Under the pieces are notes generated by a model, which had not been told where the DNA came from, did not search any database, and worked only from the letters and a program-made list of their open reading frames with translations. This document shows, piece after piece, positions 1 to 64,000 of a stretch of 64,000 nt of DNA. The position numbers and the translations under genes are program-made. The DNA comes from Phorcus lineatus. Taxonomy: Eukaryota > Mollusca > Gastropoda > Trochida > Trochidae. Numbering within the stretch: the stretch's first letter is position 1; every line of letters begins with the position of its first letter. The DNA lies in contig OV121096.1 in the NCBI GenBank assembly GCA_921293015.1, positions 6,328,285 through 6,392,284 of the forward strand, in the 5' to 3' direction.

Positions 1-3000
1 AGGATTCAAGCATATATTATAGAACCTATGATATGTTTCAGATAAAGAATCAAGCTAAAGCTTAAAGTATTTGTGACATAAATTGAACTTTAAAAATGAG
101 TAACAAATTAGAATTATGACTTTCATGGATATCGTGACAAAGAGGGATACAGACATTCAACTTTATATTTTTCTATAAAATGAAAATTGTTCTATTTTGA
201 TACCTACAGGTGAAATCTTTTGAAAGTCAACACTTCTCATGAGAACTTACATACTCCTAGATGGGCGGAAAAAACTTTACAAAAAATGATTTTCAACTAC
301 AAGCACAATCATAAGGTTTAGGATTTCATCCTTAAGTTGTAGAGCCCCTGGCAAGATTCAAGATCTGCACCTATGAGTTTGCGTTTACAAAGCAATCTTT
401 CCCCCCCAAAAAACCCTCCATAAGCAAGATGTAAGCATATTGGCAATTAAGATAAACTGATTGTGCAAGGATAGTGTAAAACGATCATTCTCTATCCCTT
501 ATCTGCTGAAAAGAAACTTTGAGATTATACTATAACATGGCTGAAGAATGTTAAAATGCAACAAGTGAAGACAAAACTTCCTGATTGCAATCAGTCCGTC
601 TGACCTCCACGTATGAAACATGCATAACAAACAAGAAACCTCCAGAACTGGGATAAAGCATCTATCAATGAATTAAACTATAAACAGGATAATCAATCAT
701 GAATTTTGATCTCATTAACATGGAGCCAATTGTGCCAAGTGTCTTTAATGCCTTGACAATTTAAATTTTCAAACCACCTGCGTGAATGATAAAAATTATC
801 ACCAACCTGCTTTTTTCAAGATAGCATATTTTAGTTATTTTATTGTAGATCAAATGATTACTTGTAACTATTTAACCTGATTATCCTTTATCTATAATAT
901 ACAGACAAAAAGCTTTAGCACCAGATGAAATAAATGTAAAACTTAAATCATTATATACCTTACTTATCACAGCTAAAGTGCATTAATAGTAATACTGAAG
1001 TGCATCTGAGAACTTGTGAAGACTGTATAAAAACATAACTTCTGCTGATAATTTCATATGAATGTTAACAGTATGTCATATTTTTCCTCCACGGATATTA
1101 AGACTATAAGCCTCCACAACGATTACACAAACACATCCATTATCCTGTGATATCCTTGAATTCAAAATAAATATATAAATATTTCCATATTCCTAGTTTT
1201 TTAAACATTACTTATTTATCAACCCCTTTACAACAGCAAGGAAAATTGACATTTGCACATAGAGAGCGGGTCAGCAAGTTATTGTTTCGGACCGCTTGGG
1301 CTTTACTTCAGCCATTAGCAGAATTGCACATTGAGAAGACCTTTCACAAAGGCCACATTTAGTCCAAAGCTTAAACTTCACCTTCATTCAAAGATAAAGT
1401 CTTAGGACACATGCTCTTGTGAAAGAACTCCCTGAGCAGGTTATGAGTTAACTAACATTATTTTTAGCATACAACTAGTGTTCATGAGTGTTTGCATAAT
1501 GTAGAAAATACATTTGACAACATTTCTTGAGTATATGAAGATCCAGATTAGGTGCAAAGACAAAACTAAATATTTGATATTGACATGATGTTAAACAAGC
1601 ACTGAAAAAACCCATTCAACAAAGCAACTTCTGCCATCAATGAAAACCCAACTCTTTTCGAATTGGTTTAGATTGATTGTAAAGCTTAATTTGTTTTGTA
1701 GAATGGCACCCGTAGTTCTGGTTCGAATGAAAGACACTTGCATAACATAGTGCAGGACTTCAAAGCCATTAAAGTAGCCTATTACAGTTGAAATCATACT
1801 CAGAAATTAATTGTTTCAACATTGCCAAAACATAACATGAAATTTTGATAAAGACAATGAAATGAATAGATAAATTTAAGTAGAACAAAAAACCTAGTGA
1901 CACTTAACAGCCAACATTATCATTGACAGAATTTCGACATAAGTTAGGCAGTTTGTACTTACAAACACAACCTTATGAATTGTTACCCTAGTGCTGGAAC
2001 AATATCATTCTATTCACATTTTCCAAACGACTACAAAACCATAGCTTCCACAAGTTCACAATTTACATTCCTATCATTCCAAATTTAAAATATGTATCCT
2101 TTTTCGGCAATGAACAAGAGTATACGAATGAAGTTTGTAAATTTTAAGTCTTACCTATACAAAACTAGCAGTTGTAGCAAGTTTTGTTTTACAAGATAAA
2201 ATGTAAACTAACTGATATCACTATTATCTGCTATTTACACACAGACTGCAACCTAAGACAGCCAAACCTGACCATGTTGCAAATACGTGGATGTAATTAA
2301 TGATATTTGTCCAAAAGAAAGTCTTATATTTTACTTACCTTCACTCAATTCATTACAAAAGCAACCAGACCATCAATGAAATCACTAAATGTTTTGTGCA
2401 TAAATTTACAGACAACATTTGATACAAATTACCTCAATGTTTGCATTTTGCAACTTTTTTCAGATTTGATACAAATCAAATTAAAACAAGTTGAACTCTC
2501 ACGACAGTTCCTAGACAACCAACACAACCCTATATCTCAAGTAAACAAGTTTATGAATATGTACATTTGTAATCCTTTAATGTTTTCCAATAAATTACTT
2601 TTATCATTTACAACGCAAATAACACGTAACAAAAATGATCTATGTTAATTCGCTACTACATCGTATAGAGTCCACTATGTTAATTACAAATTAAGTACTT
2701 TAGACGACACATATTTATACAAACATTGCAAAGAACAAGACGAACCATGAGCTAAGAACTTTATTCTGAAATGAAACAGTATTACTTGAAAAGCGGTAAA
2801 ATTGATCCTTGCTACAAAGCGAAGAATACGATGAAATGATCCACGCAAATGCGGCATGATACTTAAGTTCCTTGACTGTAAACGACACTGAAGACGATGA
2901 CGAACGATGCTTGAATCTTGCTTCCATTGCGTTGACTGTATCCTCCTCCTCGGTTTGTCTTCATCCAAGCGTGTCAGATACACAATGTGACGACATGATT

Positions 3001-4561
3001 ATTAAGTTTACAATCTTCATGTTAAACAGACAATAGTCAATACAGTCTTAGTCTATGAGGCATGGAGATACTCTGTTCAATTCACAATGGACATCAATAA
3101 CCTATAACAAAATGGAAAGGCATATTTTCATCCAGAATAACTTACAAAAATTGTTTTCCCAACTTTTAAGCATTCTCTTCCGCACAAGCAAATTTCCTCA
3201 TCTTCAATAAGAAACTCTTGAGCAGTCATTGAAGACGAGTCAGAATGGGCCTTATTAAATAGTTTTTCCTCATAATTCAATTACTTCAGTGTAACAAAAT
3301 TTGTATTTTTAATCCAATAAGCTTTTTTGAGTCAAATTTTGGTATTCTCTTTGATTGAACATCAATGTATCATGAAATGATGCTTGAAAATTGGGAAGCA
3401 GCATATCAATAAAAGAGACACTTTAGAAAAAACATTCTTTTCAAAAGTTTCTCTTTTAAAACGTGAATTCTTATTAAGTGTTTACAAAAAGAAACAAACA
3501 AAAAACCAGTTTGTGAAGAAGGTCAGGAAGTTTTCCAGAAAAAAACACAAACCCAACAAAAACGGTTCCAACTAGGGAGTTTTTCAAGCAATTTCATAAA
3601 AACATAATAGGTTACCCACAGTTTCACCTAGTTCTCTAATATAGAAAGTACCACAATGTCATTTTAGACAACCAAAACAATTGTTCAGATTTCAAGAATT
3701 CATTTTTCACAAAACCTAGAAACAGATTATTTACCTGGACATAATTCATAGCAAAATAATTATAATCGCAACAAGTGTTCTTTGTTGAAAAATTCCCAGA
3801 ACCTTAATTTCTGAAAACAAATCTCAGGATCTTTGTGAACAGGAACATATGGACAGCCTTTCTGAAAAAGATCTTTCAACTCATGCTACAATCCAAAATA
3901 TTTTCATTTTTATCAAAATGATGAATTTGATAAGAGATTATGATGAGCATAAGAATTCTTTTTCACCACCTCATTTTGGGCAACAGAAAGCTAGAGAAGA
4001 CTAAAGACTAAAGAATTAAATCAATTCTTTCTATTTACAGAAGTGAGTAATAATGACAATATTTAAGCTTATTTTAGCGTCTTTTCATAGTTGTCTGAAA
4101 GTCTATAGTGAAACCTCATAGCAATGTGCAACAAGCTCAAGTAATAAGTTTATATCCCAAACAACTACATTTACAGAGTTGTTACACTATTGCTTTCATC
4201 AAAAAAAACAAACAAACCTAGATTGTTTTACTTTTCTATATGAGTAACTACTTTGTTGCTTTTGATATAACAAAGTAACAAAATAATACTTTAACTGGAG
4301 AAAGAGACTATAAACTTTTTACCGAATGGGATCATTTTTGTAAATTCTAAACATGCGAGAGCTTTCTGCAGCAGCACTTAACTTCTTCATGTTTTTGTCA
4401 AAATCTTGAAGTTATCAACTTATCATCCTACAGCATGAAGTATGAACCATGCTTCTTTGGAAACTGTCAAGTATGTTTCTGTATGAAATATCAAGTATCA
4501 ACAACTACACTCATACCAGGCCTGCATACATTACCTGCAACAACACAGTCTGTATTTCTCC
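1..4561. other. A+T-rich 3' flank of CPSF6, no gene recognised
   Basis: No open frame here is long or recognisable and I see no conserved protein on either strand. The part next to 4562 should hold the CPSF6 3' UTR, because the gene ends at 4562 on the minus strand. A minus-strand AATAAA (plus-strand TTTATT at 2760-2765) is the nearest canonical poly(A) signal I noticed, which would give a 3' UTR of about 1.8 kb. That assignment is inference; a non-canonical signal nearer the stop is equally possible. Confidence 0.4.
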
Positions 4562-7500
4562 TTAGTGCCTTCTGCTGTATTCTCTTTCCCCTCTCTCCCG
4601 GTCTCGTTCCCTGTCCCGCTCCCGATGTCTGTCTTCGTGGTATCGTTCCCGGTCCCGACTCCTCTCTCTGTACTCTCGGTCCCGACTGCGAGATCGATGT
4701 CTGCTCCGTTTTTCTCGCTCCCGATCGCGATCACGTTCTCTTGATCTGGAGCGACGACTGCTGCTACTGCTGCTTCTACAAGTTATTGTGGGTTGCATGA
4801 ACATTTGCATACATTATTCTGACAGATAATTGAGTTGTTTAAGGGGCAACATTAAAAATGCAAGAATGTACTAATTACAAAACAGAAAAATAATCACAAA
4901 TGCCACCAGAAAATGAAAAGTTTTTCAGTTACTTTTAAATTGTTGATTTTAAGGAATAATGGGGGAAACAAAGATAAAATGCAACTTACTTGGATCCGTA
5001 TGATTTCTCCTCAATTCCATGAAGAGTGTCCTGCAGGGAGCTGATGAGGATCTTACACCGGTCATCAGCGGCGATCTTGGACTGCTTTATCAGTGAGATC
5101 GCTGTTACCAATGTTTCTATAGCACTAGCAAAATCACCTGTGAAGAGAAGCAAGAAGAATGGACATTTAGAATGTGTGATAGACTAATAAGACTATATGT
5201 ATTACTTCATGCCTGGCATTTTGTTCTGACATATATGATAATCTAGTAGAATCAATAAGAAAATTAACGAAAATTAAATGAAGTTAAAACCATACAACAA
5301 CACTGTCTACTTGAGAGCGCCAAATGTGAAATATGCCGAGAGGATACAACCATGACCTTTACTGCACCTCACTGCATCCAGCATCTGTTCTCTAAAGGAA
5401 TTAGACCTGCATTTGAGATATGAACCAATATTCTTTGATAAAAGACAACTTCACATTTGGCTGTAAGCTGACCTAAATAATTTGTTGCAGGGTACGGAAT
5501 GACAACAGACCTGCACTTGCATCCTGCACAGCACGGTTGATGGCACTGCTGGAGACAGTTTTGTTCCTCTGGAAGATCTCTTCAAACTCCTGCTCACTCA
5601 GAGCCGGGGGTGGCGGCTCGTGTCGGCTACTGTGGGAACAAAATGACAACATATAGAGGATATTATATGAGTGTCCATGACATACAATGTTTACGACACA
5701 AGTGCTTAATATTAGTATTTACTCTGGCTCGGGACATACTGATATTGTCATGGCACGAAGCTGATATTTTGTTTATTACCGAAGTCGAGAAATCAAAAGA
5801 CTAATAAAAAACAACATCCAAGCATAGACATAGGCGCATTTGAAACAACGTCATAGGCGGACTGTGACATTAAAGCATTGTTTTTGACGTGATGTCACAA
5901 TGAAAAAGTGATATTTTGCCCTAGGGCGTCATATGAAAAATATGAACCCCAATATGATTGCCCTCGTAGGTAATAAATGGTCAAGTCCATGAGGCTAATG
6001 CCAGCAACTGCTGAAACATGAATGAGAAAAAATAAGGCTGACTAAAAAATCATTTGTTTCACTTTTTAGTTAACAAAAAGTTTTGGTCCTTTTGAAACTG
6101 AAAATGTGTCCTTAAAAAAACCCCCATTAATTGCATACCTTTCTGGTGGAGGTCTGCCTATGAAGGGATCATTTGCATAAGATTGTGGTGGAGGTCGGCC
6201 ATATGGATCTCCAGGCTGCAAAGACACACATGTCACAACTATAAATGTAGTAAGAACTAAACAAGTTGAAACATCTTTTCCAAAAGCAAGTCTTGATACC
6301 CAAAGGTTGATATACTGTAAAAGAATATTTTTACAGTAACAGTTTTCTTTCTGCAATGGGCAGATGCCATGCTAATAACCACTCAGCAAAATTGTATTGC
6401 CTTCTGTTAATATCAGCCACTTTCACATTATTTGTATCATGATTGATCGACTTGATTTTACTCACGGCTGGTCCAGTTGGTGGAGCCTGGTTGTGCTGGG
6501 GTGGGAAGAAGGCAGGGTTGACATGTGGGGCAGGGGCCGGCATGTGACCAGGAGGAGGCCCACTAACAGGGGGCAACTGGTTCATAGGGCCACCAGGGAA
6601 ACCTGCAACATTGATGTTTATTAACTGAAAGAAATGTACAAAGAATGCAGCTCTAATAGTTTATCATCTTAACCTCAATGACAACAGACCAATTAGGTGA
6701 AACTGACAAAAATATTTCACCTTTCCTTAATTTCTGAAAGTCCTCAGAAGATTGAATGAGAACTTACCCATTCCAGGACCTGGAGGTCGGAGTCCAGGGG
6801 GAGGAACTGGCTGAGGGGGTGGGGGTCCACCCATGTTGGGGAAGGGAGCTGAAATAGGCAGACCTGCAGTGTAAGTCAGAAATAGAACCACTCCTTGTAC
6901 AGTGTCCCTTTAACATTCAATAAGTTCGACTAAAAATGCAAGAGAGTTGGGTTTAACATGCTGTCGGGAAAATTTCAGCAATTTAGCACTTGGACCCTGC
7001 TTATGCAGAAATCCTCTAGTAATAGCTATAGACCTGTTTAATTGAAGAGAAATTCCTGCAACGAGTTCTGGAAGGGTTTCACTGGTACATTTTACTGTTA
7101 ACCTCACGTCAAGTAAACATTCAACATACCTATTACCTACCTATACTGTTACCTAATATTAAAGAATATCTCCTGTCAACATTCAAAGTCATTTTTGTAC
7201 AAGCTAGGTAAAATTACGATTACACGCTAAATAATATTTCATTACCAGAATGCAAAGGGTTGATAGCATTCAATGATAAGATGAGATGTGAGAGCATAAT
7301 GCTACCAGACAGGTCTAGAAAGACACGAATAGATGAGGATGTGTAACTCTACAAATGACAACACAACCTGAAATAAAGTTTCAGGCAAATAAACATGGCC
7401 CTAAGAGCGAGTAAAATCTACTTAGTAAAGTTGGAAATAAAGATGTCAGATGTAAAACAATCATTAACAGATGAAAGTCTTAACCTGCCACCATCAAGTT

Positions 7501-10500
7501 TACTTGAAACCTGCTATAGGAGTCATGATGCAACCACCAGAGGTAAGGAAAGGGAGACAACCCTGAATGGACATACACAGGAGAGATAAGGGAGAGTGGA
7601 ACCATCCAATTCCAAGACTTATCAGAATCCATTCAGTATAAATAAAGAATGGGGTTGGATTTACCAATATTTAAATTGTTGACATATTTCATTTTGAACT
7701 GTTTTCCCATTAATCTGAAACAGGTTTGAGGCCTTATAGGAAGACAATGGCCTTAAAGGGTGGTCAACACATCCGTTTAACGATGCCTCTTAAACCATTT
7801 TCTTTACCTACAAACAAGTGTAACTGTTTGGAATATTTTACGGATTAGAGCCTTGTTTATCAGGACGTTCTTGCTAGGCTTATAAATTTTACCTTAATAA
7901 AAGCATTCACCAATTTTTAATAATGTATGATTGTCCCAATATTTACCAATGGAAAGTTCATTACATTACAAATGTCTAAAAAATTGATAGAATTAGAACA
8001 GCAAAGCTTTTAAACACTAATGTAGGACACAGCTTAAAGTCATAGAATCACTTTTGTAAGACAACTAAACTGAACTTTAAATTCTTCAGGAGCAAAAATC
8101 TGATCACCTACACCAATCTACCCTGTCACGTCTGCAAAGATTTTCATTTTTATATGCTCACTTTTGGTGGTGCTGCTTATTGGCATCAGCTGTTTCAGAC
8201 CAAAGGGCAACCAATCAAGTACATCCCATTGCGAGTACAATATACCAGAATTTTAGTAATCGCAGCGCTGATACTTACAGATACAGACATTCTTCATTGA
8301 CATTATCTCTTTTTTGTTCTTTCTGTTTTTGAAAAAAGGTAAGCATTGGCTATTTTCATTGCATATTCAGCTTGGAAATTTTATGTGTTCTACATCATGG
8401 CTTTTGTGAACTGAAATGGTAAGAACTGACGCTTAACAAAGACATAGTTAGGGTGTTTTGAACTTCATTATTCAGAGCTAGATTGCACGCAGAGTTCTCA
8501 AAATTGTTGCAAGTGTCTAAGGGAAAGATTTTGCGAGTGATGATCTATTTTCCTGGCGTGAATTACAATTTGCTTTGCAAAAATGAGCCGATGACTTTAA
8601 TTGAGATACTAAGAGGCAAGTATCAGTTTAAGCTCAATCGAAAAAAGACATTGTATTATTAGATTAAACAGATGAGCACTTGAACAACAGCATTGAGACA
8701 AACAATGATACATAAGATACTGCCTCCTGACTAGCTTGATGTGATAGACAAATGAACAGTGGACACGTGGACAAACACTGATGATAAGGTAGGTAGGTAG
8801 GTAAACAGCAGAAGCAAATATTGTTTTGTAATAAACAAAGTAATTTTCTACATTCTTACTTTAGTTACACAATAATTGCTGTTATGTTCTCAAAACTAAA
8901 TCTCTATTATCAGAACAAATTGCATAGTAATATTGGTTAAAGGTAAAAAATGCCAATGCGGCAAGACTCTGGGACATCTGACAAACAAGGTTTAACTGTA
9001 AACAGATACTTTTACTTAAAAATATCATGAAAAACAAAAAGGGAAAAGAATGGATTCTGTAAGTCATCAACCGATATATTTGACAAAGGTGGATGGCTGA
9101 CTTGAAACAAACCAACAAATAAAGGCTGCAATACATATTGCAGATAATGTTTCCAAGGTTAAAGCAATAGCCCCACTTTAATGCACTACATGAAATAATG
9201 AAAAAAAACAGCAACAGGAAAAATAATGTAAAGCTATTTTTTAATTTAACATTTTCAAAGAATGGAAGATTAGGCTGCAACTAAACGGTAGGCTCAGAAA
9301 ACATGTATCTTAATTTAAAAACATAGGCATGTACATGAACCAATACATATCTTCATTTTCTCTTATCAAAAGATCAAAGATTTCAGAAGACTCATGTCGT
9401 ATATAATTGTGCACATTTAGCAAAAGATATATCAAAATCATGAAATATTTTGACTGTTTGACAAACTTTATTTGTTTTATATCCATTATTTCCATGCAAA
9501 TGTATGAGATCATTCCTGCAGAATTTAGTGATAATCGAAGTTGCAGCCTAGTAAAATTCACCTAAATAACAAGAAATATCATTATAAATAACTCTTCTAT
9601 TGATCACAACATGAACCAAAGACAAAATTGCATTTCAAACTATAATGAAAAGTGGAAAATATGTAACTATGAATTTTTAGTATAATCGAAAAATGGTTTT
9701 TTGAGAAAGAAGGAAAAAATCAGTTACTTGAACAGAACACTCATCTTGAGAAGTGTTCAAAACCCAATTAGAACATGCATTAATCAAAGAAAAACGATTC
9801 ATGCAATGGCCTTTCTTTTCTTCTGGTTGTTTGAACTCACGTTCTTAGGTTTTCGAAATAGAACATTTACCATGCTACCAACTAACAAACAAAATGCAGG
9901 ATAATGGGCCCGAGAAACCACATGAATGCAAACAGGAGTTATGCCCCCTGACTTACCCCCGGGAGGAGGTGGTTGGTTCGTAACAACCACAGTTTCTACA
10001 AGGCAATAACAAAATGGTGGGGAAAGTTGGCTTATTCGTTACCAAGAAAAAAACTAATTATTGAACAAAAGCAGGGTAAAATTAACACAAACGTGCCACT
10101 TAAGATGGGTGAGATGATAGTATAAGTAAATATGTAGTGAGCAATATTGAAAGAATAGCAGAATATTACTCATAATGAAATATCCGTGAAAATGTATTGA
10201 GGTTAAAAGAAACTGCATACAGTGTTAGTGTCCTTAAGTCCTTACTTCATAAATCTAAATGACAAGGAAGCCTTATGGCATTAACTGAATCATTCACAAA
10301 CGGTTTGCTTGCAATATCCCTTCAAAATTTTCAAATAAATTTTTTTTATAGAAAGCATTGTTTTCATATCTATACTGCGAAACAATACATTCATCTTGAA
10401 GGGTTCTTTTTTTTGTTCTTAGTAAACAAGAATTCTACAACAAACACTGTACACAGACTATTGAGCACAAGCCTTACAACACCATAACCCTTTGTTAGTA

Positions 10501-13500
10501 CAAATCAAGGGCTGGAATCTTACCTGGGGGTCGGTCCCACTCTGGTCTGATAGGGGGTGGGGGTCCCCTTGGGTCTGGCATAGGGGGTCCTCTGATATGG
10601 GGAGGTGGGCCGGGTCCAATTCGTGGAGGCTGTAACAGACACAAAAGTCAGGAAAGAATCCACAAACACTTAAGAACCCTAGCAAAAATACGTATGAGGC
10701 TATTGTATACATAAAACATACAGAAAATCATGAACCATAGAAGGTGAGAGTATTTAGTAACAAGACAGAATGCGACATTTTTCAGGAGTAATCACTCACC
10801 TCTACCATACCAGGAGGAGGCGGCCCTTGAGGAGGTCTAAGAGGGGGCCCGCCTGGGGGTGGTAGACCCCCTGGAGGAGGTCCTTGAGGGGGTGGGCCCA
10901 GTCGAGGTGGTGCTGAAACACACAGTATGAGAATGCAGGGGATATTGTGATACGTTGTGGATGATATCAAAATAACAAGGATCAATAAATTTCAAACTAC
11001 TAATTGACATACATATAGAACAAGTATTCTTGAAAAGTGTACATCAGCAACATTACCGAAACTGATATACACGTCAAAATATAATTTAAAGGTCTACACA
11101 AAGTCAATCTTTCTGACACTAACCTCCAAACATTGGTGGAGGTCCACCGTGTGGTGGTCCTGTGGGTGGGGGACCCTGTGGCTGCTGGATTTGAGGACGT
11201 TGCATGCCTCTCTGGGGGAAATTGTTGCCAGGCTTGCCCTGTTGGTTGGGAGGGGGGCGATTCCTCTGTTCATTGCGCTGGTTTCGATTGCCTGGAAAGT
11301 GTTTGTCTAAATGGAAAATACATGATTAAAATTCTTGCCCCTTCTATGACAGTAGAGCTTGTTACATGAATACTTTCAAATGTAGCAGCGTAAATATAAC
11401 AATTAAAGAATTTGAGGTGTTCAAAAATACACCATTACCTTTTCAACATAAGAATGTTATTGCAAATGCAAGTGAATCTTGACAAAACTGACTAAGGCAG
11501 GGAAAGGGTTCTAAAATTATAAGGACTACTGAAGATTAGAATCATGTACCATTTTGAGGAGGGCCCTCCCCGCCCTTTCTAGCTGCCTGTTCAAACTGAC
11601 TGAGGGCCTGTCTACTGTAGGGCATCACTTGGGGCACCTGTCCGTGCAAGTCTTTCTTAGGCAACTTTTCAAAAATGAGCCTCGAGGAGGATTCAGAACC
11701 GACCACTACCAATGCAAATCTGAAAAGATCATGAACACATTGACATTAAAGTTAACTTTAATCAAACATCACTGTGCAGTAAATGAAATACTTTTTCAAA
11801 CCGTATCCATCTTTTTCATCAAGTTAACGTTGAATCAACTTGAAGTTTTGTCCATAGTAGGCATATACATTAGTTAACTCAGCATTTTTTTCCAGCTAGA
11901 CTTAAGTGAATGAGTACTAATATTGAACAACAAAAATTACAATGTCATAATAAAATCCATTATATATTTAGGTCTTTGGAAACGTAGAAGCTTTCAAATA
12001 AACCCATTAGACATGTTCTAACACATCGGTTTTTGGACTTTAAAGTTAATTTATGATATGCTTAATGATTGATGACATAACTTACCCTTTCGATTGTCCA
12101 TTTGCTCGGTTTTCATAGAACTTGATTTCAATTAAGTCGTGTACACCAATGGATGAGAGAGCATCTGTTAAATCTTGATCTGTAGTCCACTGTAAATATT
12201 GTTGTTTTCAAATATGAGAATTAAAGAGAAACATTGTGATTAAGATATTTGCTTATCGTCAGAGATCAACTGTGAAATAGATGATCCATTATAAAGGTAA
12301 TTGTTAACATTAATCAATGAAAGCATCCTATTTTCTTTTGGTTTCTTTTTTGCAACATATGTCCAACTGTTCAATCTTAGATATTCAAAATTAAAAACTA
12401 AACATTATCAACATGAATCACCATCTTTGACTTGTAAAACCGCCATAACCTATTGGGTAGGTGTAAGCAGCTGAATATCCATTATGCATTAATTTGGACT
12501 TTATGGGCCCTATTCATCATAAGCCTCTGCCCAATCTGATTATCTCCCTTCCTAGTGTTAAAAATTCAGAAAGACGGGCTAAGTTAATGTTTTGACATGA
12601 ACAAATTCTTCAGGGACTGGGATGAAAATAAGTTTGAACTAACCCAGGTTAGATTTCCAACATAGCACATGTATTTCTTTCCTGTGTATTGTGAGCTGGA
12701 TAACATGGGCGTGTGAGACTTGCTCTCCGAGGAATGGCGCTGGAAATGATAAAATAATTATTAACAGAACAGCAAGGTGACGTCCTTATTCAAAATAACC
12801 TATTACAATCCAGAAATCCTATTTTGATATATATTAGAATTTAACCAACAAATAACTTCATCTAAGCAAGAAGATTATGGCCATAGTTGATAAATCCTCC
12901 ATGTCTGTACAATAGGGTTGAAATCTTAAGGCATTTATCACTGATTTGGTTTCTAATCAGTAACTCTTGGTAGTTCTTTTTCTGTAGTAATGATTGCTGG
13001 TGACAAAGATATGATAAATTTAAAAACCTAATGAATACTCATAATTATTGAGTAACTTACATCTCCAGTTTCACTGCTTGATCCAGCTGTGATGACATCA
13101 TCATACAGGTCGTCTCCATGATTTGTGTATTCTGTGTCCTTTAATTGAATGAGTAAAAATAATCATTAATTTTCATCTTTTAAGGCACACGTTTGAGAAG
13201 TAAGTGGTTCTTTGCTTAGTCTTCAGGTAGAAGACTCAGTAGAAGTTTAATAACACTCGTTGCATCCATGTCGTTTTTTTTATTCTACCATAACATTTTC
13301 AAATCCTTGTTTTTGATTGGTTTATTTCTTTGTGGAACCTATTTTTGTGATAGCCGATTAACCGCATTTGAAAAAATTGTCCCCAAGGCTCAATGCAAAG
13401 AGGAGTTGTGACAGCACTGTTGAGTTTGATGCTCCACTGCTAAACATATTGATTAAAATTGGCTTGAATTTCTTTCGTTTTCAGGTTTCTATTTTCACTT

Positions 13501-14508
13501 TCACAATAAAGTGAGTGAGAATTTTATTCAACAGTGTTAACGATATTTCAACTTGGCCTACAGTAGGTTACAAATCATCAAGACACTAGTCAAATGCAGT
13601 TTCTGTATAGTTCGCTGTTTCCTTCAAGCATGCTTGATAGTTGTAACTTTACCACTTGAGAACTTGTAAATTACTCTTGCTTAACATTTTCAGAGGACCT
13701 AACTCAAGTCATGTAAGACACAGATCTTGAATACATAGTTCAACCAACGGAGTTGGGGTCTAGCTGCTGCTTGAAGATCAAAACAACAGCTAACAGGACA
13801 TGTCTTTTCGGGGATTAAAGTCATTTCCCCGTAGAATCTTGGTGGAAACAGTTGACAAGTTGTTTTATGATAAGGAAGGGTAAATAAAATAAGGTTTCTA
13901 TGATTTTAACTTTTATCCAACTACCTACATCAACCACCTCAGTTTGGCGAAGATTGTACTAAAATGGAAATGTGAAGATTATATTAGATAGTGGTTTCCT
14001 TTTTAGTATTCTACTTTTAGGACATGCACTCATCATACATAAGCACTTTAAGATTATCTAAACAAGAATCCTCCCCTTCAAAGTAGGATGTGATATGCAA
14101 CCAGTAACCAAAAACAATAAAAATTTTGCAAAAATAGCATTTTACACATCTCTACACTAGTTAAAAAACGACGTACCGCATCGCACAACGCTAATAATGA
14201 TACACAACATATAGATATGCTGGTGAAATATTATGTCCAACTCAGAAATGACAACGCATTCAGGTTTTAATCGAAACAACAAAGGTCAACGCCGCATGCA
14301 CGCCGGTGGATGACGCGCGACTCACTGAAACCAAAGAATCGTTTCAATTATAGTTTTCCTTCACATGTCGAGCAATGTATCTGCACTAATTTCTACCCAC
14401 ATAATCTAATAATTCTTCTCATCTATAAACAGGTCAAATTTAAAGCCTTGCCTGATTAAAATCGTCTTCAATGTTCGCATACAAATCGATGTCCACACCG
14501 TCCGCCAT
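4562..14508 (-). CDS. CPSF6: CPSF6 / CFIm68, cleavage and polyadenylation specificity factor subunit 6, complete, 15 coding exons
   Basis: Large subunit of cleavage factor Im. With NUDT21/CFIm25 it binds UGUA elements in the nucleus and steers poly(A)-site choice. Coding exons (minus): 14508-14452, 13138-13061, 12739-12644, 12189-12086, 11719-11550, 11306-11124, 10912-10800, 10629-10524, 9995-9957, 6848-6768, 6602-6466, 6215-6139, 5629-5511, 5137-4990, 4775-4562. They sum to 1722 nt (573 aa plus TAA), and every junction keeps frame. The N-terminus [19 protein letters not shown] matches the family start. An RRM spans about residues 67-147 (RNP2 CYVGNL 70-75, RNP1 around KGFALVVV 111-118). A proline/glycine-rich middle spans about 169-410 and includes [13 protein letters not shown] conserved block from [10 protein letters not shown] at about 424 runs to about 503. 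The C-terminus is an RS-like tail (504-573) of SR, RE and RD dipeptides, the expected SR-type nuclear import signal. Length is close to the vertebrate protein (about 550 aa). Two acceptors have in-frame alternatives 15 nt away (11291/11306 and 6863/6848). Confidence 0.95.
9957..9995 (-). other. CPSF6: 39-bp symmetric micro-exon of CPSF6
   Basis: The exon has a good acceptor (TTGCCTTGTAG) and a strong donor (GGGG|GTAAGT). It is phase 1 on both sides and adds 13 residues ([13 protein letters not shown]) to the proline-rich region. Skipping it leaves exons 8 and 10 in frame, so it is a likely cassette exon. It sits more than 3 kb from exon 10. Confidence 0.65.
14446..14452 (-). promoter_or_regulatory. 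CPSF6: Non-canonical GC donor of CPSF6 intron 1
   Basis: Exon 1 ends ...AAT CAG and the next bases are GCAAGG, not GT. Reading on reaches an in-frame TAA four codons later with no GT before it, so a GC-AG intron is the only junction that joins exon 1 to the well-supported exon 2 (13138-13061, preceded by AATTAAAG). The CAG|GCAAGG context is the consensus for GC donors. Confidence 0.8.
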
Positions 14509-14600
14509 TATCTTTCATTTCTTTAAACGCGCACCGTGTCTGCGCATGATGGAGAAACGATCAAAGAGGTAGTATCTGTTGTTTCTGTCTCGAATTATTT
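14509..14600 (-). promoter_or_regulatory. CPSF6: Likely 5' UTR / promoter of CPSF6
   Basis: A short GC-rich island lies directly upstream of the ATG in otherwise A+T-rich DNA. It contains ACGCGCAC and TGCGCATG within 14526-14552, which resemble NRF-1 half-sites, common in housekeeping promoters. No TATA box is evident. The start site cannot be placed from sequence. Confidence 0.35.
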
Positions 14601-16080
14601 TCCTTTTAAGTATTACTCAGATCAACAAGTACAAGAGAAAAATTATATGAATTCATAATATTATTCTTCAGTTGGTTCTAACTTTAGAAACACACATACA
14701 CACAAATTGATTCTATCATATCAACATGAGTTCATTTACAGCGGAATATAACGAACTTTTCTGAATGACTGACGGAACGAGCAGAATTATAGACTTGCAA
14801 GGGCGCCTCATTTATATAACAATGTACATATCTGAGAACTATTTATTTTTATATTTTTCCAAATCAATTTTCATTCATAACAAATGGAATGATGCTTCAC
14901 GGTAAAAGTGTTGCTGTCATGTAGATTGTCAGTGGCGGATCAAGGACGTTTAATATTTCGGCGGGGTACCCGTGTCACCCTTACTATTGGGTAAACAAGG
15001 ACTTCATAAAATTGTTCTTATATAACTTCCTGGATAACCCAAGACAGAAATGCAAAATGTGAATACATGTTCTCGGGCTTTACATACGTGTTCATAAATG
15101 GTATCTGTTAACTGATAATATGATATGAACATCATTAAGTTATAACTGTCACATCATTAGGTAATGAATCTACTGTAAATGACTTTTGAATTTCGGTTTT
15201 GTCACATTTATCTATTGTCTATTCATTTCTTCACACCCCAGAGTTTGGAAATTGGAAAAAAAAAATGAAATGTAAAGCTGCACAAATGATAACTTATTAA
15301 TGAAGGAAAAGAAGACAGCCTAAGGAATGATATCTCTTTTCGAAAACAATTTTTATGAAATATTGATCAATACATAAGATCGTCAGCAGCTAAACCCAGA
15401 GACATTAAACGAAAGTTATGTTTCAGTAGTCCCAAGCGCTTAGTGTTGAATGCGAACATATCTATACGCTATTTCCTTGGATGTATCAAGGACTACAGGT
15501 CCTTGAATGTATTCATAGCAAAATCTAGTTTTTCTAAACGAATTTTGAGAAAGTCACTACAAGTATATTGATCTGTAATTATTGCAATAAACTTTACTTT
15601 TGTTCAAACTGTTAGAGGATGGCACTATAAAACAAGAGCAGTTCCATTGGAAATAAGTCAATTTATCTTGAATACCCCAGTTTAAAAGCAAGTCTTTTTA
15701 AAAAGCATAATATGATGATATTTTATGTGTACTTGCAGTGGAGGATCCAGGGCCCCCCTCTTTGGATTTCTTAAAATAGATATCAACCGTAAGAATAAAA
15801 ATTGGTGACCCCCCGAGGACGACCCCCTTTTCAAAGGGCAACATTGTAGAAATAAACTATATTTTATTTTGTTGTCAAATCTTAGAAACGAACATATTAT
15901 CCCCAGTAACATCTTTCAACTGTGTTATAAATAATCATGTACTAATAGAATAAATTATGAACTGTCCACAGTGTCCCATTTAGGGCCTCCACGGGTACTC
16001 GAGTATTCGAGCCCGAGTCGGATTATGATGGGCCCGAGTTTATTTTTCTCGTTGACGAGGACTCGAAAAGAGATCATGGT
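14601..16080. other. Intergenic, repeat-like motifs only
   Basis: No gene is visible. The motif CAGTGG(C/A)GGATC(A/C)AGG occurs at 14930-14946 and again at 15736-15752 in the same orientation, which looks like the end of a dispersed DNA-transposon family. A stretch from about 15979 (TCCACGGGTACTCGAG) recurs in diverged form at about 19522. Both are probably fragments of repeats; neither has a mappable second end. Confidence 0.35.
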
Positions 16081-16089
16081 TACTTCTTT

Positions 16090-17045
16090 AAGTCGATATA
16101 TACGAGGGGGTTCAATAAGTTTTGCAACTTCAATAAAAAAAGACTCGCATAACTAATTTTTCACTTTTATTTTTCAGTATAAAACCCCTTTATCTCAACA
16201 CACTTAATTATTCCACTTCTCTTTAAGGCTTTTGGTGCCACTTTTGTAGAAGTTTGCGGGTTGCCCCCCTAACCACGCCTCTGTGGCAGCCTTGACGATT
16301 TCGTCATCCCGGAAGTGCCTTCCACGTAGGGCGGATTTCAGGTCTTGGCTGTTGGGTGGGTGATTCAGCTGTTCGAATCCACATTCACGTATCTAGTCTT
16401 GTGAACTGGAGCATTGTCGTGAAAAAGCAGAACAAGACCTGACAGCATTCCACGGCGTTTCTGTTTTTGTTTTTAGCAATTCTTCCATTAGGTTGGCATA
16501 CGATTGATTATTCATTATGTTGGGTGGCTTGTGATCAATTGATAATATGCCTTTTCATCCCAAAAGATCGTGGTCATAACCTTGCCAGCTGATGGTTGAG
16601 TGCGAAACTTCAGTGGAGGCGGAGAACTTGGGTTCTTCCACTGCTTGGATTCCAGTTTCATGGTCCCAGTAACCTTGACAGAGACAGAAATAGAGACAGA
16701 AACCCGGTTTCATCAGCATTATAATGATCCAGAAGCTCCACGCAACTTTCAGTTCTTTGATGGCGATCTTGTGCTCGGAGGTTTCTGGGTACCTATCTTA
16801 CAGATACCTTGAACATACCAAGATGATCATGAAGGATTTCTTCAACACTTCCAACTGATTCCTGGAATTCCAAAGAAAGTTCAGACGCTTTCACACGGCG
16901 GTAAACTAAAATTCTTCTTTCAAAAACTGGCAATAACTTCCAGTTGGGTGACTTCTGAGGGCCTGCCTTACCGTGGGTCATCGTCTTAGGACTCCCTGCC
17001 CCTTTAAAACTACCGGCGAAAAACCTTTGAATGGTTAGGAACATC
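16090..17045 (-). mobile_element. Decayed mariner-type transposon (transposase pseudogene)
   Basis: Reading the minus strand across frames gives the order of a mariner transposase. An N-terminal helix-turn-helix end (SVEEILHDHLGMFKVS, about 16800-16860) is followed by RWVPRNL-like sequence, then SKQWKNPSSPPPLKFRTQPS and GKVMTTIFWD (about 16545-16680), then the catalytic HDNAPVHKTRYV at about 16400-16440. Stops and frameshifts occur throughout. The 3' end near 16108-16136 (GAGGGGGTTCAATAAGT) looks like a mariner terminal repeat and is shared with the copy near 34786. Non-functional. Confidence 0.85.
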
Positions 17046-17082
17046 CTTACCCATCACATTACATAATATAATATGCGGTTAA

Positions 17083-17812
17083 AGGCCGGGATCCAAACCT
17101 CCAAAAAACCCATGGGTTTCTTATCTTTGTCATCTTTACTGTGATTGGTTGATTCTATAAACAGAAGATATAATCAACGTTTGAGTGACAGGGAAGTAAC
17201 GGTTTTTTTGGTGCCTGGGAGAGCCCAGCAGGGTCAAAGGTCATAAAACTTTACTACAACTTGTGGCTGGTGGTAGACTATTCAGATTCAGTGCATAATA
17301 ATCAGGAAAACAACCCTTAAGTTATAAAACATGAAGTTTGATTTTGTGTGATAAGCTGATATCATCAGTATATTAAGTTTTATATATTTAATGAGATGAC
17401 CAACACTAATTTAATGAGATCTTTAATTAAAGAATTAACTATAGGCCTAACATGGAAATGTACTTATTTTATTTTGTTAAAAAATGTTTATTTTACTATT
17501 GTTGACAATAGTTATACAAAATTATCTAAATACATTTCCTGTCACAATCTTTTCATAACCTTACTCAACAATAATGTAGTAAATGTAGTCAAAGTACTCT
17601 TTTAGTTTTTAGTTTTGATCAAACATGTTTAGGAATTCCCCTTCTTTGAAGTGTCAAGGATATATTGTGTAAATATGAGAACTTTCCGGTAAGACGATTT
17701 TGATTTATTCCACTTGGAACATATAGGTACCCTAAATTTTTCCCTTCAATGTGAAGTTTTTTCAGGTCAACTTGGACACGCCAACACCATGTATAGTGGC
17801 GGATGCCGGCCT
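17083..17812. mobile_element. TTAA-flanked non-autonomous element, piggyBac-like
   Basis: AGGCCGGGATCC at 17083-17094 is matched by its inverted partner GGATGCCGGCCT at 17801-17812 (11 of 12 bases). Each end is directly bordered by TTAA (17079-17082 and 17813-17816). TTAA target duplication is the hallmark of piggyBac insertion. The 730-bp interior is A+T-rich and codes for nothing I recognise, so this would be a MITE-class derivative. The family assignment is inference from the TSD and TIRs. Confidence 0.6.
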
Positions 17813-18447
17813 TTAAGTATTTCTGTAGCTTTGCGTCCCTCCTTGATAAGGAACTTGATCACAGCGCGTTAACTGTTCGTGTTTGACAGAATCCATGATT
17901 AAGGAGACCCCTAGGTCAATGCAGCTATTATATCTCATTAAGTAACTTTTGTGTCTAAAATTGTTTTGACATGTGTTAATATTATATTTTGAATAAAATA
18001 ACACCTGCTATTAACTAACACTGCTTATGTAAAAATAAATGCCCAGCTTGCAAAACTTATTGACACCCCTTCCTATAAATATCAGGGCTGAGCAACACAT
18101 GACCTCTTGTAAGAAGTTCGGGTGGAGACCGACCCCTCAAGTACTCAAGTCAATTTTTTTCAACCCGTGGCAGCCTAAATTATTCCCCTTCAATGTCGAT
18201 TCCACAAAAAATACCCAGTAGCTAGGACCGTCCTTTTACACACTTTGATTAGTAGCTCGACTAAGATATATATGCCACATTTTTAAGTAATACATAGTTT
18301 AAATCTCGCGACTAAAATGATATACAGTGTTGTTAAAGAAAAGGAAAGATTAATTCATATATCCCGCCTTTGAGATGCGAACTTGTCTCCCCTCAAAAGT
18401 GGACCAATCAGCGATTGGACCAGTTTGTTATGCTCTAGACGCACGTC

Positions 18448-18700
18448 ATGGCGTCTCAATGTGTCGTAGCAACTTGCACGTGGCCAGAAAACGAAGCAGA
18501 TTGTGAAAGACCCTCTTTGCACAGATTTCCATGGAAACAGCCCCAGCTTGCGAGAAAATGGGTGGCGAATGTTATCATGAGCGGTACACCCGCGGGGAAA
18601 ATAACCCATAGTTCACGAGTGTGCAGCCTCCATTTTGAAAAAGGACTGAGAACATCGGAATGCATCCCGACCTACTTCAAGGGCTCAAAAACCACTGTTG
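18448..18700 (+). CDS. THAP-type zinc-finger exon (first exon of a THAP protein, remainder uncertain)
   Basis: The ATG at 18448 opens an 84-codon exon ending in a GT donor (TTG|GTACGT, phase 1). It encodes a complete THAP C2CH module: C5-X4-C10, then C59-X2-H62, with the conserved P28, W38 and F63 and a closing CIPTYF (72-77), the counterpart of the AVPTIF box. THAP domains bind DNA in regulators and in P-element-type transposases. A possible terminal exon begins at 21573 (TTGTCATTACAG, then AAGACTTTTAA), which would add E-D-F and stop, giving an 87-aa THAP-only protein. It cannot splice in frame straight into gene A's exon at 24847. Whether it is a gene of its own or a lost N-terminus of gene A is open. 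Confidence 0.7.
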
Positions 18701-19213
18701 GTACGTTTTAAACAATGAGTCCATATCTATTTGATATTGTTATCATTACTGGACCTTATATTATAAACCGTGGTTATATATTGAATTACACTTCAGCAAT
18801 GAGTGTTACCGTAAATACTAAAAAAATCAACCTCTCGTATTTAACATTTAAAACGGTAACACTTACCATATGTGGGTGTTAAAAAAGGGAGATGTCGAAA
18901 TTGAAATCCTTTAGTTAGACAGAGTTTATATCTTCTTTTTTTTAAAAGATATTTTTAAAGAACATTTTACATCTATACACTAATAATAAATTTCATGTAA
19001 GACCCAGGGGCCAATTTGATCATCAAAAGTTGAAACTAGAACTGAAACAGGTAGTAAAATTCACCACTTAAGTACCAGGATGAATTACTCATGAGTACTC
19101 CAGTACCAATTGCATAGCCGTGAGTCAGTAAGAGATCACAAGGCAATTGAGTGTGCTAAGGAGGGTCCAGGGGCATGCCCCAAAAAAACGTTTTAAAGTT
19201 GGCTCACAAACAC

Positions 19214-19371
19214 GCACAGGGGCGTGTATCGCCAAAAAATATTATAATTATTAATATATAATGAAAATAAAAAATGGTATCTCTTCTATAAGTATTTATA
19301 AAGAAGAGATACCATATTTTATTATCATTAGATATTATTATTATAATTTTCGGCGATACACGCCCCTGTGC
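19214..19371. mobile_element. Hairpin MITE with perfect 20-bp ends
   Basis: Positions 19214-19233 (GCACAGGGGCGTGTATCGCC) are the exact reverse complement of 19352-19371. The interior is also largely self-complementary, around GGTATCTCTTC and GAAGAGATACC, so the whole 158 bp can fold into one hairpin. AAACAC directly borders both ends, consistent with a 6-bp target-site duplication. Non-coding. Confidence 0.8.
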
Positions 19372-20308
19372 AAACACGTGTTCCTGGCTTTTTTTTTAAC
19401 AGTTATCATGTTTTGGTTTTAATAACCAATTTTTATATTTTTGGGTGAGTTCATTTAAAGATCATCGATACTATGTTATAATTTAAGTTACAAGTGTACT
19501 AAGGTCACATTGTGTGTAGGGCTTCCACAAGTACTCGAGCACTGAAGCCAGAGTCGCGTCCAGATGGACTATAGGACTTGAGAAAGGGAGATTACTGTTA
19601 GGTATTTGCATTTTACATTAATTGCATATTATATTTAGGAATAACACACACTATGAATGTAACTGTTTAGCAAAATTTCAGAGGGTCACCAGGTCTGCTT
19701 TCGTGTTGATGCCGAGGCAGGCATAACAAAGGCAAATTTGTGCTTCATCTTGAGATGGTTTTCAGAGTAGAGGTCATTCCAGCCTTGAGTGACAGTTTTA
19801 TGCCAACACACCCAACATTCTGCTTTAAGCTTACGATGACCTCAGTCAGTTTGAAATATGCCTAAACGTTTGAACGTGATTTCTCTGTAGTGACTATTTA
19901 TAGTTTAAGAGGCGGGATAACTCTACTTTGACAAGGGCTCAAGTTGCAAGCTTCCACTTTAAATCCTCTCATCCGCCTCGTACCTGGGTACCCCTTCCTG
20001 GTGAGCCCTAGTTGAAACAAGGTCTATTACCAACATTGAAATAAGATTGAATTATAATTGGATTTGAGGTGATTTTTAGATCCAATGCTGGTTCAACATT
20101 GAAGACTATGATGGTGACGTATGTAACACGAGTCGCTGACATTTAAGGGTGTTCCACCAAAGCTGCCCTTTTCTCAACTTGAATCGAAATATTATTTGTA
20201 TGTCCAAATTCATTGTACCAAAAATTCAGATCAAACATCAACAACTACTAATGAAGGGTTGTGAACTTCTAATTCCAGCCTCATTTTTTTCAATATCTCA
20301 CCAACAAA

Positions 20309-20645
20309 AAGATTATTATCTGAGGAAGTGTGTCATACGACTTTTATGAAATGAGTGTTAATTTATGTAACCCGAGCGACAGTGATCGTAATACACAAAT
20401 TCATACAAGTTTTGTAAAAGTAATATACATGATGTAATTCCAAGTGTAATAATTTCTATATTACAGTTCTTAATTCAATCTAAAACGCATGATAAAATTC
20501 AGAAGTAGCAGCTGCTAGTCCCTTTCAATGGCCCACTACAGTGACGTCACAAACAATGGATTTATGACGTCACAGACCTCGAAATATGGTTACTTGCACT
20601 GAAAAAAATTTTGCTAGGCAAATGTCATATGTGCACATGTGCTCA
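20309..20645. repeat. Dispersed repeat carrying paired CRE octamers, copy 1
   Basis: This copy matches 39867-40192 along its length: GAGGAAGTGTGTCAT..., then CAGTGACGTCA, AACAATGG, TTTATGACGTCACAGAC, and finally TTGCTAGGCAAA and ATATGTGCACAT. TGACGTCA, the full CRE octamer, occurs at 20542-20549 and 20565-20572. The outer inverted arms seen in copy 2 are eroded here. Confidence 0.6.
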
Positions 20646-22347
20646 TATTGAAAACATGTCACCACTTACGATTAACCATGAAGTGTGATAAAACAATTTA
20701 TTCAACATTTTTAGTGTTCAACTCTGCCGCTCAAACCGTTCATTTTGTCCATCACCCCTACATGCTTCTGGTTAACTGGGTATATTATATCCGCTGCATT
20801 AAACACTGAAATTGACCTTTGCCCTAGTAAGGCTTATGTATTTTGATATCTTTTAAGGGTGATCCTTTTGATTGAGTCAATGTTGTTTGCTTAGGTGGCT
20901 TAAACCATGTCTGGTTATCCATTTACTTGAAATAAATTTGTGCAAGTGTAAAATTTTTATAGTGATACTGCAAAAATTTAAAGCAGAGTGTTACCAAAAT
21001 AATGTTTGTTACAAATGCCCAATTACAATTTTGTAAGAATTACTGACTTTATTCAAATTGAAAATTTATGTCGTCAATTGTGAATATAACTGACAAAATA
21101 ATATCTTTAAAAATACCATATAAACTAGTATATGCTTATCATATCAAATGACAGAATTGGCCCTTTGTTGAGAAATTTACAGGAATGGAAATTCATTTAT
21201 TTGATGTAAATCAAATAAATATAACCTTTTTTTATGTCAATGATAATGTCATTTTTGCATGTTTCATTTCATAATTTGTAACAATTCATAACTTATTTGT
21301 GGTTATTAATAATAAAAGGAAACACTTGTCGCTTTAAAACTGTTTTGTCAATGTGTAAATTTTAAACAATATCGAACAAATTTCAAGGTTGGGATTTAAC
21401 TAACATTATTTTGACATTGAAAAGTGACTAGTGAAGTAAATCAAATTTCAACTTTAAGAAAATGTCCTGGGCCCCAATCCTGCACCAAATTTATCTTTTT
21501 GTCTTGTGAAGATGATTTTACATTTTTACATTGACTTATTGTCCAATCTAATATTTTATATTGTCATTACAGAAGACTTTTAAGCATTGAGTTGAAAAAA
21601 CCAGGAACGGTTAGCAGGTGGAGTTTGGTGTTTCGAGAACCACAGATCTTTTGAGATGCTGTGAAGATTTCTCATAGATGAATAGATTAGTGTGCAGTTC
21701 TAGCGATGTTTTTTTTAATGTTTGCTTGATATTTTCAATTGACATGGTTCAAGAATTTGTATAATTGCAGATCTCAAATGAAAAAATTATAAAGATATGT
21801 GCTTAGAGGATATGTGTTCCTTCACTTGACTACAAATATTATATTTTTGTGATGTAGATGTCATGGGCAAGATATTACCCAAATTACATTAAATTTATAT
21901 TTATAGAAATTAGAAAAATGTATGATTAATTCACAGAAATATCCAAATTACATTAACAATTCAAATATAAAATTTATCATTATTCATAAGATACATAGTC
22001 ACAATCTTTTACAAGTAGACCATATTTCTCATAATCACCTTTTAACCTAAGGATACAAAATGTCAGAGTAAAATCTTCATTCTAAAAGTAGACAACTCGT
22101 CTATCTAAGACAAGAGTCTTTAATTAATAATCCTTTTTACAAGCGTTGACACTGACAGTGATTTTAGTAGATAAAGCCTTAGGCTAATTAAGCTAATCCA
22201 CTTAAGAACTTAATTGACCTCATCTAATTAATCTTCAAGTTTTCCAGACATGTCAATCTATAAGTCCAATGAAAACAATAACTGGCTATTTTATTAGTGA
22301 CACTGTTAACGAGATTAAAAAATCTAACCAATGAGAGATCACCTTCA

Positions 22348-22640
22348 TTTACCTATATAAGCCAAGATAGAAAATTAAATCTTCAGTGAGTCAGTCAGTT
22401 AGAGTTAGAGTTAGAGTTCGGATACCATCTAAACACTTCTCAAATCTAGACTCCAGGGGCTGTGTGTATATATTTAGATTGTCATGCCCCTGGAGGGATC
22501 ATCCACCTGTAATCTACATGTTATTATTATTCTGTTGTTAAAATTGTTCCTGTGAATAAACTTGTGCATAACTATTCCATGGACTTTGGATTTCTTCTGC
22601 CTAGAGTTAATTCCCCATTAAAAGCTAGACAGCAAGACCG
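22348..22640 (+). mobile_element. Solo-LTR-like region
   Basis: The order of elements is that of a retrotransposon LTR: TATATAAG at about 22353, a short GTTAGA/GTTAGAG tandem run (22399-22418), a stable hairpin (CCAGGGGC / GCCCCTGG, 22453-22493), AATAAA at about 22555, and then a TTGGGGCAG motif at about 22662, which could be a primer-binding region. I could not define the outer TG/CA ends or a target duplication, and no internal coding region follows. Confidence 0.35.
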
Positions 22641-24846
22641 TTATCCCGGAATATCCAAAGTTGGGGCAGATGAGGAATACCTACAACCCTGCTTCAGCTT
22701 TGTGATATAATAGTGCTTTTCTGTCAGACTCTGTGTGATACTTTTTATATTGCAATAGACTGGAAACCAATCAAATAAATCGTAATTTAACAGAAAATGT
22801 AATTGAATATTTGAAATTTGCATTTGCTTGATTTAAACATTTGGTTACAATTGTTTAAAAAAATGATGTGTATTATTGTAAATATGGCATTATTAGAAAA
22901 TTATTTTAATTTAAGATTTTTTGTTATCTTAAAAAAACCCTGTATACTGATAAAGAACTAATGTTGATGGGATGAATGATGACACAGGGTCACTGTTTGC
23001 TGTACCAGAGTGTTAAAAAGAATGAAAATCAAAGTTTGAAAGCATTAAAAACATTTATTAATATTAAAAGATAAGATTAAAATAGAAATAAAATCTTAAA
23101 ATCTACACTATTCTGAACATAAATGTCTTATTTCTATTTTGAAATACAAAACCAGTCTTTATTTACCTAAAACAGCATTGAAATAGAACCACATGTACAT
23201 GATCTTAGAAAACTTGTCCCTCCCATAACAGATTCTGGTTAATTTCAAAATAATGACTGCTCCCTTCAAGCCATCCTTCACACAACTTCCTGTTCTGCTT
23301 GGAGGACACTTCCTGTTTACCAATTCACAGTGTTGTGGTGAATGTTGTTGAATGTAATAGTTTTAGCTTGAATATTCACAGTTTTGTGGTGAGTCATTGT
23401 TGAATTAGTTTAAGCTCAAATATATCCATTTTTAGGTAAGCATGTTTTGAATATTTTTTACAACCTTTCAATAAAAGACATCAAATCATATGGCATTATT
23501 TTTTTTGTATGAGGCTCAAATCAATAAGAAGTCAGACAAGACTTTTATACAATTTACCAAAATTTTACTCATGAACATAAAAAGGTAATTTACCAGTGTG
23601 AGATTTGGAGTAATTTAACTGAAGAGCAAAATGGTCATTTAACTAAAACTGGCTAATAACTCCCTTGGGTTGTAAACAAGATATTTTGTATTCAAGGTTA
23701 TGTTTTGAATATGTTATAGGGATCAAGAATTTTATTTTTCTAGTTTGTGGGGAATGATAATCTTGGTGGCAATTGTGTAAATATTCTATCAAATAACCGA
23801 ATGTTAAGACTTCAAAATTTAATCAATAAATCTTCTTAAGATTAGATACCCCCTATATGATGTTATTATTGGACTCTTCAAGATAGGATAATTCTCAAAG
23901 CTGGTTAGTTATCATATAGCACACCTCTCACTCAGATTTTTTTAATTGTCTGTCAGAACGTTTGTCTGCAAACGTCAAGCTAACTGAGGCTGGGTCAATA
24001 ACAACGAGCCTCATTTCTACTTGTGGACGCAGTCTCGCCTTAAGGGGACACAGATTATGTTGTTGGAGTCAAATATTTCAAACTTTATAAAATGTGTTAT
24101 TTTATCGACAAGCAGTGGTTGTCTCTGAAAATCACAACCTAATATTGCTGATATGTTCAGTATTGAGGTTTAGGTTGTAACATTTATGATCGTGCGGCAA
24201 TATCTCAAACGTATTTCTGGAAACATATTTAAAGCAGATAACAAGGAAAAATATATAATTATAGTGTTTTACTAAGAAGATCAGATAACTACTATTCATG
24301 TAAATTAGATGCAAAATTTTGACTTGTTAATATATTTATGTCGGTTTTTCTTTCATTAAAAACAAGAAAACCTCCTAATTTTGGCATTAAGAGATAATTA
24401 TGCTAATTTAGGGAGAAAATTTGCATTGAACTCAAGACAGATGATCTTTTCCCTCTAAATCAGCCAAATAAAAAGTGTATGAATCATCACTCTGTGTCCC
24501 TTTAAGGTTAACATGAATAATTTGATATTCCCTTAGCTTTCAATGTAACAGGGTGGATTGTTACAGTAAGGACAGTTTCTGTTACAAGAGTGACACATTT
24601 GATATTGATGAAGTAGGCGGTACAATGTTTCAAGAAATTCTTTACCTTCTTTCCCACCCCCCCACCCCCACCTTTATTGATTATTTCTTATTCCTAATAA
24701 TCTATTTTACAGTTAATGTTACTTTTGAATACAATTGGTATCTTGAATATGAACATAAGACTTTGTTTTGGTAATAAGGAATTCAAGAAAACTCTGTTTG
24801 CGGTGTACATTGGAGCTTATTTCAAAGAAAATTTTGATTATTTCAG
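22641..24846. other. Upstream region of gene A, no gene recognised
   Basis: A+T-rich DNA without a recognisable coding exon. Gene A's first coding exon has a 3' splice site just before its ATG, so a non-coding (or undetected coding) upstream exon must lie in or beyond this interval, but I could not pick one out. A C-rich run (24652-24671) precedes the exon. Confidence 0.4.
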
Positions 24847-24853
24847 TGCCACA

Positions 24854-27800
24854 ATGGGTTTGTCTAATGCTGAAAGACAGCGCAAATACCGTTTAAAAAT
24901 AAATCGAGATCCAGAGAAGCGGCAAAGATATTTAGATACAGAAAGAAGAAGATATCAGGAGGAAAAAAAAACAGGGAAAAGAAAAAATATAAGTAACATG
25001 ACTGAACTTGAAAAGCAACAACAAAGACGAAAATGGAGAGAGAAAAAAAAAGCAGTGAGACAAAAAGCCAGACCATTGAAACAATCTACAGTTAGAGAAA
25101 CCTTGGCTCCAGTAGATAGACCTAACTTCACCAGGCGGTGTAAATATTTTTCTTCATCAATTATCCAATTTTGTTCTCAAACAAGGTAGCTCCGTCATAA
25201 AGTCCTATACTAACCTCTTATGTAATTTGAGCGGTTTTAGGTCCAGAAATGTAGAAGCCTGATTGGATGCAGTCACAGTTGTGCAATCAGCAATGCTGTT
25301 TCAAAAGTTATCATTAACAAAACCTTAGATATTTCCATATGCTCCAGGAAAGCTGAACTTTATTGGAATGTGCAAGCTGAGTGTTCAGTACAAAACACAG
25401 TCACTTTATTTGGTAACAACATCATCGAATATTCCATGAGGCAAAAAATATACTATCCATGTTTTCAGACTTTTCATTGCCTGTAATTTTGCTGAAAAGA
25501 TTGTGTTGCAATATTTTGCTGTTAGGAAACTTGTCCAAAGTCCAAAAAGAGCTTGTATTTAATATTTTGATGTTAGGAAACCTGTCCAAAGGCCAAAAAG
25601 AGCTTGTATTTGGACAGAGGTTAGTCAAGGAATTTATTACGGAGCTACCTCTGTGGGGAGAGACTTTTTATTATGCCCTTATCCATGTTGATTTATATTT
25701 GCATTCATGGATGTGTCACCCCATTCAAAATTCCTGTCTATTTCCCCCAAGTGGCATGGATTTCTGTGCTTTTCACCTTAAAAGGGATGGTAATTTGGAG
25801 GTTATTTTTTGTTGTTATAAAATTCGAGGCAACATTATTGTTTATGCATATCTGTAATTAATTCTTAATTATTTCATTATTGATTTAGGTGAGTTGCTCA
25901 GTGTTTTGGTTGTCAAGATTTTGAAATTTGTCTTCTGAATAACATGATTTTTGCTGAATGCAAATTTTCATATTAATTATTGTTGTTATTACTTAGTATT
26001 TATCAACCAAATATTTTTCAAAATTTAGTTTGATTTCTTGATGAATGATGAAGTCCTCGTTGATATGTCTACAAATAATGTATTAGTAGGTATAAAACTT
26101 CATCGATGTTGAACAAATCTATTAATTTTCTGTGTATACTTGAGATTATTACATTGCTTATTTCATATATTTTAATTTTCATTTCCTGCACATTCGATGA
26201 TTACTAACAATCAGACAGTTTATCTATATTTCAAGCTTCTTTCTTTTTTAAATATTCTCAAAATATACTTGATCTCACACTTATAGATACAACTCTTGTA
26301 CATAATCTTGTTGACTCCCTTGTTGATTCGAACCAATACCATCAGTGCCAATTTCCTGCACTGTCTGTCCCAACAGCTTACTCTGTGTTCGAATCCCGCC
26401 AGGGGCTCGGCAACTTTATCTGCAGTAGAGAACTGTTCTACACGCAGTCAGGTTTGGGTGCAATGTTACACCGAATTTCAGGGCAGTACCACCCATGGTT
26501 CGCTAGTTCCAGCTGGTTTCACCGCAGTGCATAGCCACAATGGTGTTGCGGGCTTTCTCCCTGCAATAATACTAGCAGCCGCGATATAAGTGATATAATC
26601 TTGAAAGCAGCGTTAAAAACCAACTCACCTCACCTCCAACAGCTTATTCACACGACCACCAGGCCTTGGTGTGGTCTGTACAAGCGGTGGTTGTCATAAA
26701 TGTACAAATATGTGAAAATTTGGGGATCACTGAAGTTTTTAAGAATATTTAGCATCATTTATGACTTCCATCTTTAAAAAAACATTAAAGGATTTATTTT
26801 AAGAAAACAGCATTTTAATATTGTATTTCACACATGTAACACATTTCTTCACTGTTAAATGTAAGCATTAATGATATAGAATTCTAATATGATATGTTTA
26901 GTTTCATAAATAAATTCCTATATCTATAAGGGTTGTCATTGAATGTTTTTTATCGCTTTAACTTCATTTTATCCCTTACTAAGCTTATCTGTATATCTGT
27001 TTAAGGTTTGTGCATTTCTGAAATGTCAGCAAAGTTCAGAAATTATCAGCATTGCTTAGATCAACTCATAAAAGAAAGATAAAGATAAAGAGAACGACAG
27101 TTTCTGCTGATTTTTAATGAGAAATATTTGTAAATAAGCTCTCTTTGTGTCATTGAATATTTTTTGTGTGTAAAGATTTCTTATTAAGCTTGATGTGTAT
27201 TTTACAGATATATGTAATGAGGTAAACGGTTTTAGTTACAAAATGATTTCATGAGGAAAGGGTAATAATTATAACAGAAACATACAGTAATCCCTTAAGA
27301 ATTGTTTAAAAATCAGTATATTGGATGGAAAAAGCAATGATAAAAGTATTATAAAGAGAAGAAGTTTTCTCCCAATTGGCAGTAAGACTCATAATTCATT
27401 TCATTTCAACATTATTATGCAAAATAACAGGTCAATAACATATGTAATTGTTTAGTTATCTATATTTTGCCTCACATAAGACTTTGAGCTGAACTTCAAA
27501 TTTATCTAGTCAAAAAGCTTTTGTCTGGCTTTCCACCCCAAATTTCTATGTTTTTCCACTTTCTTTGTTTTTCCACAAGTAAGAGTAATTATGGGGTATT
27601 TTTTTGTGGAAATAAATTTGAGGGGAAATTCCTGTTTGTATACACGTCATAAATTTATGATTATTATCCCTTTTCAATTGAGAATTACTTCTTTAATCAA
27701 ATTAATGATAATAATGATAATAATAATATCTCTTAATTGTCTGCAATACATTCTACATTGTAAATTTGTTGTGTGCTCTCAGCACCTTGCAGCCACAGTG

Positions 27801-30800
27801 TAGCTTCTTCTGTCCCTTTATTGCTGAATGACAAGCAAGGAAGCAACCTCTCCCATCTTTTAAGATCTTTGGTATGGCGTGGCACGGATTCAAACCCAGG
27901 CCTCCCGGTTGACAAGCGGAGGGTGTGTTATGTGCATTTATTAGCACCTGCCTAATCGCCTTATCAATAATGAATATCTATAAAGCTAAGAAATAATGTC
28001 ATGTGGTTTTATCAGCTATCAAGATTTTTTTTCTTATCTTTTGTCCAGGTAAGACGAAACCAAAGTTACGGAAAAAGAAATCAAAATCAAAGAAGACATC
28101 ACAAAAAGGAAAAAATGCAGAGAACAGCAGGTAAGTTCTTTGGTCCTTATATAAGTGGCTATCAGGGAAATATTTTCATGAGTGGCGCAGCCAATATATA
28201 TAGGCATCACTCCAGTCTAGAGTATAGAGATAACTGATATTCTGACTGATAATGTGGTGATTTACTTCCAAAATGCTTCACTTGAGGGTCTTTTTGCGAC
28301 GTTATACCAATGTTAAATGGTCACTAGAGATAACCGATATTCTGACTGATAATGTGGTGATTTACTTCCAAATTGCTTCACTTGAGGGTCTTTTTGCGAC
28401 ATTATACCAAAGATTCAAGGTCACTAGAGATAAATGATATTCTGACTGATAATGTGGTGATTTACTTCCAAATTGCTTCACTTGAGGGTCTTTTTGCGAC
28501 ATTATACCAAAGATTCAAGGTCACTAGAGATAAATGATATTCTGACTGATAATGTGGTGATTTACTTCCAAAATGCTTCACTTGAGGGTCTTTTTGCGAC
28601 GTTATACCAATGTTAAATGGTCACTAGAGATAACCGATATTCTGACTGATAATGTGGTGATTTACTTCCAAATTGCTTCACTTGAGGGTCTTTTTGCGAC
28701 ATTATACCAAAGATTCAAGGTCACTAGAGATAAATGATATTCTGACTGATAATGTGGTGATTTACTTCCAAATTGCTTCACTTGAGGGTCTTTTTGCGAC
28801 ATTATACCAAAGATTCAAGGTCACTAGAGATAAATGATATTCTGACTGATAATGTGGTGATTTACTTCCAAATTGCTTCACTTGAGGGTCTTTTTGCGAC
28901 ATTATACCAAAGATTCAAGGTCACTAGAGATAAATGATATTCTGACTGATAATGTGGTGATTTACTTCCAAATTGCTTCACTTGAGGGTCTTTTTGCGAC
29001 ATTATACCAAAGATTCAAGGTCACTAGAGATAAATGATATTCTGACTGATAATGTGGTGATTTACTTCCAAAATGCTTCACTTGAGGGTCTTTTTGCGAC
29101 GTTATACCAATGATTCAAGGTCACTAGAGATAAATGATATTCTGACTGATAATGTGGTGATTTACTTCCAAAATGCTTCAATTGAGGGTCTTTTTGCGAC
29201 GTCATACCAATGATTCAAGGTCACTAGAGATAAATGATATTCTGACTGAAAATGGAGTGATTTACTTCCAAAATGCTACACTTGAGGGTCTTTTTGCGAC
29301 GTTATACCAATGTTTCAAGGTCACTAGAGATAAATGATATTCTGACTGATAATGTGGTGATTTACTTCCCAAATGCTTCACTTGAGGGTCGTTTTGCGAC
29401 GTCATACCAAAGATTCAAGGTCACTAGAGATAAATGATATTCTGACTGATAATGTGGTGATTTACTTCCAAAATGCTTCACTTGAGGGTCGTTTTGCGAC
29501 GTCATACCAAAGATTCAAGGTCACTAGAGATAAATGATATTCTGACTGATAATGTGGTGATTTACTTCCCAAATGCTTCACTTGAGGGTCGTTTTGCGAA
29601 GTCATACCAAAGATTCAAGGTCACTAGAGATAAATGATATTCTGACTGATAATGTGGTGATTTACTTCCTAAATGCTTCACTTGAGGGTCGTTTTGCGAC
29701 GTCATACCAAAGATTCAAGGTCACTGAGGAACGTCAATGATGTCCCGTTGGTTGTATCATCCTCTCTGTGATGAGAAAGTGTTACCAAACTACAGTGATG
29801 AGAACGCTATTATCAACTGAGAGAACACTAAGCATAACAATTGATCATCAATGACTAATAGTGAAATCTCCAATGATCATGCTGACCTTGGCCTAGATTT
29901 TCGAAGCTCTCTTAGTGCTAAGATAGTTGTAAGCCAATGCTGGGATGTTGCTCAGTTGGTAGAGCCTGTGCTCATCACCAGGAAGGTGTGAGGATTTGAA
30001 CTTATAGTAGATGTAGAAATTTGGCATGTATCAAAATTCACTAAGATTTTATGAAACATACTCATTGTTACTTTAATCACCAACCACTAAAATGAAACTT
30101 ACCTTGCAACCACAAGGCATAATTTGCACGAGCTTCAACCATCCGCTTATTTGATATCATCACTTCCTCTTCGACAGCTCTTTATCATACTGCAGCTGAT
30201 CTTAATAGATCTAATCGAAATCACCTTGTGGGTACATCCAATAGTCTAAGAGAGTCTTGCTTTCAATCCACATTTTTGGGGTGGACATATTTTGACACAG
30301 TGCAGCAAGGTTTGAATTAGTGATTAAGACTGGATTGAGCAATACCTTGAAGGGGAGTTGATTTTTTTCTATTCTACTTAATACCATAGGGACTGTAGCA
30401 TTGACATCAACAACTGGTTATTTCCGTCACAGCCATCTTTATTCAAGCAAAGTTACATTACCCGGTACTTGAATTCTACTTTGCTTACAGCTGATAGATA
30501 ATCGAATTACCCTACAGCTTAAATTGGAGTATGTGAGAATGATTTTGTTTGCTTATGCATTAGTAAAGACCTATTGTCTATTACAGTACATGTGTTAAAC
30601 CTTGTATCTCATCTTTTTCAGGGGTGAAGACAAGCGCCCAGTTTTGTCCAAAAAAGTTGTGAAGAATGGATTTGAGAAAAAATTCATAGGTCAAATGACT
30701 GATTTCTGGAAATTCAAACTTTTCTGTGATTTGAAGCTTGATATTGGTGGAATCGAAGTCATGGTGGGTAGCTTAAGAACATAAAAATGTAATGTAAGAT

Positions 30801-33333
30801 AATGTCATCTTAAAAAGGTCACTCATGTAATAAACTGCAAATCATTGTTGTTATTGATTTTTGACATGAAGTTTGTAAATTGTAGATTTTGTGCATCTAT
30901 GGCCCCCTATTAGGTCACAGGGGCTAAACTACGTCTCAGCCAACAGCGATTATTAATTTAGATTTGATGACTTTGTGGCAACATCTTAATGATAACATAA
31001 TTCACAGCCTATGTGCTACAGATCCAGTAACATAACTCTATTTTCATCATGACAATTTTTACTCTGTGACCATGACTTTCAGTTAGTCACATGATCTATA
31101 AATTCTAGCCTTGCCCTTTCTTTGAATAGGTCAGTCATCAACATTTAATGCTAAATGACTGCTTGAGAATTATTCATAAGGGGAAACAGTTTTTAAACTA
31201 AATTACCTTTTCTTTCAGGCCCACCAGCTCGTATTCAATGTCGCACAACCTTTCTGCCTCCAAGGACTAAAAACACGGAAGGGAGAGAACTCTGTATTGA
31301 CAGTTGAAGTTCCTGTAGTGACCAGCAAAGAAGCAGTTGAAAGTTTCATGACCTACCTTTACGAAGGCACTCTTTTAATCACTGAGACAACAGTCTATGA
31401 AATTCTCAGTCTTGGAACATATTTCAAGTTTTCATCTATTGAATATTTCTGCAATTCTTTCATCAAAGCTTTGTCAACATACCAGAAAGCACAGCAGTCA
31501 AAGTCTGATCCAGCATCCACCGTTAAAGAGCTAAAGAGAAACCATTCAAAGCAGAGGCCCTCCGAGACTGTCACTATGCCTAAACTGATGAAGGAGTCTG
31601 CTGGTCCAGATGATAGTGAAATGGAAAAGGAAGTCACTGGACCTCCAATTCTTTCAAACTTTAAAATTGAAATTGATGTTGATGAGAAGGATCCTGTTCA
31701 AGAAGGTGTTGATGAAACTGACATGTATACTCCCTGTGATGAGGGGGATGTTTCCATGGAAACGGTTCAAACCAATGATGAACCCATGAGGATAACTTGT
31801 GTTGATGACAATGACCAAGAATGGCTTTTGGTCCCTAATGAGACTGAAGACACCTCTGATGCAGGGAAAGAATTTGATGACAGTGACTCAGAAGTTGATG
31901 AAAGTGATATTCAAGACATTCCAAATATAAAGCAAGAAAAGAATGAATGTAAGGATGATTGTCATCATGAAATGTCACCAGCCAAACCTTCTCATGAAGA
32001 GAATCAAGTGAATGAGGATTCAGATGCTGATAAAAGTGGAGGTCATGAACTAAGTTTTGATGCATCAAAAGACATCAAACCAATCCTTCTCCCAGATGGT
32101 AGCATCTTGGAAACCCATCTTTCAAAAGACAACGGCTATTCTCCTTTGGACAAAGTAAATGATATAACAATACAAAATGTTCGTTCAGGTATAGGGGCTG
32201 AAGATCTTGAAGAACAAACCGTTTTGGGAAGTAACAACGGAATTCAAAGAAAGCTAAGTCCAGAAGCTTCTTTTCAAGATGACTTTGGTCTGTCAAGGGA
32301 TTCAGACGATCCAACTGATGGGGGGTTTGAAAATAAGGAAATGGACAATGCTGAGATAATGAACAATGGTCAGAAAATGACACCTGCCACAGTCATTAAA
32401 GAAGGTTCAACAGTTCTTTTATATGAAGAATCTGACATTGGTTGGGAGTCATGGGAGTCCCATGTAGAACCAACTGTAGACTTTGGAGTTGATGAAGAAG
32501 GAAACCAAAGGCCAGATTATGAAGAATTCAAGCATAACAATATTTACTTCAAGTACTACAAATGTGACAGATGTCCAAGTCTTTTTACAAGCAGGGTCCA
32601 ACGTCAGGAACATGTTCAAGTAGTTCATTTTGGCTTCAGATATGTCTGCCAGTACTGTGGCAAAAAGATGATATCACCAAATGGCCTAAGGGCTCATGAA
32701 TTAGAACATACCAGTGAACAGCAACATTACCAGTGCGAGAAATGTAATAAAACATTTCAAAGAAAGGCAGCCCTGGATATTCATATGGAGAGACACCAGT
32801 TCAGAGAAGTCATCAGTGCAGCTAAAGAGGCAAAGAGGTACAACTGTAGAGTGTGCTTGGCATCTTTCACTTCACTAAGGACTCTGATGAAACATAAATC
32901 AGCATTGCACAAGACCAAATTGGCAACCCCAGTCAGTCACTCACCAGCCAAAGTCAGTCCAGTATGTCCAGAATGTGATCTCACATTCAAATGTGTGTCG
33001 TCCATGAGACGTCATTTCAAGACGGAACATCCAGACTCGGAACTCGCAAGTTCTGTACAGTTTAACTGGAGAGATGTCATTCAGGCAAAGTCTTTTGGAG
33101 AAACGGATGGGCAGGGGACTGAAGAGAGCTGTGTGAAGGAAGCTGTTCAGGACTCAATGGAGCTGGTTCACAAGGAGGTTCTTGAAGAGTCTCCCAAACG
33201 AAAGAGGAGACGATCGGTGATACCAGATCGCGTTACAGGAACTAAGAACTTTCACTGTCAGGAGTGTGGTATGGACTTTCTGTTTGCAGCTTCACTCAGG
33301 AGACATTGCAGATCAGAACATTCTAATACATAA
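24854..33333 (+). CDS. Gene A: BTB-C2H2 zinc-finger protein with a basic AERQ N-terminal module, 874 aa
   Basis: Coding exons: 24854-25139, 28049-28130, 30622-30763 and 31219-33333 (2625 nt, all junctions in phase). The ATG follows a 3' splice site (TTATTTCAG) by 7 nt, so the 5' UTR is split. Residues 1-95 are a very basic module (NAERQRKYRLK, then DPEKRQRYL, then QQRRKWREKKK), a type I recall at the N-terminus of uncharacterised invertebrate proteins. Residues 97-122 are a lysine-rich linker. A BTB/POZ domain spans about 152-245 (LFCDLKLDIGG, AHQLVFNV, AVESFMTYLYEG). A long acidic region follows. Five C2H2 fingers span about 619-776 and a sixth starts at about 850, ending 3 residues before the stop. 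BTB-ZF proteins are usually dimeric nuclear transcription regulators; that role is inferred. Gene B is its tandem paralogue. AATAAA occurs at about 33478. Confidence 0.85.
25174..25663. mobile_element. TIR element in gene A intron 1, same family as 58971-59120
   Basis: AGGTAGCTCCGT at 25184-25195 is the inverted partner of ACGGAGCTACCT at 25639-25650. The right end (aatttattACGGAGCTACCTCTGT then GGGAGAGA) is nearly identical to the right end at 59087-59118. Inside lies a 51-bp unit repeated twice (25510-25560 and 25561-25611, about 92% alike). The insertion begins only about 35 bp downstream of gene A's exon 1 donor. Non-coding. Confidence 0.55.
26380..26632 (+). mobile_element. tRNA-derived SINE (5'-truncated)
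   Basis: A pol III B-box-like GTTCGAATCCC lies at about 26388, followed by a conserved body (CCATGGTTCGCTAGTTCCAGC, GGTTTCACCG, GTTGCGGGCTTTCTCCCTG) and a tail ending GCGTTAAA-AACCAACTCACCTCACCT. The body recurs at 55956-56112. This architecture is typical of molluscan SINEs; I cannot name the family with certainty. Confidence 0.7.
27770..27960 (-). mobile_element. tRNA-related SINE fragment
   Basis: On the minus strand there is a tRNA-like segment with GGGAGGCCTGGGTTTGAATCC, a good B box with its T-arm context, at about 27890-27911. It continues into a CAGCAATAAAGGGACAGAAG-like body. No complete tRNA fold is evident. It lies in gene A intron 1. Confidence 0.45.
28221..29725 (+). repeat. 100-bp satellite array, 15 units, in gene A intron 2
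   Basis: TCACTAGAGATAA recurs exactly every 100 bases from 28321 to 29621, with a first variant unit at 28221 and the final copy ending at about 29725. Units share TGATATTCTGACTGATAATG, TGGTGATTTACTTCC and GAGGGTC(T/G)TTTTGCGAC. Variants form blocks. Units 1-3 and 4-6 are near-identical 300-bp triplets. Units 6-8 are the same variant repeated. Units 12-15 share GTCGTTTTGCGA and GTCATACC. No indels occur between units. The array starts about 90 bp after the exon 2 donor. Confidence 0.97.
29940..30001 (+). repeat. tRNA-like SINE head fragment
   Basis: TTGCTCAGTTGGTAGAGCC at 29948-29966 matches a pol III A box with its D-arm context, and GAGGATTTGAACTT at about 29991-30004 is a weakened B box. 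The spacing fits a tRNA-derived SINE head. No body or tail is recognisable, and the B box is degenerate, so it is not called as a tRNA gene. Confidence 0.4.
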
Positions 33334-33460
33334 CATAACAATGATTGCTGGCAGAGTGATTCTGATGTGTTTGCAATTTGTGACTGAACATGAGGCTGTT
33401 GATTTGTATTCTGCTATGGCTCTTACTGAAAACAGTGTATGTTTGTAAATGATAGAAAAG

Positions 33461-33676
33461 AAAATGTTAAAATTAGTAATAAAAGTTGACAGGAGCGAAC
33501 AATATTCCAGAAGGAACAATGTCAGAGTCACAGGTATCCCAGAAGACACGGATCAGTTGATTGTTGACCTCTCAGCAAAGATCAGGGTTACCGGTAATCT
33601 GTCCCTAAAGGACATTGACATACCGGTACATGTTTCCTTACCATGTCAAGCAGTGGTGAAAGCATTGTGTCTTTAA
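33461..33676 (+). mobile_element. LINE ORF1-like fragment in the gene A 3' UTR
   Basis: The frame reads KVDRSEQYSRRNNVRVTGIP, then EDTDQLIVDLSAKI, then LKDIDI. EQYSRRNNxRxxGIPE and the following ENTDxLIxDL pattern are characteristic of the coiled-coil/RRM-like ORF1 protein of non-LTR retrotransposons. Only about 60 residues remain before a stop. It starts about 130 bp after gene A's stop codon and probably forms part of its 3' UTR. Confidence 0.65.
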
Positions 33677-33699
33677 TAAAGTAGAGAAAATTGTCACAT

Positions 33700-34775
33700 T
33701 TCAAACCTAACAGATATTCAAATTTCGAGTTTTTAAAAAAAAAATTGATAAAAAAGATATATTGTAATGTTATGTCTAGGAAGATGGCAGGATCTATGAG
33801 GCCTGTCTGGCTTTCTGTATAAGATTTACTGCAAGTAACATACTAACAAACTGAAATGAGATCACTTTGATAATACTCTTCACATATTCCAAAGTAAATT
33901 TACAGAAATTAAAAGCAAGATTTTTCTGGATAACAATTTCTCTGTTATGAACAGCCTGGTTGTTTCTGACTTAATAATCACATACTGCTTTATCAGGTAC
34001 ATTGTAACTATATTGTATCTGTGATCGAATTTCAAGCTGGTTTTTTTCACACAATGCTTAATAAAAGGAAATATTCCAAAAAATATAGGCAGTGGTATGA
34101 ATAGTTTAGTATACTGTACCCAAGGACGTATATAAATCCTATGTATACCTTTATGAATTATTATTTCTACTTATGTATCCAAAATAAATAGTTTAGTATA
34201 CCTCAGCTGCGAGCACAAGGAAATTCTAAGAAGAAATAATAAATGAAAGTGTGAGACTGAAACATCATGAAATTGGAGTTTCATTTACCAAATCGGGAGT
34301 TGAACACATTTTGTCTGCGGCTGTGAAGAGGAAAACCCCTTATAGAATGATTTTTAGAGTCTGGCAATCATCTGTCATGGATTTTTGAGGGAATGACATG
34401 ACAAAATGCGCTGTCCTTTTAAAACATAACAATAAATTATATATGAATGGGTAGAATATTTTCACATTTATTACAGATTTCAGATAAGACTATTCAACAT
34501 AATCTTGACTAATCTTGTAATGCTTTAACAAGGCTTTTCACAATAGTAGCGCGGATGAATGGCTTCTTCTCTTGTGTTTTTTTTTTACTGAGTGTGGGCT
34601 CTTATGTATAAAGTTGTAAAATCTAAATCAACCGTAACATGTTTAAAATGTGTTGTGTTATAATTATGTATTAATAATATATATGAATAAACAGGAATGT
34701 CCCCTTGAAATGATCCCCACAATAATGCCTTGATAGCACTGAGGGTAACATCTTGTTTGAATTAGGATTGATAAC
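33700..34775. other. Gene-free A+T-rich stretch after gene A
   Basis: I see no coding or RNA gene. A weak duplication exists around 34100-34205 (TAGTTTAGTATACTGTACC / TAGTTTAGTATACCTCAGC). Confidence 0.4.
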
Positions 34776-35330
34776 TCCGAGGGGAAGTCAATAAGTTTAT
34801 AGAAGTGGATATAAAACAGAAGCCAATGGTTGCGATATTGATTTTATTTTTCAATATAATCTTCCTGAACCTAGATGCACTTTGCCCATTTGTCTTTGAG
34901 ATTGCCTATGCACTTGTAGTAGAAGTCTTCTGACTGGCCCCGCAGTCGCGCCTCAGTAACTGCCATGAGTTCATCATAATCGCCAAATCTTGTACCACGC
35001 AAGTGTGATTTCCAATTGCTAAACAAAAAGAAGTCACTTGGGGACAGGTCTGGACTGTATGGGGTATGGTTAAGTTGCTTACTCTGATGTACCGGATCGT
35101 TGTAATGAAGAAGCTGACCCCAAAAGTCAATATGCTGCGTATCTTCAACTTGAACCCCGCTCTCAATTGCTTCAACAAGTCAGCATAGTAGGCTCCTGTT
35201 ATTGTAGTTTAAGGTGGTTTGACGACCCTTGACTCCCAGAAAATGGTCGAAGTTCAGAAGGCAGAGTGCTTATTCTTCCATTGAATGGATTCTTTCTTGG
35301 TGTCACGATCCAAAGTTTCATAAGGTGAAA
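34776..35330 (-). mobile_element. Decayed mariner-type transposon, copy 2
   Basis: In shifting minus-strand frames one reads QWKNKHSAF and STIFWESRV (about 35220-35290), then GAYYADLLKQLRAG (about 35155-35200), then HYNDPVHQSKQLNHTPYSPD, PSDFFLF, LRGTRFGDYDEL and EDFYYKCIGNL, ending KDKWAKCI at about 34873. This is the canonical catalytic and C-terminal half of a mariner transposase, with frameshifts. The terminal GAGGGGAAGTCAATAAGTTT at 34778-34797 resembles the end of the copy at 16108. Confidence 0.85.
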
Positions 35331-36419
35331 ATAAAACAAGCATGAGAAATTATCAGCGCTAGAGAGTGAAAAGCCTTGCTTCGGCATTACAAGTAATTTT
35401 TTTATTAGTTTTATCATAAATCTTTTTTTTTAATGTATGGATATTCCATCAATACATATAGTTTTTTTAGGTGTTGTAAAATTAGTAAGATAACCATTTA
35501 AATACAAACTTTAAGACCTTTAAATTTTCATGATTCAATGTGGCAATATTAAACTAAAGAAGGTTGACACTACATTGTTTCGATTATTCTATTTAAACAA
35601 CAAAACGGAAAGTTGAGATATCACCACAATTCAATATCAAAATGAAGCACTAAACTATGACAAATTGGTGTAGCCAGTTTTGAAATTCAACTTTACAAAA
35701 TCAGCAGGAGTTGAAATATAGTCTTTTATTTTAATATTTCAGTGACATTGAACTCTTTCGAACGTATCATGATATGTCTTACAGGAACAATGTAAACACG
35801 TGCTCACGTCGCTAATTGCTGAAATACTACCATGCAAGGGACATTAAAAATTGCACAAAAACTCGCTCAACACGTGTTTCTTAGCACCCCAAAACACACT
35901 GTCTGATCAGGGATCGTATAGACAGGGATATGTAACTAATATTTAGCCGATTGTACTAAATTACTGCTACACGGGGGTTACACAACTCGTCTCGCTGGTA
36001 GTCCCCCATAATCCCTACAGCCCATTACCCCAACAGCTTATCAAAACAAGTTTATGCTCCACTGCACTGCAAATCTCTAGCTTGTTACCTCTTGCAACAC
36101 AATGGACTCACCCAGACTGATTATTTATTACCTTTATCTGTAGAGATAATTGGTACATAATGAAAACGTTATTGGTAGAGGTTGTGGATGTTGAACATGG
36201 TGACAATAAACTAAGAATTTCTTCAAAGGCATTTAGAAGTTGGTGCCGTCATCCATGATATTGTCTTTATCAATAAGATAAGAGTATTTAGATATTCATA
36301 ACAACCTCTTAAAATACAGTTATCAGACACAAGAAGCTTACACCAATATTTAACCATGTTATATTGTCTTTTAAATAGCAACGGATAACGACCTAATTAC
36401 CCATACACCATTGAGTTAC
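35331..36419. other. Gene-free stretch with dispersed repeat motif
   Basis: Nothing coding is recognised. GATCAGGGATCGTATAGACA near 35905 recurs in inverted orientation at about 42247-42284 (TATCCCTGTCTTTACGATCC), indicating an interspersed repeat present on both strands of the window. Confidence 0.4.
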
Positions 36420-37165
36420 ATGTTGATTTCTTAACACCTAAGAGCCTTTTACAATAATCCAATTGTAATCTTTCAATGTTTAATCCTTTATTATGTCCCC
36501 AAATCTCGGATGCATAAAATATTACTGCCGACATAACAATAAAAAACAAATAACAGATTCGGGATTCAATGACAATGACCTATAATACCTGACCTGACAA
36601 TAGTATTATTATATATGGAAAAGAGCGTCTTCCTACCCTGATCGGACAACTGCAATGTAGCCTTCGAGAATAAGTTATTATAGTTAAAAACTATTCCTAA
36701 ATATGTAAAAGTATCGACAACATCAATAACCGTACCATTATAAAGCCAGTGCTCTGTCGATTTAATTAACGTTACCACCTTTTCTGAAAACCATAATCTT
36801 AGTTTTAACAATATTTACCTCGAGTTCCCAACGCTCAACAAGACCTCCCCCTGCATTAGACTAAGATTATTTCTAAAACACTGACTACCAAAACCACCAA
36901 TCCTTACACAAGATCTTACATGAAGATATAAAGAAGGAATAACCAATAATAACTTCCCTCTGACACCCAATTTGGCCAATTCATACCATAATTTACACCT
37001 ATCAATTGAATATAAAGCACGTTTAAAATCCACAAATGCACAATACATTCGCTTATTACTATTCAGAGTACGACTAATCAATGAATGGAGGGCAAATATA
37101 GCATCAACTGTGCTAAGATTAGGACGAAAACCAAAACACAGACTTAACTCAGAGACAATTGATAT
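36420..37165 (-). mobile_element. Decayed LINE (non-LTR retrotransposon) reverse-transcriptase fragment
   Basis: Minus-strand frames read CFGFRPNLSTVDAIFALHSL, AFVDFKRALYSIDRCKLWYE, LAKLGVRGKLL, LYLHVRSC and LMQGEVL (37150-36830). These correspond to RT motifs, including the AFVDFKxAFDSIDR palm strand and the GLMQGE segment. A second frame reads VDTFTYLGIVFNYNN and DQGRKTLFSIYNN (36720-36590), the usual post-RT region. The YADD-type active site is lost in a frameshifted stretch. Inactive fossil. Confidence 0.8.
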
Positions 37166-37720
37166 TTCAGTTTATTAAATTGAAACATATTTAATATTTT
37201 ATGTTTAAATCAAATTATTTCAAATTTAAATTAATTCCTTTATTTTTATATGTTCATATGTTCTATCACATTCCATGTTGTCAATCAAAATGTCACAAAC
37301 ATGTCTCTCTGAGAAAGCCGCTCCACAATACCATTTCTACTCTTAATCACCTGTTAGGGTGAGTCCATTAATCAAGATAGGTAACTGTTTGTGTTGTGGG
37401 GGAACTGGGGTGTAGGGGTTTTGGGGTGGAACTGTCTCGCTCATTAGCTGACCCAGGCATGTCACGCTCCACCGCACATGGAGACTGGGTTCTGTTTGTG
37501 CGCAAACGTCAATGCGCGGTGTTGTGTAACCAGTTGCGCAATGAAAACAACAATGCATTGTTGGTCTTCGTATCACACGATAGATAGAGGATAAATTAGG
37601 TTTGTCAAATACGATGTTTATCTCATCGAGTGGTTGGGTTGGAGCTGATATTTTCACGAGTGGCGCAAAAAAATTCAGCATGTTTACCGCTCGTACTTTT
37701 CTATAAAAAAGCGAGCACAT

Positions 37721-38190
37721 CAGCCATTTTGTCTGCACTGATAGCAACGAGCTTGAGCATTGCCTCAAGTAATACTTTAAAATATCGTTGTACATTGGGA
37801 TGTAGTTTTCAAAAATGTACTTTTCCGACAGATGGATGTTTTCTTATGGTATTTGCACTATTTGGTAATTGAATATTTTTTCTGTAAGTGTGGTTATCGG
37901 TCTTACTTTTCACATAGGGTGACTAGACTGTCAGCCATTTTGTCTGCACTGATAGCAACGAGCTTGAGCATTGCCTCAAGTAATACTTTAAAATATCGTT
38001 TTACATTGGGAGGTAGTTTTCAAAAATGTACTTTTCCGACAGATGGATGTTTTCTTATGGTATTTGCACAATTTGGTAATTGAATATTTTTTCTGTAAGT
38101 GTGGTTATCGGTCTTACTTTTCACATAGGGTGACTAGACTGTCAGCCATTTTGTCTGCACTGATAGCAACGAGCTTTTTTTCTGTGAGTG
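37721..38190 (+). repeat. 211-bp tandem repeat, 2.2 copies
   Basis: CAGCCATTTTGTCTGCACTG begins at 37721, 37932 and 38143, an exact 211-bp spacing. Copies 1 and 2 differ at only a few bases; copy 3 breaks off after about 33 bp and resumes with the unit's internal TTTTTCTGT(A/G)AGTGTGGTTATCG. The unit leaves one frame open but resembles no protein I know. Confidence 0.95.
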
Positions 38191-38317
38191 TGGTTATCGC
38201 TCTTAAGTCAATATTTTATGTGTCTAAAGATACATGTCATAGCTCGATATATCTACACATATAAAACAAAAACATTGCATCACATTAAATTGTTTAATTC
38301 ATTTAGGTTTGATTTTC

Positions 38318-38635
38318 AGTCAATTATATGGATATATATCCATAATGCATAATTACATATCCTTTATTAGGAATACCATCACATGTATCATATCCTTATT
38401 TTATAACAATATCCAAATAATCCAGTCAATTGTATGGATATATATCAATAATGCATATTTACATATCCTTTAATTATAAGGAATACCATCACATGTATCA
38501 TATATCCTTATTTTATTACAATATCCAAATACATTCAGGTAATTAAAGGAAGGATATTGATATAAATATAACATCTATTCTATTCTAATAACACATCAAT
38601 TCTAATAACACATCAATTCTAATAACACATCAATA
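38318..38635 (+). repeat. A+T-rich direct repeats
   Basis: A unit of about 110 bp (CAGTCAATT(A/G)TATGGATATA ... ATATCCAAATA) occurs at about 38318-38420 and 38421-38530. It is followed by a short run of AACACATCAATTCTAAT repeated three times (38588-38634). Confidence 0.85.
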
Positions 38636-39015
38636 TCAAATCATTTGAAATCATATAAGGCCATAGCATTGATATCATATCCAAATTACATTATCATATA
38701 AATTACAGGCAATAACATGTCGAATATCACTAAAATACAGGGTTTTTAAAAATGCAGATACCCAAAAGTAGTGAAACATTATCTATAATATAACTTCCTT
38801 GACATTTCTGTCATAAATTTCAATTACTTTTCCACTACCAATGTCTTCTTTCTACGCAAATATATATTCCTGGTAAAACAAACATAGGACGTGCTTAACT
38901 TTTGATTACTTAAATAAATCATATGTATATATAATATATTTCAAACTTGCAATTATTAAGAACAAGAAAATTATGTTAAATTACATTATGTTCGTCAGGC
39001 CAGCTAAATGTTAAT

Positions 39016-40340
39016 TTATGAAATCAGAACACATGGGATAACAGTTTCTACTTTCAGTAACAATGCTTTAGTGTACAACAGAGAGACTTGCTCTTTTTCC
39101 CTTTCTTTTTTGTCGATTTCGTCGACTCTTTCAAGTTTCCTTGCCATGGCATGTGCCCGAACCTTCATGAAGCGTTTTGTTATGCTTTCTAAAAGTAGAG
39201 TCCGGCATGAGTATGACTCACTCACTAGACTGTCCCAGTACATGACTACTTGTTCACTATAGCATTGTTGAGGAGACTCTCCATAAGCAAATTGTTTCCC
39301 ATTTTCTTCCTCAGTTTTAGAATCTGTCTTGTTTCTGTCTCTAACAATGAGGAAGAAGGTGTCACAGGGGTGTTGTAGTCCACCGAGATCACATCTTTTC
39401 GTCCATGTTTTGAAGGTTTTCAATAATTCTTCTTTGTTCAATGTTGCAGTTTCAGTCAAATTGTTCAGTACACTCATCTTTTTTTCATCTCGTCTAGATG
39501 ATTTCTTTTCGGCAAATATTAAGAATCCTGCAATTATTTTCAACACCTTCTGGTCTTCTTTGGTGAGCTGAGAGCTTGTTTGATGGCAGTCTTCTTCAAG
39601 CTTCTTCATTAGCAAACTGATCATGCTTGCAACAAAATTGTCAGTGAAACAAGTTACAAAAACAGATACAAATCTCACACTGTTGTCCATGTCCAAAGGT
39701 TCTGTAAGAGAGGATTCAATTCTTTCTACTAATTCAAAGTCCAACTTCAAGTTGTGGACACTGGAGAAGAAGGCCTCGCGTTCTGAACTTGTAAACCCGC
39801 AGGTTGCAAAATCCTGGAATTATTAAAGCTGGTTTAAATGGCTTGAGAGTGGATAGATAAATAGAGATTATTACCCGAGGAAGTGTGTCATATGCCTTTT
39901 ACGAAACGAGTGTGAATTCTTGTATTACCAGAGCAAGAGCGAGGGTTATGCACAAATTTGAACGAGTTTTGTAAAAGGCATATGACACACTTCCGAAGGT
40001 AATAATTTCTTTATTACCAATTCTATTTCATTTCAAACGCATGGAAATATTCAGAAAACGGTCTCCTGAGAATCCCTTGCGACAGCCCGCTTCAGTGACG
40101 TCATGAACAATGGTTTTATGACGTCACAGACAACTTAATACGGTCACTCGTTGACACACAATCGTTGCTAGGCAAAAGTGATATGTGCACATCTGGAAGG
40201 TTGTTCCATCACTTGCAGAGTTTGATGAGTGGCCTCATTGATAAGGTCTGACAAGTCCAGTTGTAGACGAGTGGTTTTCTCGGCGGACAATGTCTGGATA
40301 GGGGTGTCATCTTCTGAATGTTGCTGTAGATGATTTGAAG
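39016..40340 (-). CDS. Gene D: unrecognised protein, 3' part (2 exons, at least 307 aa)
   Basis: Exon 40340-40213 (acceptor TATTTTACAG, phase 1 in; donor CTGCAA|GTGATG, phase 0) joins exon 39813-39016 (acceptor AATTCCAG), ending in TAA. The product has 42 residues from the first exon and 265 from the second. It is mostly charged and helical: VLKIIAGFLIFAEKKSSR, then WTKRCDLGGLQHPCD, then a Lys/Glu-rich tail (ARKLERVDEIDKKEREKEQ). The IAGF...GGL order is reminiscent of the C-terminal part of transposon-derived host proteins, but this is a weak resemblance. No start exon was found. Upstream minus-strand exons would have to overlap gene E on the other strand or lie beyond it. A repeat (39867-40192) sits in the intron and ends about 20 bp from the donor. 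Confidence 0.5.
39867..40192. repeat. Dispersed repeat with inverted arms and paired CRE octamers, copy 2
   Basis: Arms of about 41 bp at 39867-39907 and 39965-40005 are inverted copies of each other (ATTATTACC, GAAGTGTGTCATATGCC, TTTTAC). Downstream, GTGACGTCAT (40095-40104) and ATGACGTCAC (40118-40127) form a second, perfect 10-bp inverted pair, each containing TGACGTCA. The copy ends at ATATGTGCACAT, as does copy 1 at about 20638. It lies in the gene D intron. Confidence 0.75.
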
Positions 40341-40542
40341 CTGTAAAATAAGAAATGGCAATAGTAATGTTTCTGATGTTTGAAGTTAATATCATTAATG
40401 TTACCAACAATTTACAATGTAGTATGGAGACTATGGATGTACAATTTCCTTATTACAAATAGCTATTGCCTTTCACTGTGTTCATAGTCAATTTGATGTC
40501 AGGTAATAAATTCAGATAGTAATAAATATATTCTGTTTCAGG

Positions 40543-42168
40543 ATGGGCAGGAAAGCCAAGAAAATTGGCCGTAAGCGTAAGCTAGGCAACAGGAACAATC
40601 TGTACACCCCATGGAAGACTCACAATGATCACAACTACTGCATAGCTCCAAATTCAGAGTGAGTGGAGACCTTATCCAATTTGCTAAATACTAGTAAACC
40701 TTTAGAGAAATAAATATACAAATGCAGAACTGCCTACCTTCTGTTCGGTGAATGTGTAGACATATTGTAACTTAGGTGTATTTTTTTAATTTTTATGTGT
40801 ACAAAAACAATGAAGCAAGTATTTTTACTGTTAGTTCCAACAAATCATGAACTGGTTTGATATTTCAAAACCTTTTCTCACTTAGATAACTAGGAATATA
40901 CAGTTCATATTGAATTTGTAACACTTAGCACTCAAATATGATTTTTTCAGAATAGATGTACAATTTGCAACATTGGTGTACAATCATATTTTAAGACTGT
41001 CAAGTGTAGAAAATACTCCAAAAGAGTACAAGTAGGCAGCCCTGCAAATGTTGCCTAGGGAGGTATACATACATACATAACACCAGTCATTAGTCTTCCC
41101 CAGTCATGACAAGATAAGTTATTGATTTTGTATATCTCTCAAGTAAAATCTTTTTATTTTTTCTTGCCCCTTTTGAACACCTTGTTGCATCGATAATTCA
41201 TTACAATTTGAATAAATTGCTTCAAACGCTTTTCGTTTTTGAGAAAATTGTTAACAAGTGTTGATTGCACTCCCTTATTACTTTTTTAGGATACTGACTT
41301 CTCAACTTTAAGGTTAAGTGATTTTACAGTTTTGAGAAACTTAATAACTTTATTCCTTTATTCCAATTTACAGTGCTGCTATCAATCACCCATGTCAAAC
41401 GCTTGTTGAAGATTGCCCTTCAGATGAAGCGGATGACCTCTCTCCAGAGACAAGGTAGGGTTGAGTGGTACTTACTGTAACTGATTTTATACATGAAGGT
41501 GAACATGATAAGCACAAACACTTATATAGGATATGACTTCTCAACCTTAAGGTTAAGTGATTTTACAGTTTTGAGAAACTTATTAACATAATTCCCATTT
41601 ACAGTGCTGCTATCAATCACCAATGTCAAACGCTTGTTGAAGATTGCCCTTCAGATGAAGCGGATGACCTCTCTCCAGAGGCAAGGTGGGGTTGAGTGGT
41701 ACTTACTGTAACTGATTTTGTACATGAAGGTGAACATGATAAGCACAAACACTTATTTAGGATACTGACTTCTTAAGGTTAACAGATTTTAAGTTTGGGA
41801 AATTAAAATATTTTCCTTATGCATTGTACCAAAAAGTGTCATCTCTTTCAATGCGATATTTTCCTGTATTCTCTGAAAAATTAAAATTATTTTACCAGTA
41901 TTTATATGAGATACACCTGCAATGATCAAATATATATATCTAATTACAAAACTTGGATTACAGCTATCAACAAGATTGGAATTTGGCTATGATGAAATTC
42001 CAAGACGAAGTAGACAGTTCACCATTCAAAGAACAGTCTGAAGCGATGGATTCAGACGGTGCGTCAGCACAGGAATTCTCTGTCATACTGGACCGCCCCT
42101 ACATGTATGACCCTGAACAAAATTTGGATGAATTAGTATGCAAGATTACCAGAGAGAAACAAATCTAG
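40543..42168 (+). CDS. Gene E: small unrecognised protein with a duplicated exon, 160 aa
   Basis: Exons 40543-40658, 41374-41454, 41605-41685 and 41964-42168 (483 nt) join in phase (all phase 2). The ATG follows an acceptor (CTGTTTCAG) by one base. The N-terminus MGRKAKKIGRKRKLGNRNN is strongly basic and NLS-like. Exons 2 and 3 encode near-identical 27-residue units (AAINH(P/Q)CQTLVEDCPSDEA) that are acidic. The last exon ends DRPYMYDPEQNLDELVCKI, faintly like the motif preceding the cysteine-rich domain of P2X7-C-type invertebrate proteins, which is absent here. AATAAA lies 125 bp past the stop. Function unknown. All internal exons end in phase 2, the phase accepted by gene B's first coding exon, so E may be the 5' part of gene B with its own alternative last exon. 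Confidence 0.6.
41289..41790 (+). repeat. Tandem segmental duplication that copied an exon of gene E
   Basis: A unit of about 231-235 bp starting at GGATA(C)TGACTTCTCAAC occurs at about 41290 and 41529, each with its own branch/acceptor region, 81-bp exon and following intron sequence. A third, broken start is seen at about 41760. The two exon copies differ at three bases (P/Q and T/A changes plus the donor side). Confidence 0.9.
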
Positions 42169-42224
42169 AGATTTGCAGCACTCCGCAGGAGTATTCAAGA
42201 TAATTACAACAGCTTTCCGAGACG

Positions 42225-42620
42225 ACATAGATTGCTAATTAGCCCTAGTTTTATATCCCTGTCTTTACGATCCCTGGTCTGATTAAAACTGTAATAAAAT
42301 TTGCTGCTTCATATCCCAACATAAACACGTACAATGAAGCATATCTTCGTCTATGAGAATATGAAGGTGGCCCAGGTTTCTCAGGTTTTTTGTATATTAA
42401 AGATCTCACCCAAGTGTCTTCTGAATTCAAATATATCAACTCAGTTGATTAAAGTAACAAATATCCGACACTTGCCGATGATATTTTTACTCTCTTCACC
42501 GAGTGTTTATATATTTCATATCAGAAGACACGATGATGTGATACTTTTTATTATCCCCTACAATGATCGAAGAGGAAGAGGGATAAAAGTTCTCTCTGTC
42601 CGTCCGTCCGTCTGAATTAA
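42225..42620. repeat. Interspersed repeat fragments downstream of gene E
   Basis: The segment at 42247-42284 is the inverted counterpart of the one near 35905-35945. At 42548-42614 there is TCCCCTACAATGATCGAAGA followed by CTGTCCGTCCGTCCGTC, a composition often seen at the ends of repeats in bivalve DNA. Neither has complete borders. Confidence 0.4.
42293..42298 (+). terminator. Poly(A) signal candidate for gene E
   Basis: AATAAA lies 125 bp downstream of the TAG of gene E's last exon. It is the first canonical hexamer after the stop. Confidence 0.45.
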
Positions 42621-45600
42621 AAGAGACAACGTTTTAAAACAATATTTGTGGAAACAATCTGAACTGAGTGCATATAAGTGGCAATTAAGGATGGGATGAT
42701 TAGGTGGAAATGAACGTTTCAGCAGGGAACATTACAGTACACATATTTTTAGTTGTGAGTTTCATGTTTTGACATGTTTCAACTTTTTAGATGCAAAGTT
42801 TCGTGAATATGAAATTATGAATAAATATTCACCTAAAAAATTCAAGTTTAAGTGACCTTTCATGATTGCATTCATGTATTTTTTAAATTGTAATGATTTA
42901 TCTTGAAAAAAATACAGATAGGACGTTCTCTGACTTGATGCCAGGGCTGCATGGGATTCGGCTGCATGTGGTCCAAGAAATAGCACCCGGCGGCGTCTAT
43001 TTGAGATCTGCAAGATCTTTAACAACTCACAGAGTTTTTCTTTTAGTACTTTAGATATGCATTTATTATTTCTATGAGTGAGCGAGTGAGTTATTGTTTG
43101 AGGGACCGGTCATTTATTACAGGGGGGGTGGGCCGGAGTTTTTTCTCTTTGGATTGTCTATAAAAATGTGGCCCTCCCCAAATTGTAGCAATGTTTTTCA
43201 TGGCCCTTCCAATTTAAGCGTATTTTTTTTCATGACCCTCCCCATTATCTACGTAAGTTCTTGAAATTGGTCTTTTGAAGATTTATGGTCGTTTCTACAT
43301 TCAATTTTTTTTTTGATATTTCCAAAAGAGAAACTTCTTTAAGTAACGCTTAAAATAATGTTGAAAAAAACAACAGATTTACCCTTCCATTCATGGGTTT
43401 AACATGATATCTGATAATGGTCTATAGTGTTTTAAAATCAGTTTTATTAGAACTTTTTTTTTTACATCAACTGTATATCAAAATAGGTTATGAATACTAT
43501 TTCTTATAATACACACATGTATATGTTTAACATAGTGTAAATTCTATCTTTAATTTTATCTTACTTTATCTCATTTTTATATATTTTTAAAATTCAAATC
43601 ACAATGTCTTTTTTATCTTTAAATAACAAAATAGGTTAGGCACTGAGGAAGAGAAGGAATTTTTTTTATGGATGATGAACTTCTTTAAATTGAATTTACT
43701 TTCAACAGAGATAAAAAGAGCTAAGATATTGCACTAGTTAAAAATTCCATCAAAATACATATCTTCCCCACATTTAATTTATTCCACTAAAAACTTGAAA
43801 CAATGAATTCATAAATTGATAAAACCATGGAAGGACCAGGTTGGGAGACAAGCTCTTGACATAATGATTTCTTTTAAAGCAAAAAAAAAAAGATTTAAAA
43901 TCTACCTACAAACACTTTCAGAGAATAGGACCAAACAATGTAAAATGTCAAATCTTTACTTTATTGGAATTAAATTATAAAATTTCATAACATTTAAACT
44001 GTTTGTGTATGAGTTTGATTAAAACAAATTTAACCGTCTACATTAAGTTTGTAGCACAAGAAATCTTTAGAATTTTGAAGGTTACATTATACATAACATA
44101 AGGATAATAAAGGCACATCTAGGTTTCACAGAAATTACATGTTACATGATATTTAAACAAAGTGTAAAACCCAAAAAGTATGGAAGCTTATGTATGAATT
44201 CATAGCGATTATTTTTATGAGACACAGGGTTTGAAACTGTACAAAGTGTTTGGTATTGAGTCACAATGATGAAATGAATGAATATATCTATAAATACGCA
44301 CATACATATATAGGGATGAGACCCTGTTTGACACTGTAATGCATGCACAACGTGCTGAAATCTTGGGTAGAAATACGTCAAATAGCTTATTTTGATTTAT
44401 TCCTAAAATTCTCAATATATTTGTAATTCTCCCATCTTAGAGAATGAATCGCGCAGAAACTGGTGATCTACCGGTACATAGCCAATGACTTTTTCTTTAA
44501 AAAACAAAACGTATTTCGGTATTTTCCGTAAATACTCGGTCGACTCCGGATATAAGCTTTCATGTCAAAATGGCGTCTCGAGCAAGGCTCTAATTTTGAA
44601 AACATATATGTCTCCAATTGTCCAATATTTACATGTATTCAATTTTAAAGACAGTCATTGAAGGAGTATATATTTAAGATCGATCAGGGGTGTGCGTGTT
44701 TCTTAGGTAGGTACGTAATTAAAGATGTTAAAGAGAAAAAAAGTTCACGAGTATGTTTACCTAGTTCCGAACCCGACCATGTATCGCACTATTTAGTCAA
44801 TGTGTCACAATTTCCTGCGATCAACATGCAAATTATTATCCATATCCACTCTGTTTTAACATGATTTCAATAATATTTATTTTTTCTATTGAAATGTGAG
44901 ACGATGCTTGCCACATATTCCTAGCCAGTGTATCCAGAAGGGAGACAACTCCATCGTTTAGCGGTAAATGTTAAAATTGGGAATGGGATGCGGAACAGGA
45001 ATATAAAATAGTGATATCTTAATAAATTTATTTTTTAACTGTTGATAGATTTCATAATTAGCCTATATTGAGTATTACTATAGTACCCATTAGTTTGCTT
45101 ATTATTATACCTGTGCAAGTAAAACCTTGAAATTGATGTAGGCGGATGCCAGAATGGTTGAACAAGAAGTGAAATGACATTGCCAATATTATCAGAATAG
45201 GTTCGTTTTTGTTTAGTCACATTTCACCTAATCATGAGCAGGTTATATATACAAATTCGTTATTGGATTACATACATACTTTTATTCATCTAACCACTCT
45301 AAAGCACATCACTCATAAATTAAAATCAGCTTGATTGAAATACAGATGCAAGTCATTATAGATTGAATCTACTCCAGGAAAAAAATACACTATTGGAACT
45401 ATTTATGCATAGGTGCATTTATTGTTTCCACATTCGCTTTTGATAAAGTAATATTGCAAAATTGACTGAAATAGCTGATAATTGTGATCAATCACTAGTT
45501 TGATGTGTCAATACCTTACAGTATTTTGCTATTGTAAGATAAGCTTTAAACTTGTTAAGCCATTGTAAACTATTTTTGTGGACTTAATATCTAATGTTTA

Positions 45601-45963
45601 TCTTATTTAATACATTAGGATTGGTGAGCTTCATATGGCTCTATTTTAAACTTTTTATCAAATTTTATTTTAGTAACACGTCTTACTTCAGTTAGATTAA
45701 GCTTATCAATGCACTAGCAATTCCGTTTTAATGAATTTTTGAAAGTACAAGTCCAAACAACTTCAAGCTTAGCCGACTCAGCATCTTACTATGTTTTCTG
45801 AAATCTTAACTAATAGTTCTTAGTTTCAGTGTTTTCAAGCCACGCTTCTTTTTCACATCCCAAATGGAACTTGACTAGTTTCTATTTTGAACCATGCTTT
45901 TGGAAAAAAAATTCTGTTGAGGGCCTATGATTAATTAGATAATTCATTAAAGTTTATTTTCAG
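42621..45963. other. Upstream region of gene B, no gene recognised
   Basis: A+T-rich, without a recognisable coding exon. A small GC-rich patch with GGATATAAGC and AAAATGGCGTCTCGAGC at about 44545-44586 has the look of a core promoter (YY1-like ATGGCG), but its ATG frame stops after seven codons and does not splice in frame to gene B. Confidence 0.35.
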
Positions 45964-45970
45964 ACGAACC

Positions 45971-48900
45971 ATGAGGAAAAAAAAGTACAAGCTTACTTTG
46001 AACCGAGTAAAGAGGAAATCTAACCCAGCCCAAATGCAACAACCTGTGTCTGATACTATCGTTCCCACAGAAAGCAATCCAGTTGAAGCAAGTGGCGCAG
46101 GAAGCTCAGAGGAGGAAAGTGTCTCATCTCTTATTCATGGAATGCCAAGTGTATGCGTGGTCGGTGGGTGTAGCAACACCGCATACAGCAATATCATCCT
46201 TCATTTATGGCCACAAGACACAGAAAGAGCAAGTAGGTGGACAGAATTTGTACAAAGGTCTCGAGGAAACTTGAAAACAGGACTGAGTAAATACAGCTAT
46301 ATATGCTCCGCACACTTCACTGAAGACTCTTACATCCATCCAAGTTCTGTTGCGGCCACATTAGGATATAGACCTACACTCAAGACAGATGCATATCCTA
46401 CAGTTTTAAAACCATCAATTGAGACACAAAAAACTGGTACAACTACAACCGATATTGGGTCAGCGGGCAGCAAACCTGGAGCAACCACTGAGTACTCAAC
46501 ATTTAGAATGGGGAAATTCTCAAGGGTGAGTTTTAGCAACAGAATATTTAAAACAGTTAAACTGTAGGTCTACCTTGTGCTTTTTCCGGAATATCAAATG
46601 TAAATGTCAATATGTGTTTTCAACTAGCCATGTTTATGTGTTTTTATCAGTGTTTGTGATAAACATTTATTCATGTTAGGATAAAAATTAATGAATTTCA
46701 TCTTATTTTTATTAATTGATTTCTGTTTCCGTATAACTAATATTAGAACTGACCCTTATTGCTAGTTTGGGCTATGTTTTTCCAAATGTGTACATGATTT
46801 TTACAAAATTTAATCTATCATTATTTCTATTTCCTTTAAGAAATGTCCGGGTGAAGATGTAAAGGAGGACCTTGAACAAAATGGGATTGATCCTGAAAAT
46901 CATCAAAGGAAAAAGGGGACGGAGTGTAAGGAATACGTTATAATGACGTTGCTATAAATTCAATATAAAGGAAATTGAAAGCCATTTTTATTCAGCAATC
47001 AAAAAACCCCATCTAAAAATTATTATGACACTAGAGTTTTAGTTGGGATAATTCATGTTCAGATGAGAAAGGGGTGTATGTCCTGTCACAATCTGTCATT
47101 CAAATGGGTTTCTGTCTTCTGGAATTAGGTCTTTTGACAGTTTTATATCAATCTTTCTGATATGGTTTCTGTCTTCTGGAATCAAGTCTTTTGACAGTTT
47201 TATATCAATCTTTCTGAAACGTTACAGATGCTTTTGCTAGACATGAGTTATGCACACATTTATTGTTGATTCAATGAATATTCTCAAAGATTTCTGAAAC
47301 CGATAACAGTACATGACTTTACAATGTCTGAGTGTTGGGTATATTTTAACTTTGGCTAAAACCGTTTAATGGTCAGTGATAGTTGAATAATGGCTCATTT
47401 TTCTGGAAACTTTATCCTTGACCTTAACTAATTAGTCAGTTTAGTGGTCGGTGATTGCTCGTTTTCTGGATACTTATTTATTGACCTTAGCCTAAGCTGA
47501 CCTTAGGTCAGAAGTAGATGCATGACAAATGTAGCCTTCTTCACGAGACAGTTATAATGTGTTCATAAGTTTTACTTAGTTTGCTTTGACCTTAGGCAGG
47601 GCTCCAGATATGATGCTAATCTGCGTAAAATACGTACAGGTCAATCGGATATAAGCATTAAGAATGAAATCAATGAGTGACAGATACGCACAACTTTCCC
47701 AGAATGCGAGTCAGATATCTTTGTACAGGACTGATCGTGACTTGTCAAAACAAATATCATTTCTACATGTCTGAAGTTTACATCTACAAATATCTGGAAA
47801 ATATTATCAATGACTTACATCGAAAAAGATGATATTTACTTGAAATGAGGATTTGAAAACGATAAACCTTGAAATACTCCTAGTTTTTTCATTTGGTAAT
47901 TTTACTTCTCGATTTTTATTTTGAGTCCAAATAATTATCTGGAGCCCTGCTTAGGGAAGGAATTGTTTCTGTCAATACCAAACAGTGATCACTACCACTA
48001 TTAGTCAGTTACAGCTTGTTGCTACTTGATATGTGTGTTAGATGATGTCATAATTTTCAAGCAGATTTTAAATGCAATGGAAGATTTAAATAGTGTATGA
48101 CAAGAACCTTCTTGGCGAGTAACAAGTGTTCGTTACTTAGTTAAATCATTGGCAGCAATTTTGTCATTTACCCTGTAGGGAGAATCTTCTGCCTTGCAAA
48201 TCGTGCATTCCCCACCCTATAGAGAGTGTATGACTTTATAAGCTTTTTCCATTCCATACCACAAACGGTTAAAAGGTGTTCACGCAAAAATGACAAATAA
48301 TTTCTTCTGCGACTTGGGTGATGGGCTGAGTAATATGTTTGACCCACTGAATATGACCCTTTTGGCATAAACTAATGTTAATGATGTAAATTTGAGGAAT
48401 AAAATTTGAAAAATCATGCTTATCCCCCTTAGGTCAAATTTGATACCTCAGAGTGCAAATGTTGAACCCTTACAGGGTGTTATCCTTTGCTTTGTGGTCC
48501 ATAGATTCAAACTGCTTACTTAGGAGATTGTTTGTTAATCAATTGTCCCATGGCAAAGGTTGTCTCCCAGCTGTTTAGTCATTGGCACACCACTCATTCC
48601 ATTCGATGACATTTTACTGATAAGTCAGTTCTCTTGGAAATACAATGCATTTGTCTATGCATTTGAAATATACTTGACAAAGGAATCTAAGGGATATTGT
48701 CAATTTTATAATAAATATTTCATCAGTTGCTCAATGTTAAATTATGTCTTTATCAAATAATTATTATTAAATCTTCATATATCCCTTATTATTTTTGTCC
48801 AGTTTACATTTGTTATACATCCTTGTATGTGACTTACAAGTTTGAATTTATTCATGGAAAACACAGAGGATTTTAAATTTTTTCAAAACTTTTTGTGACA

Positions 48901-51900
48901 CTATGTAATGCATAGACAGGTGAAACAATAAATATGCATAGATAGAGAGAGGATAACTATATTTTAAAAGTACTGATTTATTTTCAAATCTTTTTTATTG
49001 TAGCAGGCTTAATATGCCATTCATCCGAAAATAAAAATAAAATACTGCTGTTAGCAAATAATGCTTTATTTTTTCCTGATTTGTTGTCATATTTATTTAA
49101 TTTGATTTCTTATCTCTTATCTAGGTATGAAAAATCCAAAATTCCAGAAAAAGGTCAAAAGGAATAAGACATCACAACCAGCAGATTGTGCAGATAACAT
49201 GTAAGTGTTAGTCAAGAAGTTCCATTAAGTCCAGTGCAAATTGAATGATATCAGCTATCTACATATTCACATTAACGCTAGAGACCCGGGTTCGAATCCC
49301 GGTGGAGACACCAAAAATTTGTGACTTGGGTCTCATCCTGTGTTGTGTCCCTGGGCAGGACACTTCATCCACTTTGCACTCAGTTCACCCAGCTGAACAA
49401 ATGGATACCTGAACAAGGGGGAAGTACGGACCTATACGGACGTGCAGAGCGCTTGTTAATCAGCGGCACCGAACATACTATCCCTCCAGGGTAATAATAC
49501 TCATGGCGTTTTGAGCATTCTTTATCATGGATATATGCGCGGTATAAGAATGCTATTATTAGGTCTTCAAGACAAAGTCTGGAAGACCTATTGGTTTTAT
49601 CCGAGTTATTATTATTTGTACTTTTTTTGTGAATCGACTACAGCCAAAACGGCTGCTTCAAATTCAACCAAATTTGGTATGCTGATAGCCCTTACTGTGG
49701 AATAGTCGTGCGAAGCTTTTGGGCTTAATCGGATCATGCGTTAAAAGCACATACCCACTCAAAGTTTCAAAAATTAACATTGGAAAAATTTTCAAAATGC
49801 ACTTAGAGACTTGCAACTTGTTTTAAACGATAGGCAATTACATTTTGAGCAAAAAAGTAAATCATGGCAATTTCGTAGCGTTAGTACTTTCGCCGCCATA
49901 TTTCTTTTTTTGACTTTTTTCAATTTCCGGACCCCATGCATCTTTGAAAATCTTCTCCTCTGAAGATACATGCAATTAAGAGCTGAAACTCACATATATC
50001 ATAGCTGAAGGAGTGGGGAGAAAAGTTATGGAGCCACATTTTCAATTTTCTTAATACTTTTTTTTCTGCAACCCTTCAAAGTCGGGCGACTTAGCTCATG
50101 TGACCATGTTCAAGGGCCGATAACTCAAAAACTTAGACTCACCATTGCACCATTTTTTCAGGAATGTAAGACCTATATGTGGACTTGACGAAACTATCAA
50201 AACATCGATCGCGAACATGGTCTTTTTTTCACAATTACCGATCGAAATCGGGAAAAATCTTTTGACAAAATTTAACATGGGGTAATTTTTCAAAATGCAC
50301 CTACAGACTTGAAACTTATTTTGAATGAAGCGTCATAACAGTCCAAACAAAAAAGTCAATCATGACGAATTCGTAACTAGCATACTTTTTTCGCATTGTC
50401 AACTTCTTTGCAATAATATCAGTTTCCTTATGAGATTTGGTCACATAGGCAAGTTACTGTTTACCACTAAGACAGAAAAGCATGTGAAGGTCAAACACTG
50501 TGTGAAGGTCAAACACTATGTGAAGGTCAAAGAGGAAGTCTTGAAGACCTAAGTACTGCCTCGGCAGTCCTAGTTATTATTACTATTATTATTAAAGCAG
50601 TGCTTGTGGCCCATTAGAACCCATGGTCTTCAGTTGTCTTCATTTCCAGAAGCAGTGATGAATCTAAAAACATGACCTGCTATCTTCCACCAGGTCTTGT
50701 CAGAGCAGGTTTAAATGAGATCCTCAATAAAAAAGCAAATATTACCACGAAAATACTTTGCATCCCAGAGTCTCAAAGCCTATATTTTATTTTGAGTCTT
50801 TTCAAAATTTATGACTGTTTGATGCAGAACCCGTTGGTTAAAATTATTAGTGAAGAATTGACCACTACTTTACAGGGGTTATATTTTGAGTCTTTTTTTC
50901 TTCAGGTGAATTTGTTACAGGGTTTAGCTGAATTTGAAATTAACCATATAAAGGCAATAACTGTTAATACTTGTGGTTTTCTGAAATTTGTGCAAATACC
51001 TTCACTAGTTATTCTGGCTCCTCACCTAGATCATTTCAATTTCATTGAAATGAGATGTATCCTATTGCTGCGTTTTACATGAGTAATACACTAGGTGGGT
51101 TATGTCAAGGGTTAAAACGGTTCACAACTTTAGTAGATGAACTGCAGTATCTTTCCTTTTGTTTGTCGCCCTTATATGAATAAAAGTCCAATTTCAGTTT
51201 AAACCAAACACCTGATTTTTTAGCCCATCTGACCGTCATCAGTGTATTATTATGTTCATCTGGCCTGTAAGGCCAGTTTGGCTTACCTTCTTTAAACTTT
51301 TAAATGTTTCATCTTCTTCTCCAGAGTCATGGACTAAGGAAATCTGAAATCTTGTGTGCAGACTCCTTGACTAAGGAAATCTGAAATCTTGTGTGCAGAC
51401 TCCTTGACTAATTAGGTTTTTCGGTAGAGGATGGGGATTTTCTCCTATAGATTTGGTGACCCTGTTACCGCTATGAAGGGCCACAGGGACCATACCCTAA
51501 AAACCTATTTTCATCCTCTTCTGCAGAAGCAATCTAAAATTTTATCCTAAGCTGATGAAGCTTTTGATAAATAGATTTGGTGATCCTTTTGCAGCTCATA
51601 GGGTGACCTGTCAATCATCTTCATTCCAGAAAGATTTTAACACAGGCTTTAGTTTATATTCTGAATTTGGTCTTCCAGATTAAGGGGAAGACGATAAGGG
51701 GGTAGTGACAATTAGATAAATGTCTTGATTAAAACATTACTCAATTCATACTTTAATTTTCTAATGGCTGTTTAACTACTAGTGAATAACTGTCTTTCTG
51801 ATCTTTTACAGAGGTGAAGACAATGAGCCGTTACTGTCAAAACTGGTTGTGAAAAATGGATTTGAAAAAGACTTCATAAAGCAAATGACAGATTTCTGGA

Positions 51901-54900
51901 AAAACAAACTGTTCTGTGATATGAAGCTTGATTTTGGTGGATTTCAAGTCTTGGTAGGTTTAAAATGATGATAATAATCCTTATTGTCCTATGTGTAATG
52001 TTGTGTAATTTTGGAAAAATTTTCTTTTTAAACTCTGCGAACACAAAGTCTGTTACACATTATGTCCGGTTGATAACTTTGTAATTAATTATAACCATTT
52101 TGATTCAAATTTGATATGGAAATTCAGATATAAGTAATGCTGTGTCATTAGTAACTGTTTTAAGAATATGTTAAAGAGAAAGACAAGAAACTGTTTACAA
52201 TTCCTGTAGGCTCATAACTTCTAAACTCATAATCATGTAATTTTGATCGAATTTGGTAGTGAGAAACATAATTACATGACGGTGTGTCATGATTGACAAG
52301 TTTAAACTTAAAATATTACAACATACATCAATCATAATCATTTAATCATATGTAAGTTTAGATAGTTTTAAGTTATTGCTTGTCCTTTCATACTTGACGC
52401 TGAATTTCTTCGAGATGTATTTGAGATAATTGTTTTCAAATTGCTTGAAGACCTTCTGATCTTCAATGATTTGTTCCTGAAATGCCTTAAAATCAATCTT
52501 ACAAACTTGATGTGTTACCAGTTTTCAATAAATTGGAAGTTAATGGTTTCATAATGATCCTTTCCAAATCTTAAAACCCTTACATTTTTTCTGCTGAGTC
52601 AAAGAGTTAATTATGCATTAATAGGCAAACAGCAACGGTTGTTCACTCAGCACTTTTTTGTTAAAAATGAATTTTGATTTTGTTGTTACAGGCCCACCAG
52701 CTTGTTTTCAATGTTGCTCAACCTTTCTGGCTCCGAGGACTGAGCACACACAAGGAAGAGAACTCTGTATTGACAGTTGAAGTTCCTGGAGTGGCAAGCA
52801 AAGAAGCAGTTGACAGTTTTATGACATTCCTTTACAATGGCTCTCTTTTAATCACAGACAGAACTTTTTATGATATCCTCAAACTTGGAAAATTGTTCAA
52901 CATTACCTCCATTGAGTATTTCTGCAACTCTTTCATCACAGCTTTGTCAAATTACAAGAAAGCAACAATGGCCAAGCTTTCAGATCAAGAGCCTAGCAAC
53001 AATGATTTGGAAGATCATTCAAGGCCCTCAGTGACTCACTCACCTGAACTCAATAACATGTCTGAGGAAGGAGAAGAACCTGGAAGGGAAGACGAAGAAA
53101 CTGATGCTTCGATTCTTTCAGACTTTAAAATTGAAATTGATGTTGATGGAAAGGATCCTGCTCCAGAGGGTGTTGATGAGACTGATGTGTATACTCCTCA
53201 GGGAGAGGAGGATGTTTCCATGGAAACAGATGACGAATTCATGAAGATTTCATGTGTTGATGACAATGACCAAGAATGGTTACTCGTGCCCAACAATATG
53301 GAAGACGACTCTGATACAGAGAGAGAATGTGATGACATTGAACCAGAAGCTGATGACAGTGATGTTCCATTCATTCCAGAAATGAAGAAAGAGGCAGAAG
53401 AATCTCAGGATGATGATGGTCATAATGACAAAGAATGGCTTTTGGTCCCTAATGAGACTGAAGACACCTCTGATGCAGAGAAAGAATTTGATGACATTGA
53501 CTCGGAAGTTGATGAAAGTGATATTCAAGACATTCCAAATATAAAGCAAGAAAAGAATGAATGTAAGGGTGATTGTCATCATGAAACGTCACCAGCCAAA
53601 CCTTCTCATGAAGAGAATCAAGTGAATGAGGATTCAGATGCTGATAAAAGTGGAAGTCATGAACTAAGTTTTGATGCATCAAAAGACATCAAACCAATCC
53701 TTCTCCCAGATGGTAGCATCTTACATACCCATCTTTCAAAAGACAACAGCTCATATCCTGTGGACAAAGTTTATGAGAGGAAACTTGCCCAAGCTGTTGA
53801 GCTCGTCGGGAAAGCAAGAAAAAATGATGAAGCTGAAGTTAATGCTGTTTGGGATGTTCATGAAGATTTTCGACAAGAACATGGTGATAGTACAATACAA
53901 AATGTTGATCCAAGTTTTATGGCAGATGATCATGAAGACCAAACCATTGACAATGAAATTCAAAGAAAGCAGTGTCCAGAAACTTCCTTAAAAGATGCCT
54001 TTGGTCTGTCAAGGGATTTAAGCCATCCAAATGAGCAGGGTTTTGAATGTAAGCAAATGGAAAATACCATTGTAATGCACAATGGTGAGAAAGTGAGACG
54101 TGCCACTTTCATTAAAGAAGATTCAACAGTTCTTTTATATGATGATGACTCTGTCATCAGCTTGAATTCACAGAAGCCACAACAGGAATCCTCTATAAAC
54201 ATTGAATTTGATGAATCAGTGAATGACAAGAACCCCTGGCCAGATGATGAAGAATTCAAGCAAACCAGCAACTTCTTCAACCACTTCAAATGCGACAGTT
54301 GCCCAAACATCTTTACGAGCAGGGCTAAACGTCAGGAACATGTTCAAAATTTTCATCGAGGCTTCAGATTTGTTTGCCAGTTCTGTGGCAAGAGGATGAC
54401 ATCACTAGATGGACTTAGGACTCATGAGTTAGAACACCTCAGTGAAGAGCAGCCTTATCAATGTAAGACATGTAATAAAACATTTGAAACAAAGTCCAAA
54501 CTGAATGTCCACAACAAGAGACACAAAATCTCAAAAGTCATCAATGCAGTTAAGGAAGAAAAACAAAACAAGTGTATTAATTGCTCAAAATCTTTCACTT
54601 CCATAAGTTCTCTGAAGAAACATAGATTAACAATTCACAAGAGCAGGTCACTAACCAGAGTAAAAACAAAATGTCCACGATGCAGACTAAGATTTAAATG
54701 TCTGTCTTCCATGAGACGTCATATCAAAACAAAACATTCAGACGCAGAATCTGCCCAGGTTGTCCAGAGCGATGTCATTCAGGCATATCCTTTAGGAGTT
54801 AAAGATGTGGAGGGGCTGGTACAAAGCTGTGTGAAGCAGGATTCTCAGGATAAGATTCCTGAACAGGTTCCAGAGAGGTTTCCTAAACCAAAGAGAAGGA

Positions 54901-55013
54901 TGCCAGATCGTGTTACAGGAACTAAGAACTTTCACTGTCAGGAGTGTGGTATGGACTTTCTGTTTGCAGCATCTCTCAAGAGACATTGCAGATCAGAACA
55001 TTCAAAAACATAG
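45971..55013 (+). CDS. Gene B: THAP-BTB-C2H2 zinc-finger protein, 1059 aa
   Basis: Coding exons: 45971-46525, 46841-46925, 49125-49200, 51812-51953 and 52692-55013 (3180 nt, all in phase). The ATG follows the acceptor (TTTATTTTCAG) by 7 nt, as in gene A. Residues 1-25 are basic. A THAP C2CH finger spans about 60-146 (C62-X4-C67, W90, C112-X2-H115, closing AYPTVL). A linker and lysine-rich segment (186-238) match gene A's in position. A BTB domain spans about 268-365 (LFCDMKLDFGG, AHQLVFNV, AVDSFMTFLYNG). The acidic region contains EWLLVPN twice. Six C2H2 fingers follow, five from about 820 and the last from about 1035. THAP and C2H2 modules both bind DNA and BTB mediates dimerisation, so a nuclear transcription regulator is likely (inference). 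Introns hold a hAT-like element, a SINE and a 1-kb TIR element. AATAAA lies at 55174. Confidence 0.85.
47107..47222 (+). repeat. 58-bp direct repeat, 2 copies
   Basis: GGTTTCTGTCTTCTGGAAT...GACAGTTTTATATCAATC occurs at 47107-47164 and 47165-47220 with about three differences. It lies in gene B intron 2. Confidence 0.9.
47597..47949. mobile_element. hAT-like non-autonomous element
   Basis: CAGGGCTCCAGATA at 47597-47610 is the exact inverted partner of TATCTGGAGCCCTG at 47936-47949. CTTAGG borders both sides (47591-47596 and 47950-47955). CAGGG...CCCTG ends are typical of hAT elements, although their target duplication is normally 8 bp. The 353-bp interior is non-coding. It lies in gene B intron 2. 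Confidence 0.65.
49262..49556 (+). mobile_element. tRNA-derived SINE, second type
   Basis: GACCCGGGTTCGAATCCCGG at 49283-49302 is a perfect T-arm/B box. A body follows (GGGTCTCATCCTGTGTTGTG, GGGCAGGACACTTCATCCAC, GTACGGACCTATACGGACG) and the tail ends ATGCGCGGTATAAGAATGC. The A-box half is missing or degenerate, so it is a SINE rather than a tRNA gene. Its 3' end abuts the TIR element that starts at about 49560. Confidence 0.7.
49558..50575. mobile_element. 1-kb non-autonomous TIR element in gene B intron 3
   Basis: TTAGGTCTTCAAGACAAAG at 49558-49576 faces GTCTTGAAGACCTAAG at about 50538-50553, inverted. AT-rich ATTATTATT runs follow both ends. The interior has two diverged direct copies of a segment of about 500 bp (ATTTTTCAAAATGCAC(T/C)TA(G/C)AGACTTG..., at about 49787 and 50284). 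Near the right end, 18-bp units (TGTGAAGGTCAAACACT) repeat three times at 50481-50531. Non-coding. Confidence 0.6.
51330..51415 (+). repeat. About 36-bp direct repeat, 2 copies
   Basis: GACTAAGGAAATCTGAAATC followed by TTGTGTGCAGACTCCTT occurs back to back at about 51332 and 51369, then starts a third time (GACTAATTAGG). It lies in gene B intron 3. Confidence 0.85.
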
Positions 55014-55173
55014 CAATATTCCTTGTTTAAGCAAGATATGAGCTGATATGAGAAACATGAGGGGAGGGGGTGTAGACATGAGGTTGAGGACTTCCTGGAG
55101 GAGAGGCCAGATCAAGGAATGACAGTTAAACAAAGAAGAATTCTGACAATCCAGATTTATAACTTTCACTAGC

Positions 55174-55179
55174 AATAAA
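55174..55179 (+). terminator. Poly(A) signal candidate for gene B
   Basis: AATAAA 161 bp past the TAG of gene B. It is the first canonical signal after the stop. Confidence 0.5.
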
Positions 55180-55311
55180 ACCCTCAAAATGCTGCAAGGA
55201 GACATGTCATTCTATCATTTAGGTATCCTTACAATGTTAAAGAATTGGTGTTAGAAGGGTTAATCTAAGTAAATATTGCATATTGAAGACTTCCCATGAC
55301 TGTATTTAACT

Positions 55312-55363
55312 CTTTGTTTGCAGTTTAGAAGACATTGTAAATCCAAGCACGGCAAATTATAGC
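55312..55363 (+). pseudogene. Relic of a third copy of the terminal C2H2 finger
   Basis: An acceptor-like CTCTTTGTTTGCAG precedes a frame reading FRRHCKSKHGKL-stop. This matches the last half of the terminal finger of genes A and B (LRRHCRSEHSNT / LKRHCRSEHSKT). It could be the remains of another family member or an alternative last exon of gene B. Confidence 0.5.
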
Positions 55364-55955
55364 TTGAGAAATACTAAAAAAGGCTATACAATTTAAATGT
55401 TTTTATTTCTTCACCTGCTCAAGGAAGAACATTGTTGTCTTAACCTATTTTGGCTCTTATCCAGATTAAAGTTCATGAAACATACTATGTGTCACTTTAA
55501 CTGGAAATGGGAGTAGTCTCAACAGAGTAAACACCTTAAAACTGAACATGCCAGTGCCTAACTTAGTCATACAATGGGACATCCTCCCCATAAGGTTCTT
55601 TAATTTCATTAGAGATCTTCTTTTGTATGAAACCTTTCATGTAAAAACAATAAATATCACTGCTCGGCTCTCGACTGCACATCACCACATAACCCCCAGA
55701 GCTAGTTGTTCCACTGACATAAAGTTTGAGCCACATGAACCAGAAATGGACCAGGGGGAAATCATTTGTTAACGTGCCTACCACATAACACACTGTTGCA
55801 ATACTGTTTTGAAAGTGTTTGATAGCATACAACAATAATTTTGCTTGCAAATTCTTATCTTTTTGACGTACCCGATTGAAAAATCTCCTGGTCCTTAAAT
55901 GTTGGTAATCTCATATAATAATCTCATATATATGTATAATTATATACGTCTCTTA

Positions 55956-56112
55956 CTACCCATGGTTCGCTAGTTCCAGCCAATTCTCGCAGGTTTCACC
56001 GGAAGGCACAGCCACATTAGTGTTGCGGGCTTTCTCCCTGTAAATGCTAGTAGCAGCGATATAAGTGAAATACTCTTGAAAACGGTAATACTCTCCAAAT
56101 CACCTAACCTGT
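55956..56112 (+). mobile_element. tRNA-derived SINE fragment, same family as 26380-26632
   Basis: CCATGGTTCGCTAGTTCCAGC, GGTTTCACCGG, GTTGCGGGCTTTCTCCCTG and GCAGCGATATAAGTGA are shared with the earlier copy in the same order. The tRNA part is missing. Confidence 0.7.
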
Positions 56113-58970
56113 ATACGTGTCAATAGCATCACTTTCTGGTACGTCTACTGATATATATATAAATATTCTATAGCTCCAAACTGAAATGAGAACTCTCTTC
56201 AGATTTAACATGAGAGATCATCGTGAGAGATAAGAATTCCTTCATGGGAAACATATTCAGTTTAGTAGGCATTTTCAGATAAAAATGGTACGCATATTAA
56301 ATGAAAAAATTAAAGCAATTGGGAACAACTTCATTTATCAAATTAGAAAGGTGTTCATGAACAAAACGAGAGCAATTTCCGAGTGAAAATGTGAACTTCT
56401 TTCCATGTCGGAAAAATAATGATTCTCTCAACACGACGGTTAAATGGAATAGAGAGGAACTATGGTCTCATGTTAATAGTACGTAAGTAAATTTTTTAAT
56501 CTACTTATCCTTATATACATACGGCTTTTGTCTCCTTCAGTCTAAACAGAAAACGAGATAATGTTGTCCTTGAAGCTAGAAAATTACGAAGCAGTGTAAA
56601 CACCAACTCGTATCGCATACACATCATGAAAGGTCATTCTGTCAAGTTACTGCAAAGCATATTTTGATACGGTTAACCCTCAAGTCACTGAATCTATTTT
56701 CGGTATCCTTGAAAAGTTTTGTGAAAGACATCTAAAAGAAGATTATTTAATTAACGTCTCAATTTTATAACAAAAAATATTCTTATAATTAGGTACAAAA
56801 AATGCAAATCAATTTGTAAGTGTATACAACAAGTCACATGAGAGATATATATGATTTATGAGAGACTGTATATTAAGAAGATCATTTCTTTTTACGTCAT
56901 CTCTGTTACATGTGTATTAGTTTGTCGGCAAGAAATACAAAATTCTGATTGGATGCAACAAAGTTAGTTGTGCAATCAAACTGATCATTAGGTCAGATCA
57001 TGGAAACGAGATAGAAGTCCGACGTTGATGTTCGATAACATTTTATTGAAAAGAAATAGGGACTGAAATTTTCCCTTGGGGATATCGAAAGGATGACTTT
57101 AGTTTTACCAAAGATTGATATCAAAGCACAACATATATCTCATTTTGCAGAGTGAATAAAAATATTAAGAAAATAAGTATAGACGAACAAGTTCTTATGG
57201 ATAGTCAACTTCTGCATTGCATGAAATGCGACGTATCGGTGAAGATACTTATACCGTTATCAAGCATGTTTGTATAAATGAATGAAGTTATTAATATACA
57301 TAATTTTAATTATGAAAGATTGATTTTTTATTTCGAAAAGCGGTAAGGGTATACAATCAAGACTGCCATGGTAGGATCTAAGGAGGAATTAATTAGTCAA
57401 TGAGTCTAACTGCAGACATTCCATGTCATGCTTTGTAAACCAGAAAACATAAAAAATCTGATACAAATATTTATGTTAAACTGTTCTTGGAATGTTATAA
57501 AATATATTCAGTTAATCTCTCACAAAAATCTCAACAAGGGTAATATTTTATCGATTGTTACGTCTTACAATTCTTTACGCACAATAAATCTGTCCGCATT
57601 AAAAAAAACCCCTTAACATATGATTTTTATCACCGTTTGAGCGAGAGACCTTCACGAACCTGTTTCACTTATCTCCCACTTCAATGTGAAATAGCGAAAT
57701 GAAAACACTCCATATTATTGTTTCATTGAATGCATTTATTTATTCTTATGCTTATTTTCAGTTCATGTTAATGATTGTTTGTGTTATGCTCTCTTGACAA
57801 TATATTTTTCTTAAAGGCACTATAGCACGTTTTTATTTTTCAAGTTTTTTCAATATTTGATACTAGTTTATAATAAGCCATTTTTCTTCAAAAGGGGAAA
57901 TACCAACGAGGATACAGAGGGTTTACGCTGTGTGATATCCCATATTACCTCACGTACGCGGCAAATGTGGACACTCTCCAAATATTACTTCATTTCATAT
58001 TGGTCCGTTATAACACCAAAAATCATTACAATTACAGTGAATTTCAGTATAATGTTTTTGAAGTATTTTATGAACCAACACCCACTTGAATTTGGTTTTT
58101 AAACGATTCTATCACTTTTCAAAGTTAACCGTCCCATTTCCATCCCGTTCCCCATATGTGTTTGTGACAGCAGTTAAAGTGTGAGGTGACCTTATATAAA
58201 CCAGTGTTTGTTGGTGTACAAGTGACCCGGTATATTACCCCTATATGTATGTTTATGTACCCGGTAAGCATGTACTTGAATACACGTATAACATACAACC
58301 TACTTCGCGACAAACTTTCATAGCGTTTTCACGCCTGCTTCAGGAAGAACTCGGTAAGCCTTTTCCAAGTCGGTGTTGAAATATGATTTCAAATATGATT
58401 ATTCTCGAATTCCTTTGCTTCAGCTATCACTATCTTTTTAAAGTTATCATTTTTTAAATTGATTCTTAACTATCATATTAAAACGACATTCCTATAACCC
58501 ATATGTTTCGTATGATGTATGTCATATACAGTAAACCTATTTCCTGCAAACCCATATGTCATGTTTTGTATTGCATGACAGGTTTGTTTTGTATTTGGGC
58601 CTATGGCCTATGTACGAAATGATGACGATGATGATATTGATGATGTTTTGATAGTATATACATAGACAAAAACGTTATTAACTCCAAAATAAAAAGGTTA
58701 TAAGCATTTATTTGTGGAAACCAGTGGCAAATGCATAAGTTGAGGCCTAACAACATTGGTTTGGCAATTTTTGACCGCAAATCTCAAACAACAAACTATA
58801 CAGTGCAACTGAAGACCCACAAATAGTTAGAGATGCTCTATGGTTGTGCAGTAAAATTAATTTTAATTGATTGATATCCGCGTAAGACCACGTAAGCCAT
58901 CGCCAGCAAATTATTTATATCCATGGTTTTGGAATGTCCTTTTGAAACCAGAAGGGAAACGGGTATCTGC
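56113..58970. other. Gene-free A+T-rich stretch
   Basis: No coding, RNA or mobile feature could be supported on either strand. Open frames here are short and low-complexity. Confidence 0.4.
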
Positions 58971-59120
58971 ATTCTCTCCCAACAGAGGTAGCTCCGTCCA
59001 GGTAGTTTAAGTTGCAATATTGTCCCGCTAGGGGAATGTGCCGGCAGGCCGAGAAACCTTCGTATTAAGACAGAGGTTGTATAGGAATTTATTACGGAGC
59101 TACCTCTGTCGGGAGAGAAT
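58971..59120. mobile_element. 150-bp MITE with 27-bp TIRs
   Basis: Positions 58971-58997 and 59094-59120 are inverted copies with one mismatch (both contain AGAGGTAGCTCCGT on opposite strands). The element shares its right end with 25663. The interior has no coding capacity. A target duplication is not obvious. Confidence 0.75.
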
Positions 59121-62100
59121 GGGGCATCTGACGAAAAAGAAGACAAACTAAGACTCGTGGCGACGCCCTCTACTGACGCAAGACGCCTGTCATTTGCATT
59201 CGGTATACTTCTGAAGCACCAATGACTGTAAATTCTCTATTTTAGAACGATTTTTTTAGAATCCCCTTGTGCTGCTAGAGTTTTGAAGGGGAAATACAAA
59301 CCGCCCTTATTGTGGTCTTTTTTTAGGTTTACTCAAAATTATTGAAATGTGCCGAGCTATATATAAACGTGTTCTTATATATTTATATACATTTATGTAA
59401 TTTCATTCTGGGGACTGGTAAGTGATGAACATATTACCCTTAACTCTCACGATAAGTTATGAGACATGTCACTTGAAATTATTTGAAACAAATTTGTTAT
59501 TCATGGTTTAGGTCCTCATTGTCTTGATATGGGAACATATCTTGTATCTTTGACGTGAAATCTTATCACTTGACATGTTTCATTATATTAGCTTCATCAC
59601 TATGGACCTTTCTTATAAATTGAAACATTTTTTACCCTAGGAACATAACGATCTACAAACGGTATGATGTAGGTCAGTCAGCGAGTACTGTAAACCATTT
59701 CTGTACTGAAACGTAAAATAACGAGATCAACTTGTGACGGAGGTTGCGTGGGAAGGAATGCCTTCAAAAATTTCTATAGAAATGTACAAGTTTTATAAAG
59801 ATTGCTTGGAATTCAAGCACAAAAATATTTTCATTTAGCTTCCACGAGTGAATACATATTCGAATACAATTTGATACGTTATGTATAGGTAAATATTTTT
59901 CCAAAAATAGATAAGGTTTTACGATATGTAATCTGTATTCTATCATCATGAAACATTATTTATTGTTTCGACATATGCAATTTGAAGACTTCCATATATT
60001 CGTAAGAAATGATTTTGCTTTTATTCTTCGGCTAGAGGCACAACATTCTTTGGTTTGTAAGTTAATGTACACAATTATACTGATATGATAATGTTAATGT
60101 TGATCTGTATTTTGAACGTTAAAGTACATATGCATTACAACTGAATACACTTTAAGAATGTTAGCTCCTCAGTCACAGTTATAAAATTCAAATTACCTTA
60201 AGTCATAATGTTCTTATATAAAAAACAAAAATGAAGCGGTAATTTCTCAATTTTGATGATTTCTGACTAAATTTTAATCAAAATAAAGAAAAGTAGTATT
60301 TTCATTTTGAAATGACAATTTTGCTGTCTCAGCAATTTTAATTGTAACTATTATTTGAGCAAGTTCTATTATCTGTTTTTCTAAGAAAGTAGATGTTGTT
60401 GAATGAAAATGATTTGTATGAATGCGGTCATGTATATTTTAAGATAATGAGTGAGAGAAAGCATGTTTTTAGTCCAAAAATAACTTGAATGTTAATAATT
60501 TAATTGAAATGTTTCAATACACGATTTGCCGTAACGGCTAAAAACCCACAGTACCAAACATATTTTTTACTTTTTTCTGGAAGAAGATTATGTTAACTCT
60601 AACATGTTTCATATTAAAACAAGTTTAATACAGGAACTAATTAAAATTTAAGATTTCTCCGAAAAGGTCATCATTTTCCCATAGACTCCCATGTTAAAAC
60701 TCTGACTGACAGATGGATCTTTGTCTCTAAATATCTCGAAAAGACCCACACTAACCCCTATTTTTCGGGTGGATATTTCAAGCAAATACACTAAACCTTT
60801 GAAAAAAACAAGTTAGAAAAAAAGTTTAATACTTTAAATTTGAGGAACGGACATCCTTAAGGGTAACAGTGCTATACATGATGCATTTAATTTCAACATT
60901 TGTTCATTGCGAATCTCACCGTTACACCTTGTGAAATTAAACATAAAGACAAGTTAATAGCGGTACCATATTTTACTTTTGACTTTTTCAATTTAAATTA
61001 TTTTTGGAGAGATTTGATGAATCTCTAAGTTACTTAGTATTTCAATAGTCGCTTCAAACGATAGCTCATATTGAATACTATAAGTTATACTAATTACTAT
61101 AAACATCCTCCATGCACAGATGCATACAAAAAGTTTGTTAACATAACTGCGTATCCTAGTGCAAATATCATGTAATTGAGGATGTCTCTGAGATATCGTA
61201 GCAGTGCGAAAAAGAAACGGATAATGTTGATTTTATAGTACAGAAGTTAAGAGCCATTGTATTTAACTGCAGTCATAAATCATACCCCTTAATTATTCGT
61301 AACAGATTTGGCAGGTCGAATAAATGACCAAGGGTCAAAATTTCGAAAACACTCATTTCTTTCATTCCTCAGAAATTCCGCGTAAGTGAAGAGCAGCTTT
61401 AATAATAAGTCACTGTTGTTCCTTTTCACTAATTCAATGTGAATAAGCTGATTTTTTTCTTAAAGAGCCGATACGGATAATTTTAATAAAAATTTAGGCA
61501 AATCGGAATTTCGAAAATATGACCCCTTGTCTATTTTATCACGGTAAAATTCGAATTTTTGCAAGTGACACAAGACGATCCTAAAATGAGTTAAAATGAT
61601 TTTTTATGCATTTGTAAATTTTGCTGAAATAATTTTTATTGACGTCAAAACAAAACTCAAATTGCAAGATATTTGCAGTACGATACAAGGGTAAGTGAAC
61701 AAACTTTAGGTATGCAGCTGTAACACATGGTAAACATGGGGGTGACATGGTTTTACTTAATAAAACCCAGGAGTATTTTGTCAATCAACGGTGGACAGAT
61801 ACCTAAGCTAAGAACTTACGAAGCTAGATATTTAATTAAGAAACACACTTCTTTCTTCAAATAACATTTGCATAATCAGTTTCTATTAAATATGATTTTG
61901 AATATTATCAAGTATAGACATTTGATAGTCTGATCATTTCAGTAACCATGTTTGTGGAATTAGATAATGAATATTATGCAAAATTGCGATCTCTGATTTG
62001 GCAAATTCTTGCTCAACCAATTACCCCTATATATAATAAACATAATTCTTCTCAGAACTTGTTGAGCAACAATCTATTAAAACACAAACTAAGTAAGTAA

Positions 62101-62980
62101 TGATCTAAAAAACCTATGTGTAGAGCAACATAATTACTCCTTTTCTTATAAAATATATATATGAGTAGATCACGTGATCAGGATGTTATTCTATCTAAAA
62201 TTAATCGGGTATATCAGAAGGTCATAAACAGGATCGTAACCTGAAAGGGTTGTATTATACAGTTATATTTAGATGACATATATATTGTGCAAACACAAAA
62301 AAGTTATCGCGGACAGCTATGAAGCGAGAAAAGGCAGTTCAAAGGGACAAACATTGCCGAATTAACCAGCAGCATATTTTGTTGTTAAGGTATATCATTT
62401 GATCTTATGATCTCATCACGTTTTCACATATACCTCAACATATTTCCGCTGCAAACCACAGTTCAACCGCACGTCTTCATGTTAGATATTCTCGGCTTCA
62501 TACGACCACTTCACAGCATCAAACATTTCAAGTTTTTAGAAGGTTATTTCATTTCTGACACCAGATTTCACTATACATATCGGGATATTGAAAGATGTAT
62601 AGAGACTGACATCGATAGAAAAAATGCTTGAAGAAATGTTAGTAATTCTTGATTATGCACTTGATACTACCAATGTTGTGACATTGAATTAATTCCGCGA
62701 TTGGTGTTTTTTTTACTATGAACGATTAATCATAATTCATTGTAAAGATTACGGAGTGCAGCGGTTATATATTTACCATCATATTACTTATAAAACATTT
62801 GATGATTTCATCCGAAGAATTGAACCTTTCATGCTGAAAATAACATCACCATGTGTCCGCATTACTTATGTATGTAATCATTTAGTTCGTCGTAGCTTTG
62901 TAACATATCCGGTCTAATTGTCCTGTGTGTTTTTTCAAATATTAAAGCCAGATCAATTAATCGAATCTTAACATATTCAT
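59121..62980. other. Gene-free A+T-rich stretch
   Basis: I found no supported exon, RNA gene or bounded repeat. It presumably includes upstream sequence of the exon at 63601. Confidence 0.4.
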
Positions 62981-62984
62981 CACA

Positions 62985-63300
62985 TCTCACGTTACGTCTA
63001 AACACTGCAACCTTATGAGTTCACATTGATCTGTCACACCTTCACATTTCAACTTCTTTTCTTCACATTTCGCCGTCACGTCTAAAAATTGCAACCTTAT
63101 GTATTTACAATACGCCGTGACTTATGTTTACACATTGCCTTTTCTTTTCTTCACGTTTCAACCTCTTGACTCCACATCTCTCCGTCTCGTCTAAATATTG
63201 CAACCTCAAAGCTTCACATTTCTCCGTCTCTTCTAAACATTGCAACCTTAAAGTTTCACATTTTTCCGTCACGTCTAAACATTGCAACTTCTTGACCGTC
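62985..63300. repeat. Degenerate 42-bp minisatellite
   Basis: GTC(A/T)C/CGTCTAAA(C/T)ATTGCAACCT followed by a CTTCACATTTC(T/G)CCGTC segment repeats at about 62994, 63074, 63189, 63231 and 63273, best kept from 63150 onward with a period near 42 bp. On the minus strand the clean units translate as KLQCLDVTEKCETL / RLQCLEETEKCEAL / RLQYLDETERCGVK. The array is too degraded elsewhere to call a gene. Confidence 0.7.
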
Positions 63301-63600
63301 ACATCTTCGCACAACATACATCGCAAATTTTGAGCCGGGTATAACTCAAAATCACCCTCAACATGTTTATATCGCACCAGGGGATGAATTAAACATTGAA
63401 AGCAAGTTTTCATTTCAGATTTCAAGACACACCAATAAACCAGATGTAACCTTATTTAAAACTCTGATATCTTGTCACGAAAATTAGCTATCAAGGCCCT
63501 TATCTTTCTTCTGCACAATTTAGTAAATGCAGCTGTCGTTTAAAAGATATAACACATAACAGCACGACCATGTAGAGGACAGCAATTTTCCTCATCAGGA

Positions 63601-63753
63601 ATGACGGGCGCGACCTATACAGTAGACCCTGAGGTGACGACAGCAACACCCCGAGGGAACTTCCTCCGAGACCTCTTGGCCGTCTTCCGTACTCTGTTGG
63701 TTATACTAGTTCCGCTCGGACTACTTCCGCTTCCGCTTCTAACTGATCACACG
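63601..63753 (+). CDS. First coding exon of a probable SLC13-family Na+-coupled anion transporter (partial, runs off window)
   Basis: The ATG at 63601 opens 51 codons ending at a strong donor (ACACG|GTAGGT, phase 0). The product has a short hydrophilic N-terminus and then a first membrane segment (FRTLLVILVPLGLLPLPLL, residues about 29-47). The LPLPL motif after a VILxxPLxLL helix is the pattern at the start of SLC13 Na+/dicarboxylate, citrate and sulfate symporters of the plasma membrane. The local GC content is clearly higher than in the surroundings, as expected of an exon. Only the first transmembrane helix is visible, so the family call is provisional; the rest lies beyond 64000. Confidence 0.55.
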
Positions 63754-63860
63754 GTAGGTAGGGTTTTATATATTTATAAACACTTTTATATATTCATTGG
63801 TCCAAAAGGTTTTCAAGAAGTCATGCCATGTCTTTGTGGATGCACTACGTCTTCATCAGA

Positions 63861-63936
63861 CAGAAGCGACGTTTCGGTAAAAATTCGTATGGCATAAAGG
63901 TTAAGGCGATCGATACCGAAACATCGATCGCTTCTG
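63861..63936. repeat. Imperfect inverted repeat (hairpin) after the SLC13-like exon
   Basis: CAGAAGCGACGTTTCGGTA (63861-63879) pairs with TACCGAAACATCGATCGCTTCTG (63914-63936) except for a 4-base insertion. It has the look of a dispersed hairpin repeat in the first intron. Confidence 0.6.
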
Positions 63937-64000
63937 TTTAAAAAGGCAGTTGCAAAGCAATTAGGACGTGTCATGTGAATATTAATTTGTAACCCATCCG

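Follow-up and report, generated by a model that had tools for sequence, protein, structure and literature searches.

Tandem BTB-C2H2 genes in Phorcus lineatus with a shared body, different N-terminal heads and a candidate alternative THAP exon

Two tandem genes on a common exon plan

The window, by which we mean the whole 64,000-nucleotide stretch of contig OV121096.1 of the gastropod Phorcus lineatus that was analyzed, holds two tandem genes on the plus strand, here called A and B, whose exons are listed in Table 1. Both are real genes, and an earlier note on this DNA had described their exons correctly. The four-exon chain of gene A reads as a single open frame of 874 aa with its stop at 33333, the five-exon chain of gene B reads as a single open frame of 1059 aa with its stop at 55013, and all introns inside the two chains run from GT to AG. 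The common architecture that the note had proposed was borne out, in that both chains are open, the linker exon, the first BTB exon and the large exon are entered in phases 1, 2 and 0 in A and B alike, the first BTB exon measures 142 nt in each gene, and six C2H2 fingers were counted in the large exon of each chain (2115 nt in A, 2322 nt in B).

Table 1. Positions of the exons and other features of genes A and B within the window
Feature	Position	Strand	Basis and remarks
THAP exon upstream of A	18448..18700	+	ATG to donor GTACGT; Pfam THAP 1.3e-10; candidate alternative first coding exon of gene A
Gene A, AERQ exon	24847..25139	+	ATG at 24854; 95 codons; phase-1 exit, T|GT
Gene A, linker exon	28049..28130	+	Phase 1 in, phase 2 out
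Gene A, BTB exon 1 (142 nt)	30622..30763	+	Exon chain, Pfam, blastn
Gene A, large exon (remaining BTB, acidic region, six C2H2 fingers)	31219..33333	+	Exon chain, Pfam
Gene-conversion tract in A (putative)	31810..32162	+	Partner B 53424-53776; 95.2% over 353 bp
CpG-high segment, probable gene B promoter	44340..45040		Two-state model; CpG o/e 1.10 for 44301-45000
Gene B, first coding exon with THAP	45964..46525	+	ATG at 45971; Pfam THAP 6.3e-12
Gene B, second exon, short linker	46841..46925	+	Phase 0 in, phase 1 out (T|GT)
Gene B, linker exon	49125..49200	+	Counterpart of A 28049-28130 by position and phase; weak sequence similarity
Gene B, BTB exon 1 (142 nt)	51812..51953	+	Exon chain, Pfam, blastn
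Gene B, large exon (remaining BTB, acidic region, six C2H2 fingers)	52692..55013	+	Exon chain, Pfam
Gene-conversion tract in B (putative)	53424..53776	+	Over its first ~160 bp, a repeat of the divergent B copy 53268-53428

Pfam searches of both chains, which the note had put forward as a check, returned THAP, BTB (5.6e-9) and C2H2 domains in B, and BTB (7e-10) and C2H2 domains in A, the head of A having no match above the cut-off. The BTB matches score 39.5 and 36.6 bits against a Pfam gathering cut-off of 20.5, and they begin at residue 151 in A and at residue 266 in B, so that the BTB domain lies away from the N-terminus, with the C2H2 array following it in both genes. The domain order is thus THAP-BTB-C2H2x6 in B and, along the chain drawn in the earlier note, AERQ-BTB-C2H2x6 in A, AERQ being the 95-residue module encoded by the first exon of that chain. 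From the BTB region onward the two proteins are 65% identical, with 72% identity over the first 95 residues of the large exon. Searches for orthologues with the whole B chain gave one protein among 7956 candidates, and those with an alignment of the A and B bodies gave three among 6984, all of them zinc-finger proteins of other kinds and none an orthologue.

Upstream of the T|GT junction the genes were said to differ completely, and this agrees with our comparison of 20001-34500 with 42501-56500, in which blastn matched BTB exon 1, the large exon and one dispersed repeat, and nothing else. The linker exons gave no blastn match in these same intervals; at the protein level 9 of 18 residues agree (E 0.87), and because this similarity is weak, it is mainly position and phase that speak for their relationship. 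The ATG of the first coding exon follows an AG by 7 nt in both A and B, as the note had also stated.

Several other features of the window were recorded. The intron between the linker and BTB exons of A contains a 100-bp tandem array (28225-29724). A third plus-strand gene candidate lies between A and B at 40542-42168, with a basic first coding exon, a duplicated small exon (41346-41533 and 41577-41764, 94% identical) and a last exon bearing the motif RPYMYDPE, which has no Pfam match. Across the three plus-strand genes an AG acceptor precedes the first ATG by 7, 7 and 1 nt (24847, 45964 and 40541, respectively), and these acceptors could belong to short 5′ UTR introns or mark spliced-leader addition. 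Another possible BTB gene, which a weak tblastn match (E 1.0) had placed at 61.3 kb on the minus strand, was discarded; the three minus-strand frames of 54001-64000 gave no Pfam match.

A THAP exon ahead of gene A and the likely gene starts

An intact THAP exon at 18448-18700, outside the interval that the earlier note covered and overlooked by it, lies upstream of gene A. When its donor is joined to the linker exon at 28049, the resulting G|GT junction is in phase 1 and in frame, and a THAP-BTB-C2H2 chain of 863 aa stays open; this splice skips the AERQ exon across a 9.3-kb intron, and the phase would match by accident in one case out of three. Three chains are therefore open, AERQ-A, THAP-A and THAP-B, all with GT-AG introns. 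If 18700 is joined to the AERQ exon, by contrast, the reading frame is lost and a stop follows 17 residues after the junction, so that the THAP and AERQ heads would be mutually exclusive in A.

The THAP domains of B and of the upstream exon score 46.5 and 42.3 bits against a Pfam cut-off of 23.9. Eight positions are generally given as invariant in THAP domains (C-C, P, W, C-H-F and P), and a loose pattern of these, taken in order, fits both copies. The nearest solved relative of the B domain is THAP2 (1.1e-6). The two domains share only ~30% identity over 64 columns, against the 72% seen at the start of the large exon, and for this reason they need not stem from one ancestral exon; separate captures or rapid divergence of copies could both account for it. 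In B the domain begins at an internal Met (MPSVC, 46142-46144) preceded by a 57-residue extension, and stand-alone THAP proteins usually start at such a Met.

No further THAP domain was detected at E 0.1 in the plus-strand frames of 14551-24550 or 36001-45998. A P-element remnant was considered as the source of the THAP exons and set aside, no Tnp_P_element Pfam match having been obtained at E 0.1 in the three plus-strand frames of 14551-24550 and 36001-45998. Just upstream of the THAP exon at 18448 lies a fragment at 16100-18070, and another is found at 34780-35200; by motifs seen by eye, we take both to be Mariner-like.

We segmented the window with a two-state model of CpG versus CpA+TpG, omitting segments shorter than 150 bp, against a window-wide CpG o/e of 0.54. 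A CpG-high segment at 17676-20488 covers the upstream THAP exon. The body of A that follows (20490-34883) is mostly CpG-poor and includes the AERQ exon, where the posterior of the high state is 0.07; it is broken by CpG-rich patches at 26366-26657, 29169-29767 and 33003-33236, the last of which is a piece of exon. The body of B (45043-55830) is likewise mostly CpG-poor, with a rich break at 49268-50400. The minus-strand gene at the left of the window, presumably CPSF6, has the same shape, being rich from 14127 and mostly poor over 1-14115, with three rich patches. Intragenic methylation leaves CpG depletion of this sort behind. The title of PMC3840415 gives predominantly intragenic methylation as its finding in a bivalve. 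Read in this way, the landscape suggests that A probably starts near 18.4 kb, without a promoter of its own for AERQ, and that B probably starts near 44.3-45.0 kb, although repeats also raise CpG, as they do at 26366-26657, 29169-29767 and 49268-50400.

These results bear on the model of the earlier note, in which A encodes AERQ-BTB-C2H2 only, and B encodes THAP-BTB-C2H2 only. On that model the THAP exon at 18448 would belong to a separate short gene, and a THAP-only gene whose last, small exon lies upstream of 24.8 kb is possible. The open chains of both A and B agree with the model, as does the AERQ exon itself, which is open over 95 codons, exits in a fitting phase, encodes a genuine module with relatives, and has its ATG 7 nt after an acceptor that is good by eye, like that of B. 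Nevertheless, we consider the model rather unlikely. The phase of the THAP exon fits A, there is no CpG-high segment at 24.8 kb and CpG depletion sets in at 20.5 kb, 4.4 kb upstream of AERQ, and no Pfam domain except THAP reaches the cut-off in the plus-strand frames of 14551-24550, so that no partner domain is seen for a separate THAP gene.

The AERQ head and its relatives

We know of no established name for the AERQ module. A search with its 95 residues, in which 99 candidates were scored, found two proteins, P0002 (E 2.8e-6) and P0003 (E 5e-4), of 841 and 524 aa and at 43 and 42% identity, respectively. Both are longer proteins that begin with the module. P0002 contains D-S-E-N-Y-like, S-D-G and G-H-G-K stretches, which we take to resemble those of cut-and-paste transposases and which make it a candidate transposon-like protein. 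In Pfam there was no match above the cut-off; the best PDB sequence match of P0002 had an E value of 0.35, and a two-sequence AlphaFold model of it (pLDDT 34) was unusable. A model of the AERQ head itself consists of three helices (mean pLDDT 78, pTM 0.42), and a fold search with it returned no match in the PDB. A search for AERQ proteins on viral contigs yielded 134 pattern matches, none of which was confirmed.

Host genes are known to have taken over DNA-binding domains from transposons. The relatives of AERQ being N-termini of large, putatively transposon-like proteins, and the other heads being THAP domains by Pfam, an origin of the heads in mobile elements is probable, in keeping with the earlier note. 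A complete element in place can be discounted for AERQ: the rest of P0002 and P0003, searched against the window, matched nothing better than E 0.11. Nor was a second copy of AERQ evident in the window, the next-best tblastn match having an E value of 0.17.

With relatives of this kind, the AERQ exon could also be read as a mobile-element piece, cryptic or fossil, that lies unused in the first intron of A, in which case A and B would both be THAP-BTB-C2H2 genes and there would have been no swap. An in-frame junction of the upstream THAP exon with the linker exon, which bypasses AERQ, is consistent with this reading, and so is the AERQ donor (GGT|GTAAAT), the weakest of the eight donors used, with a crude score of 4.0 versus 6.0-10.5 for the others. 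An alternative donor, the GT at 25138, was rejected as being in the wrong phase for the linker exon. Inverted-arm stretches also lie on both sides of the exon, at 24038-24507 and 25184-25650 (17 nt at 94%; 58 nt at 74%), and five short inverted pairs (I2, I6, I7, I10 and I11; 16-22 nt, 77-88%) enclose it; the latter, however, are at chance level, since their best ungapped score is equalled or exceeded in 23 of 100 resampled sequences. An unused fossil also fits poorly with a frame that has stayed open over 95 codons at such identity to its relatives, with homology that ends at the exon's donor in just the phase needed, and with the lack of any other piece of the element in the window better than E 0.11. 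On balance we regard a fossil AERQ exon as unlikely.

The earlier note had presented the two genes as an exchange of AERQ for THAP in front of a fixed body. Part of this stood, as different heads do precede one phase-1 junction; what did not is the idea of a simple exchange, for A holds a THAP exon of its own. Because of that exon, its compatible phase and the CpG-rich segment around it, AERQ is more likely to be an addition or an alternative than a swap.

Divergence of the two bodies and a model of head choice

Within the acidic region, A and B are near-identical along one tract (95%, against about 74% elsewhere). Its dS is 0.06 over 117 codons, compared with 0.48 over the 601 other codons, and not one of 2000 codon shuffles reached the observed segment score, which points to recent gene conversion over these 353 bp. 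A matches the converted copy in B at 156 of 161 positions and B's own older copy at 118 of 158, and the two B copies match one another at 117 of 158. As B keeps its own older copy just upstream, conversion probably lengthened its acidic region, and the likely direction is from A to B. Unusually high similarity is seen in the last finger as well, with 94.1% nucleotide identity and a dS of 0.21 over 34 codons, which could reflect conversion or constraint. About 300 bp after the stop of B, at 55309-55362, lies a possible decayed copy of this finger; the match is weak, 13 of 300 shuffles scoring as high, and we did not retain it.

That one or both genes are non-functional copies is very improbable. 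A dN/dS of 0.58 over 601 codons, with the conversion tract and last finger left out, would allow it, yet the ratio falls to 0.40 in the BTB domain and to 0.44 in fingers 1-5 with their linkers, and together with the 65% protein identity these values make both copies look constrained. Moreover, the large exons are long and open, the splice sites are usable, the six fingers of each gene keep their cysteines and histidines, and the gene bodies are mostly CpG-depleted. A C2H2 finger usually contacts DNA through four positions. At these positions 14 of 24 residues are the same in A and B and 10 differ, all of the differences falling in fingers 1-4, with fingers 5 and 6 identical there. The target preference of A and B therefore probably differs even without their heads, to judge from these residues.

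From the exon anatomy, domains, phases, homology and near-identical tract observed at the locus, we infer the promoter positions, alternative splicing, DNA binding and function of A and B as follows. Gene A would be one transcription unit starting near 18.4 kb, whose linker-BTB-C2H2 body would accept either the THAP exon at 18448-18700 or the AERQ exon at 24854-25139, both of which exit in phase 1. Gene B would start near 44.3-45.0 kb and use a different THAP exon and a small extra exon. The BTB domain would pair chains, and the C2H2 array and the head would each contact DNA, so that the choice of head would alter the targets and leave partners and fingers unchanged. We find it about evenly balanced whether the A locus does have THAP and AERQ as first coding exons that exclude one another, with a start near 18.4 kb, and B a THAP exon of its own. 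The wider proposal, in which A is a head-switching factor, B carries a third head and the bodies exchange by gene conversion, so that the pair would form a small combinatorial set, is tentative and somewhat doubtful.

At the lola, fruitless and related BTB-zinc-finger loci of Drosophila, alternative exons exchange the DNA-binding ends on one BTB body. The proposed arrangement of gene A is like these in joining exchangeable DNA-binding ends to one BTB body through alternative exons; in Drosophila, however, the BTB end stays constant and variation lies at the C-terminus, whereas here it lies at the N-terminus. The order of BTB followed by C2H2 fingers recalls the ZBTB family, and the best 60 of 110 PDB matches to the fingers include ZBTB38, ZBTB17, ZBTB20, ZBTB24 and ZBTB7A, with ZNF568 as the best match. 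Unlike in that family, the BTB domain here is not N-terminal and an extra head of DNA-binding type precedes it. Host-transposase fusion transcription factors were reportedly described by Cosby et al. in 2021, with KRAB or a similar host domain N-terminal of the transposase part. The likeness would be that splicing joins a putative mobile-element-type piece for DNA binding to a host regulatory domain, but here the putative mobile-type heads lie N-terminal of the BTB-C2H2 body, and two heads would compete for one junction. The fusion factors of Cosby et al. are cited in a passage of PMC8700633.

Among molluscan THAP and BTB factors, octopus THAP genes are worded in passages of PMC10027918 as derived from BTB/POZ sources, which resembles the present association of THAP with BTB; the domain order, a six-finger C2H2 tail and a paralogue with another head are not stated in those passages. 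For the oyster, 171 BTB and 103 THAP genes are counted in PMC12111275, and the passages of PMC13228809 that treat sea cucumber THAP architectures name no BTB among them. In the open-access library searched, no paper uses the phrases THAP-BTB or BTB-THAP, and among the papers retrieved from it none describes a THAP-BTB-C2H2 chain in its title or the start of its abstract.

If head choice operates as proposed, one kind of junction in two neighbouring genes would have taken up three heads that are unrelated or strongly diverged, namely two THAP domains and AERQ, which would suggest that successful capture of a head depends on splice phase rather than on domain type. The AERQ module, which lacks a Pfam match above the cut-off, would gain a host-gene context, and the locus would offer a natural test of how the choice of head redirects a BTB-C2H2 factor.
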